A DNA stretch of 64,000 nucleotides from Empedobacter falsenii (lineage in GTDB: Bacteria > Bacteroidota > Bacteroidia > Flavobacteriales > Weeksellaceae). The notes under the pieces are model-generated. The model saw nothing but the letters and a program-made list of their open reading frames with translations, did no database searches and was not told the DNA's origin. Each line of letters opens with the position of its first letter. Positions within the stretch are counted from its first letter, which is position 1. The position numbers and the translations under genes are program-made. Location: positions 434,001 to 498,000 of the forward strand of contig NZ_CP040908.1 of the NCBI RefSeq assembly GCF_013488205.1. Reading direction: 5' to 3'. This document shows, in pieces, positions 1-64,000 of the stretch.

Positions 1-234
1 GCCATAAGACATGAATGCAATACTACCAAAGTTGTTTCCTTTTTTCCATTCCATAACGCCAGCTACAAATTGTGCTCCACCTCCAAAGAAAACACCCATT
101 CCCATAATCATACTATTAACAGGGAAAAAACCTGCATTGTGTATGTTTAATAAAACAGTTGTCATTGCAAAACCAAATAATCCTAAAGGTCCAGGATTTG
201 CTGTTTGATCTTTAATTGAGTAAATATTGTTCAT
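1..234 (-). CDS. satP: GPR1/FUN34/YaaH family acetate transporter, N-terminal part only
   Basis: Reading leftwards from ATG at 234, 78 codons stay open to the window edge, so the C-terminal part lies outside. The product carries the family signature [14 protein letters not shown] near residue 13, followed by hydrophobic, glycine-rich membrane segments. The family (E. coli SatP/YaaH, yeast Ady2) moves acetate or succinate with protons across the inner membrane. The gene stands alone here, with a palindrome upstream at 301-317. The family call is secure from the signature; the substrate is inferred from the family. Confidence 0.85.
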
Positions 235-300
235 GTTATTTATTATTTTGAGACAATAATAATCTGAAAATAATAAATAAAAAAGAATTTATTCATAAAA

Positions 301-317
301 AGTGTATAACGTACACT
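301..317. promoter_or_regulatory. Palindrome AGTGTA-N5-TACACT upstream of the acetate transporter
   Basis: A perfect 6-bp inverted repeat with a 5-bp spacer lies 67 bp upstream of the transporter start codon. Its size suits a dimeric regulator. No consensus TAnnTTTG element was found nearby, so its position relative to the promoter is unknown. The operator role is inferred. Confidence 0.35.
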
Positions 318-394
318 ATAAAAGTATTTTTAAGTGAATAAAATATTGGTATGTAATAAATTGAATACTTAAATTTTTTATTGTCTTAAATGAA

Positions 395-427
395 TAAAAA
401 ATCCGTTAATTATCATTAACGGATTTT
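395..427. terminator. Intrinsic terminator after yidC
   Basis: An 11-bp perfect stem (AATCCGTTAAT at 400-410 with its complement at 415-425) has a TATC loop. The A-run on its left reads as a U-run for minus-strand yidC; the T-run on the right would also allow plus-strand use. Confidence 0.85.
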
Positions 428-448
428 TGAATTTGAAATATAATGTGA

Positions 449-3935
<3,487 letters not shown>

Positions 3936-3945
3936 TCAATGGTTG

Positions 3946-3953
3946 CAAATTTA
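3946..3953 (-). promoter_or_regulatory. -7 element of the pyrG-yidC promoter
   Basis: TAAATTTG on the minus strand matches the Bacteroidota consensus TAnnTTTG in full. Predicted start of transcription is near 3941. No clear TTTG -33 element is visible at the usual 19-bp spacing. Confidence 0.6.
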
Positions 3954-4008
3954 CGAATAAATAATGGGGTAAAAAAAAGTGGGAGTGAAATTTAGAGAAA
4001 TAAAAATA

Positions 4009-4102
4009 GGCAAGCGATCTACATCACACCGCTACGACCGTATACCTTTGCTACGTTCCCGTCCTGGAGGATTCAACAGGAGCTGGTTGTGTAGGACTTG
4101 CC
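4009..4102 (-). ncRNA. ffs: Signal recognition particle RNA (4.5S-like, small bacterial type)
   Basis: A 94-nt minus-strand segment begins GGCAAGTCC and ends GATCGCTTGCC, so its ends pair (GGCAAG with CTTGCC). The apical part has the domain IV features of SRP RNA: CAGGACGGGAACGTAGC with a GGAA tetraloop, followed by AAAGG on the 3' side. It is much more GC-rich than its surroundings. SRP RNA with Ffh targets nascent membrane proteins to SecYEG; yidC, two genes away, belongs to the same pathway. A consensus promoter ends 5 nt before the RNA. Exact ends could shift by a few bases. Confidence 0.93.
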
Positions 4103-4107
4103 TGATG

Positions 4108-4115
4108 CAAAGGTA
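4108..4115 (-). promoter_or_regulatory. -7 element of the SRP RNA promoter
   Basis: TACCTTTG on the minus strand is a full TAnnTTTG match. The RNA 5' end at 4102 lies 6 nt past the element. This serves as an internal ruler for placing transcription starts elsewhere in the window. Confidence 0.75.
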
Positions 4116-4198
4116 AGAAAGTTTTGTAAAAATAAAAGGGTTTAGGGAAAAAAATAAATAATTTTATCAAAAATGTAAATAATGAATTGATTTACAAC

Positions 4199-4225
4199 AA
4201 AAAAGTGGAACTATAAAAGTTCCAC
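4199..4225 (-). terminator. Intrinsic terminator after the HAF-repeat T9SS gene
   Basis: The 8-bp stem GTGGAACT (4205-4212) pairs with AGTTCCAC (4218-4225) around an ATAAA loop. Six A's to the left read as U6 on the minus strand. The rest of the gap between the SRP RNA promoter and this hairpin (4116-4198) shows nothing recognisable. Confidence 0.8.
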
Positions 4226-4285
4226 CCACATTGAAAAAAATTAATTTACTTTAATAAAAGTAATTGATAAAATGAATTTACTTTA

Positions 4286-5599
4286 TTATTGTTTAATAAA
4301 TTTTACAGATTTGGTAGTATGATTTGAATTGATTGTAATAATGTAAATTCCTTTTGATAATGATGATACTTCAATCTTTTCTTTTATATTATTGAGATTT
4401 GATTTTTTAACTACTTTCCCGTCAATAGTTGTAATTGTATATTGATTGATAATATAATCAGATGAAATGTTAAGAGTTGATGAAACTAAAGTAGGATATA
4501 CATTTATATTGTTTGTAGATTTGATATTTTCGTCTGTGTTTAATAGTTTTTCATCTAGCTTGACAACCCATCCTCTTCCAAAGTTAAAAGCAGAATTATC
4601 ATAACCACCAATATATTTTCCGTTATTAGAGATTGTTAAAGCTGTTCCCATCATACCATCATAAGTATCAATAGAGAAACCAGCTTTTTTAACATAATCG
4701 CTTAAAAGTTGTACTTGATCGCCAAAAGATTCGTGCCAAATTACAGCCTCTCTAACTAGTTGATTAGCACTATTTATAGTGGTCATATATCCTACAGCAA
4801 TTCCATTATCAGAAATATCTTCAAAAGCTCCTGCATAAAAACCATCATAGATTTTTATAGATTTTCTTTCACCTGTTTTATGATTATAGACCATAGGAAG
4901 TCCTTCCCATTCTCCTGCCATTAGCCCATTTACATTAATTTTCATGATATCTGAAACTGCGGATTTTGGAAGAGTTTCATCTATGTATGTAATCTTTAAA
5001 TCTTGATCGATTAAACAAGGAATTCGTCTTGTTCCTCCATTATTTCCTTCATCATCAACCCATCCAGCCATTAACCCTTCGTCATTAATAGTGTAAACAG
5101 CTAATGCTAAATATTTTTCATTAAATATAGGTCTTAGTTCGCCTGTTTCTGTATAATAGATAAAAGATCCATATATATCTTTATCATTAATTCTTTTTGA
5201 CATTTGGCCAACGATATACTTTCCATTTTCGGAATAATCAAAAACAGTAAAGGTACTTTTGCCGAAAACAAAATCTTGAAAAACGCCAATTTGTTTCCAA
5301 TCATTAGTTTTTGTTTTAAAAGCAGGTACTTTATTACTTGTTCCAGAAATTTTCATTTCTCCAGTAATATCACCATTGTCATTTATTGTATTTAATTGAC
5401 TTATTCCTAAAGCTGTTTCAGCAATGGTGTAAACTTTGGTGTTGTAATCGAAATATTTTACAGCAGATAAACCTAATCCGTTGTTATTAATACTCCTAAT
5501 TGATGTACCTAAAGCTTGAGAAAAATAAGCTTCTGTTTGTGCATTTATTTGTAAACTACATAAAGTAACAAATAGGGATAAAAAGTAATGTTTTTTCAT
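4286..5599 (-). CDS. Secreted HAF-repeat protein with T9SS type A sorting domain
   Basis: The 437-residue product has a signal peptide (cleavage near INA-QTEAY, residue 20). At least five short repeats follow, of the form DNG-x-x-x-G-Y/W-x (VGQM, MAGWVDD, MAGEWEG, AVGYMTT, IGGYDN), the pattern of the extracellular HAF repeat family, probably beta-propeller-like. Residues about 365-437 form a type A T9SS C-terminal domain (NVYPTLVSSTLNIS ... GIYIITI ... KFIKQ). It is therefore probably exported by the type IX system and anchored at the cell surface or released. Function is unknown. TAATTTTG at 5622-5629 supports this start, giving a leader of about 17 nt. Confidence 0.85.
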   Translation of the reverse strand: MKKHYFLSLFVTLCSLQINAQTEAYFSQALGTSIRSINNNGLGLSAVKYFDYNTKVYTIAETALGISQLNTINDNGDITGEMKISGTSNKVPAFKTKTNDWKQIGVFQDFVFGKSTFTVFDYSENGKYIVGQMSKRINDKDIYGSFIYYTETGELRPIFNEKYLALAVYTINDEGLMAGWVDDEGNNGGTRRIPCLIDQDLKITYIDETLPKSAVSDIMKINVNGLMAGEWEGLPMVYNHKTGERKSIKIYDGFYAGAFEDISDNGIAVGYMTTINSANQLVREAVIWHESFGDQVQLLSDYVKKAGFSIDTYDGMMGTALTISNNGKYIGGYDNSAFNFGRGWVVKLDEKLLNTDENIKSTNNINVYPTLVSSTLNISSDYIINQYTITTIDGKVVKKSNLNNIKEKIEVSSLSKGIYIITINSNHTTKSVKFIKQ

Positions 5600-5621
5600 A
5601 TAAATATTAATTTCTTGAATT

Positions 5622-5629
5622 CAAAATTA
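5622..5629 (-). promoter_or_regulatory. -7 element for the HAF-repeat gene
   Basis: TAATTTTG on the minus strand, a full TAnnTTTG match, 22 bp upstream of the start codon. It lies in the short gap after the TPR pair, so this gene probably has its own promoter. Confidence 0.55.
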
Positions 5630-5685
5630 ATATTCATTTTCAGAAATCACTTCTGTTTACTATTTGAAATTCGTGAATTATTAAT

Positions 5686-6819
5686 TCATTGTTCTTTATT
5701 TAAGATAGCCGTTAATTCTTGGTGTAAAATTATGTTTTTTGAAGTTATTTTTTTCTTTTTTCTAAAATATAAAACACTGATTGTTAATACAATAAAACTT
5801 GATGTTATGACTATGAAAATAGTAGTGAAAAAAGAGTTTTTTAGATTGTAATTTTCTTCATCTTCAACAGCTTGAATAGCTTTATATACAGATTTTGTTT
5901 CTGATGATACGACATGCTTATTATAAATTGCTGATAAGCTATCTGCTTTTTCAAAAAGTCGCCAATTTTGTTTTGCAATTGCATTTAGGCTAATTAAATT
6001 ATAGATATTTCTTTTTAATGTAGAGTCTTCTGTTTTGTTTAATGATTGTAATGATTTATTAAGATAATCAAGAGAGGTTTCATAATTATTTGTTTTAAAA
6101 TAATATTCACCAAGCCCTTTTAGTGAATAGGCAATCAATATATTGGTTCCAGATTTTTTGGCTAACTCATACGATTTATGATAAGCGTCTTCAGAAGCTT
6201 TCGGATCAGACTTAAAATAACAAAAACCTAAGTTGTAATAAATAACACTTTTGTTAGATGAAGCAATAAACTTATTGTTTATTTTATCATAATTTTTTAT
6301 AGCCTTATTAAAATAATCAATGGCAGTTTCACAATTGTTTAAATCTTTGAAAATTAATCCTCTTACTGTGTAGTTGTAACTAATTGTTTCAAATTTTTTA
6401 TCCTCGTCTTTTATTTGGTTGATTATCTTTTCAGCTTCATTTAAATAAGTTAAAGATTTATCATATAATTTTAAATTCTGATAAATAGCTGCAATACGAT
6501 GAATAACATCTATTTTTTGAGAATCATTTTTTAAGTTCTTAACAATATCATATGTCTTATTTAAATAAAATAATGCTTTTTCGTTGTCTCTTAAGTTAGC
6601 AAATGCATTGGCTTTTATAAAATAACTATCAACCAATATTTTTATGTTGCCATTGCTATTTTTTATTAAAATATCAGCTTGATTTATAGCTTTTTTAGGG
6701 TTGTTATATATGTTCTCTTTTGCAGTTTGGTATATGTTTTTTAGTTTAGTAGAGTCGCTTTGTCCAAAACACATCACACCGCTTAGAATAAAAATCGTAA
6801 AATAAATATTATACTTCAT
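5686..6819 (-). CDS. TPR-repeat membrane protein lacking an output domain
   Basis: The 377-residue product has a signal peptide, a helical tetratricopeptide-repeat region (about 20-310; repeats such as ALFYLNKTYDIVKN, SLTYLNEAEKIINQ, AIDYFNKAIKNYDK) and one membrane segment (about 325-348, followed by RKKKK). Only about 29 residues follow. It resembles its upstream neighbour in layout but stops before any DNA-binding domain. Its ATG lies one base after the neighbour's stop (TAATATG), so it is probably translationally coupled. It may be a partner or decoy for the neighbour's sensor part. Neither a frameshift nor a leftover HTH is visible after the stop. Function unknown. Confidence 0.75.
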   Translation of the reverse strand: MKYNIYFTIFILSGVMCFGQSDSTKLKNIYQTAKENIYNNPKKAINQADILIKNSNGNIKILVDSYFIKANAFANLRDNEKALFYLNKTYDIVKNLKNDSQKIDVIHRIAAIYQNLKLYDKSLTYLNEAEKIINQIKDEDKKFETISYNYTVRGLIFKDLNNCETAIDYFNKAIKNYDKINNKFIASSNKSVIYYNLGFCYFKSDPKASEDAYHKSYELAKKSGTNILIAYSLKGLGEYYFKTNNYETSLDYLNKSLQSLNKTEDSTLKRNIYNLISLNAIAKQNWRLFEKADSLSAIYNKHVVSSETKSVYKAIQAVEDEENYNLKNSFFTTIFIVITSSFIVLTISVLYFRKKKKITSKNIILHQELTAILNKEQ

Positions 6820-6820
6820 A

Positions 6821-8290
6821 TTATTTTTGAGTCAGATTAATGGTTTTTATAAAAATAGTTGGAGTCGTTCCTGTATACGATTTGAAAGCAGAAACAAAAC
6901 TGCTATGAGAAGAAAAGCCACTTTCTTCAGCTAAATAAGAAATTTTGTAATTTAAATAATTGGAATCAGAAGTTAGCTTATTTAATATATACTTTATCCG
7001 AAGTTCATTTATATAGGTATTGAAATTTTTTTCTTTGTGTCTGTTAATGATATCAGATAAATATTTTGTGTTCGTATCCAATTGAGAAGCAATTAATCCA
7101 AGCGAAACATTTTTTGATAAAAATTTATTAGTTTGTTCAAAAGAGTTTAATTTTTGTAGAATAGCCATTTCTTTTTCTTTAGAGATTAAATCTGTTTTGA
7201 TTTGATTTTTTACTTCATCTTTAGAATATTGATTTTCTTTCTGCGATTCTTTTAGTGAATTAATAATAGCTTTTACAACACGAGTATTTTCCTTTTTTTT
7301 GTTTAGTAAAATTGTATAAACAAGTAAGATTAATATTAATAAAGCAATAGAAATTCCAGAAATAATGTGATAGATTTTTTCTTTTTTTAATTGTTTGGTT
7401 TCAATAATTTTTGATTGATGATGAAAAATAGAATTATTTATTTTTTGACTAATTTGAAGGTTTAGGGTAGAAATAGAATCGAACTTTTCATTATAAAAAT
7501 TAAATTCATTCACATTGTGATTAGCTAAATATAAACTAGCCAAATTATAATATGCATCTTTTATTAGGTCAGAATGGTTAATTTTTTTAGCATAAACTAA
7601 TCCTTTCTGATAATATGAAACAGCTTCTGTATTAGATCTTTTATCAAAATAATACTCGCCTAACAATAGATTTATTCTCGCTTTGAAATAATTGCCTATT
7701 TCCTTTTTTTCTTCTAATTGAGATAATAATTGAAATGCTTTGTTATACTGATGACTTTTTAAATATAATTTAGATAGGGTTAATTCTTCTTCTGTGTTTA
7801 GAGATTTTTTCTCTAATAGTGTTTTTAATGCATTAGAATAATCACCTTTATAAAAATATTGATTTGCTTGTAAAATTGAATTTTCGTCAGATGAATTGTT
7901 TAGTAAATATTTTTCTGAAAAATCGAGTAAGTGATAACGTTGATAAATTCTATTTAAAACAAGTTCTGATTCATGTATTAACTCTGTATTATTGTCCAAA
8001 ATAGCTTCAGTATTTGCCTTTGCAGCATTGTCAAGAGCTTCATCATATTTTCCTCCAAAATAATTTGCATTGGCTAGTAAAATATAAGATTCTATTAATT
8101 CTGTTTTATCATTAGAATTTCGGATAAGATATTCTGCAATGGTTTTTGTTTCTTCAGGATTATTATATAAGATAGAATTATAATCTTTCAAATATTTTTG
8201 TAATATTAATCCTTGCGCATTTGTAACTTGGCATACAAAGCATAAAAAAACTAAGGCGAATGGGTAAAATCGATTAAAAAATAAATTCAT
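6821..8290 (-). CDS. TPR membrane-anchored AraC-family transcriptional regulator
   Basis: The 489-residue product has a signal peptide, TPR repeats (about 30-280), one membrane segment (about 304-325), a Lys-rich coiled linker and a C-terminal AraC-type double helix-turn-helix (about 390-485). Visible motifs are LGLIASQLDTNTKYLSDIIN and ISYLAEESGFSSHSSFVSAF, followed by GTTPTIF. Such periplasmic-TPR, cytoplasmic-HTH one-component regulators are common in Bacteroidota, usually with unknown ligands. It is first in a two-gene unit with a shorter paralogue. A TATTTTTG element (8298-8305) lies just before the start, so its leader may be only 1-2 nt. Targets unknown. Confidence 0.85.
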   Translation of the reverse strand: MNLFFNRFYPFALVFLCFVCQVTNAQGLILQKYLKDYNSILYNNPEETKTIAEYLIRNSNDKTELIESYILLANANYFGGKYDEALDNAAKANTEAILDNNTELIHESELVLNRIYQRYHLLDFSEKYLLNNSSDENSILQANQYFYKGDYSNALKTLLEKKSLNTEEELTLSKLYLKSHQYNKAFQLLSQLEEKKEIGNYFKARINLLLGEYYFDKRSNTEAVSYYQKGLVYAKKINHSDLIKDAYYNLASLYLANHNVNEFNFYNEKFDSISTLNLQISQKINNSIFHHQSKIIETKQLKKEKIYHIISGISIALLILILLVYTILLNKKKENTRVVKAIINSLKESQKENQYSKDEVKNQIKTDLISKEKEMAILQKLNSFEQTNKFLSKNVSLGLIASQLDTNTKYLSDIINRHKEKNFNTYINELRIKYILNKLTSDSNYLNYKISYLAEESGFSSHSSFVSAFKSYTGTTPTIFIKTINLTQK

Positions 8291-8374
8291 TTCCTAACAA
8301 AAATAAATTTTTTATCAATACAAATTCCTTTTTAAATCATATAAAATAATGTATCATAGAATAAAGGATATAAT

Positions 8375-8382
8375 TATCTTTG
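8375..8382 (+). promoter_or_regulatory. -7 element 4 nt before a start codon (leaderless candidate)
   Basis: TATCTTTG then CAGA then ATG at 8387. Using the SRP RNA gene as ruler, transcription should start on or within 1-2 nt of the ATG. No good TTTG -33 element is visible at 19 bp. Confidence 0.65.
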
Positions 8383-8386
8383 CAGA

Positions 8387-8956
8387 ATGGTTAGTTTTAA
8401 TAAAATTTTCAAAAACTCTTTGGTGCTTACGGCAATTACATTAGCATTGTTTTTCGCACTTTACTTTTATTTTTCGTTAAATGGAACAGTTTCTGTAAAA
8501 GATTATTACACTTACAGCTTCATGATTTGCTGTTTTATTGTATTACCTTTATATGCATTATATTGTTTCTTAACAATTTTCAATTTATCGAAAAATAAAG
8601 CAAAAAATCATCAAACTTCAGAAGAATTAATGACTTTCAAAGAAGGTTTCAAAGTTGGTTTCTACACAATTTTCTTCGCAGGAATCATGAGTTTGATTGT
8701 TATTTTTGTATTCTTCAATACTTATGGAGAATGGGCACAAGATAGTTTGAAACAAGGATTGTTAGACACTTTTACGTCTAATATGTCTGATCCAAAAGTC
8801 GCAAAAGATATCGAAACATTCAGAAATTCGGATGATTATAAAACACTTAATTTATTTACTGTGAAAAACTTCTTCGGATTATTCTCAATTTTCTTATCTT
8901 TCTACATCGCAATTGCAGCGATGTTTTCACAATTCTTAAAAAAACGTGTTTTTTAA
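8387..8956 (+). CDS. DUF4199 family membrane protein
   Basis: The 189-residue product has four hydrophobic segments (about 12-33, 43-65, 88-111 and 158-183), the topology and length of DUF4199 proteins. These are found next to DPM1-like glycosyltransferases in Bacteroidota. The downstream glycosyltransferase starts 3 nt after its stop, so the two are co-transcribed and probably act together at the inner membrane. The molecular function of the family is not known. A TATCTTTG element ends 4 nt before the ATG, suggesting a leaderless message. Confidence 0.8.
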   Translation: MVSFNKIFKNSLVLTAITLALFFALYFYFSLNGTVSVKDYYTYSFMICCFIVLPLYALYCFLTIFNLSKNKAKNHQTSEELMTFKEGFKVGFYTIFFAGIMSLIVIFVFFNTYGEWAQDSLKQGLLDTFTSNMSDPKVAKDIETFRNSDDYKTLNLFTVKNFFGLFSIFLSFYIAIAAMFSQFLKKRVF

Positions 8957-8959
8957 CAT

Positions 8960-9922
8960 ATGGATATTTCAGTTGTTGTTCCTTTATTGAATGAACAAGA
9001 TTCCTTAGAGGAATTATTCTACAGAATCAAAAAAGTCTGTGAACAGAATGATTTTACATTCGAAGTTATTTTCGTTGATGACGGAAGTACAGATGATTCG
9101 TGGCAAATTATCGAATATATTGCCAACTTCAATACAGAAGTGAAAGGAATTAAATTCCGTAAAAATTATGGTAAATCTCCAGCACTTAGCGCTGCTTTTA
9201 AAGAAGTAAAAGGTGATGTTGTGATTACTATGGATGCAGATTTACAAGATTTTCCTGAGGAAATTCCGTCGTTATACAAAATGCTGAAAAACCAAAAAGC
9301 AGATATTGTTTCGGGTTGGAAAGAAAATCGTCAAGATAATAAGTTGACAAAAAATCTTCCTTCCAAATTATTCAATGGTGTTGCACGTAAAACGTCTGGT
9401 GTAAAATTGCACGATTTTAATTGTGGTTTGAAAGCTTATCGTTGGGAAGTGACGCAAAATATTGAATTGTATGGAGATATGCACCGCTATATTCCTGTTT
9501 TAGCGAAAAATGCTGGATATTCGAGAATTATTGAGAAAAAAGTAAAACATCAAGCGCGTAAATATGGTGTGTCAAAATTTGGAGCAAATCGTTTTGTAAA
9601 TGGTTTCTTGGATTTGATTACACTTTTCTTTGCATCAAGATTCGGGAATAAACCAATGCATATTTTCGGTTTATTGGGAACATTGATGTTTATTTTAGGA
9701 TTTTTCGCTTCATTTTATTTAGGTATTGAGAAATTATACAAAGTTTATATTTCGCATACACCAGCCAGATTAATTACAGATAGTCCTTATTTTTATATCT
9801 CGTTAGTTTTTATGATTTTGGGAACGCAATTATTTTTGGCGGGATTTTTGGGCGAGTTAATTGTTCGTAATAATCGCGATAAACAATTGTATTTAGTTCA
9901 AAAAGAATTGAATTTAAACTAA
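8960..9922 (+). CDS. Family 2 glycosyltransferase, DPM1/ArnC/GtrB-like
   Basis: The 320-residue product begins with a GT-A domain (about 1-210): VVPLLNEQDSLEELF, nucleotide-binding VDDGSTDDSW and metal-binding MDADLQDFPEEIP. Two C-terminal membrane segments follow (about 230-255 and 270-300). This layout is that of polyprenyl-phosphate sugar transferases, which load a sugar from a nucleotide donor onto a lipid carrier at the inner membrane. Donor and acceptor cannot be told from sequence. It follows the DUF4199 gene by 3 nt and precedes a GIN-domain lipoprotein and a phosphohexomutase that could supply sugar phosphates. Confidence 0.9.
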   Translation: MDISVVVPLLNEQDSLEELFYRIKKVCEQNDFTFEVIFVDDGSTDDSWQIIEYIANFNTEVKGIKFRKNYGKSPALSAAFKEVKGDVVITMDADLQDFPEEIPSLYKMLKNQKADIVSGWKENRQDNKLTKNLPSKLFNGVARKTSGVKLHDFNCGLKAYRWEVTQNIELYGDMHRYIPVLAKNAGYSRIIEKKVKHQARKYGVSKFGANRFVNGFLDLITLFFASRFGNKPMHIFGLLGTLMFILGFFASFYLGIEKLYKVYISHTPARLITDSPYFYISLVFMILGTQLFLAGFLGELIVRNNRDKQLYLVQKELNLN

Positions 9923-9939
9923 TTAAATAACCAACTACT

Positions 9940-10644
9940 ATGAAAAAAATAATTTTATTAGGATTTTTAGGTTTAGTTGCAACTTCGTGTTCATCATCAA
10001 TTGATGGAGAAGGTGCTGCAACGGCTCAAAAAGAATATACTGCTGACAATATCAAAGATTTGAGCGTTTCGTGTAATTGTAATGTTATTTTGGTTCCGGG
10101 AAATAAATCTGGAGTTAAAGTAGAATCGCATCAAAATATTATTGACAATTTAGAAGTTGAAGCAAAAAATAATGCGGTTACAATCAAAGAAAAATCAAAT
10201 GTAGACCATTATAGTGCCTATGATTTGTATGTTTATGTGACGCGTGATTTAGAAAAAATCGATGTGAATAAACAAACTTCTTTGACAACTTCTGGAACAT
10301 TGAATGTCGATAAATTGACAATGAATGCGAAGGATCAAGCAAGAATTAATCAAACTTTTTTGATTACAAACAACTTTGATTTAAAAGCGGAAGATCAATC
10401 TAATATCATGTTAGAAGGAACTGCTGGAACTATGAAAGTGAAAGCTTATGGCGAAGCACAATTGAATTTGTTCAAATACGAAGTCAACGAAGCTAATTTC
10501 ACAACTGATGATAATGCTTTGTTAGATATCAATGCGCGCCAAACGCTTTATGGTTCTGCAAAAGGAAACTCAATCGTTAATTTTATGGGCGATCCAAATA
10601 AGGATACAAAAATTGCCGACCGTGCCCAAGTATTAAAAAAATAA
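9940..10644 (+). CDS. GIN-domain (DUF2807) lipoprotein
   Basis: The 234-residue product has a lipoprotein signal (MKKIILLGFLGLVATSC, lipid-bearing Cys at 17) and a repetitive beta-rich body with alternating hydrophobic residues, matching the 'putative auto-transporter adhesin, head GIN' domain, a right-handed beta-helix fold. It should sit in the outer membrane facing the periplasm or surface. Its role is not established. It lies 17 nt after the glycosyltransferase and 9 nt before the phosphohexomutase, so all are probably one transcript. Confidence 0.8.
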   Translation: MKKIILLGFLGLVATSCSSSIDGEGAATAQKEYTADNIKDLSVSCNCNVILVPGNKSGVKVESHQNIIDNLEVEAKNNAVTIKEKSNVDHYSAYDLYVYVTRDLEKIDVNKQTSLTTSGTLNVDKLTMNAKDQARINQTFLITNNFDLKAEDQSNIMLEGTAGTMKVKAYGEAQLNLFKYEVNEANFTTDDNALLDINARQTLYGSAKGNSIVNFMGDPNKDTKIADRAQVLKK

Positions 10645-10653
10645 AAAATAAGA

Positions 10654-12369
10654 ATGACTTCAAGTTTAGATAATGCTAAATTATGGCTTTCTGACGCTTA
10701 TGATGCGGAAACAAGAAAGGCTGTTCAAGATTTAATTGATAATAATCCAACCGAATTAGACGATTCTTTTTATAAAAACCTTGAGTTTGGAACAGGAGGA
10801 ATGCGTGGTATAATGGGAGTTGGAACAAATCGTTTAAACAAATATACACTTGGTGCAGCGACGCAAGGTTTAGCAAATTATATCAATCAACAATTTCCGA
10901 ATAAAGAGAAAAAAGTTGCGATTGCTTACGATGTTCGCCATAATTCGGATACGTTCGCAAAAATGGTTGCAGATGTTTTGACTGCGAATGGAATCAATGT
11001 TTATTTGTTCGAATCTTTTCGTCCAACGCCAGAATTGTCTTTCACAGTTCGTCATTTAGGTTGTGATGCTGGAATTGTGTTGACAGCTTCTCATAATCCT
11101 CCAATTTACAATGGTTACAAGGTTTATTGGAATGATGGAGCGCAAATTGTTCCGCCACAAGATGGAGAAATTATCAACGAAGTAAATAATGTAAAAGTTG
11201 AAGAAATCAAATTTCAAGGGAACGATGCATTGTTGACATATATCGGAAAAGAAATTGATGAAGCTTTTATTGATGCTTGTGTAGCAAATGGAAGTTTTAC
11301 GCAAGAAGGTAAAGAAGATATAAAAATTGTTTTCACTTCTATTCACGGAACTGCAGTTGCAATTACGCCAAAAGCTTTTGAAAAAGCTGGTTTTACTCAA
11401 GTTCATCAAGTTGCTGAGCAAGCAATTCCAAGTGGAGATTTCCCGACAGTAAAATCGCCAAATCCAGAAGAACCAGAAGCATTAACTATGGCAGTTGCTT
11501 TAGCAAATGAAATTGATGCTGATGTTGTGATTGGAACAGATCCTGATGCGGATCGTGTAGGTGTTGCAACGCGTAACAATGAAGGTGAAATTGTTTTATT
11601 AAATGGTAACCAAATGAACACTGTGTTGGCTTACTATTTATTAGAAAAATGGCAAGAAGCAGGTAAATTAGTTGGAAAAGAATTTATCGCTTCGACAATT
11701 GTAACGTCTGATATTTTCTATGATATTGCTGCTAAATTCAATGTTGATTGTAAAGTTGGATTAACAGGTTTTAAATGGATTGCTGATATGATTCGCAAAT
11801 TCGAAGGCAAAGAAAGTTTTGTTGGAGGAGGAGAAGAATCGTTCGGATTTATGGTTGGAGATTTTATCCGCGATAAAGATTCTGTTACAACAGCTTTATT
11901 AGTTTCTGAAATTGCTGCTGTACAAAAAGCGAAAGGAAGTTCATTGTACAATAAATTAATGGAAATCTATCTTGAAATCGGAAAAGCATATCAAGAAGAT
12001 TTAATTAGTATTGTAAAACCTGGAAAAGAAGGTGCAGAGTTAATTGCTAAAATGATGGTGGAATTTAGATCAAATCCTCCAAAAGAATTAGCAGGTTCTA
12101 AAGTTGTTCGTGTAAAAGATTTTCAATCTTCTATCGACAAAGATTTGACTTCTGGTGAAGAAAAAGCGATTGAAATACCTAAGTCAAATGTATTGATTTT
12201 CTATACAGAGGATGGAAGTAAAGTAGCTTGTCGACCTTCTGGAACAGAACCAAAGATTAAATATTATTTCTCTGTAAATGCTCCACTTTCTAACAAAGAA
12301 GATTATCCAGCTGTTCAAAAAGCGTTGTTAGCGAAAATCGATTTGTTGAAAGAAGATTTTAGCAAATAA
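10654..12369 (+). CDS. Phosphohexomutase (phosphoglucomutase/phosphomannomutase family)
   Basis: The 571-residue enzyme moves phosphate between C1 and C6 of a hexose phosphate. It shows the phosphoserine loop TASHNPP (Ser146), the metal loop DPDAD (Asp296, 298, 300), the sugar-binding GGGEESFG loop and the C-terminal phosphate loop RPSGTEPKIK. Length fits the long PgcA/PMM2-like subfamily. Substrate preference (glucose, mannose or glucosamine phosphates) cannot be read from sequence. It is the last gene of a cluster with a lipid-sugar glycosyltransferase, and a strong hairpin terminator follows. Several long antisense reading frames here are shadows. Confidence 0.93.
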   Translation: MTSSLDNAKLWLSDAYDAETRKAVQDLIDNNPTELDDSFYKNLEFGTGGMRGIMGVGTNRLNKYTLGAATQGLANYINQQFPNKEKKVAIAYDVRHNSDTFAKMVADVLTANGINVYLFESFRPTPELSFTVRHLGCDAGIVLTASHNPPIYNGYKVYWNDGAQIVPPQDGEIINEVNNVKVEEIKFQGNDALLTYIGKEIDEAFIDACVANGSFTQEGKEDIKIVFTSIHGTAVAITPKAFEKAGFTQVHQVAEQAIPSGDFPTVKSPNPEEPEALTMAVALANEIDADVVIGTDPDADRVGVATRNNEGEIVLLNGNQMNTVLAYYLLEKWQEAGKLVGKEFIASTIVTSDIFYDIAAKFNVDCKVGLTGFKWIADMIRKFEGKESFVGGGEESFGFMVGDFIRDKDSVTTALLVSEIAAVQKAKGSSLYNKLMEIYLEIGKAYQEDLISIVKPGKEGAELIAKMMVEFRSNPPKELAGSKVVRVKDFQSSIDKDLTSGEEKAIEIPKSNVLIFYTEDGSKVACRPSGTEPKIKYYFSVNAPLSNKEDYPAVQKALLAKIDLLKEDFSK

Positions 12370-12397
12370 TTATTTAGAATAAATATTAATATAAATA

Positions 12398-12431
12398 GAA
12401 AATGGCTGTCAATTTTGACAGCCATTTTTTT
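12398..12431. terminator. Bidirectional terminator between the phosphohexomutase and PiT genes
   Basis: A 12-bp stem (AATGGCTGTCAA at 12401-12412 with its complement at 12415-12426) has A's on the left and a T-run on the right. It can serve the converging transcripts from both sides. Confidence 0.85.
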
Positions 12432-12450
12432 ATATGATTAAATTTTAATG

Positions 12451-13548
12451 TTAGAAAAACATTGAAAATAGATAATAAAATCCTGTTGCAATAAGTGCAG
12501 AAACTGGAATTGTCAAAATCCAAGCCCATAATAAACTAATTGTAACTCCCCAACGAACAGCAGAAACTCTTTTTACCATTCCAACACCAATAATAGAACC
12601 CGTAATCACGTGAGTTGTAGAAACTGGCATTTTGATATGTTCAGTAAAAAATAATGTAATAGCTGAAGCTGTTTGCGCTGTGAAACCTTCGATAGGAGTA
12701 ATTTTTGTAATTTTATTTCCCATCGTTTTTAAGATTTTCATTCCGCCACCTAAAGTTCCTAAAGCAATTGCCGAGAAACACATAATCGGAACCCAATCAT
12801 GAATATCAGTACTACTTGTTGTGATGAACCAATGTTTCCAATTGAAAACATCATTCAAAATCCAATCATTCATATCAGTATTAACAATCGCAGTTTGATT
12901 GGCAAGTAAAGCAAATGTGATTACTCCCATTACTTTTTGAGAATCATTCAAACCATGACCAATACTCAACATGGCAGATGAAACCAATTGCAATTTCTTG
13001 AACCAAGCATCTGCTTTATGCGGTTTTGCATTTCGACAAAGATTCAGCGTGATGATGTAAATAACATTACCAGCGACTAAACCAATAATTGGCGCGACCA
13101 AAATGAAAGCGATAATCGTTAAGATAATTGTACTATTAATCGCAGAAAAATCATAACCTGTCGCAGCTAATGCACCTCCAGCTAATCCTCCAATCAATGT
13201 GTGAGATGAGGAAGAAGGGATTCCTAATTTCCAAGTTAAAATATTCCAAGTAATAGCGGCAGAAAGTGCTGCCATAACAACTACAGATGGATTAGAGCCA
13301 AATGCGACAACAACATCTTCTTTGATAATTTTAGCGATTGTGTCTGCAACTCCGAATTCTCCAATGATAAATTTGGCAATGAAAAAAGCAACAAAATTGA
13401 AAAATGCAGCCCAAATAACAGCCTGAATTGGAGTTAAAACCTTTGTAGTAACAACGGTTGCAATAGAGTTTGCGGCATCGTGAAAACCATTTAAGAAATC
13501 AAATAAAATGGCTAAACCGATAATGATAAATAATACAGTTAATTGCAT
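12451..13548 (-). CDS. Inorganic phosphate transporter, PiT family (second copy)
   Basis: The 365-residue protein has about ten membrane segments and the duplicated PiT signatures: GFHDAANSIATVV near the N terminus and PVSTTHVITGSIIGVG near the C terminus, plus LGIPSSSSHTLIGG. PiT carriers import metal-phosphate with protons or sodium. It lies beyond a terminator from the DUF47-PiT pair and has its own promoter. That TAAATTTG element ends 4 nt before the ATG, implying a leaderless mRNA. It is a close paralogue of the gene at 13663-14769, without the longer central loop there. Confidence 0.92.
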   Translation of the reverse strand: MQLTVLFIIIGLAILFDFLNGFHDAANSIATVVTTKVLTPIQAVIWAAFFNFVAFFIAKFIIGEFGVADTIAKIIKEDVVVAFGSNPSVVVMAALSAAITWNILTWKLGIPSSSSHTLIGGLAGGALAATGYDFSAINSTIILTIIAFILVAPIIGLVAGNVIYIITLNLCRNAKPHKADAWFKKLQLVSSAMLSIGHGLNDSQKVMGVITFALLANQTAIVNTDMNDWILNDVFNWKHWFITTSSTDIHDWVPIMCFSAIALGTLGGGMKILKTMGNKITKITPIEGFTAQTASAITLFFTEHIKMPVSTTHVITGSIIGVGMVKRVSAVRWGVTISLLWAWILTIPVSALIATGFYYLFSMFF

Positions 13549-13552
13549 GGCG

Positions 13553-13560
13553 CAAATTTA
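13553..13560 (-). promoter_or_regulatory. -7 element 4 nt before the second PiT gene (leaderless candidate)
   Basis: On the minus strand TAAATTTG is followed by CGCC and then ATG at 13548. The spacing is identical to that before the DUF4199 gene and lnt. Confidence 0.65.
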
Positions 13561-13608
13561 AAACTTTCTTAAACTTATCATTTATCAATTTCGAAAATTA
13601 TTTCAAAA

Positions 13609-13635
13609 ATAAAAAAGGAGCTTATAAAAGCTCCT
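13609..13635 (-). terminator. Terminator after the first PiT gene
   Basis: The 8-bp stem AGGAGCTT (13616-13623) pairs with AAGCTCCT (13628-13635). The A-run at 13611-13616 reads as U's on the minus strand. It separates the two PiT genes into different transcripts. Confidence 0.8.
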
Positions 13636-13662
13636 AAATATTAATGATATTGATTGTTATTT

Positions 13663-14769
13663 TTAAACAAATAATGTTACGATGTAGTAAATCAATGCAG
13701 CTAATAATGCTGAGACTGGAATGGTAAGAACCCAAGCCCAAAGTAAACTAATTGTTACTCCCCAACGAACTGCAGATACACGTTTCGTTAAACCTACACC
13801 AATAATAGAACCTGTAATTGTATGCGTTGTAGAAACTGGAATTCCGAAATGCTCAGAAATATAAAGCGTCATTGCTCCTGAAGTTTCAGCTACTACACCT
13901 TCTAATGGTGTTACTTTTGTAATTTTAGACCCCATTGTTTTGATGATTTTCCATCCACCACCCATTGTACCTAATGCGATAACAACAAACGATGTAATAG
14001 GAACCCACATCCAATGCGCTACGAAATATTGGAATTTATCTTCTGCTTGTACATAAGCTGGGTCAAAATCGACATTCATGTGATAGAAGATAACCGCTGC
14101 TCCAATAATACCCATTACCTTTTGCGCATCATTCATACCGTGTCCTAAAGAGAAAAGGGCAGAAGAAACCAATTGCAATTTCTTGAACCACCATTCTGCT
14201 TTTGCAGGTTTGGCTCTTTTACAAATATGAAGCGTGATTATGGTTAATATTGAGGCGATAATCATACCAATTAATGGTGCTAATACAATAAAGCATACAA
14301 TAGGAATTACTTTTTTGTAAACAATTACATCTTCTCCACCAGCAGAAAAACCACCAGCATGAGCTAATGCAGCTCCAATAAAACCACCAATTAATGTATG
14401 AGAAGAAGAAGAAGGAATACCAAACTTCCATGTTAATAAGTTCCAAGAAATGGCAGCGATAATTCCAGCTAAAATAACTTCTAGTGTAATAAAATGCTCG
14501 TTAACCGATTTTGCAATCGTATTACCAATCTTAAATTCTCCAATCCAATAGACCGAAATAAAATAAGCTGCAAAGTTGAATGCTGCTGCCCAAAGTACAG
14601 CCTGAAAAGGTGTTAAAACCTTAGTAGCGACAATGGTAGCAATAGAATTTGCTGCGTCGTGAAAACCATTTATATAATCAAAAACAAAAGCTAAGACGAT
14701 AATAGTAATCAATAACATTCCTGGCGTTGACGTAAGCATGCTCGAAAACGCTGAAAAAAATTCTGTCAT
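13663..14769 (-). CDS. Inorganic phosphate transporter, PiT family (first copy)
   Basis: The 368-residue membrane protein has GFHDAANSIATIV near residue 36, FGIPSSSSHTLIGGFIG, and the C-terminal PVSTTHTITGSIIGVG, the duplicated hallmark of PiT phosphate carriers. It begins 22 nt after the DUF47 gene, the usual DUF47-pit pairing in which the PhoU-like partner is thought to control the carrier. A terminator follows. It and the copy at 12451-13548 share most of the C-terminal half nearly word for word, pointing to a tandem duplication. Confidence 0.93.
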   Translation of the reverse strand: MTEFFSAFSSMLTSTPGMLLITIIVLAFVFDYINGFHDAANSIATIVATKVLTPFQAVLWAAAFNFAAYFISVYWIGEFKIGNTIAKSVNEHFITLEVILAGIIAAISWNLLTWKFGIPSSSSHTLIGGFIGAALAHAGGFSAGGEDVIVYKKVIPIVCFIVLAPLIGMIIASILTIITLHICKRAKPAKAEWWFKKLQLVSSALFSLGHGMNDAQKVMGIIGAAVIFYHMNVDFDPAYVQAEDKFQYFVAHWMWVPITSFVVIALGTMGGGWKIIKTMGSKITKVTPLEGVVAETSGAMTLYISEHFGIPVSTTHTITGSIIGVGLTKRVSAVRWGVTISLLWAWVLTIPVSALLAALIYYIVTLFV

Positions 14770-14791
14770 AATCTTTTAGATTAAGTTATGG

Positions 14792-15436
14792 TTATGAGTG
14801 TTTTACCGCTACTGCTTCCAATACATTTGCAACACTTTTACACTTATCTGTTGCAGATTCTAATGAAGATAAAACTTCCTTGTATTTGATGATGTTTTTG
14901 GCATCAGTTTCGTTCTCAAAAATTTCTTGAACCGCTTTATCAAAAATACGATCCGATTTATTTTCTAATTTATTGATTCGTTCACATATTTCGTAAATAC
15001 GATTTACGTTTCTCAAATCTTTCAATTGCTCAATTCCTTCACCGATTAATTGACAAGCCTCTAAGTTAACAGCTGTAATTTTGCGGATAGATTTTGTAAT
15101 TTTATCTACTTGATAAATATTGATACGATTCGCTGCACCATTTAAATTATCTGCAACATAATCGATAGATTTTACTAATTGATAAATATCTTCTCTGTCA
15201 AAAGGCGTGATAAAGTTTTTACTTAACTCTAAATTTGTTTTTTGAGTAAGATATTCAATTTTACTTTCGATTTTAGAAATTTGTGCGATGTAATCTTCGC
15301 GTTCCTCAACTGGAGCGTTTACACATTCGTGTAACAATTCAGCTAATTTGATTAAACTTTTTGAAGCCTCCTCGAACAAAGGATAGAAAACTTTATCCTT
15401 TGGAGTAAATAATTTAAAAAATGAGTTTACCGACAT
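14792..15436 (-). CDS. DUF47 (PhoU-like) phosphate transport regulator
   Basis: The 214-residue, highly charged all-helical protein matches the DUF47/TIGR00153 family, PhoU-like four-helix bundles encoded beside PiT carriers. It starts MSVNSFFKLFTPKDKVFYPLFEEASKS, a typical opening. It is the first gene of the DUF47-pit operon and is cytoplasmic. A TAATTTTG element at 15456-15463 places the transcript start about 15 nt upstream, and AT-rich inverted repeats lie just beyond. The regulatory role is inferred from gene pairing. Confidence 0.9.
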   Translation of the reverse strand: MSVNSFFKLFTPKDKVFYPLFEEASKSLIKLAELLHECVNAPVEEREDYIAQISKIESKIEYLTQKTNLELSKNFITPFDREDIYQLVKSIDYVADNLNGAANRINIYQVDKITKSIRKITAVNLEACQLIGEGIEQLKDLRNVNRIYEICERINKLENKSDRIFDKAVQEIFENETDAKNIIKYKEVLSSLESATDKCKSVANVLEAVAVKHS

Positions 15437-15455
15437 TTAATAATGTTTTGAAGTG

Positions 15456-15463
15456 CAAAATTA
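15456..15463 (-). promoter_or_regulatory. -7 element of the DUF47-pit promoter
   Basis: TAATTTTG on the minus strand, a full consensus match. Just upstream (15471-15489) is the inverted repeat TAATGT-N7-ACATTA, overlapping the spacer and -33 region, a plausible operator position. Confidence 0.55.
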
Positions 15464-15661
15464 ATTTTTCTAATGTAAAATTAACATTAAATAAATGTTT
15501 ACACGAAATAAACTTGATAATCTTTTCAATTTTAATTGCTTAAAATTAATTAAAATTGAAAAATGATTTAGTAACTAGTTTTTTAACTTTTATTCATTAT
15601 AAATTGATAAATTTATGATAGACAAAAAACGAATACTTTAAAATTAATGTAATACTATAAA

Positions 15662-17890
15662 ATGAAACCTCTACAATCTGAAAATCATCATCAATTTTTA
15701 TCAACGCATTTTCTTGATCAAAACCCTCTTGGGTTTGCTTACTTCTCTGGTAACGAATTGTTGTTGTCTTATGCTAATTCCAATTTTTATAAATTTTTAG
15801 GTTTACAAAATAGTGTTATTGGAAACGTTGCAAAATCAATTTTTGAAAAGACTCAGCTTCTCGAAATTTATTCGATGATTACGAAAGTTTATCATTGCAA
15901 TAATAGTTCGAAAGAAATGAAAGTTGTTGGTTTAAAAAATGAAGATAAAGGACAAACTGATTTTTTAGAGATAATTGTTTCATCTGTTATTAGTCCAGAT
16001 AATAATTCTGTAGAAGGGGTTTCTGTTGTTATAAAGGAGATTGTTGAGCAAGATTACAATGAAAACACTTTAGAAAATTCTATCACTAATTTTGATTACA
16101 TAGTTTCAAATTCATTGGCTTCTACAATTGTTCTAACTGGAATTGATCCAATAATTGAAGTAGCTAATCAAAAAATGGTTGAATTTTTAGGGAAAGGAAA
16201 TTCACTTTCTGGTAATAGACTTTTTACTGTTTTTCCTGAATTAGAAACAGAAAATTTCCTGAAATTATACAAGAAAGTATATGTTGATAAAGTAGAGCAG
16301 GAGGAAAAGGAGTTTAAAGTAGATTACTTTTATAATAATATTCTTTGTAGTAAGTTTTTGCATTTGTTACTACGACCAAAATTAAATAATAATCGAGAAG
16401 TAGTCGCCATCATCATCTCGTTAATTGATATTACTGATTTAATCGAAACACGTGAAAAGCTTAGAAAAAATGAGAATCTGTTAAAAGCTTTTTTAGAACA
16501 TGTTCCAGTTTCAATAAATGTTTTAGAAGGAGAAAATTTTGAGTATAAATTATCTAATAGTCTAACAGATCAGATTTGGGGGCATCATGTCGAAATAGGT
16601 TCTACTGTAAAAGATACAGTTTCATATATAAAAGATCGACCTATTTATAAAGATTTGCAATCGGTTTTTAAGACAGGTGAGCAAATCGAAAGAAAAGAAC
16701 ATCAGTTTTTAGATAATAATGGAAATATAAAATATGTCAATTATATTTTGCAGCCAATCAAAGATGAAGAAAATAAGGTTGAATATATTTTGACTTTAGG
16801 TTATGATGTGTCGAATGAAATTGAATATAAAAACAAATTAGAAGCTAACGAGAAGCGATTTAAAATTTTAGCAGATTTTATGCCTCAATTTGTTTGGACT
16901 TCAGACAAAGATGGTGTTGTGACTTATTTTAATAGAAATTGGTACGAAATATTTGGATTGGATGATAATATTGATCTGGATAAGAATTTTTGGAGTTTAT
17001 TACATCCAGAATCTCTTGATAAAGTGCGAAATAGTTGGATGGATGCAGTCCGTCAAAATTCTACTTATGAAGTAGAATATCAATTAGTGAATCCAATTAC
17101 CAATATCAGCAAATGGTATTTAGCACGTGGAAAAAGAGTTTGTAATGATAATGACGAAATTGAACTTTGGATTGGTACTTGTACAGATATTGATGATTTC
17201 AAACAATTACAGAAACAAAAAGACGATTTTATTGGAATAGCTAGTCATGAACTGAAAACGCCTTTGACAAGTTTAAAATTGTATGCACAATCTGTAGAAA
17301 TAAATCTTCGAAAACAAGGAGATGAAAAAAATGCTGAAGTTGTTAAGAAAATGGAAACACAAATCAATAAACTGAATAAGTTGATTTCAGATTTGTTAGA
17401 TGTTACCAAAATCCAAAGTGGACGAATGGTTTTACAAGATTCTATTTTTTTGATGGAAGATTTGGTTGCTGAAATTGTAGAAGAGCAGCAGATGTCTACA
17501 AAAACACACACAATTATTTTGAATAAAGAAAGTGTTGGATATATACGTGGTGATAGAGATAGAATAGGGCAAGTTTTGAGTAATCTTATTAACAATGCAG
17601 TGAAATATTCGCCAAATGCAAAAGAAGTAGAAGTAAATTTAGAGTTGATTGATGGTTTTGCAAAAGTTTCAATAAAAGATAACGGTTTTGGAATTCCTCA
17701 AAATAAAATTCACCAAGTTTTTGATCAATATTTCAGAGTAGGTAGCGAATATGAACAAGGAATTAATGGTTTGGGATTAGGATTGTTTATTTGTGCTGAA
17801 ATCATAAATAAAAGTAGTGGTCAAATCTATGTCAAATCAGAATTACATAAAGGTTCTACTTTCTGTTTTGAGTTGCCAATTCTCAAATAA
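15662..17890 (+). CDS. Orphan PAS-domain sensor histidine kinase
   Basis: The 742-residue protein has no signal peptide or membrane segment. It holds three or four PAS/PAC-like sensory modules (about 15-120, 130-260, 275-390 and 395-515; the last resembles PAS_3, with WTSDKDGVVTYFNRNWYEIFG and LHPE). The kinase core follows: H-box IASHELKTPLTSLK (phospho-acceptor His529), N-box NLINNAVKYSPN, and G-boxes DNGFGIP and GLGLGLFI. It is a cytoplasmic HATPase_c kinase of the HisKA type. No response regulator lies beside it, so its partner is elsewhere. The signal is unknown; PAS domains often sense redox, light or small molecules. Confidence 0.93.
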   Translation: MKPLQSENHHQFLSTHFLDQNPLGFAYFSGNELLLSYANSNFYKFLGLQNSVIGNVAKSIFEKTQLLEIYSMITKVYHCNNSSKEMKVVGLKNEDKGQTDFLEIIVSSVISPDNNSVEGVSVVIKEIVEQDYNENTLENSITNFDYIVSNSLASTIVLTGIDPIIEVANQKMVEFLGKGNSLSGNRLFTVFPELETENFLKLYKKVYVDKVEQEEKEFKVDYFYNNILCSKFLHLLLRPKLNNNREVVAIIISLIDITDLIETREKLRKNENLLKAFLEHVPVSINVLEGENFEYKLSNSLTDQIWGHHVEIGSTVKDTVSYIKDRPIYKDLQSVFKTGEQIERKEHQFLDNNGNIKYVNYILQPIKDEENKVEYILTLGYDVSNEIEYKNKLEANEKRFKILADFMPQFVWTSDKDGVVTYFNRNWYEIFGLDDNIDLDKNFWSLLHPESLDKVRNSWMDAVRQNSTYEVEYQLVNPITNISKWYLARGKRVCNDNDEIELWIGTCTDIDDFKQLQKQKDDFIGIASHELKTPLTSLKLYAQSVEINLRKQGDEKNAEVVKKMETQINKLNKLISDLLDVTKIQSGRMVLQDSIFLMEDLVAEIVEEQQMSTKTHTIILNKESVGYIRGDRDRIGQVLSNLINNAVKYSPNAKEVEVNLELIDGFAKVSIKDNGFGIPQNKIHQVFDQYFRVGSEYEQGINGLGLGLFICAEIINKSSGQIYVKSELHKGSTFCFELPILK

Positions 17891-18071
17891 TTTTTTCAAT
17901 TATTCGCGATTATTATCATTTTTGAAATAAAAGATTTTACTATTATTGATTTTCTTGGTGAAATCTTTCTTCCACGTTAAAATACTGTAAAAAAATACTT
18001 AGCGAATTATAAAATTTTATAAATCAATGCAAAATAAATGTCTAAATATTTTTTTTTGCTAGAATATTTTG

Positions 18072-18096
18072 TAGTTTTGCATGCCCAAAAAATGGG
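18072..18096 (+). promoter_or_regulatory. rpsL promoter -7 element and 5'-terminal hairpin
   Basis: TAGTTTTG (18072-18079) fully matches TAnnTTTG. The expected start is 18084-18086, exactly at CCCAAAAAATGGG (18084-18096), a 4-bp hairpin that would form the very 5' end of the mRNA. The leader is about 45 nt. Confidence 0.65.
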
Positions 18097-18129
18097 TTTA
18101 ATCCAAATTTAAAAGGAAATTTAATTAGT

Positions 18130-18513
18130 ATGCCAACAATTCAACAATTAGTTAGAAAAGGTAGAAAAAAACTAACCAAGAAGAGTAAATCGGCTGCATT
18201 GGAATCATGTCCACAACGCCGCGGTGTTTGTACACGTGTTTACACTACAACTCCTAAGAAACCTAACTCAGCAATGCGTAAAGTTGCTCGTGTTAGATTA
18301 ACAAACGGGAAAGAAGTTAACGCGTACATCGGTGGTGAAGGTCATAATCTTCAAGAGCACTCGATAGTATTGGTTAGAGGAGGTAGAGTTAAAGATTTAC
18401 CAGGTGTGCGTTACCACATTGTACGTGGAGCGTTAGATACTGCGGGAGTAAACGGACGTACTCAACGTAGAAGTAAGTATGGAGCGAAACGTCCTAAAGA
18501 TGCTAAAAAATAA
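18130..18513 (+). CDS. rpsL: 30S ribosomal protein S12
   Basis: The 127-residue S12 sits at the decoding centre of the 30S subunit and monitors codon-anticodon pairing. The sequence has [12 protein letters not shown] and [13 protein letters not shown]; Lys43 and Lys88, where streptomycin-resistance changes usually occur, are both unchanged. It opens the rpsL-rpsG-fusA-rpsJ unit, with rpsG 12 nt downstream. A consensus promoter and a 5' hairpin precede it. Confidence 0.99.
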
Positions 18514-18525
18514 ATTTAAGGTAAG

Positions 18526-19002
18526 ATGAGAAAGACAAGAGCTAAAAAAAGACCTTTACTTCCAGATCCTAAATTTAATGATCAGTTAGTAACTCGTTTC
18601 GTAAACAACTTAATGTACGACGGAAAAAAATCTGTAGCATTCAAAATTTTCTATGATGCGTTAGAAATCGTAGATTCTCGTAAAGAAGATGCAGAAAAAA
18701 CTTCATTAGACATTTGGAAAGAAGCATTATCTAATGTAATGCCTCACGTAGAAGTACGTTCTCGCCGTGTTGGTGGAGCTACATTCCAAATTCCAATGGA
18801 AATTCGTCCAGACCGTAAAATTTCAACAGCAATGAAATGGTTAATCAAATATTCTCGTAACAGAAACGAGAAATCGATGGCTCAAAAATTAGCTGGAGAA
18901 ATTATTGCAGCTGCTAAAGAAGAAGGATCTGCCGTTAAAAAACGTCAAGATACTCACAAAATGGCAGAAGCTAACAAAGCATTCTCTCACTTTAGATTCT
19001 AA
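18526..19002 (+). CDS. rpsG: 30S ribosomal protein S7
   Basis: The 158-residue S7 nucleates assembly of the 30S head by binding the 3' domain of 16S rRNA. It has the signature [17 protein letters not shown] at the start and [21 protein letters not shown] in the middle. Length is normal. It is the second gene of the str-type unit, 12 nt after rpsL and 6 nt before fusA. In E. coli S7 represses this operon; no equivalent site could be recognised in these short gaps. Confidence 0.99.
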
Positions 19003-19008
19003 TACACG

Positions 19009-21132
19009 ATGGCAAGAGATTTAAAATACACAAGAAACATTGGTATTGCTGCTCACATCGATGCAGGAAAAACTACAACGACAGAGCGTATCTTATTCTA
19101 TTCAGGTAAGAATCATAAAATTGGAGAAACTCACGAAGGATCAGCTACAACTGACTGGATGGAGCAAGAGGCTGAAAGAGGTATTACAATTACTTCTGCA
19201 GCTGTAACAGTAGATTGGACATTCCCAACAGAACAAGGTAAACCATTACCAGACGCTAAAGGATACCACTTTAATATTATCGACACTCCTGGTCACGTTG
19301 ACTTTACAGTAGAGGTAAACCGTTCTTTACGTGTTTTAGATGGTTTAGTTTTCTTATTCTCAGCAGTAGATGGAGTTGAACCTCAGTCTGAAACAAACTG
19401 GCGTTTAGCAGACAACTATAAAGTTCCTCGTTTAGGTTTCGTTAACAAAATGGACCGTCAAGGAGCTGACTTCTTAAATGTATGTCGTCAAGTACGTGAA
19501 ATGTTAGGATCAAACGCTGTTCCTATCGTATTACCAATCGGTGACGAAGCAGACTTTAAAGGAGTTGTAGATTTAATTAAAAACCGTGCAATTGTATGGC
19601 ATGATGAGAATCATGGTTCTACATTTGATGTTGTTGAAATCCCAGCTGATATGGTTGACGATGTAAGACAATTCCGTGGTCAATTAATTGAAGAAGTAGC
19701 TGCGTACGACGAGAACTTATTAGAGAAGTACATGGAGGACGAAAACTCTATTACTGAAGAAGAAGTTCACGCTGCATTACGTGCTGCAACATTAGATATG
19801 TCTATCATCCCAATGACTTGTGGATCTTCGTTCAAAAACAAAGGTGTACAATTCATGTTAGATGCTGTATGTCGTTACTTACCATCACCAAGTGATAAAG
19901 AAGCGATCCCAGGAACTGACCCAAAAACTGATGAGCCTATCACAAGAAAGCCTTCAGTTGATGAGCCATTCGCAGCATTAGCATTCAAAATTGCTACTGA
20001 CCCATTCGTAGGTCGTTTAGCATTCTTCCGTGCTTATTCAGGTGGATTAGACGCTGGATCTTACGTGTTAAATACTCGTTCTGGTAACAAAGAACGTATT
20101 TCTCGTATCTTCCAAATGCACGCGAACAAACAAGAACCTATCGAGAGAATCGAAGCAGGTGATATTGGAGCTGCAGTAGGTTTCAAAGATATCAAAACAG
20201 GAGATACTTTATGTGACGAAAAAGCACCTATCGTATTAGAGTCTATGGACTTCCCAGATCCAGTAATTGGTATCGCAGTTGAGCCTAAAACGAAAGCTGA
20301 CGTTGATAAATTAGGTATGGCTTTAGCTAAATTAGCTGAAGAAGATCCAACATTCCAAGTAAAAACTGATGAGGCTTCTGGTCAAACAGTTATTTCTGGT
20401 ATGGGTGAGTTACACTTAGATATCATCGTTGACCGTTTAAAACGTGAATTTAAAGTAGAGGTTAACCAAGGAGAGCCTCAAGTAGAGTACAAAGAATCAT
20501 TCTCTCGTCCAGCTAATCACCGTGAGGTTTACAAAAAACAATCAGGTGGTCGTGGTAAATTTGCTGATATCGTTTTCGAAATGGGACCAGCAGATGAAGG
20601 AAAAGTAGGTTTAGAATTCGTTTCTGAAATTAAAGGTGGTAACGTTCCAAAAGAATTTATCCCTTCTATTGAGAAAGGTTTCAAAGCTGCAATGAAGAAT
20701 GGACCTTTAGCAGGATTCGAAATGGATTCGTTAAAAGTTACTTTAAAAGATGGATCTTTCCACCCTGTGGATTCTGACCAATTATCTTTCGAGTTAGCTG
20801 CTCAAATGGGTTATAAAGCCGCTGCAAAAGCTGCTGGTGCTCAAATCTTAGAGCCTATCATGAAGTTAGAGGTTTTAACTCCAGAAGAAAACATGGGTGA
20901 CATTGTAGGTGACTTAAACCGTCGTCGTGGTCAAGTATCAGGAATGGATGATAGAAATAACGCTAAAGTTATTAAAGCTATGGTTCCATTAGCAGAAATG
21001 TTCGGATATGTAACTTCATTACGTACATTATCTTCTGGTCGTGCTACATCTACAATGGAATTCGATCACTACGCTCCAGCACCAACAAACGTGTCTGAAG
21101 CTGTAATCGCTAAAGCAAAAGGTAACGCTTAA
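19009..21132 (+). CDS. fusA: Elongation factor G
   Basis: The 707-residue GTPase drives translocation and, with ribosome recycling factor, subunit splitting. Visible motifs are the P-loop [13 protein letters not shown], switch [11 protein letters not shown], and NKMD for guanine recognition, followed by domains II-V. No unusual residues were noticed. It lies 6 nt after rpsG and 10 nt before rpsJ, in the classical str order, except that tuf does not follow and rpsJ is attached instead. Confidence 0.99.
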
Positions 21133-21142
21133 TTCAAGAAAA

Positions 21143-21448
21143 ATGAGTCAAAAAATTAGAATAAAATTAAAATCTTACGATTATTCTTTAGTTGATAAAT
21201 CAGCTGAAAAAATCGTAAAAACTGTAAAAGCTACAGGAGCTGTTGTTAATGGACCAATTCCATTACCAACTCACAAAAGAATCTTTACAGTTTTAAGATC
21301 TCCACACGTTAACAAAAAATCTCGTGAGCAATTTCAATTATCAGCTCACAAAAGATTATTAGACATTTATTCTTCTTCATCTAAAACAGTTGATGCTTTA
21401 ATGAAGTTAGAATTACCTAGTGGTGTTGAAGTAGAAATTAAAGTATAG
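21143..21448 (+). CDS. rpsJ: 30S ribosomal protein S10
   Basis: The 101-residue S10 belongs to the 30S head and also acts as the transcription factor NusE in antitermination. The sequence has [15 protein letters not shown] and [28 protein letters not shown], both diagnostic. In most bacteria rpsJ opens the S10 operon directly before rplC. Here it closes the str unit, is followed by a strong terminator, and is parted from rplC by about 4.7 kb holding two unrelated genes. Confidence 0.99.
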
Positions 21449-21472
21449 TTAGCTGTATTTTAAATAAATATA

Positions 21473-21507
21473 AACCCTGAGACGTGCACATCTCAGGGTT
21501 TTTTTTA
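21473..21507 (+). terminator. Intrinsic terminator after rpsJ
   Basis: A 10-bp GC-containing stem (AACCCTGAGA at 21473-21482 with its complement at 21491-21500) is followed by eight T's. It ends the rpsL-rpsG-fusA-rpsJ transcript. Confidence 0.92.
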
Positions 21508-22110
21508 TTAATAGATATTGAAATAAGATAAAAGTTAAATGAATTTTAATAATTTCTTATCTATTATTAGTTGTGCTAAGAACTAAGTTAAATTTTATTT
21601 AGTAATAGTTTTATAGCTCATAATTTGACCTCTCAAGGACTTTTGAAAAAGAAGTTCGTGTTTATAGTTTATCTTCGATCACTTCAATACAAGAAAAAGT
21701 ACGTTCATAATTTATCTTTTGTGTATAGGTTTAAAGTTTTTTTTCTAGTATCATATCGCATGATTACTTAAATAGTATTTAAACCTTTATTTACTTTCTC
21801 TTTTTCTCATAATTTAGATAATAATAATTCAAAATTATCCAAATTTGACATTTGCTATAGTAATAAAATCCTAATTTCTTCTGTAGAATCATTAGATAAC
21901 ATTTGTTATTGACGACTCTTTTATAAAAAAAATTATTGCTTCCTAAATAATATTTTCTCTTTCCTGTGTCGAAGTCTAAGTTGTTTTTAATAAAAATCTT
22001 ATTTAATTAATAAGCATTTATAAACAAGTTTTAATGAGTTGTATTTCATAAGAATTGAATAATTAACTCGCTGAATAAATTGATATTCAATAAATTATGT
22101 TGTGAAATAT
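21508..22110 (+). other. Long AT-rich gene-free gap
   Basis: About 600 bp between the rpsJ terminator and the next promoter. It has no long reading frame, RNA gene, insertion-sequence end or clear repeat that I can recognise. It is AT-rich with many stop codons in all frames. It could be a decayed remnant or an uncharacterised regulatory region. Confidence 0.5.
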
Positions 22111-22141
22111 TTTGAAAAATCCTTTTTTCATTTTTTCTTTG
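22111..22141 (+). promoter_or_regulatory. Promoter of the GINT-repeat/M60 gene pair
   Basis: TTTG (22111-22114), a 19-bp spacer, then TTTCTTTG (22134-22141), one mismatch from TAnnTTTG. Predicted start near 22147. This excludes the in-frame upstream ATG at 22102 and favours translation from 22162. Confidence 0.6.
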
Positions 22142-22161
22142 CGTTAACTAATTTTAAAACT

Positions 22162-23724
22162 ATGAAGAAAAATTTATTCAGTTTTGTCTTAGTCGTAATG
22201 TTATCTTCAATTTCTTACGGACAAATAGGCATAAACACAGATAAACCTACATCAACATTGGATGTTTCTACTAAAAAAAATGGCTCGATTCTAGAACCAC
22301 AACCTTATGGAATTCAAGCTCCACGTCTAACAAAACAAGAGTTGTCAAATTTACCTGCGAATACATATGGTACCAATCAAGAAGGGGTAATTATATATAT
22401 AAATAATGTGACAGGAAACAACTTTGTCGACTCAACTAAAAAAATCACAAAAGAAGGTTATTATTATTACAATGGTAAAGAATGGATAACAATGGAAGGA
22501 AGTTCTTCTGCTTTTGGAGGTTGGAATATTGTAGGGACAGAAGCTAACGGTACTACTAGTTCACAAAATATTTATCAAATGGGAAGAGTAGGAATCAATA
22601 CTGACAATCCAATTCATCAGTTAGATGTCAACGGAACAATGAAAATTAAGAATCTTACAAATGGAGATGCTTCAGTAGTTAATGATGATTTCGGCTTATA
22701 TAATCAAAATGCTAACTCTTGGATGAGATTTGCTGTAAAAGGAAGTGATAACAATGAAAATGGTAAATCTGCAATAGCTTTCTATACAACAGCTACAGAG
22801 GCTAAACCAAATGGAGGTTCGGGAACAGCAGCTATGATGATAGCTGGAGGGCGTGTAGGTATAGGAACAAATAATCCCGATACTAATTATAAACTTAATG
22901 TTATAGGGAATTCACGCTTTAATGATAAAATAGTAACTGGTAAAAATTTATCGATTGAGGGAGATACAGGAGTAGACAGTAAATATCTTTTAAGTTTACA
23001 AGTAGCTAAATCTGGAACAACTTACGGAAGAATGGATACAGATAGAGGAATGAGATTTCATGAAAATGGCAATAACGTAGCGGAAATCACAGCAGGTTTG
23101 GTAGGTGCTTCAAATTTAAATATACCTAATGATGATTCGAACAGATACCTATCATTTAAAGTGAGGAATACAGATAATATTAATTCATCTACAATGATTA
23201 TTAGAAGTTATGGTGATAAATCTCAAGACAGTAGAGTTGGAGTGGGAACGGTTAATCCAGGAAACAAATTGGAAGTAACAAGTGGGACAGAGGGTAATTC
23301 TGGATTACGCTTAACAAATATTAAAAACGCAGAAAGTTTAGCAACGAATGAAAATGGTGATATTGTAGCGATATCTTCTAATAAAATGAATGTTACTCTA
23401 GCCGCAAATCAATCAACAAATTCAATTAACTTAAAATCAGGAGGAGAGTCAAGTGCGGTCGTTAGAATATTAGATAGTTGTGGTCAAAGAATTTCTTTCA
23501 AACTTTTTGTAACAGGAGAAGGAAGCAATTGGGGCTTTGACTATGATAGTGGTACAGTGGCGTCGAAAGGTACTGCAATTACAACTATTACTTCTCAAAA
23601 AATATCTAATAAAGAGATGAAAATAACAACAACAGGGTTGTTATGTAGCTCAGGAGGATATAATGGAACAGTTAATTTTACCGCTAAAGTAGAAGATGGT
23701 AAATTAGTAATAACAAATAGTTAA
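22162..23724 (+). CDS. Secreted GINT-repeat surface protein of unknown function
   Basis: From ATG 22162 the product has 520 residues and a clear signal peptide (MKKNLFSFVLVVMLSSISYG, then QIGINTDKP). An in-frame ATG lies 20 codons upstream but falls before the predicted transcript start. Four copies of a motif like V/I-G-I-N/G-T-x-x-P-x(3-5)-L-D/N/E-V occur near residues 22, 143, 231 and 359. Such motifs are common in secreted Bacteroidota proteins and recall tail-fibre-like beta structures. The C-terminal 120 residues contain two Cys and are beta-rich. It has no T9SS sorting domain. It overlaps the M60 peptidase gene by one base (TAATG), so the two are almost certainly coupled. Confidence 0.75.
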   Translation: MKKNLFSFVLVVMLSSISYGQIGINTDKPTSTLDVSTKKNGSILEPQPYGIQAPRLTKQELSNLPANTYGTNQEGVIIYINNVTGNNFVDSTKKITKEGYYYYNGKEWITMEGSSSAFGGWNIVGTEANGTTSSQNIYQMGRVGINTDNPIHQLDVNGTMKIKNLTNGDASVVNDDFGLYNQNANSWMRFAVKGSDNNENGKSAIAFYTTATEAKPNGGSGTAAMMIAGGRVGIGTNNPDTNYKLNVIGNSRFNDKIVTGKNLSIEGDTGVDSKYLLSLQVAKSGTTYGRMDTDRGMRFHENGNNVAEITAGLVGASNLNIPNDDSNRYLSFKVRNTDNINSSTMIIRSYGDKSQDSRVGVGTVNPGNKLEVTSGTEGNSGLRLTNIKNAESLATNENGDIVAISSNKMNVTLAANQSTNSINLKSGGESSAVVRILDSCGQRISFKLFVTGEGSNWGFDYDSGTVASKGTAITTITSQKISNKEMKITTTGLLCSSGGYNGTVNFTAKVEDGKLVITNS

Positions 23725-25931
23725 TGTTAAATATGAAAATATATCTAAAGTTTATAACATTAATTAATTGTTTGTTCTTTATAAATTTTTCTTACGCAAA
23801 AATAACTGAAGTAAACAAAAATAAAGAATTGGCTAATGTCATTACAGATCCTGTAATTGTGGAAGTAAAACAATTATTGAGTACATGGACTGATCGCGAA
23901 AGATTAGGAACTCAATTTCCTCAAGCTGATTTTACAATATCAGGAATATATTTACCCGCAGGAAATTCGTTGACTGTAAAAGTTGAAACTCTGATCAATC
24001 CAACTGATGGTGCGAAACCTATGATTGTATTAGGAACGCCAGGAAGAGATGGCGAAGAATGGAATCTCCCTAAATTTACGTTAAACGAAGGTGTGAATAC
24101 GATCAAGCCACAGCTAACAGGGAAGATGGTTTATATAAGATACGTTTCAGAAAATAAAACTCCGAGTGGTAAAGTAAGAATTAGTTTCGAAAATACAACA
24201 GAATATATCAAACATCCTTTATATATACAAGGAACAACTACGGTAAACGATTTTATTAATCAGATGAAAGAAGCACCAGCAGAAGTTGATGCTATAATGA
24301 CAGATAATAAATATTCTATACTTGTTTTTCCTTCGGTATCTATTTTGAAATTTCTTTTACCTGGAGATAAACAATACAGTCCTAATAATATTGATTTTTT
24401 ATTAAAATTATACGAACGAATAATGAAAATATCTTGGGATGGAATGGGGCTTAGCGATAGTGACCCTAATCCATTGCATCATCTTCCAAGTACTGACAAT
24501 AGGCTTTTTGTAACAGAGAGTAGAGTATCTTTAGGAGATGCTGTAATGAATGCGGTAAATTATCGCATAATGGTATCTAATTCAGATTCTCAGATAATAA
24601 AAATGCTGAGTCCTACAGAATTGTATGGGAACCCTTGGGGTGTTGCTCACGAATATGGACACTTAATGCAACAAAACAATGTGAAACCAAATAGTATGGG
24701 GGAGGTTAGTGTAAATTATTATGTAGTTAATGTAAAAGAAGTTTTTGATAAAGAATTAGGTTTACCACCATTTATTAGAAAGAATAAATCTTACTGGGAT
24801 AATATGATAGATAAACTTTCTCATCCAAAAGAAGAACCTAATTATTGGAGAAGTAGTGGTGATGATATGTTTTCTTTTTTTGATCAACTGAGAGTTATTT
24901 TTGGAAATGATATTTTTAGAGTACTTTCTAGAATTGTTAGAGAACAAGGAAATCAAAGTTTAGATTTAAGCGATGACGATGAAAAAAAATATAATTTATT
25001 GAGTAAACTAATAGAAATAACTGGATACGATTTAAGATATACTTTTGAAAAATGGGGAATGTTAAAAAGCTTAAATCCATATTATAAAGAAAGTATTAAT
25101 AGATTAATTGAAGAAAGAAATATTCAACCATCTTCATATGACGAAGTTTTTTATCTTGTTACTCCATATAGCACTCCTAATCCATTACCTGTACTACCTC
25201 TACCTTTGCAAGGTATAAAAACATATACAAACACTGATTTGCAACCAACAAATGAGTTAGATTCAAAAAACAAATATTGTAATTACGAAAGTAAAACAGG
25301 GGATTTTAAAGATACAAGAGATGGAAAAATCTATCCGTACAAAACATATGGAAACAAAGATTGGTTTATGACAAATTTGAACTACGCAGATTCAGAATCA
25401 ATAGCCGTTCCTACAGATCTTACAGGGCAAGTTTATGGCAAATATTATTTTATTGCTTCGAGTAAAAATGTATGTCCTTCTGGATGGAGTTTGTCTTCTT
25501 ATTCTGATTGGCAAGATTTAATTTTTTTTGTAAAACAAAATTATGAACTGAACGATTCTCAAACAATAGCTTCATTAAAATGTGGAGGAGATAGAGATAA
25601 AGTTACAGACGGTTTGTGGGGAAAAGGGCCGGGAAGCTATTCAGAACAAGAATTAATAAACAAAGTAGGTTTTAATATGTTGCCAGCAGGATTGTACGAT
25701 TCCAACATAGCTGGTTACGAAACAAAAAAAGATGAACTTGGGTCTGGAGCCCGATTTAAGACAGAAAATTGGTTTGTCCAGAATTTTGATAAATATACTG
25801 ATGTGACAAGTAGAAATAATCGAAATAGTAGACATTCTAGCTCTGTAAGATGTGTAAGAACATCTGTAAATGCAAACAATGTTCAGTCAAAAGCAAATTT
25901 CGAAATTGAAATAATAAATGAGAATAATTAG
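23724..25931 (+). CDS. Secreted M60 (enhancin-type) metallopeptidase with FISUMP domain
   Basis: The 735-residue product has a signal peptide (cleavage near FSYA-KITE, about residue 25), an N-terminal beta region, and an M60 catalytic core. The zinc site is HEYGH (His309, Glu310, His313) with Glu327 in NSMGEVS, fitting HEXXH-X(8-28)-E. Residues about 520-712 form a FISUMP domain (DGKIYPYKTYGNKDWFMTNL, CPSGWSLSSYSDW, SVRCVR). M60 enzymes of gut and pathogenic bacteria cleave O-glycosylated mucins, so a host- or glycoprotein-directed role is likely. A second in-frame ATG at 23733 could also serve. It lies between rpsJ and rplC, an unexpected site. Confidence 0.85.
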   Translation: MLNMKIYLKFITLINCLFFINFSYAKITEVNKNKELANVITDPVIVEVKQLLSTWTDRERLGTQFPQADFTISGIYLPAGNSLTVKVETLINPTDGAKPMIVLGTPGRDGEEWNLPKFTLNEGVNTIKPQLTGKMVYIRYVSENKTPSGKVRISFENTTEYIKHPLYIQGTTTVNDFINQMKEAPAEVDAIMTDNKYSILVFPSVSILKFLLPGDKQYSPNNIDFLLKLYERIMKISWDGMGLSDSDPNPLHHLPSTDNRLFVTESRVSLGDAVMNAVNYRIMVSNSDSQIIKMLSPTELYGNPWGVAHEYGHLMQQNNVKPNSMGEVSVNYYVVNVKEVFDKELGLPPFIRKNKSYWDNMIDKLSHPKEEPNYWRSSGDDMFSFFDQLRVIFGNDIFRVLSRIVREQGNQSLDLSDDDEKKYNLLSKLIEITGYDLRYTFEKWGMLKSLNPYYKESINRLIEERNIQPSSYDEVFYLVTPYSTPNPLPVLPLPLQGIKTYTNTDLQPTNELDSKNKYCNYESKTGDFKDTRDGKIYPYKTYGNKDWFMTNLNYADSESIAVPTDLTGQVYGKYYFIASSKNVCPSGWSLSSYSDWQDLIFFVKQNYELNDSQTIASLKCGGDRDKVTDGLWGKGPGSYSEQELINKVGFNMLPAGLYDSNIAGYETKKDELGSGARFKTENWFVQNFDKYTDVTSRNNRNSRHSSSVRCVRTSVNANNVQSKANFEIEIINENN

Positions 25932-26009
25932 AATATGAAATTTATTTATTCAAAAATTTTAATTAAAATGAAGTTGAAATAACTTGATATAAAAATAATT
26001 AGAACTAAT

Positions 26010-26040
26010 TTTGTTGTTTATAAATTAATTCATACATTTG
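26010..26040 (+). promoter_or_regulatory. Consensus promoter of the rplC-rpsN cluster
   Basis: TTTG (26010-26013), a 19-bp spacer and TACATTTG (26033-26040), a perfect match to the Bacteroidota promoter. Transcription should begin near 26045-26047, giving an 80-nt leader before rplC. The longer reading frame beginning at 26042 is therefore not a real N-terminal extension. Confidence 0.8.
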
Positions 26041-26052
26041 CATGCTAATTTT

Positions 26053-26089
26053 AGAGAAGATCTCTAGTGGTCGAAAGCCCACATTCTCT
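26053..26089 (+). promoter_or_regulatory. Structured rplC leader with two mutually exclusive stems
   Basis: AGAGA at 26053-26057 can pair with TCTCT at 26061-26065, or, extended to AGAGAA, with TTCTCT at 26084-26089. The second fold also encloses the stem GTGG (26067-26070) with CCAC (26079-26082). It lies in the mRNA leader. A switch or ribosomal-protein binding site is possible but inferred. Confidence 0.45.
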
Positions 26090-26125
26090 GAAATATTAAA
26101 CAAATTATTAACATATTTTAATCAA

Positions 26126-26755
26126 ATGTCAGGTATCATTGGTAAAAAAATCGCGATGACTAGCTTATTTGATGAGAACGGGAAAAATATTCCTGTGACA
26201 ATCGTAGAGGCTGGGCCATGTGTGGTTACTCAAGTCAGAACCGTAGAGAAAGATGGGTACGTTGCTGCTCAACTTGGTTTCGATGACGCAAAAGAAAAAA
26301 ACACGACTAATGCTTTAAAAGGTCACTTTAAAAAAGCAGGAACTACTCCAAAGAGAAAGTTAGTTGAGTTTTACGGAGAAGAATTCGTAAACTCTTTAAC
26401 TCTAGGAGGAGAAGTTAACGTTGAGTTATTCAACGAAGGAGAATTTGTAAGTGTTACAGGTACTTCAAAAGGAAAAGGTTTCCAAGGTGTTGTTAAACGT
26501 CATGGTTTCGGTGGGGTAGGTCAAGCTACACACGGTCAACATAACCGTTTAAGAGCTCCAGGTTCTATCGGTGCTGGTTCAGATCCATCTCGTGTATTCA
26601 AAGGAATGCGTATGGCTGGAAGAATGGGTGGTAAACAAGTTACTGTTCAGAACTTAAAAGTACTTAAAGTGGATACTGAGAAAAATCTTTTAATTGTTAA
26701 AGGTGCTATCCCAGGTCCTAAAAATTCATACGTAATCGTTAGAAGATGGAAGTAG
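26126..26755 (+). CDS. rplC: 50S ribosomal protein L3
   Basis: From ATG 26126 the product has 209 residues and begins [20 protein letters not shown], the normal L3 N terminus; 28 extra in-frame codons upstream are leader sequence. It carries [27 protein letters not shown], the loop reaching the peptidyl transferase centre. L3 is an early assembly protein of the 50S subunit. It is the first gene of the shortened S10 cluster and overlaps rplD by 10 nt. Confidence 0.98.
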
Positions 26756-27375
26756 TAGTATTAAACATCAAAGGTCAAGAAACTGGAAGAACAGTATCTT
26801 TAGACGAGGCAGTTTTCGGAATTGAGCCTTCTACACACACAGTGTACTTAGAAGTTAAACAATATTTAGCAGCTCAACGCCAAGGAACGCACAAAGCAAA
26901 AGAAAGAGCTGAGATTGCGGGATCAACTCGTAAAATCAAAAAGCAAAAAGGAACAGGTACAGCTCGTGCTGGTTCTATCAAATCTCCAGTGTTTAGAGGA
27001 GGAGGTAGAGTTTTCGGACCACGTCCAAGAAACTACTCTTTCAAATTAAACAAAGCACAAAAGAGATTAGCTAAAAAATCAGTTTTATCACAAAAATTAG
27101 CTGAGAATGAAATCAAAGTTGTTGAAAACTTTTCTTTCGAAGCACCAAGAACTAAAGAGTTCAAAACTGTTTTAACTGATTTAGGATTAGAGAACACAAA
27201 ATCATTATTCGTATTAGGTGAATCTAATAGCAATGTATATTTATCTTCTCGTAACTTACAAAAAGTTAAAGTTGTTACAACTGAGGAATTAAATGTATTT
27301 GATTTAATCAATGCTTCTCAAATCGTATTTTTAGAAGGTTCTTTAGCAACAGTTCAAGAAAATTTAACAAAATAA
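26746..27375 (+). CDS. rplD: 50S ribosomal protein L4
   Basis: The 209-residue L4 lines the nascent-peptide tunnel. It has the basic loop [38 protein letters not shown] typical of the family. The start at 26746 overlaps rplC by 10 nt. In E. coli L4 is the autogenous repressor of the S10 operon; whether that holds here is unknown, but the structured rplC leader would be the place to look. Confidence 0.98.
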
Positions 27376-27385
27376 GACGAAGAAA

Positions 27386-27670
27386 ATGGGAATCATAATT
27401 AAACCAGTAATTTCAGAAAAAGCAACTAATAACAGTGAGTTGTTAGGGCAATATTCGTTTTATGTAGACACAAAAGCTAACAAAATTCAAATTAAAGAAG
27501 CTGTAGAAAAAACTTACGGTGTATCTGTAGTTTCTGTTAGTACTTTAGTATCTGCTCCAAAAGTAAAAACTCGTTACACAAAAACAGGTTTTCAAACTGG
27601 AAAAACAAATAAGTTGAAAAAAGCGATCGTTAGCTTAGCTGAAGGTCAAGAAATAGAGTTGTTCGGATAA
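27386..27670 (+). CDS. rplW: 50S ribosomal protein L23
   Basis: The 94-residue L23 binds 23S rRNA at the tunnel exit and forms the docking site for trigger factor and SRP. It has IIKPVISEKATNN and VKTRYTKTGFQTGKTNKLKKAIVSL. It is shorter than the 100 residues of E. coli L23, as is usual in Bacteroidota. It lies 10 nt after rplD and 15 nt before rplB. Confidence 0.97.
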   Translation: MGIIIKPVISEKATNNSELLGQYSFYVDTKANKIQIKEAVEKTYGVSVVSVSTLVSAPKVKTRYTKTGFQTGKTNKLKKAIVSLAEGQEIELFG

Positions 27671-27685
27671 TTTAAGAATTAAAAA

Positions 27686-28510
27686 ATGTCAGTAAGAAAA
27701 TTAAAACCTATCACCCCGGGACAACGTTTTAGAGTGGTTAATGAATTTGCGGCAGTAGATAAAAATGCTAAGCCAGAAAAGACATTAGTTGAAGGAAAAT
27801 CTAAATCGGGTGGACGTAACAACACTGGTAAAATGACAATGCGTTATATCGGTGGTGGACACAAACAAAAATATCGTATCATCGACTTCAAACGTGATAA
27901 AGAAGGTGCTGCAACTGTAGAATCTGTACAATACGATCCAAACAGAACTGCATTCATCGCTTTATTATCTTACGAAGATGGTGAAAAACGTTACATTATT
28001 GCTCAAAATGGTTTGAAAGCTGGACAAGTAATTGTTTCAGGAGAAAACGTAGAACCAGAAGTAGGTAATGCTATGAAGCTTAAAAACATGCCATTAGGTA
28101 CAGTAATCTCTTGTATTGAGTTACGTCCAGGGCAAGGAGCAGTTATGGCAAGAAGTGCAGGTACTTATGCTCAATTAGTTGCGCGTGATGGTAAATATGC
28201 TATCGTTAAGTTACCAAGTGGTGAATCAAGAATGATTTTAGTGGAGTGTAAAGCAACAGTAGGTGTTGTTTCTAACACAGACCATCAGTTAGAAGTTTCT
28301 GGTAAAGCTGGTCGTTCTAGATGGCAAGGTCGTCGTCCAAGAACTCGTCCAATGGTTATGAACCCTGTAGATCACCCAATGGGTGGTGGTGAAGGTCGTG
28401 CGACAGGAGGTATCCCTCGTTCTCGTAACGGTATTCCAGCGAAAGGTTACAAAACTCGTGACAAGAAGAAAGCGTCTAACAAATATATTGTTGAAAGAAG
28501 AAAAAAATAA
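27686..28510 (+). CDS. rplB: 50S ribosomal protein L2
   Basis: The 274-residue L2 is needed for subunit association and peptidyl transferase assembly. It shows [22 protein letters not shown] and the C-terminal [14 protein letters not shown] loop, whose conserved His reaches the catalytic centre. Length is normal. It is followed 3 nt later by rpsS. Confidence 0.99.
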
Positions 28511-28513
28511 TTT

Positions 28514-28792
28514 ATGGCACGTTCATTAAAAAAAGGACCATTCATCCACTATAAATTAGAAAAGAAAGTTCTTGCTAACGTAGAAAGCGGTAGCAAAAAC
28601 GTGATCAAAACATGGTCAAGAGCATCAATGATTTCTCCTGATTTTGTTGGTCAAACAATCGCAGTACACAACGGAAAGCAATTTATTCCTGTTTATGTTA
28701 CTGAGAATATGGTAGGTCATAAATTAGGTGAGTTCGCTCCTACACGTACTTTTAGAGGTCATGCCGGAGCTAAAAACAAAGGAAAAAAATAG
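28514..28792 (+). CDS. rpsS: 30S ribosomal protein S19
   Basis: The 92-residue S19 is a 30S head protein contacting the A-site finger and S13. It begins [19 protein letters not shown] and has [32 protein letters not shown], both diagnostic. It follows rplB by 3 nt and precedes rplV by 9 nt in the standard S10 order. Confidence 0.99.
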
Positions 28793-28801
28793 TAAAGGGC
28801 C

Positions 28802-29218
28802 ATGGGATCTAGAAAAAGATTAAGTAACGAAAGAATCAAAGAAGCTAACAAGCAGGTAGCTTTTGCGAAATTAAATAATGTTCCTACTTCTCCTCGTAAG
28901 ATGAGATTAGTAGTAGATATTATCCGTGGAGTTGAAATTCAAAAAGCTTTAGGTATTTTAAAATATACTAAAAACCACGCTTCAATCCGTTTAGAAAAAT
29001 TGTTATTAAGCGCTATCGCTAACTGGCAAATCAAAAACGAAGGAGCTGATGTTGAAGAAGCTGGATTATATGTAAAAGAAATCTCTGTTGATAGTGCACG
29101 TCAATTAAAAAGAATTCGTACTGCACCTCAAGGTAGAGCACATAGAATCAGAAAACGTTCAAACCATGTAACTTTGGTTTTAGGAACTAAAGAAGATAAA
29201 CAAAAAGTACAAGATTAA
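28802..29218 (+). CDS. rplV: 50S ribosomal protein L22
   Basis: The 138-residue L22 contacts all 23S rRNA domains, and its hairpin loop lines the peptide tunnel near the macrolide site. It has [18 protein letters not shown] and [17 protein letters not shown]. About 20-25 residues longer than E. coli L22 because of extra sequence at both ends, which is normal for Bacteroidota. It lies 4 nt before rpsC. Confidence 0.98.
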
Positions 29219-29222
29219 GAAT

Positions 29223-29945
29223 ATGGGACAAAAAACTAATCCAATCGGAAATCGTTTAGGAATCATCAGAGGATGGGATTCTAACTGGTACGGTGGAAAT
29301 GATTACGGTGATAAAATTGCAGAAGATGCAAAAATTCGTACTTATTTAAGAGCACGTTTGTCTAAAGCCGGAGTTTCTCGTATTTACATCGATCGTACTT
29401 TAAAATTGGTTACAGTTACTGTAACTACTGCTCGTCCAGGTATCATTATTGGTAAAGGTGGACAAGAAGTTGACAAATTAAAAGAAGAGTTAAAGAAAAT
29501 CACTGGTAAAGAGGTTCAAATTAATATCTTCGAAATTAAGAGACCAGAATTAGATGCAATCTTAGTAGGTGATAGTATCGCTCGTCAAATTGAGAATCGT
29601 ATTTCTTACCGTCGTGCTATTAAAATGGCAATTCAATCAGCAATGAGAATGAACGCAGAAGGAATCAAAGTTCAAATCTCTGGTCGTTTAAACGGTGCAG
29701 AGATGGCACGTTCTGAAACTTATAAAGAAGGACGTATTCCTTTGTCTACATTCCGTGCAGACATTGATTACCACATTTCAGAAGCTCATACAACTTACGG
29801 TCGTTTAGGGATCAAAGTATGGATCATGAAAGGTGAGGTATATGGTAAGAGAGAATTATCTCCATTAGTTGGATTACAGAAAAAACAAAAAAAATCTGAA
29901 AACAACAGAAAAGGAGGTGAAAGATCTAATAATAGAAAGCGATAA
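29223..29945 (+). CDS. rpsC: 30S ribosomal protein S3
   Basis: The 240-residue S3 helps form the mRNA entry channel and its helicase activity. It starts [25 protein letters not shown], has the KH-domain loop [10 protein letters not shown], and ends in a basic tail. It lies 4 nt after rplV. The 36-nt gap to rplP is one of the longer gaps in this cluster. Confidence 0.99.
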
Positions 29946-29981
29946 TTTAGTTTAACAACTAACATAAAGAATTAAGTAGAT

Positions 29982-30401
29982 ATGTTATCACCGAGAAGAG
30001 TAAAGTTTAGAAAAACCCAAAAAGGTAAGATGAAAGGTGTTTCTCACAGAGGAACTCAATTAGCTTACGGGACTTTCGGGATCAAATCTTTAGACGAAGC
30101 GTTTATTACAGCACGTCAAATCGAGGCAGCTCGTATTGCTGCAACTCGTTTCATGAAGAGAGAGGGTCAATTATGGATTAAAATATTTCCAGATAAACCA
30201 ATTACTAAGAAACCAGCAGAGGTACGTATGGGTAAAGGTAAAGGTGCACCAGAATATTGGGTAGCTCCTGTACAACCAGGTCGTATCTTATTCGAAGTAG
30301 GAGGTGTGCCAGTAGAGGTTGCAACTGAAGCATTGCGTTTAGCAGCTCAGAAGTTACCTGTTAAGACTAAGTTTATCGTTGCACGTGATTTCCAAAATTA
30401 A
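29982..30401 (+). CDS. rplP: 50S ribosomal protein L16
   Basis: The 139-residue L16 binds near the A-site tRNA elbow and completes the peptidyl transferase centre late in assembly. It begins [19 protein letters not shown] and has [24 protein letters not shown], the loop carrying the arginine that is hydroxylated in some bacteria. It lies 36 nt after rpsC and 22 nt before rpmC. Confidence 0.99.
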
Positions 30402-30423
30402 TAATTTCAAAAATTAAGAAAAA

Positions 30424-30612
30424 ATGAAAGCAGCAGATATTAGAAATCTAAGTGTTGAAGAGTTACAAGCTAAAATAGCTGAAGAACAAGCGAACTACGA
30501 TCAATTAAAATTGACAAACGCTATTTCTCCTGTAGCAAATCCAATCGGTATTAGAGACTTACGCAGAACAATTGCTCGTTTGAATACCGTGTTAAACGAA
30601 AAACAATCATAA
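30424..30612 (+). CDS. rpmC: 50S ribosomal protein L29
   Basis: The 62-residue L29 is a helical hairpin at the tunnel exit that helps bind SRP and trigger factor. It begins MKAADIRNLSVEELQAKIAEE and has ISPVANPIGIRDLRRTIARLNTVLNE. It fits its place between rplP and rpsQ. Confidence 0.97.
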   Translation: MKAADIRNLSVEELQAKIAEEQANYDQLKLTNAISPVANPIGIRDLRRTIARLNTVLNEKQS

Positions 30613-30628
30613 CAGTAATCTGTAACTG

Positions 30629-30883
30629 ATGGAAAGAAAATTAAGAAAAGAAAGAGTAGGTTTAGTTACATCAAACAAAATGGAAAAAACCATTGTTGTA
30701 GCTGAAACTAAGAAGCAAAAGCACCCATTCTATGGGAAATTCGTTTTAAAAACGAAGAAATATACAGCGCACGACGAAAATAACGAGTGTAACGAAGGTG
30801 ACACAGTGCGTATCATGGAGACTCGTCCTTTGTCTAAAAACAAAAGATGGAGATTAGTAGAAATCATTGAAAGAGCTAAATAA
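30629..30883 (+). CDS. rpsQ: 30S ribosomal protein S17
   Basis: The 84-residue S17 is an OB-fold protein binding 16S rRNA early in assembly. It has [45 protein letters not shown], the usual core, and [17 protein letters not shown] at the end. It lies 8 nt before rplN. Confidence 0.98.
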
Positions 30884-30891
30884 GATAAGTT

Positions 30892-31260
30892 ATGTTACAA
30901 CAAGAATCTAGATTAAAAGTTGCAGATAACACAGGAGCTCGTGAAGCATTAGTAATCCGCGTTTTAGGTGGTACTAAAAGAAGATACGCATCAGTAGGTG
31001 ACAAAATCGTAGTTGCGATCAAAGAAGCTACACCTTCAGGAAACGTTAAAAAAGGTGCTGTATCAAAAGCTGTTGTAGTTAGAACTAAAAAAGAAGTTCG
31101 TAGAAAAGACGGTTCATATATCCGTTTCGACGATAATGCATGTGTATTATTGAACACTCAAGGAGAAATGCGTGGTACTCGTGTATTCGGTCCAGTTGCT
31201 CGTGAGTTACGTGATAAAGAATATATGAAAATTGTATCATTAGCCCCAGAGGTATTATAA
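30892..31260 (+). CDS. rplN: 50S ribosomal protein L14
   Basis: The 122-residue L14 forms part of bridge B8 and is the binding site of the silencing factor RsfS. It begins [27 protein letters not shown], which is diagnostic. Antisense reading frames across it are shadows. It lies 8 nt after rpsQ and 9 nt before rplX. Confidence 0.99.
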
Positions 31261-31269
31261 TAGAACAAC

Positions 31270-31584
31270 ATGGCAAAGTTAAAAATTAAAAAAGGAGACA
31301 AAGTAGTCGTTTTATCAGGATCTAACAAAGGTCAAATTGGTACTGTGTTACGCGTATTCCCTGACAAAGCTAAAGCTATCGTTGAAGGGGTTAATATTGC
31401 AAAAAAACGTGTAAAGCCAAGCGCACAAAATCCACAAGGTGGAGTTGTTGAAAAAGAAGCTCAAATCTATTTATGTAAATTGGCTTTAGTAGATCCAGAA
31501 ACTGGGAAAGCAACGAAAGTAGCGATCAAAGAAGAAGGAGGGAAAAAAGTAAGAATTGCTAAAAAATCAGGAAAAGCTATCTAA
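31270..31584 (+). CDS. rplX: 50S ribosomal protein L24
   Basis: The 104-residue L24 starts 50S assembly by binding the 5' end of 23S rRNA. It has the KOW motif [36 protein letters not shown]. Its stop is only one nucleotide before the rplE start, suggesting coupled translation. Confidence 0.98.
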
Positions 31585-31585
31585 G

Positions 31586-32149
31586 ATGAGTACAACAACA
31601 TACACACCTCGTCCGCAGGTTAAATATAAAGAAGAGATTGTAGCTGCTCTTAAAGAAGAGTTCGGATACAAATCTATTATGCAAGTTCCTAAATTAGAGA
31701 AAATTGTTTTATCTCAAGGTTTAGGTGCGGCTACAGCTGACAAAAAAATCGTTGATTACGCTATCGAAGAGTTAGAATTAATCACTGGTCAAAAAGCAGT
31801 AGGAACAATTTCTAAGAAAGATGAAGCAGCTTTCAAATTACGTAAAGGAATGCCAATTGGGGCTAAAGTAACTTTACGTGGTGAGAAAATGTACGAATTC
31901 TTAGATCGTTTAGTATCTTCAGCTTTACCACGTGTACGTGATTTTAGCGGTATTTCTTCTACAGGTTTCGACGGTAGAGGTAACTATAACTTAGGTATCA
32001 AAGAGCAAATTATCTTCCCAGAAATTAATATTGATAAAATCAAGAAAATTCAAGGTTTAGATATTACCTTTGTAACTTCAGCGAACACAGATAAAGAAGC
32101 GAAAGCTTTATTATCTAAATTCGGATTACCATTTACTAAAGAAAAATAA
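31586..32149 (+). CDS. rplE: 50S ribosomal protein L5
   Basis: The 187-residue L5 binds 5S rRNA and the P-site tRNA elbow. The start at 31586 ([17 protein letters not shown]) lies one base after the rplX stop; an in-frame ATG ten codons upstream lies inside rplX and is less likely. It has [13 protein letters not shown] and [34 protein letters not shown]. It is followed 6 nt later by rpsN. Confidence 0.97.
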
Positions 32150-32155
32150 GAAGTC

Positions 32156-32425
32156 ATGGCTAAAGAATCAATGAAAGCGCGTGAGCGCAAAAGAGAAGCA
32201 TTAGTTGCTAAATATGCTGCGAAACGTCAAGCTTTATTAGAAGCTGGTGACTACGAAGCATTACAAAAATTACCTAAAAACGCTTCTCCTGTACGTTTAC
32301 ACAACCGTTGTAAATTAACAGGTCGTCCAAGAGGATACATGAGAACTTTCGGGATCTCTCGTGTAACTTTCCGCGAAATGGCGAACGAAGGGTTAATCCC
32401 AGGTGTTAAAAAAGCGTCTTGGTAA
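32156..32425 (+). CDS. rpsN: 30S ribosomal protein S14, zinc-independent form
   Basis: The 89-residue S14 lies in the 30S head. It ends in [24 protein letters not shown]. It has [12 protein letters not shown] but not the paired CxxC motifs of the zinc-binding type, so it is the C-minus form, independent of zinc. It is the last gene before a terminator, which is unusual because rpsH normally follows directly. Confidence 0.98.
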
Positions 32426-32450
32426 TTTACCAATAGCTTTAGAAATATTA

Positions 32451-32484
32451 AATCCTTACTCTTTATTGAGTAAGGATTTTTTTT
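32451..32484 (+). terminator. Intrinsic terminator after rpsN
   Basis: An 11-bp stem (AATCCTTACTC at 32451-32461 with its complement at 32468-32478) has a TTTATT loop and eight T's. It ends the rplC-rpsN transcript inside what is normally a continuous spc operon. Confidence 0.92.
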
Positions 32485-32506
32485 GTGTATTAATACATGC
32501 TTTAGC

Positions 32507-32514
32507 TATATTTA
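32507..32514 (+). promoter_or_regulatory. Probable -7 element of the inserted membrane-protein gene
   Basis: TATATTTA, one mismatch from TAnnTTTG, 30 bp upstream of the ATG at 32544 and just past the rpsN terminator. Confidence 0.4.
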
Positions 32515-32543
32515 CACAACGTATTATCAGACTAAATATATTT

Positions 32544-33140
32544 ATGGGACCACTATTTGTCATCCTATTTCATTTGATTTTCATCTTTATTGTAGCAAGT
32601 ATTTTAGCTTTTGTATTTACAATATTTAGTGCATTTTTTAAGAATAAGAAAAAACGAAAAATTGTATTTGCTCTTTTATCGCCTTTTGTATTTTGTTACA
32701 GTCTCTATTTTTTTGCACTTATAGGTAGCGGAATTGTTTCGGCAATCAAAGATGTTGATGTGGGAATTGGAGATTATTGGTCTGTTCCACTGAATGACAA
32801 TGTAAAATTAAGTTTTATAGATTCTTCTGACAATTGTTTCTTAGAGACTGATCAGGAACAATTACCAAATGTTAAAAAAATTCAGCAAATCCAAAATGAC
32901 TATTATATCAAAACAAGTGATAATAGTTATTTACTCAAAAATGATTCAGATGATTTTGTTGAAACAATTATTCCTTCAGAAGTAAAGTTATTGGATAGTT
33001 GGGATTTCTATTTTAAAAAGAAATATGAAATTGCTGGAGGTTTATTAGTATTCTTTGGTATAGTTTCCTTGGCTTTATCTTGTTTTATCGTCTATTTACT
33101 AAAAATAATTGTGATTGGACGTAACGTTTCTAAATCATAA
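32544..33140 (+). CDS. Membrane protein of unknown function inserted between rpsN and rpsH
   Basis: From ATG 32544 (MGPLFVILFHLIF) the product has 198 residues. The same frame is open further upstream, but that part runs through the rpsN terminator and rpsN itself. Two hydrophobic segments lie near residues 4-27 and 38-64, a soluble acidic region about 70-155, and a third membrane segment about 160-190. No conserved motif or family was recognised. Base composition is more AT-rich than the flanking ribosomal genes, suggesting later arrival. It is probably monocistronic and unrelated to translation, though a role at the membrane cannot be excluded. Confidence 0.65.
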   Translation: MGPLFVILFHLIFIFIVASILAFVFTIFSAFFKNKKKRKIVFALLSPFVFCYSLYFFALIGSGIVSAIKDVDVGIGDYWSVPLNDNVKLSFIDSSDNCFLETDQEQLPNVKKIQQIQNDYYIKTSDNSYLLKNDSDDFVETIIPSEVKLLDSWDFYFKKKYEIAGGLLVFFGIVSLALSCFIVYLLKIIVIGRNVSKS

Positions 33141-33280
33141 TTTTAGATGATTATTTCTAAATTGATTTTAAAAATGAGTTTTGAATAAATTTTTTATCAA
33201 ATGAATTTCAATAATAACTCATCAAACAAGCTTTTTGACTACGGCTTAGCGCTTTAAAAATAAATTATTTAGATTAATAG

Positions 33281-33336
33281 TTTGTAATTAAAAAATATGC
33301 AATATATTTGCAACCCAAATGCATAGTGCATTTTGG
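33281..33336 (+). promoter_or_regulatory. rpsH promoter with 5'-terminal hairpin
   Basis: TTTG (33281-33284), an 18-bp spacer and TATATTTG (33303-33310) form a consensus promoter. Expected start is 33315-33317, exactly where a hairpin begins: CCAAATGCA (33315-33323) pairs with TGCATTTTGG (33327-33336) with one bulged T. The leader is about 73 nt. The frame open from 33308 lies inside the promoter. Confidence 0.7.
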
Positions 33337-33388
33337 TAAAAGTTTAATTTTAAAAGTAGTGCTTACGCGCTATACTATAGAATTATTT

Positions 33389-33790
33389 ATGTATACAGAT
33401 CCAATTTCAGATTTTCTAACTCGCGTTAGAAATGCAATGATGGCAGGACACAAAGTAGTGGAAATCCCTGCATCTAAAATTAAAAAAGAGATCACTAAGA
33501 TCTTATTTGAACAAGGTTACATCTTGAACTACAAATTCGAAGGACAAGATCAACCTCAAGGAACAATCAAAATCGCTTTAAAGTACGACAAAGTTACTAA
33601 AGAGCCAGCTATCCGTAAAATCAAAAGAGCTTCAACTCCAGGTTTACGTCAATACGCAGGATCTAAAGAATTACCTCGTGTATTAAACGGTTTAGGTGTT
33701 GCTATCATCTCAACTTCTAAAGGTGTGATGACAGACAAACAAGCTCGTCAAGAGAATGTAGGTGGTGAAGTTTTATGTTTTGTTTATTAA
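33389..33790 (+). CDS. rpsH: 30S ribosomal protein S8
   Basis: From ATG 33389 ([22 protein letters not shown]) the product has 133 residues, the normal S8 length; upstream in-frame codons fall in the promoter. It ends GGEVLCFVY, as S8 does. S8 binds helix 21 of 16S rRNA and, in E. coli, represses the spc operon by binding mRNA near rplE. Here rpsH begins a new transcript, so any such control would differ. Confidence 0.98.
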
Positions 33791-33812
33791 TCTTTTAAAA
33801 AATTAAGAAATT

Positions 33813-34358
33813 ATGTCAAGAATAGGACACGCACATATCAACATCCCTGCTGCAGCAACTGTTGAATTTAAAGATAACGTAGTTACTGTAAAAGGTAGCA
33901 ACATTACAATGACAAGAGAGTTAAAAGAAGGATTTGATGTAACAATCGAAGACGGAGTTTTAACTGTAGTTCGTCCAAACGATTCTAAAGATAACAAAGC
34001 TTTACATGGTTTATACCGTTCATTAATCAATAACATGATTACTGGTGTAACAGAAGGTTTCAAAAAACAATTAGAATTAGTTGGTGTTGGTTATAGAGCA
34101 TCTAACAACGGACAAAAATTAGATTTGTCATTAGGTTTCTCTCACAATATCGTTATTGAATTACCTACAGAAATTAAAGTTGAAACTTTAACAGAAAAAG
34201 GTAAAAACCCTATTATTACATTATCATCTCATGATAATCAATTATTAGGAATGATCGTAGCGAAAATTCGTTCTTACCGTAAGCCAGAGCCTTACAAAGG
34301 AAAAGGAATTAAATACGTAGGAGAAATTATTAGAAGAAAAGCAGGTAAATCTGCATAA
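33813..34358 (+). CDS. rplF: 50S ribosomal protein L6
   Basis: The 181-residue L6 sits near the sarcin-ricin loop and is needed for late 50S assembly. It begins MSRIGHAHINIPAAATVEF and has the C-terminal signature RKPEPYKGKGIKYVGEIIRRKAGKSA. It follows rpsH by 22 nt and precedes rplR by 13 nt. Confidence 0.99.
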   Translation: MSRIGHAHINIPAAATVEFKDNVVTVKGSNITMTRELKEGFDVTIEDGVLTVVRPNDSKDNKALHGLYRSLINNMITGVTEGFKKQLELVGVGYRASNNGQKLDLSLGFSHNIVIELPTEIKVETLTEKGKNPIITLSSHDNQLLGMIVAKIRSYRKPEPYKGKGIKYVGEIIRRKAGKSA

Positions 34359-34371
34359 AAATCATTGAAAA

Positions 34372-34725
34372 ATGGCATTATCTAAAGTAGAAAAAAGACA
34401 AAAAATAAAAAGACGCGTGCGTCGAAATATTTTTGGAACAGAAACTAAACCTCGTTTATCAGTTTACCGTTCTAACAAAGAAATTTACGCTCAAATTATT
34501 GACGATAACAATGGAGTAACTTTAGCTTCTGCATCATCTCGTGAAAAAGGTGTTGCTGTAGAAGGTACAAAATCTGAAGTTTCTGCATCAGTTGGTAAAG
34601 CATTAGCTGCTAAAGCTGTTGCAAAAGGAATTGAAACTGTAGTTTTTGATCGTAACGGTTTCGTGTATCATGGTAGAATCAAAGCTTTAGCTGAAGGAGC
34701 TAGAGAAGGTGGATTAAAATTCTAA
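34372..34725 (+). CDS. rplR: 50S ribosomal protein L18
   Basis: The 117-residue L18 binds 5S rRNA together with L5 and L25. It has [29 protein letters not shown] and [26 protein letters not shown], the conserved end. It is in the expected place between rplF and rpsE. Confidence 0.98.
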
Positions 34726-34741
34726 AAAAGAGAAAGAAATT

Positions 34742-35263
34742 ATGTTAGGATTTAAAAACGTAGAAAGAGTAAAACCAACAGGTTTAGATTTAAAAGATCG
34801 TTTAGTTGGAGTACAACGTGTTACTAAAGTAACAAAAGGAGGTAGAGCATTTGGTTTCTCTGCAATCGTAGTAGTAGGTGACGGAAACGGAGTAGTAGGT
34901 TACGGATTAGGGAAATCTAAAGACGTAGCTTCTGCAATCGCTAAAGCTATCGAAGATGCTAAGAAAAACTTAGTACGTATCCCATTATTTAACAACACAA
35001 TTCCTCACGAACAAGAAGCTCGTTTCGGTGGTGCGCAAGTATTCATCCGTCCAGCATCTAAAGGTACAGGGGTAATTGCAGGTGGTACAGTACGTGCGGT
35101 ATTAGAATCAGTTGGTGTACATGATGTATTATCAAAATCAAAAGGTTCTTCTAACCCTCACAACGCAGTAAAAGCTACATTCCGTGCTTTATTAAGCTTA
35201 CGTTCTGTAGAAACTATTGCTCGTCAAAGAGGTATTTCTGTAACTAAAGTATTCAACGGTTAA
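34742..35263 (+). CDS. rpsE: 30S ribosomal protein S5
   Basis: The 173-residue S5 is involved in decoding fidelity and mRNA entry. It has [36 protein letters not shown] and [44 protein letters not shown]. No obvious spectinomycin-resistance change was noticed. It lies 11 nt before rpmD. Confidence 0.98.
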
Positions 35264-35274
35264 AAAAAAGTAAA

Positions 35275-35454
35275 ATGAGCAAAGTAAGAGTAAAACAAAC
35301 ACGTAGTGCAATCAACCGTGATAAATCTCAAAAAGCTACATTAGTTGCTTTAGGTTTGAAAAAGTTGAATCAAGTTGTTGAGCACGAATCAACTCCTCAA
35401 ATTGAAGGAATGATCCGTAAAATCTCACACTTAGTAGTAGTAGAAAGAGCTTAA
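35275..35454 (+). CDS. rpmD: 50S ribosomal protein L30
   Basis: A short gene of 59 codons read directly from the sequence: it begins MSKVRVKQTRSAINRDKSQK and ends SHLVVVERA, with LVALGLKKLNQVVEHE in between, the L30 core. It fits exactly between rpsE (11 nt) and rplO (30 nt), the universal order. L30 is a small 50S protein with a ferredoxin-like fold. Confidence 0.97.
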   Translation: MSKVRVKQTRSAINRDKSQKATLVALGLKKLNQVVEHESTPQIEGMIRKISHLVVVERA

Positions 35455-35484
35455 TCGCTTTTAACCTTTTAAAAATTATTAAAA

Positions 35485-35940
35485 ATGAATTTAAGTAATT
35501 TAAAACCAGCTGCTGGTTCAGTACAAAATAAATTCCGTAAAGGTAGAGGTGAAGGTAGTGGAAACGGTTTGACAGCAGGTCGTGGACACAAAGGTGCTAA
35601 ATCTCGTTCTGGTTATTCAAGAAAAATCGGTTTCGAAGGTGGACAAATGCCTTTACAAAGACGTTTACCTAAATTTGGTTTCAAAAACATCAACAGAGTT
35701 GAGTACACTGGAATCAATTTAGATACAATTCAACAATTAGTTGATAACAACAAAATTACAGATACTTTAAACAAAGAAACATTAGTTCAGTTAGGATTAG
35801 CTCACAAAAATGACTTAGTGAAAATTTTAGGTCGTGGAGAGTTAAAAGCAACTGTTAATGTTACTGCTGATAAATTCACTCAAACAGCTCAAGAAGCTAT
35901 TGTGAATGCAGGAGGTAAAGTAGAATTAGTTAACGCTTAA
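35485..35940 (+). CDS. rplO: 50S ribosomal protein L15
   Basis: The 151-residue L15 is a late 50S assembly protein with an extended basic N terminus. It shows [26 protein letters not shown] and [18 protein letters not shown], both diagnostic. It lies 15 nt before secY, as in nearly all bacteria. Confidence 0.98.
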
Positions 35941-35955
35941 GAATATATTTTATAG

Positions 35956-37326
35956 ATGAAAGGGTTTATACAGACCATAAAAAATATCTGGAGCATAAAA
36001 GAATTGAAGGATAAGTTACTTGTAACTATCCTTCTATTGTTGGTTTATAGATTCGGTTCTCATATTCCACTTCCAGGTGTCGATATTAACGAGGTTAATC
36101 GTTTTGTTGCAGACCAAGAAAATGCAAATTCAGGAATTTTAGGATTATTAAACTCTTTTACCGGAGGTTCTTTTAAGAGAGCTTCCGTATTTGCGTTAGG
36201 AATTATGCCTTATATCTCTGCTTCGATTGTTATACAATTGATGGGATTAGCAGTACCTTACATCCAAAAACTACAAAAAGAAGGAGAAAGCGGACGTAAC
36301 AAAGTAAATCAAATTACGAGATGGTTGACAATCGGGATTTGTTTAGTGCAAGCACCAGCATACCTTACATTGGTAACTTCTCAAATTTTACCTTACGATC
36401 CAACTTCATCATATGCTATCTATGTAATTCCTCCAACCAACTTTTGGTTCTGGTTCCCTTCAACAATCATTTTGATTACAGGGACAATCTTTGCCATGTG
36501 GATGGGAGAAAAAATTACTGACAAAGGTATAGGTAACGGTATTTCAATCTTAATTATGGTTGGTATCCTAGCCGACTTACCAAAAGCAATATTTAATGCA
36601 TTTGAAGTAGACCCTTCAAACGGTATTTTCTTCTTGATAGAAATGTTAGGGTTAATCCTAGTTATTGCAATGTGTATTATGATTGTTGCAGCGGTGCGTA
36701 AAGTACCAGTACAATATGTAAGAAGAGCGCAAACTTCAAGTAGCTCATATATGAGATCAGTTACAGACTCTGTACGTTCATATATTCCACTTAAAGTAAA
36801 TGCAGCAGGTGTAATGCCTATTATCTTCGCACAAGCAATTATGTTTTTACCAGGAACATTGGCAAACTATTTCCTAGACGAAGGAAGTCCAGTAAAAGCA
36901 TTCTTCGCGAAAATGGCAGATCCATTTACGTGGGAATACAATTTGATCTTCGGATTACTAATTATTATCTTCACCTATTTCTATACTGCGATTACAATCC
37001 CAGTAAACCAAATGGCAGAAGATCTTAAACGTAACGGAGGAATCATCCCTGGAATCCGTCCTGGAAAAGAAACTGCAAATTTTTTAGACGAAATTTTATC
37101 AAAAATTACGTTACCTGGAGCAATTTTACTAACTTTGCTTGCTGTTTTGCCAGCGATTGTAAAATTATTAGGTGTAGAACAGAGCTTAGCAATGTTCTTT
37201 GGAGGTACATCAATGTTAATTATGGTGGGAGTTATCTTAGATACTGTACAACAAATTAATACATATTTATTAAATCACCGTTACGATGGTTTAATGTCTT
37301 CAGGTAGAACTTCAAGAGATATCTAA
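35956..37326 (+). CDS. secY: Preprotein translocase subunit SecY
   Basis: The 456-residue protein forms the protein-conducting channel of the inner membrane with SecE and SecG. Ten membrane segments can be traced. Conserved parts include [13 protein letters not shown] near the start, [17 protein letters not shown], the cytoplasmic loop [13 protein letters not shown] and the region [18 protein letters not shown]. It is followed by infA, with no adk or map between, as in other flavobacteria. SRP RNA and yidC elsewhere in the window serve the same export route. Confidence 0.98.
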
Positions 37327-37348
37327 TAAGATTTTATTAAAAAGATTT

Positions 37349-37564
37349 ATGGCTAAACAAAAACATATTGAACAAGACGGTACGATTACAGAAGCATTAT
37401 CTAATGCAATGTTCCGTGTCGAATTAGAAAATGGACATGTTGTAACATGTAACATATCTGGTAAAATGCGTATGCACTATATCAAATTATTACCAGGTGA
37501 TAGAGTTAAAATAGAGATGTCTCCTTACGATTTAACGAAAGGTAGAATATCTTACAGATACTAA
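37349..37564 (+). CDS. infA: Translation initiation factor IF-1
   Basis: The 71-residue OB-fold protein blocks the A site during initiation. The sequence [70 protein letters not shown] family pattern is complete, including [15 protein letters not shown]. It lies 22 nt after secY. A 75-nt gap with a strong hairpin separates it from rpmJ. Confidence 0.98.
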
Positions 37565-37584
37565 AAGAAATAATAACGACTGGT

Positions 37585-37616
37585 GATAGAGTTAATGTAG
37601 ATACGTTAACTCTATC
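37585..37616 (+). promoter_or_regulatory. Perfect 11-bp hairpin between infA and rpmJ
   Basis: GATAGAGTTAA (37585-37595) pairs fully with TTAACTCTATC (37606-37616) around a 10-nt loop. No T-run follows, so it is not an intrinsic terminator. It lies in the largest gap of the secY-alpha region and could be a processing site or a ribosomal-protein (for example S4) binding site; function is inferred only. Confidence 0.5.
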
Positions 37617-37639
37617 GGATTATAAATAAATTTACAAAG

Positions 37640-37756
37640 ATGAAAATTAGAGCATCCATTAAAAAGAGAAGTGCTGACTGTAAAATTGTGCGTCGTAAAG
37701 GACGTTTGTATGTGATCAACAAAAAGAATCCTAAGTTTAAACAAAGACAAGGTTAA
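37640..37756 (+). CDS. rpmJ: 50S ribosomal protein L36, zinc-independent form
   Basis: A gene of 38 codons read directly: [21 protein letters not shown] then [17 protein letters not shown]. It has a single Cys rather than the CxxC-x-C-H zinc set, so it is the C-minus type. It lies between infA and rpsM (12 nt), the standard place. L36 binds 23S rRNA near the base of the L7/L12 stalk. Confidence 0.97.
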
Positions 37757-37768
37757 TTATTTAGAATT

Positions 37769-38146
37769 ATGGCAAGAATTTCAGGTGTAGATTTACCTAA
37801 AAACAAAAGAGGGGTAATCGGACTTACATACATTTACGGGATCGGAAGAAGCAGTGCTTCTAAAATCTTAGCTGAAAATAACATTTCAGAAGATACAAAA
37901 GTTAGCGAATGGACTGATGAAGAAATCAACGCAATCCGTGCATCGATCAATGAAACTTTCAAAGTAGAAGGTGAATTAAGATCAGAAATCCAATTAAACA
38001 TCAAACGTTTAATGGATATCGGATGTCAAAGAGGTATTCGTCACAGATTAGGTTTACCATTACGTGGTCAAAGAACAAAAAATAACTCACGTACAAGAAA
38101 AGGTAAAAAGAAAACAGTTGCTAACAAGAAAAAAGCCACTAAATAA
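37769..38146 (+). CDS. rpsM: 30S ribosomal protein S13
   Basis: The 125-residue S13 forms bridges from the 30S head to 50S L5 and touches P-site tRNA. It begins [26 protein letters not shown] and has [25 protein letters not shown] near its basic end. It opens the alpha-type group rpsM-rpsK-rpsD-rpoA-rplQ. Confidence 0.99.
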
Positions 38147-38157
38147 TAAATAGGATC

Positions 38158-38547
38158 ATGGCAAAAAATCAGAAAGTAGTAAAGAAAAGAAAAGTAGTTA
38201 TTGAAGCTACTGGACAAGCTCATATTCAAGCATCGTTTAACAACGTTATCGTTACTTTAACTAACAAAAACGGTGAAGTTATCTCTTGGTCTTCAGCAGG
38301 TAAAATGGGATTCCGTGGATCTAAAAAGAACACTCCTTACGCTGCTCAAGTAGCTGCTCAAGATGCAACAACAGTTGCATACGAAGCAGGATTAAGAAGA
38401 GTAAAAGTATTCGTGAAAGGACCAGGTCAAGGTCGTGAATCTGCTATTAGAACAATTCATAACGGTGGTATCGAGGTTTCTGAAATCGTTGATGTTACTC
38501 CATTACCACACAATGGATGTCGTCCACCTAAAAAGAGAAGAGTATAA
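38158..38547 (+). CDS. rpsK: 30S ribosomal protein S11
   Basis: The 129-residue S11 lies on the 30S platform near the E-site mRNA. It has [40 protein letters not shown] and ends [18 protein letters not shown], which is diagnostic. It lies 11 nt after rpsM; a 47-nt gap separates it from rpsD. Confidence 0.99.
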
Positions 38548-38594
38548 TCATTTTTCTCAATTTAATTATTTAATATATTTAATAGTAACAAATC

Positions 38595-39197
38595 ATGGCA
38601 AGATATACAGGACCAAAAACTAAAATTGCAAGAAAATTTGGACAACCAATTTTCGGTGACGATAAATCTTTTGAGAAAAAGAAATATCCTCCAGGGCAAC
38701 ACGGACCTAACAAAAGAAGAGCTAAAAAATCAGAATACGCTATTCAGTTAACTGAAAAACAAAAAGCAAAATATACTTACGGTATTTTAGAGCGTCAATT
38801 TGCTAACTTATACAAAAAAGCAAATGCTTCTAAAGGAATTACAGGTGAAGTATTATTACAATTATGTGAATCTCGTTTAGATAACGTAGTTTACCGTTTA
38901 GGTATCGCAAACTCACGTAGTGCTGCACGTCAATTAGTATCTCACAAACACGTAACTGTAAACGGAGAAATCGTGAACATCCCTTCTTACCAATTAAAAG
39001 CTGGTGATGTAATCGCTGTTAGAGAAAAATCTAAATCTTTAACTGCAATCACAAACTCTTTACACGCACGTAGCGAGTACGATTGGTTAATTTGGAACGA
39101 CGAACAAAAATCAGGAACTTTCACAAAAGCTCCAGAAAGAGTTCAAATTCCAGAAGATATTAAAGAGCAATTAATCGTCGAGTTATATTCTAAATAA
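38595..39197 (+). CDS. rpsD: 30S ribosomal protein S4
   Basis: The 200-residue S4 is a primary 16S rRNA binding protein and, in E. coli, the repressor of the alpha operon. It begins [21 protein letters not shown] and contains the S4 RNA-binding domain [32 protein letters not shown]. It lacks the four-Cys zinc knuckle of some species. Position before rpoA is normal. Confidence 0.98.
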
Positions 39198-39219
39198 ACC
39201 TTAAAATCAGACTAATAAA

Positions 39220-40212
39220 ATGACTATTTTAAATTTCATCAAACCTGACAAAGTAATCTTAGTAGAGTCTGACTCTAAATTCGGACAATTCGAGTTCCGT
39301 CCATTAGAACCAGGATACGGGATTACAGTTGGAAATGCTCTACGTAGAGTGTTACTTTCTTCATTAGAAGGATATGCGATCACTTCAATCAAAATTGAAG
39401 GTGTTGAGCACGAATTTTCAACTATTCCAGGAGTAGTGGAAGATGTTACAGAGATCATTTTAAATCTGAAAAAGGTTCGTTTTAAGAAACAAATTGATGA
39501 ATCAGATGCTGAAACTGTAACTGCTACTATCTCAGGGCAAGATCAATTAACAGCAGGTGATTTAGGGAAATTTATTTCTGGATTCCAAGTTTTAAACCCT
39601 GAATTAGTTATCGCTAACTTAGACGCTAAAGTAAACGTAACAATTACATTTACAATCGAAAAAGGTAGAGGATACGTACCAGCTGATGAGAATAAAAAGG
39701 CTTCTGCGCCAATCGGTACTATAGCAATTGACTCAATTTACACTCCAATTAAGAATGTAAAATACGCAATTGAAAACTATCGTGTAGAACAAAAAACTGA
39801 CTACGAAAAATTAGTTTTTGAAATTACAACAGATGGTTCTATAACACCTCAAGATGCTTTAACTGAAGCAGCTAAAATCTTAATTCACCACTTTATGTTA
39901 TTCTCAGATGAGAGAATTACATTAGAAGCGGAAGAAGTTGCATCTGGTGAAACTTATGATGAAGAAGCATTACATATGCGCCAATTATTGAAAACAAAAT
40001 TGGTAGATATGGATTTATCAGTAAGAGCATTAAATTGTTTAAAAGCAGCTGAAGTTGAAACATTAGGCGAATTAGTTTCTTTCGCTAAGTCTGACTTAAT
40101 GAAATTCAGAAACTTTGGTAAGAAATCTCTTACAGAGTTAGAAGAATTGGTGGACAGCAAAGGTCTTAACTTTGGAATGGACATCGCAAAATATAAGTTA
40201 GACGTAGAATAA
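39220..40212 (+). CDS. rpoA: RNA polymerase alpha subunit
   Basis: The 330-residue alpha subunit dimerises to scaffold RNA polymerase assembly. The N-terminal domain has [31 protein letters not shown]; the C-terminal domain (about 250-330), which binds UP elements and activators, has [21 protein letters not shown] and [16 protein letters not shown]. It lies between rpsD (22 nt) and rplQ (12 nt). Confidence 0.99.
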
Positions 40213-40224
40213 TTTTATTAAAAA

Positions 40225-40698
40225 ATGAGACACGGAAAAAAATTTAACCATTTAGGTAGAACTGCCTCTCATAGAAGAGCTTTATTATCTAATTTAGCTA
40301 TAGCGTTGATTACTCACAAGAGAATTAACACAACAGTAGCAAAGGCTAAAGCATTACAAACATATGTTGAGCCTTTATTGACAAAGTCTAAAACAGACGA
40401 TACTAACAACCGTCGCGTTGTATTTTCATACTTACAAGATAAAGAAGCTGTAACTGAATTATTCAGAACTGTAGCTCCTAAAATTGCAAATCGTCCAGGA
40501 GGATACACTCGTATCATCAAAACTGGATTCCGTTTAGGTGACGGTGCTGATACTGCAATGATCGAGTTAGTAGATTTCAATGATATCTACACTAACGCGA
40601 AAGTAGAGAAAAAAGCAACTACACGTCGTAGTAAAAAAAGTACTAAAACAGAAGAAGCTGCACCAGCTGCTGAAACTGAAAGTACAGAAGAAGCATAA
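40225..40698 (+). CDS. rplQ: 50S ribosomal protein L17
   Basis: The 157-residue L17 begins [25 protein letters not shown], which is diagnostic, and has [28 protein letters not shown]. The last 35-40 residues are a Lys/Thr then Glu/Ala-rich tail not present in E. coli L17 but usual in Bacteroidota. It is the last gene of the ribosomal cluster and is followed by a strong terminator. Confidence 0.98.
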
Positions 40699-40716
40699 TC
40701 TATTCGATTATATAGT

Positions 40717-40747
40717 AAAAAGCCTCCCAAATTGGGAGGCTTTTTTG
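40717..40747 (+). terminator. Terminator at the end of the ribosomal-protein cluster
   Basis: AGCCTCCC (40721-40728) pairs with GGGAGGCT (40734-40741) around AAATT, followed by a T-run. It ends the rpsH-rplQ transcript. Confidence 0.93.
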
Positions 40748-40890
40748 TGGATTTTATCTTACAAGATTATTTATTTTGAATAGCTCATTTAGCTTGAAAA
40801 TACGTTTATTATTCACTCAAGCTACTTTCTACATTATTAGTTGATTTATTTTGAATAATATTTTTATGTATTGATAAATTAGAGTTTCTC

Positions 40891-40983
40891 TTGTCACTCT
40901 AAACTCGTTTCAGAATATCATTTTCTTGAGAGGATGATGGGTGTTTTGTTTTCAGTTTGTCTTTCCGGGCTTGTCGAGGATCT
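40891..40983 (+). repeat. Two diverged copies of a short intergenic repeat
   Basis: TTGTCACTC then TAAACTCGTTTCAG (40891-40920) resembles the arms of the inverted repeat at 62060-62127. A second, weaker relative (GTCTTTCCGGGCTTGTCGAG, about 40959-40981) follows in the same direction. The shared pattern is roughly GTCAT-x-C-x-G-x-ACTTGTTTCA-x-x-ATCTC. The rest of this gap (40750-40890) is AT-rich with nothing recognised. Confidence 0.45.
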
Positions 40984-41015
40984 ATAAAAAAAAAGCCACT
41001 CTGAAGAGTGGCTTT
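40984..41015 (-). terminator. Terminator after the TonB receptor gene
   Basis: A 10-bp stem (AAAGCCACTC at 40992-41001 with its complement at 41006-41015) closes on TGAA. The A-run to the left is a U-run on the minus strand. Confidence 0.88.
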
Positions 41016-41038
41016 GATATTTGTCCGTTTTAAGTTGA

Positions 41039-43432
41039 TTAAAACTTATATCTTAATGTAGTCATCAATTGTCTTGGAGCAATTGGGTTTACACTATAAT
41101 TTTCGTGAACATTGTAATTCAACTCATTTGTAATATTAGATAATCTACATAATAATGAAAAGTTTTTCCATTTGTAGCCAGCCGATACATCAATCGTTGT
41201 GTAAGCTGATAATGGAATTTCTCTATCCAAAATTCCATTTGGTTGAGAAGGATCAATTTGGTTATTCCAACCTCCAATACGTTTACCAATATAGTTTGCG
41301 AGCGCACCGATAGAAAAGCCTTTCAATGCTCCATTTTGCAATGTGTAATGAAAACTTAAGTTTGCAGTATTTGCAGGAGTTCTTGTTAATCGATCACCTT
41401 CTACAAAACTACCTTTCAAACCAGATGTTTTTGTATAGCGCATATCATTGTAGCTATATCCGGCCATAATATTCAATCCAATAATTGGATGTGCAGTTAC
41501 ATCAACTTCGATTCCTTTACTTTTTGTAGCGCCACTAAGCACTTTTATTGTTGAATCTGTGTTTGGCGTTCCATCAGCTTTAAATTCTGCTGTTTGAGCT
41601 AAATTATTATTTTTGATTTGATACAAAGTAACATTTGTAGATAACAATCCTCTAAAGAAATCATTTTTGATACCAACTTCATATTGATCGATAATTGATG
41701 GTTTGATTGCTTTTAAATCTACTGTTGTACCAGAGTTTGGTGTGAATGAATTTGAGTAACTAGCAAAAATCGCCATATCTTTGATTGGTTGAAAAACGAT
41801 ACCAACTTTTGGCGAAAATGCTTCATCAACACGTTTTCCATCTTTTTTTACATCAACGGGAGTTTTCGTTAAATCTCTTGTTGTCACTTGAGCTTCTTGC
41901 CAAGACCAACGCAAACCAGCCAATACTTTTAATTGATCAGTCAAAGAAATTAAATCTTGAAAATAAACTCCAAAACGTCCTGTTTTAGTTGAAGCTATTT
42001 TTGTGTTTTTTGCCATTGGAATTGCACCTCCTTGATCAAAATTTTCAAAGTCAAATATATTTCCACTTCCATAATTCTTTTGATCAAATACATAAGTGAA
42101 AGCTTTACTACTAGAATAATCAAAATCAACACCTGTTAATAACTGATGTTTTATTTTTCCTGTATTGAAATTTCCTTGTAAATTAAGTTGCTCACCGTAC
42201 AATTGTTCTTGGTTTTTGTTTTGACCTAATGGTCTTGACCAATTTCCTTTTGCATCTGGTTGAATACGTTCCGTTCCTTTTGATTCTCTATCATATTGTT
42301 GAAAAGAGCTATTGAAATTAAGCTGCCAATCTTTGTTGAAATTATGCTTAACCAAAGCACTTGTACTGGCTTGTTTCGTTTTACCATTAGACCAAGTTGC
42401 GCCTAAATACATACTTCTAGGTAAATCAACAATTTCTTTTCCAATAATTGCCGTTCCAAAATCTGGCGTCCAATCATCATTTAAATAATCTGCTTGCAAA
42501 ACAAGTTCAGTTTTATCTGTAATTTTGAATAAAAAAGATGGGTTAACATAAAAACGTTCTCTTTTTACATCATTTCTAAAACTCTCAGAATTTTCGTAAG
42601 ATCCAGTAAAACGATACGCAATACTATTATTGATTGGTCCATAAATATCTAAAGATGGTTTGTAAAAAGCATTACTTCCCGCTTGCATACTGATTTCTCC
42701 ACCAAAATTAAACTTTGGTTTTTTTGTAACCATATTCAAAATTCCACCTGGTGCAACATTACCATAAAGTAAAGCCGCTCCACCTTTCAAAACTTCAACT
42801 CTTTCTAAAGATGAAACTTCTGGAATTGACCCATTATTGAATCTGAATCCATTTTTGAACATGTTATTGCTCGACATATCATAACCTCGTGACCAAAATG
42901 ATTCTTGAGCCGCTCCACGCGCAGAACCAACATAAACACCATTGACGTTTTTCACAACATCACTCAGTTTTATTGATTGTTGTTGTTCTATAACTTGATT
43001 GTCAATAATCTGGAAACTTTGCGGTAAATCAATTCCTTTTACATTCAAACCAGATAAAATACTTTCTTGTTTTTTATTCGGAGATTCAACTATTTTAATG
43101 ACAACTTCGCTAAGTGTAGTAATGTTTTCGTTCAATGTAAATGAAATTTCGCTTACTTCATTTATGTGAACTTCAATAGATTTTGTTTGTTTTTTTAGTC
43201 CTTCCCCTTCTAAAGTTATAGAATGTTGACCCTCTGGAAATTTCTCGAAACGAAATTCTCCATTTTCATCTGTAATTGTAGTATTTGTGGATTTCCCAAT
43301 TTTGATTGTAATTCCGGAAACTGGATATCCATCAGATGAAACAATTTTTCCTTCTACGATTCCGTAGTTTTGCGCAAATGTGCAAATAGAAGTTAGCAGA
43401 AAAAGTAACAGTAGTTTTAATTTAATTTTCAT
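41039..43432 (-). CDS. TonB-dependent siderophore receptor (FhuA/FcuA-like)
   Basis: The 797-residue outer-membrane protein takes up an iron-chelate using TonB energy. It has a signal peptide (cleaved near TFA-QNYG), a CarboxypepD-regulatory-like domain (about 24-105), a plug domain (about 130-235; GSARGAAQESFWSRGYDMSSN, LERVEVLKGGAALLYG, GGILNMVTKKP) and a 22-strand barrel ending in an aromatic residue (TLRYKF). The plug pattern is that of siderophore receptors, not SusC-type sugar receptors: no SusD gene is adjacent. The promoter is a perfect consensus flanked by paired TTATTTAGATTA repeats, fitting iron control. The exact ligand cannot be read. Confidence 0.92.
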   Translation of the reverse strand: MKIKLKLLLLFLLTSICTFAQNYGIVEGKIVSSDGYPVSGITIKIGKSTNTTITDENGEFRFEKFPEGQHSITLEGEGLKKQTKSIEVHINEVSEISFTLNENITTLSEVVIKIVESPNKKQESILSGLNVKGIDLPQSFQIIDNQVIEQQQSIKLSDVVKNVNGVYVGSARGAAQESFWSRGYDMSSNNMFKNGFRFNNGSIPEVSSLERVEVLKGGAALLYGNVAPGGILNMVTKKPKFNFGGEISMQAGSNAFYKPSLDIYGPINNSIAYRFTGSYENSESFRNDVKRERFYVNPSFLFKITDKTELVLQADYLNDDWTPDFGTAIIGKEIVDLPRSMYLGATWSNGKTKQASTSALVKHNFNKDWQLNFNSSFQQYDRESKGTERIQPDAKGNWSRPLGQNKNQEQLYGEQLNLQGNFNTGKIKHQLLTGVDFDYSSSKAFTYVFDQKNYGSGNIFDFENFDQGGAIPMAKNTKIASTKTGRFGVYFQDLISLTDQLKVLAGLRWSWQEAQVTTRDLTKTPVDVKKDGKRVDEAFSPKVGIVFQPIKDMAIFASYSNSFTPNSGTTVDLKAIKPSIIDQYEVGIKNDFFRGLLSTNVTLYQIKNNNLAQTAEFKADGTPNTDSTIKVLSGATKSKGIEVDVTAHPIIGLNIMAGYSYNDMRYTKTSGLKGSFVEGDRLTRTPANTANLSFHYTLQNGALKGFSIGALANYIGKRIGGWNNQIDPSQPNGILDREIPLSAYTTIDVSAGYKWKNFSLLCRLSNITNELNYNVHENYSVNPIAPRQLMTTLRYKF

Positions 43433-43440
43433 TCTATATT

Positions 43441-43452
43441 TTATTTAGATTA
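43441..43452 (+). promoter_or_regulatory. Putative operator copy 1 (TTATTTAGATTA)
   Basis: Twelve-base repeat in the predicted 5' leader of the TonB receptor gene, 9 bp from its start codon. An identical copy lies at 43502-43513. Fur-type binding is inferred from the gene's role. Confidence 0.5.
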
Positions 43453-43469
43453 GATAAAAATAATTTCGA

Positions 43470-43500
43470 CAAATGTAAACTTTTGAAAGAATTATTCAAA
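43470..43500 (-). promoter_or_regulatory. Consensus promoter of the TonB receptor gene
   Basis: On the minus strand: TTTG (43500-43497), a 19-bp spacer, TACATTTG (43477-43470). All positions match the Bacteroidota consensus. Transcription should start near 43464, 32 nt before the ATG. Confidence 0.8.
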
Positions 43501-43501
43501 C

Positions 43502-43513
43502 TTATTTAGATTA
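43502..43513 (+). promoter_or_regulatory. Putative operator copy 2 (TTATTTAGATTA)
   Basis: Second identical copy, directly upstream of the -33 element. The two copies are 61 bp apart and bracket the core promoter. Between here and the next promoter (43514-43742) the sequence is AT-rich with nothing else recognised. Confidence 0.5.
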
Positions 43514-43742
43514 ATTAATAATAACATATAAGTAATTTAAAATCAAGCGTATATGTATTTTTAATTTATTTGAAAATTTATTTTTTTGTTTGAATGATTT
43601 GTTTTTTGATAAAATGAGTCAGATTATTTGTCAAATTGTTAATAAAATCTAAATTTTCTTAAACTAAGATTCTTTTCATTTATCTAATTTTCTAGATATG
43701 ATTGTTTTAAAATCTTAATGTTAAAAAATCAACTAAAATCCT

Positions 43743-43750
43743 TATTTTTG
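43743..43750 (+). promoter_or_regulatory. -7 element for the DUF6263-glycosyltransferase group
   Basis: TATTTTTG, a full TAnnTTTG match, predicts a start near 43756 and a leader of about 38 nt before the ATG at 43794. Confidence 0.5.
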
Positions 43751-43793
43751 GATTGATTTTGGCAATAAACCAATTATCAAACATAAAATTGAT

Positions 43794-44864
43794 ATGAAAA
43801 AATTACTATTCATGATGGCTGTCGCAATGGCAGTTGTTTCATGTAAAAAAGATGATAAAGTCGTAGGAAAAGATAAAGACGGAAAAGAATTAATTGTGAA
43901 CGAAAAAGGTGATACAGTTGCCAAAACGGAAACAACAGATTCTTTGAAAGTCGCTGAAAAGCCTGCTGAGCCAGAAGTTGTAGCAATAACAAAAGGTGCA
44001 GATGACAAATATGCATACAAATACAATTTAGAGATAGGAAAGACTTATCCAATGACGTTGGGAATTAAAACAACTCACACGGCTTCGGATGGGAAAGAAT
44101 CTCAGAAAATGTCAAGCGAAAGTAAAAAACAAATTGATTATACGGTAAAAGATTTCAAAGATGGTGTGTATACATTAGAAGTGAAATCTAAACAATATAG
44201 CGAGAAAATGACAGATCCATCTGGAAAATCAATTTCGTATGATACAAATGCTGCGAAACCTGCGAACAAAGATATTGCGGTTTCTTGGTCGATTTACAAA
44301 GCGATGACAGGGAAAACGTATACAATGAAAGTTGATCAGAAAGGAAAAGTTGTAAGCGTTGATGGATTAGAAGGAATCAAAACTTCAATTCTTAATTCTG
44401 TGAAGAAACAAGTTTCTGCAGAAGAGTTCAAATTCTTTACGCAGATTATTGATAATTCATTAAACAAACAAGCAATTTCTTCTCAATTTGAAGAAACAAT
44501 GAATATTTTCCCTAACAAAACTTTAGCGCTTAAAGAATCTTGGAGCGATAGTCAAAAAATTGACCAAGGTCCAATGAAAGGAAATATTTCAATGAAGAGA
44601 ACTTTAGCAAGTGTTGAGCCTGTAAATACGACAATTACTGTAAATGGAACGCAAAGTTTGAAAGGTAATGAGTCGCAACAAGGTGTTACAATGTCTGCGA
44701 ATAGTAGTGCGAATGTAGATGGAAAAATTTTGTTGGATACTAAATCTGGTTGGATCAACAAAGTTAATTTAACGAAAAAGGAAACATTAAAACGTACAGT
44801 GGAAGCGCAAGGTCAAAAACAAACGATGACTGAGTCGGTTACAACTGTCACAACAGTTAACTAA
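43794..44864 (+). CDS. DUF6263-like lipoprotein
   Basis: The 356-residue product has a lipoprotein signal (MKKLLFMMAVAMAVVSC, Cys at 17) followed by a charged, flexible stretch and a beta-rich domain with lines such as YNLEIGKTYPMTLGIKTTHT and DTKSGWINKVNLTKKETLK. This matches the DUF6263 family, whose function is unknown. It should be anchored in the outer membrane on the periplasmic side. It opens a tight group: DUF4834 begins 2 nt after its stop. Confidence 0.75.
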   Translation: MKKLLFMMAVAMAVVSCKKDDKVVGKDKDGKELIVNEKGDTVAKTETTDSLKVAEKPAEPEVVAITKGADDKYAYKYNLEIGKTYPMTLGIKTTHTASDGKESQKMSSESKKQIDYTVKDFKDGVYTLEVKSKQYSEKMTDPSGKSISYDTNAAKPANKDIAVSWSIYKAMTGKTYTMKVDQKGKVVSVDGLEGIKTSILNSVKKQVSAEEFKFFTQIIDNSLNKQAISSQFEETMNIFPNKTLALKESWSDSQKIDQGPMKGNISMKRTLASVEPVNTTITVNGTQSLKGNESQQGVTMSANSSANVDGKILLDTKSGWINKVNLTKKETLKRTVEAQGQKQTMTESVTTVTTVN

Positions 44865-44865
44865 A

Positions 44866-45123
44866 ATGAAAACAATTCTTTGGGTTCTAGTTTTAAGTAT
44901 TATTTTCTTAACTATTTTTAGATTTTTAAGAAAAGTATTTGCTGTAAAAAAAGTTTTTCAAGAAGCAATTAATCAGCAAAGAAACGCTTATAATGAAAGC
45001 CAAAACTCAAATGATTCGTATAACGAATCGAAACCAAACACATCTTTCGACAAACCGAAATATAATATAGACGCCGAAACGGTGGATTACGAAATAATCG
45101 AAGAAAAAAAGGATGAAAAATAA
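44866..45123 (+). CDS. DUF4834 family small membrane protein
   Basis: The 85-residue product has one N-terminal membrane segment (about 3-20) and a polar, disordered tail ending in acidic residues (TVDYEIIEEKKDEK), as in DUF4834. Its end overlaps the YfhO gene by 11 nt, showing tight coupling. The family is small and uncharacterised; its steady place before YfhO suggests a partner role. Confidence 0.8.
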   Translation: MKTILWVLVLSIIFLTIFRFLRKVFAVKKVFQEAINQQRNAYNESQNSNDSYNESKPNTSFDKPKYNIDAETVDYEIIEEKKDEK

Positions 45124-47758
45124 AAAGAATTTACTCTACGTTCTTATCTCATTGCTGCTTTTTGTAGTGATTGCATTGGTGTATTGTTCACCAGTTTTAT
45201 CGGGAAAATCTGTTATTCAGCCTGATATTATCAACTACAAAGGTAGTGCGCAAGAAATGTTAACGTATCAAGACAAAACAGGCGAAAATGTCTATTGGTC
45301 TGATGCGATGTTTGGTGGAATGCCAACCTATCAAACTGGTGCGAAATATAGTTTTGATATCATCAAAACCATTGATGGCGCATTCAGATTTTTACCGCGT
45401 CCCGCAGATTACATTTTCTTGTTATTTACAGGATTTTTTATACTTGGCTTAACGCTTTTCAAAAAGTGGCAATACGCTTTAGTCGGTGCAATTTTCTTTG
45501 CATTTGGTTCGTATTATTTCGAATTAATTGCAGCCGGACATAACGGAAAGCTACATACAATTGGGTATTTCGCGCCTTTGGTTGCCGGAATTCTTCTATT
45601 GTATCGCAAAAAATACATTGCAGGTTTTGTACTCACAACCTTGTTTATGGGATTGCAATTACAAGCCAATCACATTCAAATGACGTTCTATTTGTTTTTA
45701 GCGATGTTGGTTTTTGTAATCGTTCAATTCATCGATAGTTTAAAGAAAAAAGAATTACCAGATTTCTTAAAATCATCTGCATTAGTAATTGTCGCTGTAA
45801 TTATTGCAGCAGGATTGAATGCAAATCGATTATTGTCAACTTACGAATACAGTAAAGAAACGACACGTGGAAAGTCTGAAATGACGTTGTTGAAAAAGAA
45901 TTCGAATGGATTAGATCACGATTATATCACACAATGGAGTTATGGGAAATTAGAAACACTAAATCTTTTTATTCCAAATTTGATGGGAGGTGGTTCGCAA
46001 ACGAATCCAGAAGATTTAAAGAATTATACATCCGAATTACAAAATGCACAGTATAGCCTTGGTGAAGATGAGTTCAATCAGCAGGTTTTTCAAGCTGTGG
46101 CAAGTCAGCCTAGAAGTACATATTGGGGAGATCAGCCAGGAACTTCTGGACCCGCTTATCAGGGAGCTGTAGTTGTTTTCTTGTTTATTATCGGAATGTT
46201 TATGGTGCGTGGAAAATACGTAACCTATAAAAAATGGTTAGTTGGAGCAACGATTTTAAGTTTCATTTTAGCTTGGGGTAAAAATTTACCTTTCGTTACC
46301 AACTTATTCATCGACTATTTCCCTATGTACGATAAATTCCGTGCCGTATCATCAATCTTGGTGATTGCCGAATTTACAATGCCTTTCTTAGCAATTTTGA
46401 CTTTATATTATTTCTTTAATTCTGACGAATCAGATGAATTCAAAAAGAAAGTACTTTATATAGCTGGTGGTTCTACAGTCGGAATTCTAATTATTTTCTT
46501 CTTATTCGGTGGAATGATTTTTCCATTTACATCAGAGAATGAAAAATTAATGACTGAACAATTAATCGGACAAATTCAGCAAGCAAATCCAAATGCAATC
46601 GGACTTTGGGATGGATTAATAAAACGATTAGATGAAGCATTAATTCAAGATAGAATTTCTATGTTTAAAGCGGATACAGTTCGCACATTGATTTTTGTTT
46701 TGTTCACAATGGCTTTGTTGTTGGCTTATTTATTCAAGTTTATCAAAAAACCAATTATCGTCATTTTAGCGATTGGTGCATTGGCTTTTATTGACGGATT
46801 TACGGTGAATAAAAGATATTTGAACGAAGATAATTTTGTATCTAAATACATTGTTGATAATCCTTTCCCAACTGAAATGTCGCCTCGTTTACAAACTGAA
46901 GCAGAGAACAACAATAATGTAGCGCAAATTGCTTACAAAGTTCCATTGAATAATTTATTATTAAATATTTCAAAACAAGATAAATCACATTTCCGTGTGT
47001 ACAATACGGTTTTGAGTACATTTAATGAAGCTGGAACTTCATATTTTGTTCCTTCAATTGGTGGTTATCATGCGGCGAAATTAGGAAAATACCAAGATGT
47101 TGTGGATATCTATTTTTCTCAAGATCCGCAATTGAAAAAATATGGAATCAAAGATGAAACAGGTTTGATTAATGTATTGAATATGATGAATACGAAATAC
47201 ATTATTCATGGAAGTCCAACGGAGCCGCAAGTACAGCAAAATCCTACAGCTTTGGGAAGTGCGTGGTTAGCCTCAAATATTAAATGGACAGAAAATGCAA
47301 ATGATGAAATTTTAGCGATAAATTCTACACCAGTTGATCATACGGTTATTTTACGTAAAGATTTGGTTGAGAATAAAAACTTAAATGTTTCGGCAGATGC
47401 TAATTCTAAAATTGAATTGGTTGATTATTCACCGATGAAAATGACGTATAAATCTTCTTCTAACGCAGATCAAATTGCTGTTTTCTCAGAAGTTTATTAT
47501 CCGCACGGTTGGATTGCAACGGTTGATGGAAAAGAAGTTCCGATCGAAAAAGCGAATTATGTTTTGCGTGCAGTTCCTGTACAGAAAGGAAATCACACAA
47601 TCGTGATGGAATTTAAACCACAAGTTATTTCTACTGGAAATATGATTGTGATTGTTTCGAATATTTTACTTTTAATCGTTGTGGCTGGAGGTATTTATTT
47701 GGGATATAAAAAATGTTCTACAAAAGAGAATTTAAACTTAGCCGCTGAAAAGGCTTAA
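45113..47758 (+). CDS. YfhO family membrane glycosyltransferase-like protein
   Basis: The 881-residue protein has about 12-14 membrane segments in its first 600 residues and a C-terminal soluble beta domain (about 740-840; YYPHGWIATVDGKEVPIEKANYVLRAVPV), plus a last membrane segment. This is the YfhO layout, a GT-C-like fold thought to use polyprenyl-linked sugars to glycosylate envelope polymers; in Bacillus and Listeria, YfhO relatives modify teichoic acids. The acceptor in a Gram-negative cell is unknown. It overlaps DUF4834 and is followed 7 nt later by a glycosyltransferase. Confidence 0.88.
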   Translation: MKNKKNLLYVLISLLLFVVIALVYCSPVLSGKSVIQPDIINYKGSAQEMLTYQDKTGENVYWSDAMFGGMPTYQTGAKYSFDIIKTIDGAFRFLPRPADYIFLLFTGFFILGLTLFKKWQYALVGAIFFAFGSYYFELIAAGHNGKLHTIGYFAPLVAGILLLYRKKYIAGFVLTTLFMGLQLQANHIQMTFYLFLAMLVFVIVQFIDSLKKKELPDFLKSSALVIVAVIIAAGLNANRLLSTYEYSKETTRGKSEMTLLKKNSNGLDHDYITQWSYGKLETLNLFIPNLMGGGSQTNPEDLKNYTSELQNAQYSLGEDEFNQQVFQAVASQPRSTYWGDQPGTSGPAYQGAVVVFLFIIGMFMVRGKYVTYKKWLVGATILSFILAWGKNLPFVTNLFIDYFPMYDKFRAVSSILVIAEFTMPFLAILTLYYFFNSDESDEFKKKVLYIAGGSTVGILIIFFLFGGMIFPFTSENEKLMTEQLIGQIQQANPNAIGLWDGLIKRLDEALIQDRISMFKADTVRTLIFVLFTMALLLAYLFKFIKKPIIVILAIGALAFIDGFTVNKRYLNEDNFVSKYIVDNPFPTEMSPRLQTEAENNNNVAQIAYKVPLNNLLLNISKQDKSHFRVYNTVLSTFNEAGTSYFVPSIGGYHAAKLGKYQDVVDIYFSQDPQLKKYGIKDETGLINVLNMMNTKYIIHGSPTEPQVQQNPTALGSAWLASNIKWTENANDEILAINSTPVDHTVILRKDLVENKNLNVSADANSKIELVDYSPMKMTYKSSSNADQIAVFSEVYYPHGWIATVDGKEVPIEKANYVLRAVPVQKGNHTIVMEFKPQVISTGNMIVIVSNILLLIVVAGGIYLGYKKCSTKENLNLAAEKA

Positions 47759-47765
47759 TTTTAGA

Positions 47766-49061
47766 ATGAAAAAAATATTAATCATCACCTATTACTGGCC
47801 TCCTGCGGGAGGTCCTGGTGTTCAAAGATGGTTGAAATTCACAAAATATCTTCCTGAATTTGGATATGAAACCTACGTTTATATTCCAGAAAATCCTTCT
47901 TATCCAATTCTCGACGAAACTTTAGCGAAGGACATTAATCCAAAAGTTAAAATCGTCAAGAATAAAATTTGGGAACCTTATCAGTTGGCAGAAAAACTGA
48001 ATCCAAAAAATAAAGCTTACAAAGGTGGACATTTTGAGAAGAAAGAAAATCAATCTTTCATGTCGAGATTGTCGGTTTTTGTGCGTGGAAATTTCTTTAT
48101 TCCAGATGCGCGCAAGTTTTGGGTAAATCCTTCTGCGGAATATTTGAAAGACTTTTTACAGAAAGAAAATATTGATACGATTGTAACTTCTGGTCCGCCT
48201 CATAGTTTACATTTAATCGGTTTGAAATTGAAAAAACAATTACCAAATCTCAAATGGTTGGCAGATTTTCGTGATCCTTGGACGCAAATTAGTTATCATA
48301 AAGAATTGAAATTAACTTCTTGGGCAGCTAAAAAACACGAAGATTTAGAGCGTGAAGTGATGCAAAAAGCAGATGTTGTTTTAGCAACTAGTTATGCTGA
48401 TGGAGAGAATTTTAAGAAGATTGGCGCAAAACATGTAGAAGTAATCACAAATGGTTTTGAAGAAGTAAAACAACAAACAGAAAAAGATCAAAATCACTTT
48501 CATTTGATGTATTCTGGAGGTTTGGAAATGCTTCGAAATCCAATTGCTTTGTGGAAAGCTTTAGCCGAAATTAGCAACGAAAATCAATCATTTCGAGAAG
48601 ATTTTAAACTTAATTTTTATGGTTCTTTGGCTGATGATGTTAAACAAACAATTCTTGAACAAGGTTTACAAAATAACTTGATTGTTCACGGATATGTTTC
48701 GCACCAAGAATCGTTACATGCGATTAATTCTGCAAATATTCTGTTGTTAACAAATTTTGATAATGTTGCTTCGAAAGGAATTATTCCAGGGAAATTATTC
48801 GAATATATGGCAACTGGAAATCCAATTTTAGCGGTTGGTCCAGCGGATGCTGATGTCAAAAAAATACTTCAAAAAACAAAAGCGGGCGATTATTTTTCTC
48901 ATCAACAAGTCAATGAAATCAAAACATACATTCTTTCGATTTACAATCAATGGTTGAGAAATCCAAACCAAAAATTTGAAACCAACGAAGCCGAAGTTCA
49001 ACAATTCAACCGTAAAAATTTAACGAAGAAATTGGTTGAAGTGGTAAGAGGATTATCATAA
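47766..49061 (+). CDS. Glycosyltransferase, GT4-like (GT-B fold)
   Basis: The 431-residue product starts with KKILIITYYWPPAGGPGVQRWLKFTKYLPEFGYE, the usual opening of glycosyltransferase-4-like Rossmann domains in Bacteroidota. It has a C-terminal nucleotide-sugar domain with GKLFEYMATGNPILAVGPADADV and the E-x7-E-like KLFEYMATGNP segment. It transfers a sugar from a nucleotide donor to an unknown acceptor, probably a cell-surface glycan. It is the last gene of the DUF6263-DUF4834-YfhO unit, starting 7 nt after YfhO. Confidence 0.88.
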   Translation: MKKILIITYYWPPAGGPGVQRWLKFTKYLPEFGYETYVYIPENPSYPILDETLAKDINPKVKIVKNKIWEPYQLAEKLNPKNKAYKGGHFEKKENQSFMSRLSVFVRGNFFIPDARKFWVNPSAEYLKDFLQKENIDTIVTSGPPHSLHLIGLKLKKQLPNLKWLADFRDPWTQISYHKELKLTSWAAKKHEDLEREVMQKADVVLATSYADGENFKKIGAKHVEVITNGFEEVKQQTEKDQNHFHLMYSGGLEMLRNPIALWKALAEISNENQSFREDFKLNFYGSLADDVKQTILEQGLQNNLIVHGYVSHQESLHAINSANILLLTNFDNVASKGIIPGKLFEYMATGNPILAVGPADADVKKILQKTKAGDYFSHQQVNEIKTYILSIYNQWLRNPNQKFETNEAEVQQFNRKNLTKKLVEVVRGLS

Positions 49062-49134
49062 TAAAATGTTATGTTCTAACAATATATAGTAAATATTTCT
49101 GTTTAAGGATTATATAATTATTAAATGATAATCA

Positions 49135-52100
49135 ATGAAGAGATATTTACTTATTATATTTTTATTTTTTAACATAATCCAATCTTTTGCACAACTTGAT
49201 ACAAAACATTGGTTTGCTCCAATGGTTGATAGAACTGGAAATCCATATCCAAGTCAAAGAATATATTTATCTACGAATAGAACAACGCCTTTTGAGGTTA
49301 AAATCTATAACAATAATTTGGTTGTAGGTAATGTAACAATAAGTAAAGGAAATCCTGGTTATTTTGTAATCCCACGAAACTTGATAATTACTTCAGATGT
49401 GGCTGATTTATATAAACCCGTTAAGATGGGATTGTATTTAGAAGCAGATTACGCTTATTTTGCGAATCTTAGATTTTCTGTTGCCAATCATGCAGAAATT
49501 ATTACTTCTAAAGGTAGAGCTGGAATAGGAGATTTGTTTTATACAGTTATGGCTCCTATAACAACGTACAATGATATTTTGAACTTTATGACAAGTGTTT
49601 TAGCTACAGAGGATAACACTGTTGTGAAAATTTCAAATTTCAATCCTAATATTATTTTTAGTGATGGAGTAAAAAGGAGCGAGTTCAATATTACTTTGAA
49701 TAAAGGTGAATCCTATATTATTGAAGGTGGCGGAAATTATCAAGTGAATTATGAAGGTTTTATTGGTGCTAAAATTGAATCAGACAAACCTATATCTGTA
49801 ACAAATGGTAATTTTAATGGACAATATGCTGGTTATTATCCAAATGCATCAGATATATTAATGGATCAAAATGTTCCAGTTCAACAATTGGGAAAAGATT
49901 TCGTATTAGTAAAAGGAAATGGAGCTGTTGGACAAAATATGGAAGGAGCAATAGTGGTCGCGACTAAAGATAATACAGAGATTTATGTCAATAATGAATC
50001 AGTTCCATTAGTTACTATAAATGAAGGTGAGTATTTTGTAGTTAAAGATTACAAATATATTAATCAAGGGAAAGATCATTATAATTTATTTATTCAAACA
50101 ACTGAGAAAGCCTATGTTTATCAATTATTAGCTGGATCAGAAAATGCATCAACAGAAGCAACAGGCGGAATGAATTTTATTCCAGCACTTAATTGTTTTC
50201 TACCAAAATCAATTGATGAAATAGGTTTGATCGATGAAAATCCAATTCTTTACACGAATAATAATCAAGGAGGAATAACTAAAATACCCACAAAACTTAA
50301 TTTGATTACTGAAAAAGGAGCTGTAGTTACTGTAAATGGTTCAGTTCCCAATTCAAATTATGGTCCTTTTAATTTGACAGGTACTACAGATTGGGTGACA
50401 TATGGAATACCTGATGTTAAAGGAAATATTACGATCAAATCAGATAAAGCAATTACAGGAGGAATTACAGCTGGAAGTGATGCTGCTGGATATGGGGGTT
50501 TTTTTGCAGGATTACCAACAAAACCAAAAATCGTAGCAGAAGGATGTTTTCCTGATGTAACATTAACAGTAACACCAGATATATACGAAACATATCAATG
50601 GTTTGAGGATGGGGTTGCTATTCCAGGAGCAACCGAAGTAACTTTTAAACCAACAAGATTAGGAAATTATTCGGTAGAAGTTACAATAGGTACTTGTCCG
50701 CCATTAAAAGACGAATATAAATTAAGAACTTGTCCTGATGAATCAGAATTAGAATTTGAAACATGTGGAGTTGCTCCAATTCATATTACTCCAAAATTTA
50801 CAAAATCTGCCCAAACGATTAATTTCAATGAAACCAAGATAGTAGAAAATCCTTCAAAAGGAGTCGTTACAATTAACACTGTAAAAGGTATTATTACTTA
50901 TACGCCAAATAAAGGGCAAAAAGGTTATGATGAATTCAAATATATAATTTATGGATCTGATAAATTTGAGGATAGTGAGATTGTAACAGTTAAAATTTTG
51001 ATTAATGAACTCATTGTTAATAATGCAACGGTCTATGCGTGTAATGTAAATGGTAAAGGTATTTTTGATCTATCTGATGCAAATGTAACTTCTGATCCAG
51101 ATGTGACAAAAAATTATTATCCTACGAAAGAAGATGCAGAAAATGAAGTGAATGAAATAATAGATTTTGAGCATTATGAATCTACAAATAAGAAAGTTTA
51201 TGTAGTTGTCAAAAATAAAACAGGATGTAAAGAAATTGCCGAAATACAATTAGAGTTTTTTCCTTTTCCACAGATTGATTTAACTAAATATCAAACTACA
51301 TATTGTGGAAGCAAAATGAATATTAAACTTGATGAAATTATCCGACAAATTTTTTCTAACCGAGAATTGTTTACAGTAAAATATTATTTAAATGAGCAAG
51401 ATGCTTTAGACGGAAATACGAATACAATTTCATCTCAAAATATATTTACTGCTGATACAAAAGTGTACGTAAGAATTGAGACATTGAAAGGTTGTCAACC
51501 AGAAATTATTACTTTAGAATTTAAATTCGGTGAAAAAGTAAAACTTAATCAAGAAGTTTTAGATGTAGATGTTTGTGATAACGATTTTGATGGAGTTTAT
51601 ACATTCAATTTGAATGATTATGTTTTAGTAAATTTTGTTAATGATTATAATTACGATTATAAGTTTTTTGAAACCTTCGATGACGCTGAGAATAACATAA
51701 ATTCAATTAATTCTAATCAAGTTGTAAATAGAAATAAAACTTTTTATGTGAGATTTGAAAAAGCAGGTTTATGTTTTTCTATTGCTGTTATTAATACTTT
51801 TGTATCTGTTCCGGAATACTCATCAACGCTAAAAGATGTGAAAATATGTCCTAATACCAAAACTATTTTAGATGCAGGAGATAATTATTTAGATTATAAA
51901 TGGAGTACAGGTGAAACAACACAGACGATTGAGGTTGGGGTTGGAGATTATTGGGTAGAACTTCTTTCAAAAGAGGGATGTCCATATGTTCACAATGTTA
52001 ATGTTTCTCATTTTCAATTACCAAATATTGTAATGATAAAAACTGTCAATGGACGTGCAGAAATCATTGTAGAAGGAGGAACACCACCATATAAATACTC

Positions 52101-52479
52101 ATTAAATGGTGTAGATTGGCAAAGTTCGAATGTCTTTGAACCTTTAAAAGAAGGAAATTATACTGTTTATGTAATTTCGGCTGATAATTGTACTCCAGTA
52201 ACAAAAGATTTTTTTGTAAACTTAATTCCTAATTTTATTTCACCTAATAATGATGGTTATAATGATAGTTGGAGAGCACAATTTTTAGGTTACAAAAATG
52301 CAATTGTTCAAATCTTTGATCGATATGGAGCAATTATAAAAGATGAAGTTGTGAATGATGAATATATTTGGGATGGTAAAAAGAATGGTTTTACAGTTCC
52401 TTCTGATAGTTATTGGTACAGAATAAAATTGAATGATAAAGAAATTATTACAGGCTATATAACAGTTAAAAATAAATAA
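49135..52479 (+). CDS. Large secreted protein with T9SS type B (gliding-motility-associated) C-terminal domain
   Basis: The 1114-residue product has a signal peptide (cleaved near SFA-QLDTK), a region resembling IgGFc-binding domains (about 150-460; TEIYVNNESVPLVTINEGEYFVV), several Ig-like or PKD-like segments (about 470-1010) and a C-terminal domain of the CHU_C/TIGR04131 kind: NFISPNNDGYNDSW ... VQIFDRYG ... WDGKKNG ... YWYRI. Type B domains send proteins through the type IX system to the surface, often for adhesion or gliding. The exact ligand is unknown. It stands alone, ending at a bidirectional terminator. Confidence 0.88.
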   Translation: MKRYLLIIFLFFNIIQSFAQLDTKHWFAPMVDRTGNPYPSQRIYLSTNRTTPFEVKIYNNNLVVGNVTISKGNPGYFVIPRNLIITSDVADLYKPVKMGLYLEADYAYFANLRFSVANHAEIITSKGRAGIGDLFYTVMAPITTYNDILNFMTSVLATEDNTVVKISNFNPNIIFSDGVKRSEFNITLNKGESYIIEGGGNYQVNYEGFIGAKIESDKPISVTNGNFNGQYAGYYPNASDILMDQNVPVQQLGKDFVLVKGNGAVGQNMEGAIVVATKDNTEIYVNNESVPLVTINEGEYFVVKDYKYINQGKDHYNLFIQTTEKAYVYQLLAGSENASTEATGGMNFIPALNCFLPKSIDEIGLIDENPILYTNNNQGGITKIPTKLNLITEKGAVVTVNGSVPNSNYGPFNLTGTTDWVTYGIPDVKGNITIKSDKAITGGITAGSDAAGYGGFFAGLPTKPKIVAEGCFPDVTLTVTPDIYETYQWFEDGVAIPGATEVTFKPTRLGNYSVEVTIGTCPPLKDEYKLRTCPDESELEFETCGVAPIHITPKFTKSAQTINFNETKIVENPSKGVVTINTVKGIITYTPNKGQKGYDEFKYIIYGSDKFEDSEIVTVKILINELIVNNATVYACNVNGKGIFDLSDANVTSDPDVTKNYYPTKEDAENEVNEIIDFEHYESTNKKVYVVVKNKTGCKEIAEIQLEFFPFPQIDLTKYQTTYCGSKMNIKLDEIIRQIFSNRELFTVKYYLNEQDALDGNTNTISSQNIFTADTKVYVRIETLKGCQPEIITLEFKFGEKVKLNQEVLDVDVCDNDFDGVYTFNLNDYVLVNFVNDYNYDYKFFETFDDAENNINSINSNQVVNRNKTFYVRFEKAGLCFSIAVINTFVSVPEYSSTLKDVKICPNTKTILDAGDNYLDYKWSTGETTQTIEVGVGDYWVELLSKEGCPYVHNVNVSHFQLPNIVMIKTVNGRAEIIVEGGTPPYKYSLNGVDWQSSNVFEPLKEGNYTVYVISADNCTPVTKDFFVNLIPNFISPNNDGYNDSWRAQFLGYKNAIVQIFDRYGAIIKDEVVNDEYIWDGKKNGFTVPSDSYWYRIKLNDKEIITGYITVKNK

Positions 52480-52490
52480 TTTTTTTGAAG

Positions 52491-52528
52491 TAAAATCCCA
52501 CTTTCTACATTGTGAAAAGTGGGATTTA
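52491..52528. terminator. Bidirectional terminator between converging genes
   Basis: A 12-bp stem (AAATCCCACTTT at 52493-52504 with its complement at 52516-52527) around an 11-nt loop. It serves the T9SS type B gene and possibly the opposing gene at 52576-53220. Confidence 0.7.
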
Positions 52529-52575
52529 TTATTTATAAATTAATAATTTAAGTTATGTTTCCAATAACATCTCTT

Positions 52576-53220
52576 TTAGCTCTTTTCACCCCAGATAATA
52601 ATATCAGATAAATTATCTATTTCAAATTTATGAGACAAGTTGTTTAGCTTATTAGAATAAGCTTCTAACTCATTTAGTAAGACTATAAAAGCTTTTTTTG
52701 TTTGATTATAATCTATTCTTATTTCTTTATTTGTATTGATTGGTATAAATGATTCATTTTCATCATCACAAATTATAACAATTTCGTTTTTAGATTTTGT
52801 TATTAAAGGACTTGGATGGCATTCTGTTAGATAAAAGTTAGAGAAATTTTTGTTTAAAATATTTTTCCAAAGCTGAATTTCTTCTAACAATCCACAACAT
52901 TGTGGGAATAATTCAATTTTATTATTAATTGAAATTGCATATCCACCAAAAAGTGAAATGGAATCTACTATTTTAGTATCAGCAAGATGTAGGTTTATAA
53001 TTTTCTCCATATTTGCTAATGATATTTTCAAAAGATTGTATTGATAAATTCCAGACTGAATAGGTTGAGGAAAGTTAGTATAAATTTTATCAATTTGATT
53101 TTTTTGATAACTATCCCATTCAATAGAATTGTTGAATGAAATTTCTTGCAGAATTTTTCCATTTTGATTGTCTTTCAAAATAGGAGGTTCTATTAAAGGA
53201 ATAAATTTGATTTTATCCAT
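52576..53220 (-). CDS. Unknown cytoplasmic protein
   Basis: The 214-residue product has no signal peptide or membrane segment. It shows a Gly-Gly and Cys-Cys patch (FGGYAISINNKIELFPQCCG, about 89-108) and an acidic, Asn-rich C-terminal half. I do not recognise the family. The ELFPQCCG patch and an isolated place recall immunity or SUKH-like proteins, but this is weak; no toxin gene is beside it. Start context is AT-rich with no perfect promoter element. Confidence 0.6.
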   Translation of the reverse strand: MDKIKFIPLIEPPILKDNQNGKILQEISFNNSIEWDSYQKNQIDKIYTNFPQPIQSGIYQYNLLKISLANMEKIINLHLADTKIVDSISLFGGYAISINNKIELFPQCCGLLEEIQLWKNILNKNFSNFYLTECHPSPLITKSKNEIVIICDDENESFIPINTNKEIRIDYNQTKKAFIVLLNELEAYSNKLNNLSHKFEIDNLSDIIIWGEKS

Positions 53221-53426
53221 TTTTGAAAATTTTGTAAAAATATCGTTTAATACTTATATACAATATATATAATTCTTATAAAAAATAAAAATATCACAAT
53301 ATAAATTCGCCAAATAGTATAAGTTGATAAAAATTTTTCTAAAATTTTAAAAATCTAACATCTGTCATAAGTGGGTTGAATATATTTTGCCTAAATTTAT
53401 TTTGAAAAAATATAAACCACAGAGAA

Positions 53427-55691
53427 ATGAATGACAATCGTAAGAAAGATGCATTGAATTACCATTCGATGGGTCAACCAGGAAAGATTGCAGTTGTGCC
53501 TACAAAACCTACGAATACGCAACGTGATTTATCGCTTGCTTATTCGCCAGGTGTTGCGGAGCCTTGTTTAGAGATTGAAAAAGATCCAGAAAATGCTTAT
53601 AAGTACACAGCAAAAGGAAATTTGGTTGCTGTAATTAGTAATGGAACAGCCGTTTTAGGTTTGGGAGATATAGGTGCAGTAGCTTCAAAACCGGTTATGG
53701 AAGGTAAAGGTCTTCTATTCAAAATTTTTGCTGATATTGATGTTTTCGATATCGAATTGGATACAAAAAATGTTGATGAATTTATCAATACGGTAAAAGC
53801 TTTAGAGCCAACTTTTGGAGGAATCAATTTAGAGGATATCAAAGCGCCTGAATGTTTCGAAATTGAGAAACGTTTGAAAGCTGAAATGAATATTCCAGTT
53901 ATGCACGACGATCAACACGGAACAGCTATTATTTCTGGTGCTGCGTTGATTAATGCATGTGAATTACAAGGAAAAGATATTTCTAAAGTCAAAATTGTAG
54001 TGAACGGAGCTGGTGCTGCGGCAATTTCGTGTACAGGAATGTATATTTCTGTAGGAGCAACGAAAGAGAATATCGTGATGTTGGATAGTAAAGGTGTTAT
54101 TCGTTCGGACAGAGATAATCTTGATCCTTCTAAAGCAGAATGGGCAACAGATCGTGATATTTCGACATTGACAGATGCTGTGAAAGATGCGGATGTTTTT
54201 ATCGGTTTATCAGCGGCAGATGTTTTGTCAGCAGATATGTTGAATACAATGGCAGAAAATCCAATTGTGTTGGCAATGGCAAATCCAAATCCAGAGATAG
54301 CATACGATTTAGCAGTTGCGATGCGTCAAGATATTATTATGGGAACTGGGCGTTCTGATTATCCAAATCAGGTGAACAATGTACTTGGGTTTCCGTATAT
54401 TTTTAGAGGAGCGTTAGATGTTCGTTCGACGACAATTAATGAAGAAATGAAAATTGCTGCTGTTCGTGCAATTGCAGAATTGGCGAAAGAACCAGTTCCA
54501 GAAGTGGTAACGCAAGCTTACAATAATCATTCAATCAAATTCGGGAAAGATTATATTATTCCAAAACCTAACGATCCACGTTTGTTACCAGAGGTTTCGG
54601 CTGCAGTAGCAAAAGCAGCAATCGAAACAGGAGTTGCAAAAAATGTGATTACAGATTTCGAAGCATATAAATTGTCTTTGATTAAGCGAATCGGAAAAGA
54701 AAGTACGATTATGCGTAATTTGACACAAACGGCGAAATCAAATCCAAAACGTGTTGTTTTTGCTGAAGGAGATCGTTTCGAAATTCTTCGTGCAGCGCAA
54801 ATTGTAAAGGAAGAAAAAATCGCTATTCCAATTATTTTAGGAAAGAAAAATAAAATTCAACAAATGATTAAAGATTATATGTTGGATTTGGAAGATGTTG
54901 AAATTGTTGATACAAACGCCGAAGAAGATTCGGATAGATACAATCAATTCGTTGATTTTATTTATTCGAAACGTCAACGAAAAGGAATCTCGAAGTCTGA
55001 TGCGAAAAAGTTATTGAGAGATCGTAATTATTTTGGATCATGTATGGTTGAGTTTGGTTATGCAGATGCAATGATTTCGGGAATGACGAAAAATTATTCG
55101 CAAGCGATTCGTCCAGCTTTAGAATTAATCGGAGCGGAACAAGGTCAAAAAGTTGCGAGTATGTATATGATGTTGACAGAAAAAGGACCAGTTTTCTTAG
55201 GTGATACAACGGTTAATTTAGATCCGACTTCAGAGGATTTGGTCAACATTACATTGCAATTTAACGAAACGATAAAGAAGTTTAAAATTGAACCAAAGAT
55301 TGCGTTGTTGTCTTATTCAAACTTCGGATCAAATAAAGGAGAAACGGTTTCTAAAGTTCAGAATGCGGTAAATTATTTACATAAAAATCATCCAGAAATT
55401 ATTGTTGATGGTGATATTCAGGCAAATTTCGCAGTGAATAAAGAGAAATTACAAAGTAATTTTCCGTTTTCTAAATTAGCAGGAACGCATGCGAATACGT
55501 TAGTTTTTCCAAATCTTGAATCAGCGAATATTTCGTACAAATTATTACAAGAATTAGGAAATATAGAAGCGGTTGGACCAATTTTGATCGGAATGAAAAA
55601 ACCAATCCATTTGTTACAATTGGATAGTACTGTTCGCGAAATTGTGAATATGGTTACTATTGCTGTAATTGATGCACAACAACATCAGTAA
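53427..55691 (+). CDS. maeB: NADP-dependent malic enzyme, MaeB type
   Basis: The 754-residue protein has a malic enzyme half (about 1-420; LAYSPGVAEPCLEI, MHDDQHGTAIISGAALINA, VVNGAGAAAISC) that oxidatively decarboxylates malate to pyruvate and makes NADPH. It is fused to a phosphotransacetylase-like half (about 430-754), which in MaeB serves acetyl-CoA control rather than catalysis. Length matches the MaeB class. It stands alone with a hairpin terminator. The acetate-transporter gene at the other window end touches related metabolism, but the two are not linked. Confidence 0.96.
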   Translation: MNDNRKKDALNYHSMGQPGKIAVVPTKPTNTQRDLSLAYSPGVAEPCLEIEKDPENAYKYTAKGNLVAVISNGTAVLGLGDIGAVASKPVMEGKGLLFKIFADIDVFDIELDTKNVDEFINTVKALEPTFGGINLEDIKAPECFEIEKRLKAEMNIPVMHDDQHGTAIISGAALINACELQGKDISKVKIVVNGAGAAAISCTGMYISVGATKENIVMLDSKGVIRSDRDNLDPSKAEWATDRDISTLTDAVKDADVFIGLSAADVLSADMLNTMAENPIVLAMANPNPEIAYDLAVAMRQDIIMGTGRSDYPNQVNNVLGFPYIFRGALDVRSTTINEEMKIAAVRAIAELAKEPVPEVVTQAYNNHSIKFGKDYIIPKPNDPRLLPEVSAAVAKAAIETGVAKNVITDFEAYKLSLIKRIGKESTIMRNLTQTAKSNPKRVVFAEGDRFEILRAAQIVKEEKIAIPIILGKKNKIQQMIKDYMLDLEDVEIVDTNAEEDSDRYNQFVDFIYSKRQRKGISKSDAKKLLRDRNYFGSCMVEFGYADAMISGMTKNYSQAIRPALELIGAEQGQKVASMYMMLTEKGPVFLGDTTVNLDPTSEDLVNITLQFNETIKKFKIEPKIALLSYSNFGSNKGETVSKVQNAVNYLHKNHPEIIVDGDIQANFAVNKEKLQSNFPFSKLAGTHANTLVFPNLESANISYKLLQELGNIEAVGPILIGMKKPIHLLQLDSTVREIVNMVTIAVIDAQQHQ

Positions 55692-55710
55692 AATATAACG
55701 TTTAGAATAC

Positions 55711-55747
55711 AAAAAATCCACTTAAATTATTTAAGTGGATTTTTTTA
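55711..55747. terminator. Bidirectional terminator after maeB
   Basis: A 12-bp stem (AATCCACTTAAA at 55715-55726 with its complement at 55730-55741), A's to the left and T's to the right. It serves maeB and the opposing lipoprotein gene. Confidence 0.87.
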
Positions 55748-55749
55748 TT

Positions 55750-56181
55750 TTATTCAACGACTATTTGATAAATTCCGTTTTGAGAATGAGCTTCAATATC
55801 TTCAAATGAAACATTATCTATTTTATTTCCTCCACATTTTCCGGATAATTTAGAAGCATTAACAGTAAAATTAAAGAATTTAATTTCTTTTGTTAATACT
55901 AAAGCTTCATAGGTTGTAGAACCTACTATCCATCCAGGTTTATTTAAAATAACTCTACTTTCATGATTAATTTCAAAAGAAGTTCCGATTTTAGTATCGC
56001 CCGCAATTTGTAAGAAATGAAAATGTTCTTTTGTTAATGTTCCATTTTGTATTAAATTTTCTCCTTTTGAATTTACAAATTCCATTACAATAGGCTCTGG
56101 AGGTGTAAAACAATCGCTATCATCGTTACAAGAAAATAGTATAAATGAAAAGACGAAAGTTAAAAAAAGTAATTTTTTCAT
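55750..56181 (-). CDS. Small lipoprotein of unknown function
   Basis: The 143-residue product has a lipoprotein signal (MKKLLFLTFVFSFILFSC, Cys at 18) followed by an acidic CNDDSDC stretch and a beta-rich domain with four Cys in the mature part. No known domain was recognised. Such short lipoproteins are frequent in Bacteroidota and probably lie in the outer membrane. It is single and converges on maeB at a shared terminator. Confidence 0.65.
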   Translation of the reverse strand: MKKLLFLTFVFSFILFSCNDDSDCFTPPEPIVMEFVNSKGENLIQNGTLTKEHFHFLQIAGDTKIGTSFEINHESRVILNKPGWIVGSTTYEALVLTKEIKFFNFTVNASKLSGKCGGNKIDNVSFEDIEAHSQNGIYQIVVE

Positions 56182-56343
56182 AGTAGATTAATTTTTAAAA
56201 AGATGAATAAAAATAAAATAGGTTGCGTAATGATAAATAATATTTACGAATAATTATAACATCTGTAAAATGTATTTATTGTAATGAGGATTAAAACTCA
56301 ATTAAGAATTATTTTAATATATTGTAAACTTAATTGAATTAAT

Positions 56344-57267
56344 ATGAAGAAGATTTACATTTTATTACTTACTGCAAGTACATTATCATTTGCGCAGAAG
56401 AACACATCTTTTGAAGCCAAAGAAGGATTTATATTAGGAAATATCCATACTCAAAATGGTTGGGATGTTGCGGAGGGAAACGGAAAAATTTTAAATAATC
56501 AACTTGTTTCTGATGAACAAGCAAGTGAAGGAGTTTATTCTTTCAAGAATGGAGATCAGATTGATTTTGGTGATCAATGGTTTCCAGTAATGGGCGTTAC
56601 CAAAATGTTTGATAAACCGGTTGATTATAAAAATTTTACAATTTCATTTGATGCTTTTGTAACAAAACGAAATGGAGCCGATTTTGAATTTACGTTATTT
56701 ACAGTTAATTCGGCTACAGATGAGTTTTATCCAGTTGCTGGTCTTGGAATGGAGAATAGGGGATATTTGTATATTACAAAAAATATTGATTATGGTTTCG
56801 ATTATGCTGATGCAGCAGAAGGTTGGCTAATTAATAAATGGAATAATTTTAAAATTGAAGTTACAGAGAATCAGATTAAGTATTATCTAAATGATAAATT
56901 AGTTTACACAGGTGATAATTTTACGAAATTAGATGTTCATGGTTTTACAATGCTTCATAATAATTATGGCGGAGATGCTTATTATGATAATTTTAAATTC
57001 AGTACAGATGATTTAGCAGTGAATCAAGTTAATCAGAAAGAATTCAAAGTTTATCCAAATCCTGTGCAAGATGTTTTAACATTCGATACGAATTTTTATG
57101 ATCAGATTTCAGCAGTTGAGGTTTCTAATACTGTTGGTCAAATTGTTTTGAAAACTGATAAATCTTTAAAAGAAATGAATACATCATCTTTAAAATCGGG
57201 AATATATTTTGTGAAAATCTATATGAAAGATGGAAAAACAATGACAAGAAAAATTATTAAAAAATAA
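56344..57267 (+). CDS. Secreted protein with lectin-like domain and T9SS type A sorting domain
   Basis: The 307-residue product has a short signal peptide (cleaved near LSFA-QKNTS), a jelly-roll/concanavalin-like beta domain (about 20-220; VDYKNFTISFDAFVTKRNGADFEFTLF, GWLINKWNNFKIEVTENQIKYYLNDKLVY) and a type A T9SS domain (about 232-307; FKVYPNPVQDVLTF ... GIYFVKIYMKDGKTMTRKIIKK). It should be exported by the type IX system. Carbohydrate binding is a guess from the fold; no catalytic residues were identified. Confidence 0.8.
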   Translation: MKKIYILLLTASTLSFAQKNTSFEAKEGFILGNIHTQNGWDVAEGNGKILNNQLVSDEQASEGVYSFKNGDQIDFGDQWFPVMGVTKMFDKPVDYKNFTISFDAFVTKRNGADFEFTLFTVNSATDEFYPVAGLGMENRGYLYITKNIDYGFDYADAAEGWLINKWNNFKIEVTENQIKYYLNDKLVYTGDNFTKLDVHGFTMLHNNYGGDAYYDNFKFSTDDLAVNQVNQKEFKVYPNPVQDVLTFDTNFYDQISAVEVSNTVGQIVLKTDKSLKEMNTSSLKSGIYFVKIYMKDGKTMTRKIIKK

Positions 57268-57271
57268 ACAC

Positions 57272-57298
57272 AAAAAAAGCCTCGCAATGCGAGGCTTT
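57272..57298 (-). terminator. Terminator after dnaK
   Basis: A stem of up to 10 bp (AAAGCCTCGC with GCGAGGCTTT, within 57276-57298) has an A-run to the left that reads as U's on the minus strand. The plus-strand side is a weaker T-rich tract that may also stop the T9SS type A gene. Confidence 0.88.
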
Positions 57299-57322
57299 CC
57301 TTATTTGATAAATGAAATTCTA

Positions 57323-59233
<1,911 letters not shown>

Positions 59234-59274
59234 TTATTTTTTATATTATTAATGATTTATTTTAAACTTTTACA

Positions 59275-59291
59275 CATCATCAAAAATGATG
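59275..59291 (-). promoter_or_regulatory. 5'-proximal hairpin of the dnaK leader
   Basis: CATCAT (59275-59280) pairs with ATGATG (59286-59291) around a 5-nt loop. If transcription begins near 59295, this hairpin forms the first part of the dnaK mRNA. Confidence 0.4.
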
Positions 59292-59304
59292 CTACAACAG
59301 AATA

Positions 59305-59321
59305 GTCAATCTTTGTGCCAA
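59305..59321 (-). promoter_or_regulatory. Sigma-54-like -24/-12 promoter of dnaK
   Basis: On the minus strand TTGGCAC, five bases, then TTGAC. The -24 half matches the TGGCAC-N5-TTGCA consensus in full and the -12 half keeps TTG. No perfect TAnnTTTG element lies in this leader. Assignment is by consensus only. Confidence 0.5.
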
Positions 59322-59333
59322 CGTAGAAAATGG

Positions 59334-59431
59334 TGACATCTCAATTTTTAAAATGTCATGTTGTCAGATTATGATGAATGATTTGATTATTTATCGATAA
59401 AAAAGTCAGTTTATTGATTGATAAAATGTCA
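59334..59431. promoter_or_regulatory. TGACA repeat cluster upstream of dnaK
   Basis: Minus-strand TGACA occurs at 59427-59431, 59362-59366 and 59354-59358, and an inverted copy at 59334-59338. The last two form the perfect inverted repeat TGACAT-N13-ATGTCA (59334-59358). They lie upstream of the sigma-54-like element, where an enhancer-binding protein or repressor could act. Confidence 0.45.
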
Positions 59432-59469
59432 GCGTTAAATTATATTTAAACTTTATCTTAATCTCAGTC

Positions 59470-60351
59470 TTACCCAATCTTACTTCCGTTTTCTACTTTT
59501 CGTTCGGGATTCAAAAGAATAACATCGTTATTATTTCCATAAACACCCATTACGAGACATTCGCTCATAAAAGTGGCAATTTGTTTTTTCGGGAAGTTAA
59601 CTACAGCCATTATTTGTTTTCCAATCAATTCTTCTTTGCTATAAAGCGACGTAATTTGCGCCGAACTTTTCTTGATTCCTAACGGACCAAAATCAATTTC
59701 TAATTGATAAGCAGGATTTCTTGCTTTCGGAAAATCATTTGCACTGATAATTGTTCCAATTCTCATATCAACTTTTTCGAAATCTTGCCAAGAAATTGTT
59801 TCAGTATTATTTTCAGGTTTTGGTTCTTCTTTTGGTTTATTTTCTTTGTCGTAAATTGTTTGTAGAATTTTTTCTAAATCCGTTTTTTCGTCCGCATATT
59901 TCGTTTTCATGTTATCTGGCATTCGGTTATAATACGTCAACGCTTTTTCGCCAAATTGTTTGATGTAAAAATTAGTCAATGGAGGAACGTTTGGAAATTG
60001 TTTATGAAAAATCATTTCTGTATACGCTTGCCATTCGCGTTCTTCTCGCAATTCAATTTGATTTTCGCCCGAACGCTGAAAAACATGTACCATTTCGTGC
60101 ATCAAAACATTGGAAAGTAATACTAAATCAAAATCAAGAATATTACGCGGAACACGAATTGTAATTCCTGTTTTTTCTTCACCTTCTGCAGTCAATAAAA
60201 AACCTTTTGGATCGATTTCTTCTCGAAACGTAAAACCTGTAAAAGCATTATGTTTTAATTTCAATTCATCTAAAATTTCGTACAATGCTTCAACGATTAA
60301 GTGATTATTTTTTAAATAATTTATTCTTTCCTTAAATTTTTCTGTAATCAT
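59470..60351 (-). CDS. Zincin-like domain fused to a CsaA/EMAP-type tRNA-binding domain
   Basis: The 293-residue product joins two parts. Residues about 1-160 hold HEMVH (His85, Glu86, His89) and a downstream REEREWQAYTE segment, the pattern of a small zinc metallopeptidase. After a Lys/Pro/Glu linker (about 165-180), residues 182-293 are a CsaA-type OB-fold: WQDFEKVDMRIGTIISANDFP, ARNPAYQLEIDFGPLGIKKSSAQIT and LVMGVYGNNNDVILLNPE. CsaA proteins usually stand alone (about 110 residues) and bind tRNA or act as export chaperones. No signal peptide, so cytoplasmic. The zincin family and substrate are unknown. Its promoter faces away from that of the M1 peptidase. Confidence 0.8.
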   Translation of the reverse strand: MITEKFKERINYLKNNHLIVEALYEILDELKLKHNAFTGFTFREEIDPKGFLLTAEGEEKTGITIRVPRNILDFDLVLLSNVLMHEMVHVFQRSGENQIELREEREWQAYTEMIFHKQFPNVPPLTNFYIKQFGEKALTYYNRMPDNMKTKYADEKTDLEKILQTIYDKENKPKEEPKPENNTETISWQDFEKVDMRIGTIISANDFPKARNPAYQLEIDFGPLGIKKSSAQITSLYSKEELIGKQIMAVVNFPKKQIATFMSECLVMGVYGNNNDVILLNPERKVENGSKIG

Positions 60352-60370
60352 AGCTTTTTGGCTTATTTAT

Positions 60371-60378
60371 CAAATATA
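60371..60378 (-). promoter_or_regulatory. -7 element of the zincin-CsaA fusion gene
   Basis: TATATTTG on the minus strand, a full match, predicts a start near 60365 and a leader of about 14 nt. Confidence 0.55.
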
Positions 60379-60384
60379 TAATCT

Positions 60385-60392
60385 TATTTTTG
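60385..60392 (+). promoter_or_regulatory. -7 element of the M1 peptidase gene
   Basis: TATTTTTG, a full match, only 6 bp from the opposing -7 element. It predicts a start near 60397-60399, leaving a leader of roughly 8 nt to the ATG at 60406 or 14 nt to that at 60412. Confidence 0.5.
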
Positions 60393-60405
60393 ATATGTTT
60401 TAAAA

Positions 60406-62055
60406 ATGACTATGAAGAAATTAGTACTATTACTTGGCTTGATCTCGATAACAACAAATGCACAAGTACTTAATAACAAACAAGAGTTTACGCGACAAGA
60501 TTCGCTTCGCGGAACGAATAATGAATTCCGAAATTGGTGGGATGTTAAAAAATATAAAGTAAGTGTAGAACCAGATTATCAGTCAAAATCGATAAAAGGA
60601 AAAACGACAATTACGTTTGATAAAATTGCTCCTCAACAATCAGATTTATTGCAGATAGATTTACAAGATCCAATGATGGTTTCGGCTGTAAAATTGAATG
60701 GAAAGAAAATTTCTGATTTCAAACGTGATGGAAATGTCTATTTTATTAATGTCGGAAAAAATATCAAGAATACGTCGAATCAATTAGAATTAGAATACAA
60801 CGGAAATCCTCGTGTTGCGGTGAGAGCGCCTTGGGATGGTGGTTGGATTTTTGCGAAAGATGAAAAAGGTCGAGATTGGATGTCTGTAGCCGTGCAAGGT
60901 TTGGGTGCAAGTGCTTGGTTTCCGAACAAAGATTATTTAGGCGATGAACCAGATAATGGAATGGAATTGGAAATTATCACACCAAAAGATTTGGTAGGAG
61001 TTGGTAATGGACGATTAGTTTCTAAAAAAGAGAAAAATGGTAAAACAACTTCTACATGGAAAGTTGTTAATCCAATTAATAATTATAATATCATTCCTTA
61101 TATCGGACATTATGTCAATTTCAAAGATACTTTCGAAGGCGAAAAAGGTAAATTGGATTTAGATTATTATGTGTTAGATTATAATATAGATAAAGCAAAA
61201 TTGCAGTTTGAACAAGCAAAATTGATGTTGAAAAGTTTTGAATATTGGTTTGGACCTTATGCTTTCTACGAAGATTCTTTCAAGATTGTAGAAGCTCCGC
61301 ATTTAGGAATGGAGCATCAATCTGGAATTGCGTACGGAAATAAATTCGAGAATGGTTATTTAGGTCGTGATTTATCAGGTTCTGGCTGGGGATTGAAATG
61401 GGATTTTATCATCGTTCATGAAGCTGGTCACGAATGGTTTGGGAATAATATTACCGAAAAGGATGTGGCAGATATGTGGATTCACGAAGCGTTTACGGCT
61501 TATTCGGAAACTTTGTTCACAGAAACTTATTATGGAAAAGATGCGGCAAGCGAATATGTGCGTGGAACGAGAAAGGCAATCCAAAATGATATTCCAATTA
61601 TCGGCGTGTATGGCGTAAACCAAGAGGGTAGTGGTGATATGTACTATAAAGGTGCAAATATGATTCACACGTTGAGAACTTGGATGAATAATGATGAAAA
61701 ATTCAGACAAATGTTGCGTGGATTAAACAAAGAATTTTATCATCAAACTGTAACTACAGAACAAATTGAAAATTATATTGCGAAGTTTTCTGGTTTAAAT
61801 TTGAACGCTTTTTTCAATCAATATTTAAGAACAGTTAAAATACCTACTTTAGAACTTAAACAAAATGGAAATAAAGTAGAATATCGTTATACAAATGTTG
61901 TGGATGGATTTGCAATGCCTTTGCGATTGAAAGATTCTGATGTAACCATCAATCCAACGACTAATTGGCAAACAATTAATAACTCAACAATTACAAAAGC
62001 GATTGATGTAACAATTAATCCAAATTATTATATCGATACGCATATTATATATTAA
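60406..62055 (+). CDS. M1 family zinc aminopeptidase
   Basis: The 549-residue product has a signal peptide (start at 60406 MTMKKLVLLLG or, as likely, 60412 MKKLVLLLG; cleaved near TNA-QVLNN). It has an N-terminal beta domain, the substrate-binding GMEHQSGIAYG and the zinc site HEAGH (His338, His342) with Glu361, exactly HEXXH-X18-E. It is therefore a secreted or periplasmic aminopeptidase. It is shorter than the 850-residue PepN, as in the Bacteroidota peptidase M1 group without the helical C-terminal domain. It shares a 54-bp divergent promoter gap with the zincin-CsaA fusion gene. Confidence 0.93.
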   Translation: MTMKKLVLLLGLISITTNAQVLNNKQEFTRQDSLRGTNNEFRNWWDVKKYKVSVEPDYQSKSIKGKTTITFDKIAPQQSDLLQIDLQDPMMVSAVKLNGKKISDFKRDGNVYFINVGKNIKNTSNQLELEYNGNPRVAVRAPWDGGWIFAKDEKGRDWMSVAVQGLGASAWFPNKDYLGDEPDNGMELEIITPKDLVGVGNGRLVSKKEKNGKTTSTWKVVNPINNYNIIPYIGHYVNFKDTFEGEKGKLDLDYYVLDYNIDKAKLQFEQAKLMLKSFEYWFGPYAFYEDSFKIVEAPHLGMEHQSGIAYGNKFENGYLGRDLSGSGWGLKWDFIIVHEAGHEWFGNNITEKDVADMWIHEAFTAYSETLFTETYYGKDAASEYVRGTRKAIQNDIPIIGVYGVNQEGSGDMYYKGANMIHTLRTWMNNDEKFRQMLRGLNKEFYHQTVTTEQIENYIAKFSGLNLNAFFNQYLRTVKIPTLELKQNGNKVEYRYTNVVDGFAMPLRLKDSDVTINPTTNWQTINNSTITKAIDVTINPNYYIDTHIIY

Positions 62056-62059
62056 AACT

Positions 62060-62127
62060 GAATGAGATATTGAAACGAGTTCAACATGACAAGGAAAGTC
62101 AACCTGAACTTGTTTCATGTTCTCATC
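62060..62127. repeat. Inverted pair of a short intergenic repeat
   Basis: Left arm 62060-62090 and right arm 62098-62127 are imperfect reverse complements of each other (right arm core CTGAACTTGTTTCA; left arm core TGAAACGAGTTCA). They could fold into a long stem with a 7-nt loop. The same family occurs at 40891-40920. It resembles REP-like intergenic repeats of Bacteroidota. Confidence 0.6.
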
Positions 62128-62185
62128 CAAAATGATTTATAAAATATTCCAAACAAATATCATCGGTTATTGAATGATGAAATTA

Positions 62186-62193
62186 TAAATTTG
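62186..62193 (+). promoter_or_regulatory. -7 element 4 nt before lnt (leaderless candidate)
   Basis: TAAATTTG, then TGAC, then ATG at 62198. Same spacing as at 8387 and 13548. Confidence 0.6.
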
Positions 62194-62197
62194 TGAC

Positions 62198-63853
62198 ATG
62201 AAAAAATATATTGCATACGCAATCTTATCAGGATTATTATTAACAGCAGGTTGGCCATCGCACGGCTTTCCATTGTTATTATTTATAGGATTTGTACCCT
62301 TGATGTTAGCAGAACATCAAATTACGCAACGCGCTGAATTCAAGAAAAAAGGACGTAAAATTTTCGGACTTTCGTTTTTAGCTTTCTTTATTTGGAATGC
62401 GATTGTAATTTGGTGGTTGCATTATGCACAAGAAACAGACGCGAATGGAGATTTGCACAATTCGTGGAGCGCTTATTTAATTCCTGTTGTAGCAAATTCC
62501 TTGTTTATGTCAATTGTTTTTCAGTTGTATCATTTTGTCAAAACAAAAGCTGGTAATCTGTATGGATTGGTTTTTCTTCCTGCGATTTGGATGAGTTTTG
62601 ACAAACTAACCTTGAATTGGGAACTAACTTGGCCTTGGTTTAACCTAGGAAATGGTTTTGCAAAATATTACGAATGGGTGCAATGGTATGAGTATACAGG
62701 AACTTTTGGAGGTGCACTTTGGATTTGGTTAGTTAATATTACGGTATTCTATTATTTGACGGCTTATATTAATAAGAAAGAAATGAGATATCTAAACAAA
62801 TTAGGTATTTATGCGGGATTATTAATCGCTGTTCCAATTGGTATTTCTTATATTATTTATGCGAATTATGAAGAAAAAGGAAAAGCGCTTGATGTGTTAG
62901 TTCTTCAGCCAGATCTTGATCCATACAATGAAAAGTATATGAAAGATGGTTTGCAGATTTATGACGAATTGAAACAATTGGCACTGAAAAATATTCAACC
63001 AAAAACTCAATTTGTTGTTGCACCAGAAACTGCCGTACCTGGATCATCTGCCTTGATTTTTGATAATATGTATGATGATTTAATTATACAAGACATTCAG
63101 CAATGGACAAAAACTAAAAAAGATTTACATTTTGTAACAGGAGCATCAATTATGCGAATTTATCCAATGCAATCTTTAGCATCGGAAACGGCATCTGTTA
63201 TGAGAGATGGAATTACGTGGTACGACGCTTATAATTCGGCTTTGCAGATAAGTGGAAACGATTCAATAGAAGTTTATCATAAGAGTAAATTAGTACCTGG
63301 AGTAGAAATTTTTCCATATCGAAACATTTTAATGCCAATTATTGGAGAATTTATGCTTAACTTTGGCGGCACAACAAAAACGTTGGGGATTCAACCTCAT
63401 CGTTCTGTTTTCAAGAATAAAACAAACAACGCTACTGTTGCTCCGGTTATATGTTACGAATCTATTTACGGAGACTATACGACAGAATATGTGAGAGAAG
63501 GCGCAAATGTTATATTCACAATGACCAACGATTCTTGGTGGGGCTCTACCGATGGTCATCGTCAATTACTATTATATGGTAATTTGAGAGCTATTGAAAA
63601 TAGACGCGCTATCGTTAGATCTGCAAATTCAGGTATTTCGGCTTTCGTTAATCAGCGAGGAGATATAATGAAGTCTTTACCATATGGAGAGCAGGGTGCC
63701 TTAAATGGTACAATTTTAATGAATAGTGAATTAACGTTTTATACAAAATATGGCGATGTAATCGCGAGGATAGCGCTGTTGGTAATGGGAATTATCTTGG
63801 CTTATACTCTTGCGCAGAAGTTGTTATATAAACAAAATAAGAAAAAAATATAA
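62198..63853 (+). CDS. lnt: Apolipoprotein N-acyltransferase
   Basis: The 551-residue inner-membrane enzyme adds the third acyl chain to lipoproteins. It has about six N-terminal membrane segments (to about 230), a periplasmic nitrilase-like domain (about 235-520) and a last membrane segment. The catalytic triad is visible: Glu277 in APETAVPG, Lys362 in YHKSKLVPGVE and Cys419 in PVICYES. The window's many lipoprotein genes give it local substrates. A perfect -7 element ends 4 nt before the ATG, predicting a leaderless mRNA. Confidence 0.95.
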   Translation: MKKYIAYAILSGLLLTAGWPSHGFPLLLFIGFVPLMLAEHQITQRAEFKKKGRKIFGLSFLAFFIWNAIVIWWLHYAQETDANGDLHNSWSAYLIPVVANSLFMSIVFQLYHFVKTKAGNLYGLVFLPAIWMSFDKLTLNWELTWPWFNLGNGFAKYYEWVQWYEYTGTFGGALWIWLVNITVFYYLTAYINKKEMRYLNKLGIYAGLLIAVPIGISYIIYANYEEKGKALDVLVLQPDLDPYNEKYMKDGLQIYDELKQLALKNIQPKTQFVVAPETAVPGSSALIFDNMYDDLIIQDIQQWTKTKKDLHFVTGASIMRIYPMQSLASETASVMRDGITWYDAYNSALQISGNDSIEVYHKSKLVPGVEIFPYRNILMPIIGEFMLNFGGTTKTLGIQPHRSVFKNKTNNATVAPVICYESIYGDYTTEYVREGANVIFTMTNDSWWGSTDGHRQLLLYGNLRAIENRRAIVRSANSGISAFVNQRGDIMKSLPYGEQGALNGTILMNSELTFYTKYGDVIARIALLVMGIILAYTLAQKLLYKQNKKKI

Positions 63854-63894
63854 AATTAATAACCTAAAGAGTTGTATAAGTAATATATAATTTG

Positions 63895-63902
63895 TTACTT
63901 TG
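63895..63902 (+). promoter_or_regulatory. -7 element of the rpmB promoter
   Basis: TTACTTTG, one mismatch from TAnnTTTG, 34 bp before the rpmB start. It is followed by CACTCC, similar to the rpsL and rpsH starts (TTTGCA). Confidence 0.45.
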
Positions 63903-63935
63903 CACTCCGTTTAAAATAGGACAATACAAAATAAG

Positions 63936-64000
63936 ATGTCAAAAATTTGTCAAATTACAGGTAAGAAGAGATTAGTGGGAAACAATGTTTCTCATGCTAA
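63936..64000 (+). CDS. rpmB: 50S ribosomal protein L28, start only
   Basis: Twenty-one complete codons are present before the window ends: MSKICQITGKKRLVGNNVSHA, the invariant N terminus of L28. The rest lies outside. L28 is a small 50S protein; the gene is usually followed by rpmG, which is not in view. Confidence 0.93.
   Translation, partial: MSKICQITGKKRLVGNNVSHA

Follow-up and report, generated by a model that had tools for sequence, protein, structure and literature searches.

Three genes in the 64-kb window analysed here (the whole stretch of 64,000 nt, positions 434001-498000 of contig C1 in a genome of 3.76 Mb) carry a perfect TAnnTTTG element exactly 4 nt upstream of their ATG. This arrangement raises the question of whether the corresponding mRNAs possess a 5'-leader at all, and whether a missing leader is a common property of membrane-protein genes, as was proposed in an earlier note on this DNA. 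The lnt protein encoded in the window shares 99% identity with Empedobacter tilapiae and E. falsenii proteins, so that the DNA belongs to an Empedobacter-like bacterium of the family Weeksellaceae. The number of bases between element and ATG is referred to as spacing, and the relevant features are the following.

8375-8382, plus strand: -7 element TATCTTTG of the DUF4199 gene; spacer CAGA at 8383-8386, spacing 4
8387-8956, plus strand: DUF4199 membrane protein gene (PF13858, E 5e-13), predicted leaderless with +1 at the A of the ATG at 8387
13560-13553, minus strand: -7 element TAAATTTG of the second PiT gene; spacer CGCC at 13552-13549, ATG at 13548, spacing 4
12451-13548, minus strand: second copy of a PiT-type phosphate transporter gene (PF01384, E 1.3e-82), predicted leaderless
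62186-62193, plus strand: -7 element TAAATTTG of lnt; spacer TGAC at 62194-62197, spacing 4
62198-63853, plus strand: lnt, apolipoprotein N-acyltransferase gene (PF20154 and PF00795), predicted leaderless, ATG at 62198
8305-8298, minus strand: -7 element TATTTTTG belonging to the TPR-AraC gene; at its spacing of 7 the mRNA is predicted to carry a leader of 2-3 nt
6821-8290, minus strand: gene of a regulator with TPR and AraC-type HTH domains (PF12833, E 3e-11; weak TPR matches), near-leaderless at most
4115-4108, minus strand: -7 element TACCTTTG of the SRP RNA gene; 4-nt spacer at 4107-4104, first paired base at 4103 in the RF04183 alignment

Elements and spacings were confirmed for DUF4199, the second PiT gene and lnt. 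The TPR-AraC gene, previously described as nearly the same, does have an element near its ATG, but its spacing of 7 makes it a looser case. Judged from sequence, it is very probable that the -7 box places +1 on the ATG, that the DUF4199, second PiT and lnt mRNAs are leaderless, and that they exemplify a minority mode found genome-wide.

Frequency of the 4-nt spacing at gene starts

The window was combined with 60 further 20-kb stretches of its genome (61 stretches, 1.264 Mb). Genes were called by a script that considers only the coding score and ignores upstream sequence, with starts checked only against the window ORFs, of which 58 out of the 73 listed were kept and 15, mostly short and overlapping ones, were dropped. 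From 1031 called genes, 42 were removed owing to a stretch edge or less than 150 nt of upstream sequence, leaving 989 for analysis.

At these 989 starts TAnnTTTG was found 1, 3, 0, 1, 14, 4, 5, 3, 3, 1, 0, 0, and 1 times at spacings 0 to 12, respectively. Spacings 9-14 were nearly empty, and the leadered promoters showed a broad rise from spacing 15 with a peak at 17-20 (11 each). The 14 occurrences at spacing 4 compare with 0-3 (mean 0.48) for 29 permuted patterns, composed of the same letters and scored at the called gene starts as a chance control. Spacing 4 is thus more frequent than chance would give. Spacing 4 occurred in 3 of the 58 window ORFs kept and in 11 out of 932 genes outside the window. 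Relative to the genome's own rate, three such genes among the 57 of the window are mildly clustered (P 0.03); the permuted-pattern rate gives a probability of 3e-6. Overall, approximately 1.4% of the genes in the sample have a perfect element at spacing 4 and approximately 3% at spacings 4-8. An upstream gap of at least 70 nt precedes 13 of the 14 spacing-4 genes as compared to 579 of the 975 others (P 0.011). With one mismatch allowed, this genome shows a low shoulder, with 12 elements at spacing 4 and 9-10 at spacings 5-8. Only counts at called starts bear the main claim, since raw pattern counts at one spacing are weak proof. Counted without gene starts, the sample contained 51 hits at spacing 4, while spacings 3 (57) and 12 (56) were as high, and raw counts at a single spacing were rejected as proof.

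Position of +1 relative to the element

Among leadered elements of this genome at spacings 15-45 (n=166), A occupies the fifth base after the element in 55% of the cases, the highest value of eight positions, the other seven ranging from 27 to 48%. In the SRP RNA gene, the first paired base of the Rfam alignment (4103) is the fifth base after TACCTTTG, which agrees with the previous estimate that SRP transcripts begin about 5-6 nt past the element and narrows it to the fifth base. In F. psychrophilum the same -7 box TAnnTTTG lies at -12 to -5, leaving a 4-nt spacer (PMC9723704); its starts were mapped by RNA-seq, whereas those of our Empedobacter-like genome are deduced from sequence. Similarly, many F. 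johnsoniae starts are located 4 or 5 nt past the -7 element, as in our case, and the -33 TTTG element is much less evident in that species (PMC6847099). The preference for A at the fifth base and the SRP stem at offset 5 together make the A of the ATG the most likely +1 of the three spacing-4 genes.

As the -7 box of the Bacteroidota housekeeping sigma factor, TAnnTTTG directs transcription to begin at roughly the fifth position downstream of its G. In the three genes this position coincides with the A of the ATG, so that the main mRNA would start with 5'-AUG and be leaderless. We infer these 5'-ends, and likewise that ribosomes would initiate on the 5'-terminal AUG with no need of upstream sequence. 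Initiation on a terminal AUG is the general leaderless route in other bacteria. Leadered starts in our genome are A-rich before the ATG. A at positions -4 to -1 amounts to 1.43 in the 14 spacing-4 genes, small numbers that include the three window genes, as compared to 2.13 in 183 leadered genes (P 0.014). Lower A-richness is expected if these four bases lie outside the mRNA.

The spacing in relatives and other genomes

All three genes start with ATG, and alignments with relatives begin at residue 1 in 13 of 14 loci for DUF4199, in all 13 for the second PiT gene, and in 41 of 43 for lnt. The genomes behind the conservation counts are related and the counts are hence non-independent, which applies to the spacing of 4 retained by DUF4199 in 14 out of 14 genus genomes, with protein identity falling to 55% and diverged flanks, as well as to the figures for the second PiT gene and lnt below. 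Two of these 14 genomes have an alternative in-frame start 7 codons upstream of the DUF4199 ATG. For the second PiT gene, 13 genus loci were compared, and 8 of them share spacing 4. Among the other five, the element stands at spacing 28, 29, 31 or 32 in four, and the fifth lacks a perfect element within 75 nt; thus, this gene appears to be leadered in part of the relatives. A match to lnt was obtained in 100 family genomes, 70 of which were examined by scoring the closest perfect element up to about 75-80 nt upstream. Spacings of 4-7 were found in 23, of 8-14 in 1, and of at least 15 in 42 genomes, and 4 had no element. By eye, an element with a single mismatch was seen at spacing 4 or 7 in some of the loci scored at 15 or more and in one scored as having none. 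A further set of 13 lnt loci, which overlaps with these genomes and was kept out of the 70-genome tally, has spacing 4 in 10 cases. The TPR-AraC gene keeps spacing 7 in 3 of the 5 loci with the protein detected (14 loci given). A core set of always-leaderless genes was also considered and rejected on the single gene tested, mnmE: among 30 loci from 60 class genomes searched, the nearest perfect element lies at spacing 4-6 in 6, with the start codon uncertain in several, and mnmE is not conserved as leaderless.

Peaks at spacing 4 were also detected in genomes G090 (6 of 286 genes) and G116 (6 of 257 genes), where permuted controls gave at most 1. G043 was weak (3 of 269 genes), with one permuted control at 2. 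In the four genomes pooled (1801 genes), spacing 4 accounts for 29 elements and the six spacings 9-14 together for 12. When one mismatch was allowed, a peak at spacing 4 was confined to G090 (13) and absent from G043 (1) and G116 (2). Raw counts were obtained for 118 genomes of the phylum, 30 of them class-level or nearer. In 30 of these 30, spacing 4 exceeded the phase-matched spacing 10 (3131 versus 1768), which is of supporting value only. Summed by eye, spacing 4 was higher than the reversed-pattern control in 27 of the 30, the control being higher in G145, G106, and G148. For three families outside the class, summed raw counts at spacings 4 and 10 were 840 versus 779 (f14), 756 versus 612 (f21), and 235 versus 59 (f22), an excess thus being present in f22. 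Since f22 might represent green sulfur bacteria, a search was made for the FMO protein family, which gave a match in 0 of 4 genomes given (3 from f22) and also in 0 of 14 controls.

Alternatives, protein classes, and known leaderless mRNAs

The leaderless reading is supported by the excess at called starts, the phasing with the deduced +1, the spacing kept while flanks diverge, and the near-empty interval before the leadered spacings. TAnnTTTG is common in AT-rich DNA (111 copies on both strands of the window) and the three genes had been picked by eye, so that the arrangement might be due to chance. The permuted controls, the spacing-4 peak outside the window and in other genomes, and the conservation refute this for the group and make it next to impossible as a general account, although any single gene could still be a chance case. 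Alternatively, the promoters may be real while the translated mRNA derives from a second promoter upstream, the leaderless transcript being a minor or silent by-product. The second PiT gene, with an additional TAnnTTTG at spacing 55 that is present too in the close relative L156, is the case in which a leadered transcript is possible. However, this element is absent within 75 nt in L157-L162, all of which retain spacing 4, and DUF4199 and lnt have no further perfect TAnnTTTG within 150 nt. We consider this second-promoter reading improbable.

The remaining alternative is that selection has made leaderless initiation a mode common to membrane-protein genes. A rough predictor was applied that counts hydropathy segments in 19-residue windows with a mean of at least 1.6, three or more segments being termed polytopic. 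It found 4, 7, 5, and 2 hydrophobic segments in the four window genes, so that their description as membrane proteins is borne out inside the window but does not generalise beyond it. All three spacing-4 genes of the window are polytopic as compared to 8 of 57 window genes. Outside the window, in contrast, only 2 of 26 spacing-4 genes are polytopic versus 231 of 1718 others (P 0.56), and at least one segment occurs in 6 of 26 versus 534 of 1718 (P 0.52). The split by membrane localisation proposed earlier thus gave no enrichment; at spacings 4-8 membrane proteins even tended to be rarer (3 of 57 polytopic versus 230 of 1687, P 0.07). A Pfam scan assigned families to 23 of the 26 outside genes, mostly cytoplasmic enzymes and DNA/RNA proteins, among them DNA polymerase III delta subunit, TatD, MnmE, a TrmD-type methyltransferase, an ABC-F-like ATPase, DnaB, SAICAR synthetase, and Dus. 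Envelope exceptions were a BioY transporter and an outer-membrane lipoprotein of the YfiO type, together with a metallophosphatase that contains hydrophobic segments and a phosphodiesterase that has a single such segment at its N-terminus. As the sample already contradicts it, selection for membrane-protein genes is very improbable, and the link was discarded on the genes outside the window. From the original proposal, leaderless mRNAs of the three spacing-4 genes remain as the very probable part. The leaderless mode appears to be a minority mode that is distributed genome-wide and serves many kinds of proteins.

Leaderless mRNAs are known from related bacteria. In F. psychrophilum they make up 5.5% of mRNAs among 890 CDSs with a high-confidence TSS (PMC9723704), and in the more distant phylum member B. 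thetaiotaomicron approximately 3.7% of 5'-UTRs are shorter than 10 nt, with some transporters and sensor kinases among them (PMC7366714); these low short-leader fractions were counted against the leaderless reading. The part of the B. thetaiotaomicron report available to us does not claim a membrane-protein link. In F. johnsoniae, the leader exceeds 10 nt in 87% of the predicted transcripts for which a probable promoter exists and is shorter in 13%, the latter being a class which the portion of that paper at hand does not analyse gene by gene (PMC6847099). A sequence survey names Bacteroidetes among the phyla whose upstream AT bias in non-SD genes may reflect leaderless mRNAs and cites reports of a high leaderless fraction in this phylum (PMC5397173); as excerpted, it deals with a statistical bias across genomes rather than with an exact spacing to the -7 box. 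Another survey notes leaderless mRNA in some Flavobacteriia. Our approach resembles the search for TA-led leaderless genes, which likewise reads a box at a fixed distance from the start as leaderlessness (PMC3160421). Since minority leaderless mRNAs have been published for flavobacteria and Bacteroides, our genes add a well-supported set to a class that is already known. In the excerpts at our disposal, the literature on Bacteroidota leaderless mRNAs makes no statement on a leader-length gap or on orthologues switching modes.

The exact 4-nt spacing, the near-empty gap at 9-14, and orthologues on both sides of it provide a test of leaderlessness for Bacteroidota that can be run on genome sequences, and DUF4199, lnt, PiT, and mnmE are candidates for a direct check. 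Tentatively, we speculate that in this lineage, lacking the anti-Shine-Dalgarno, two modes are selected, leaderless (0-4 nt) and leadered (at least about 11 nt), while leaders of 5-10 nt are selected against. Orthologues might then switch by moving promoter or start codon, and some genes such as DUF4199 and lnt might be held leaderless for a regulatory reason, e.g. the state of ribosomes or initiation factors. This extended proposal is possible but rather doubtful.

Seven 16S 3'-ends were found in the genome and two were read, both of which have the sequence GGCTGGAACATCTCATATTTAG without the CCTCC anti-Shine-Dalgarno core; it is in a genome with such 16S copies that the leaderless mode is set. 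Chryseobacterium, Elizabethkingia, Riemerella, and Weeksella have already been listed as lacking this core.

The 3'-end of 16S rRNA

Two of the seven 16S rRNA copies of the genome of the window were read at their 3'-ends. Both carry the sequence GGCTGGAACATCTCAT..., which lacks the CCUCC anti-Shine-Dalgarno core. The core is also absent from the one of four copies read in family member G043, where the same sequence GGCTGGAACATCTCAT... was found.

L060:10132-10165, 16S rRNA 3'-end, copy 1, genome of the window
L090, about 10765-10815, minus strand, 16S rRNA 3'-end, copy 2, genome of the window
L236:7524-7560, further 16S rRNA 3'-end without the CCUCC core

Absence of the core is already known from Chryseobacterium, Elizabethkingia, Riemerella and Weeksella, and the name Empedobacter occurs 0 times in PMC6107228.

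Extent of the SRP RNA match

The Rfam match to the Bacteroidales small SRP RNA reaches 7 nt 5' of the stem (window 4104-4110, minus strand), and its 5' part overlaps the last three bases of the -7 box. Since the match runs into this box, its 5'-end should not be counted as a transcript start.

Start codons of mnmE and MnmE-like genes

In the relatives' loci L298, L302, L305 and L306, mnmE starts at a spacing of 4-6 nt from the TAnnTTTG element, and the protein carries an N-terminal extension that varies; it looks as though the start codon had shifted to where the promoter lies. The ATG that belongs to a spacing-4 element (G000:C1:9432-9446, minus strand) is the start of a Der-like gene, which gave two GTPase-domain matches to MnmE.

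Tandem PiT genes and family f22

The window contains two PiT genes about 59% alike, and a single PiT match only was obtained in genus member G176.

Window 12451-14769, minus strand, two tandem PiT genes

Outside the class of the window, family f22 displayed a strong raw excess at spacing 4, with 235 occurrences versus 59 at the phase-matched spacing 10 in six genomes (G116:C1 and five others). In the G116 sample, spacings 3-8 hold most of the elements near starts.
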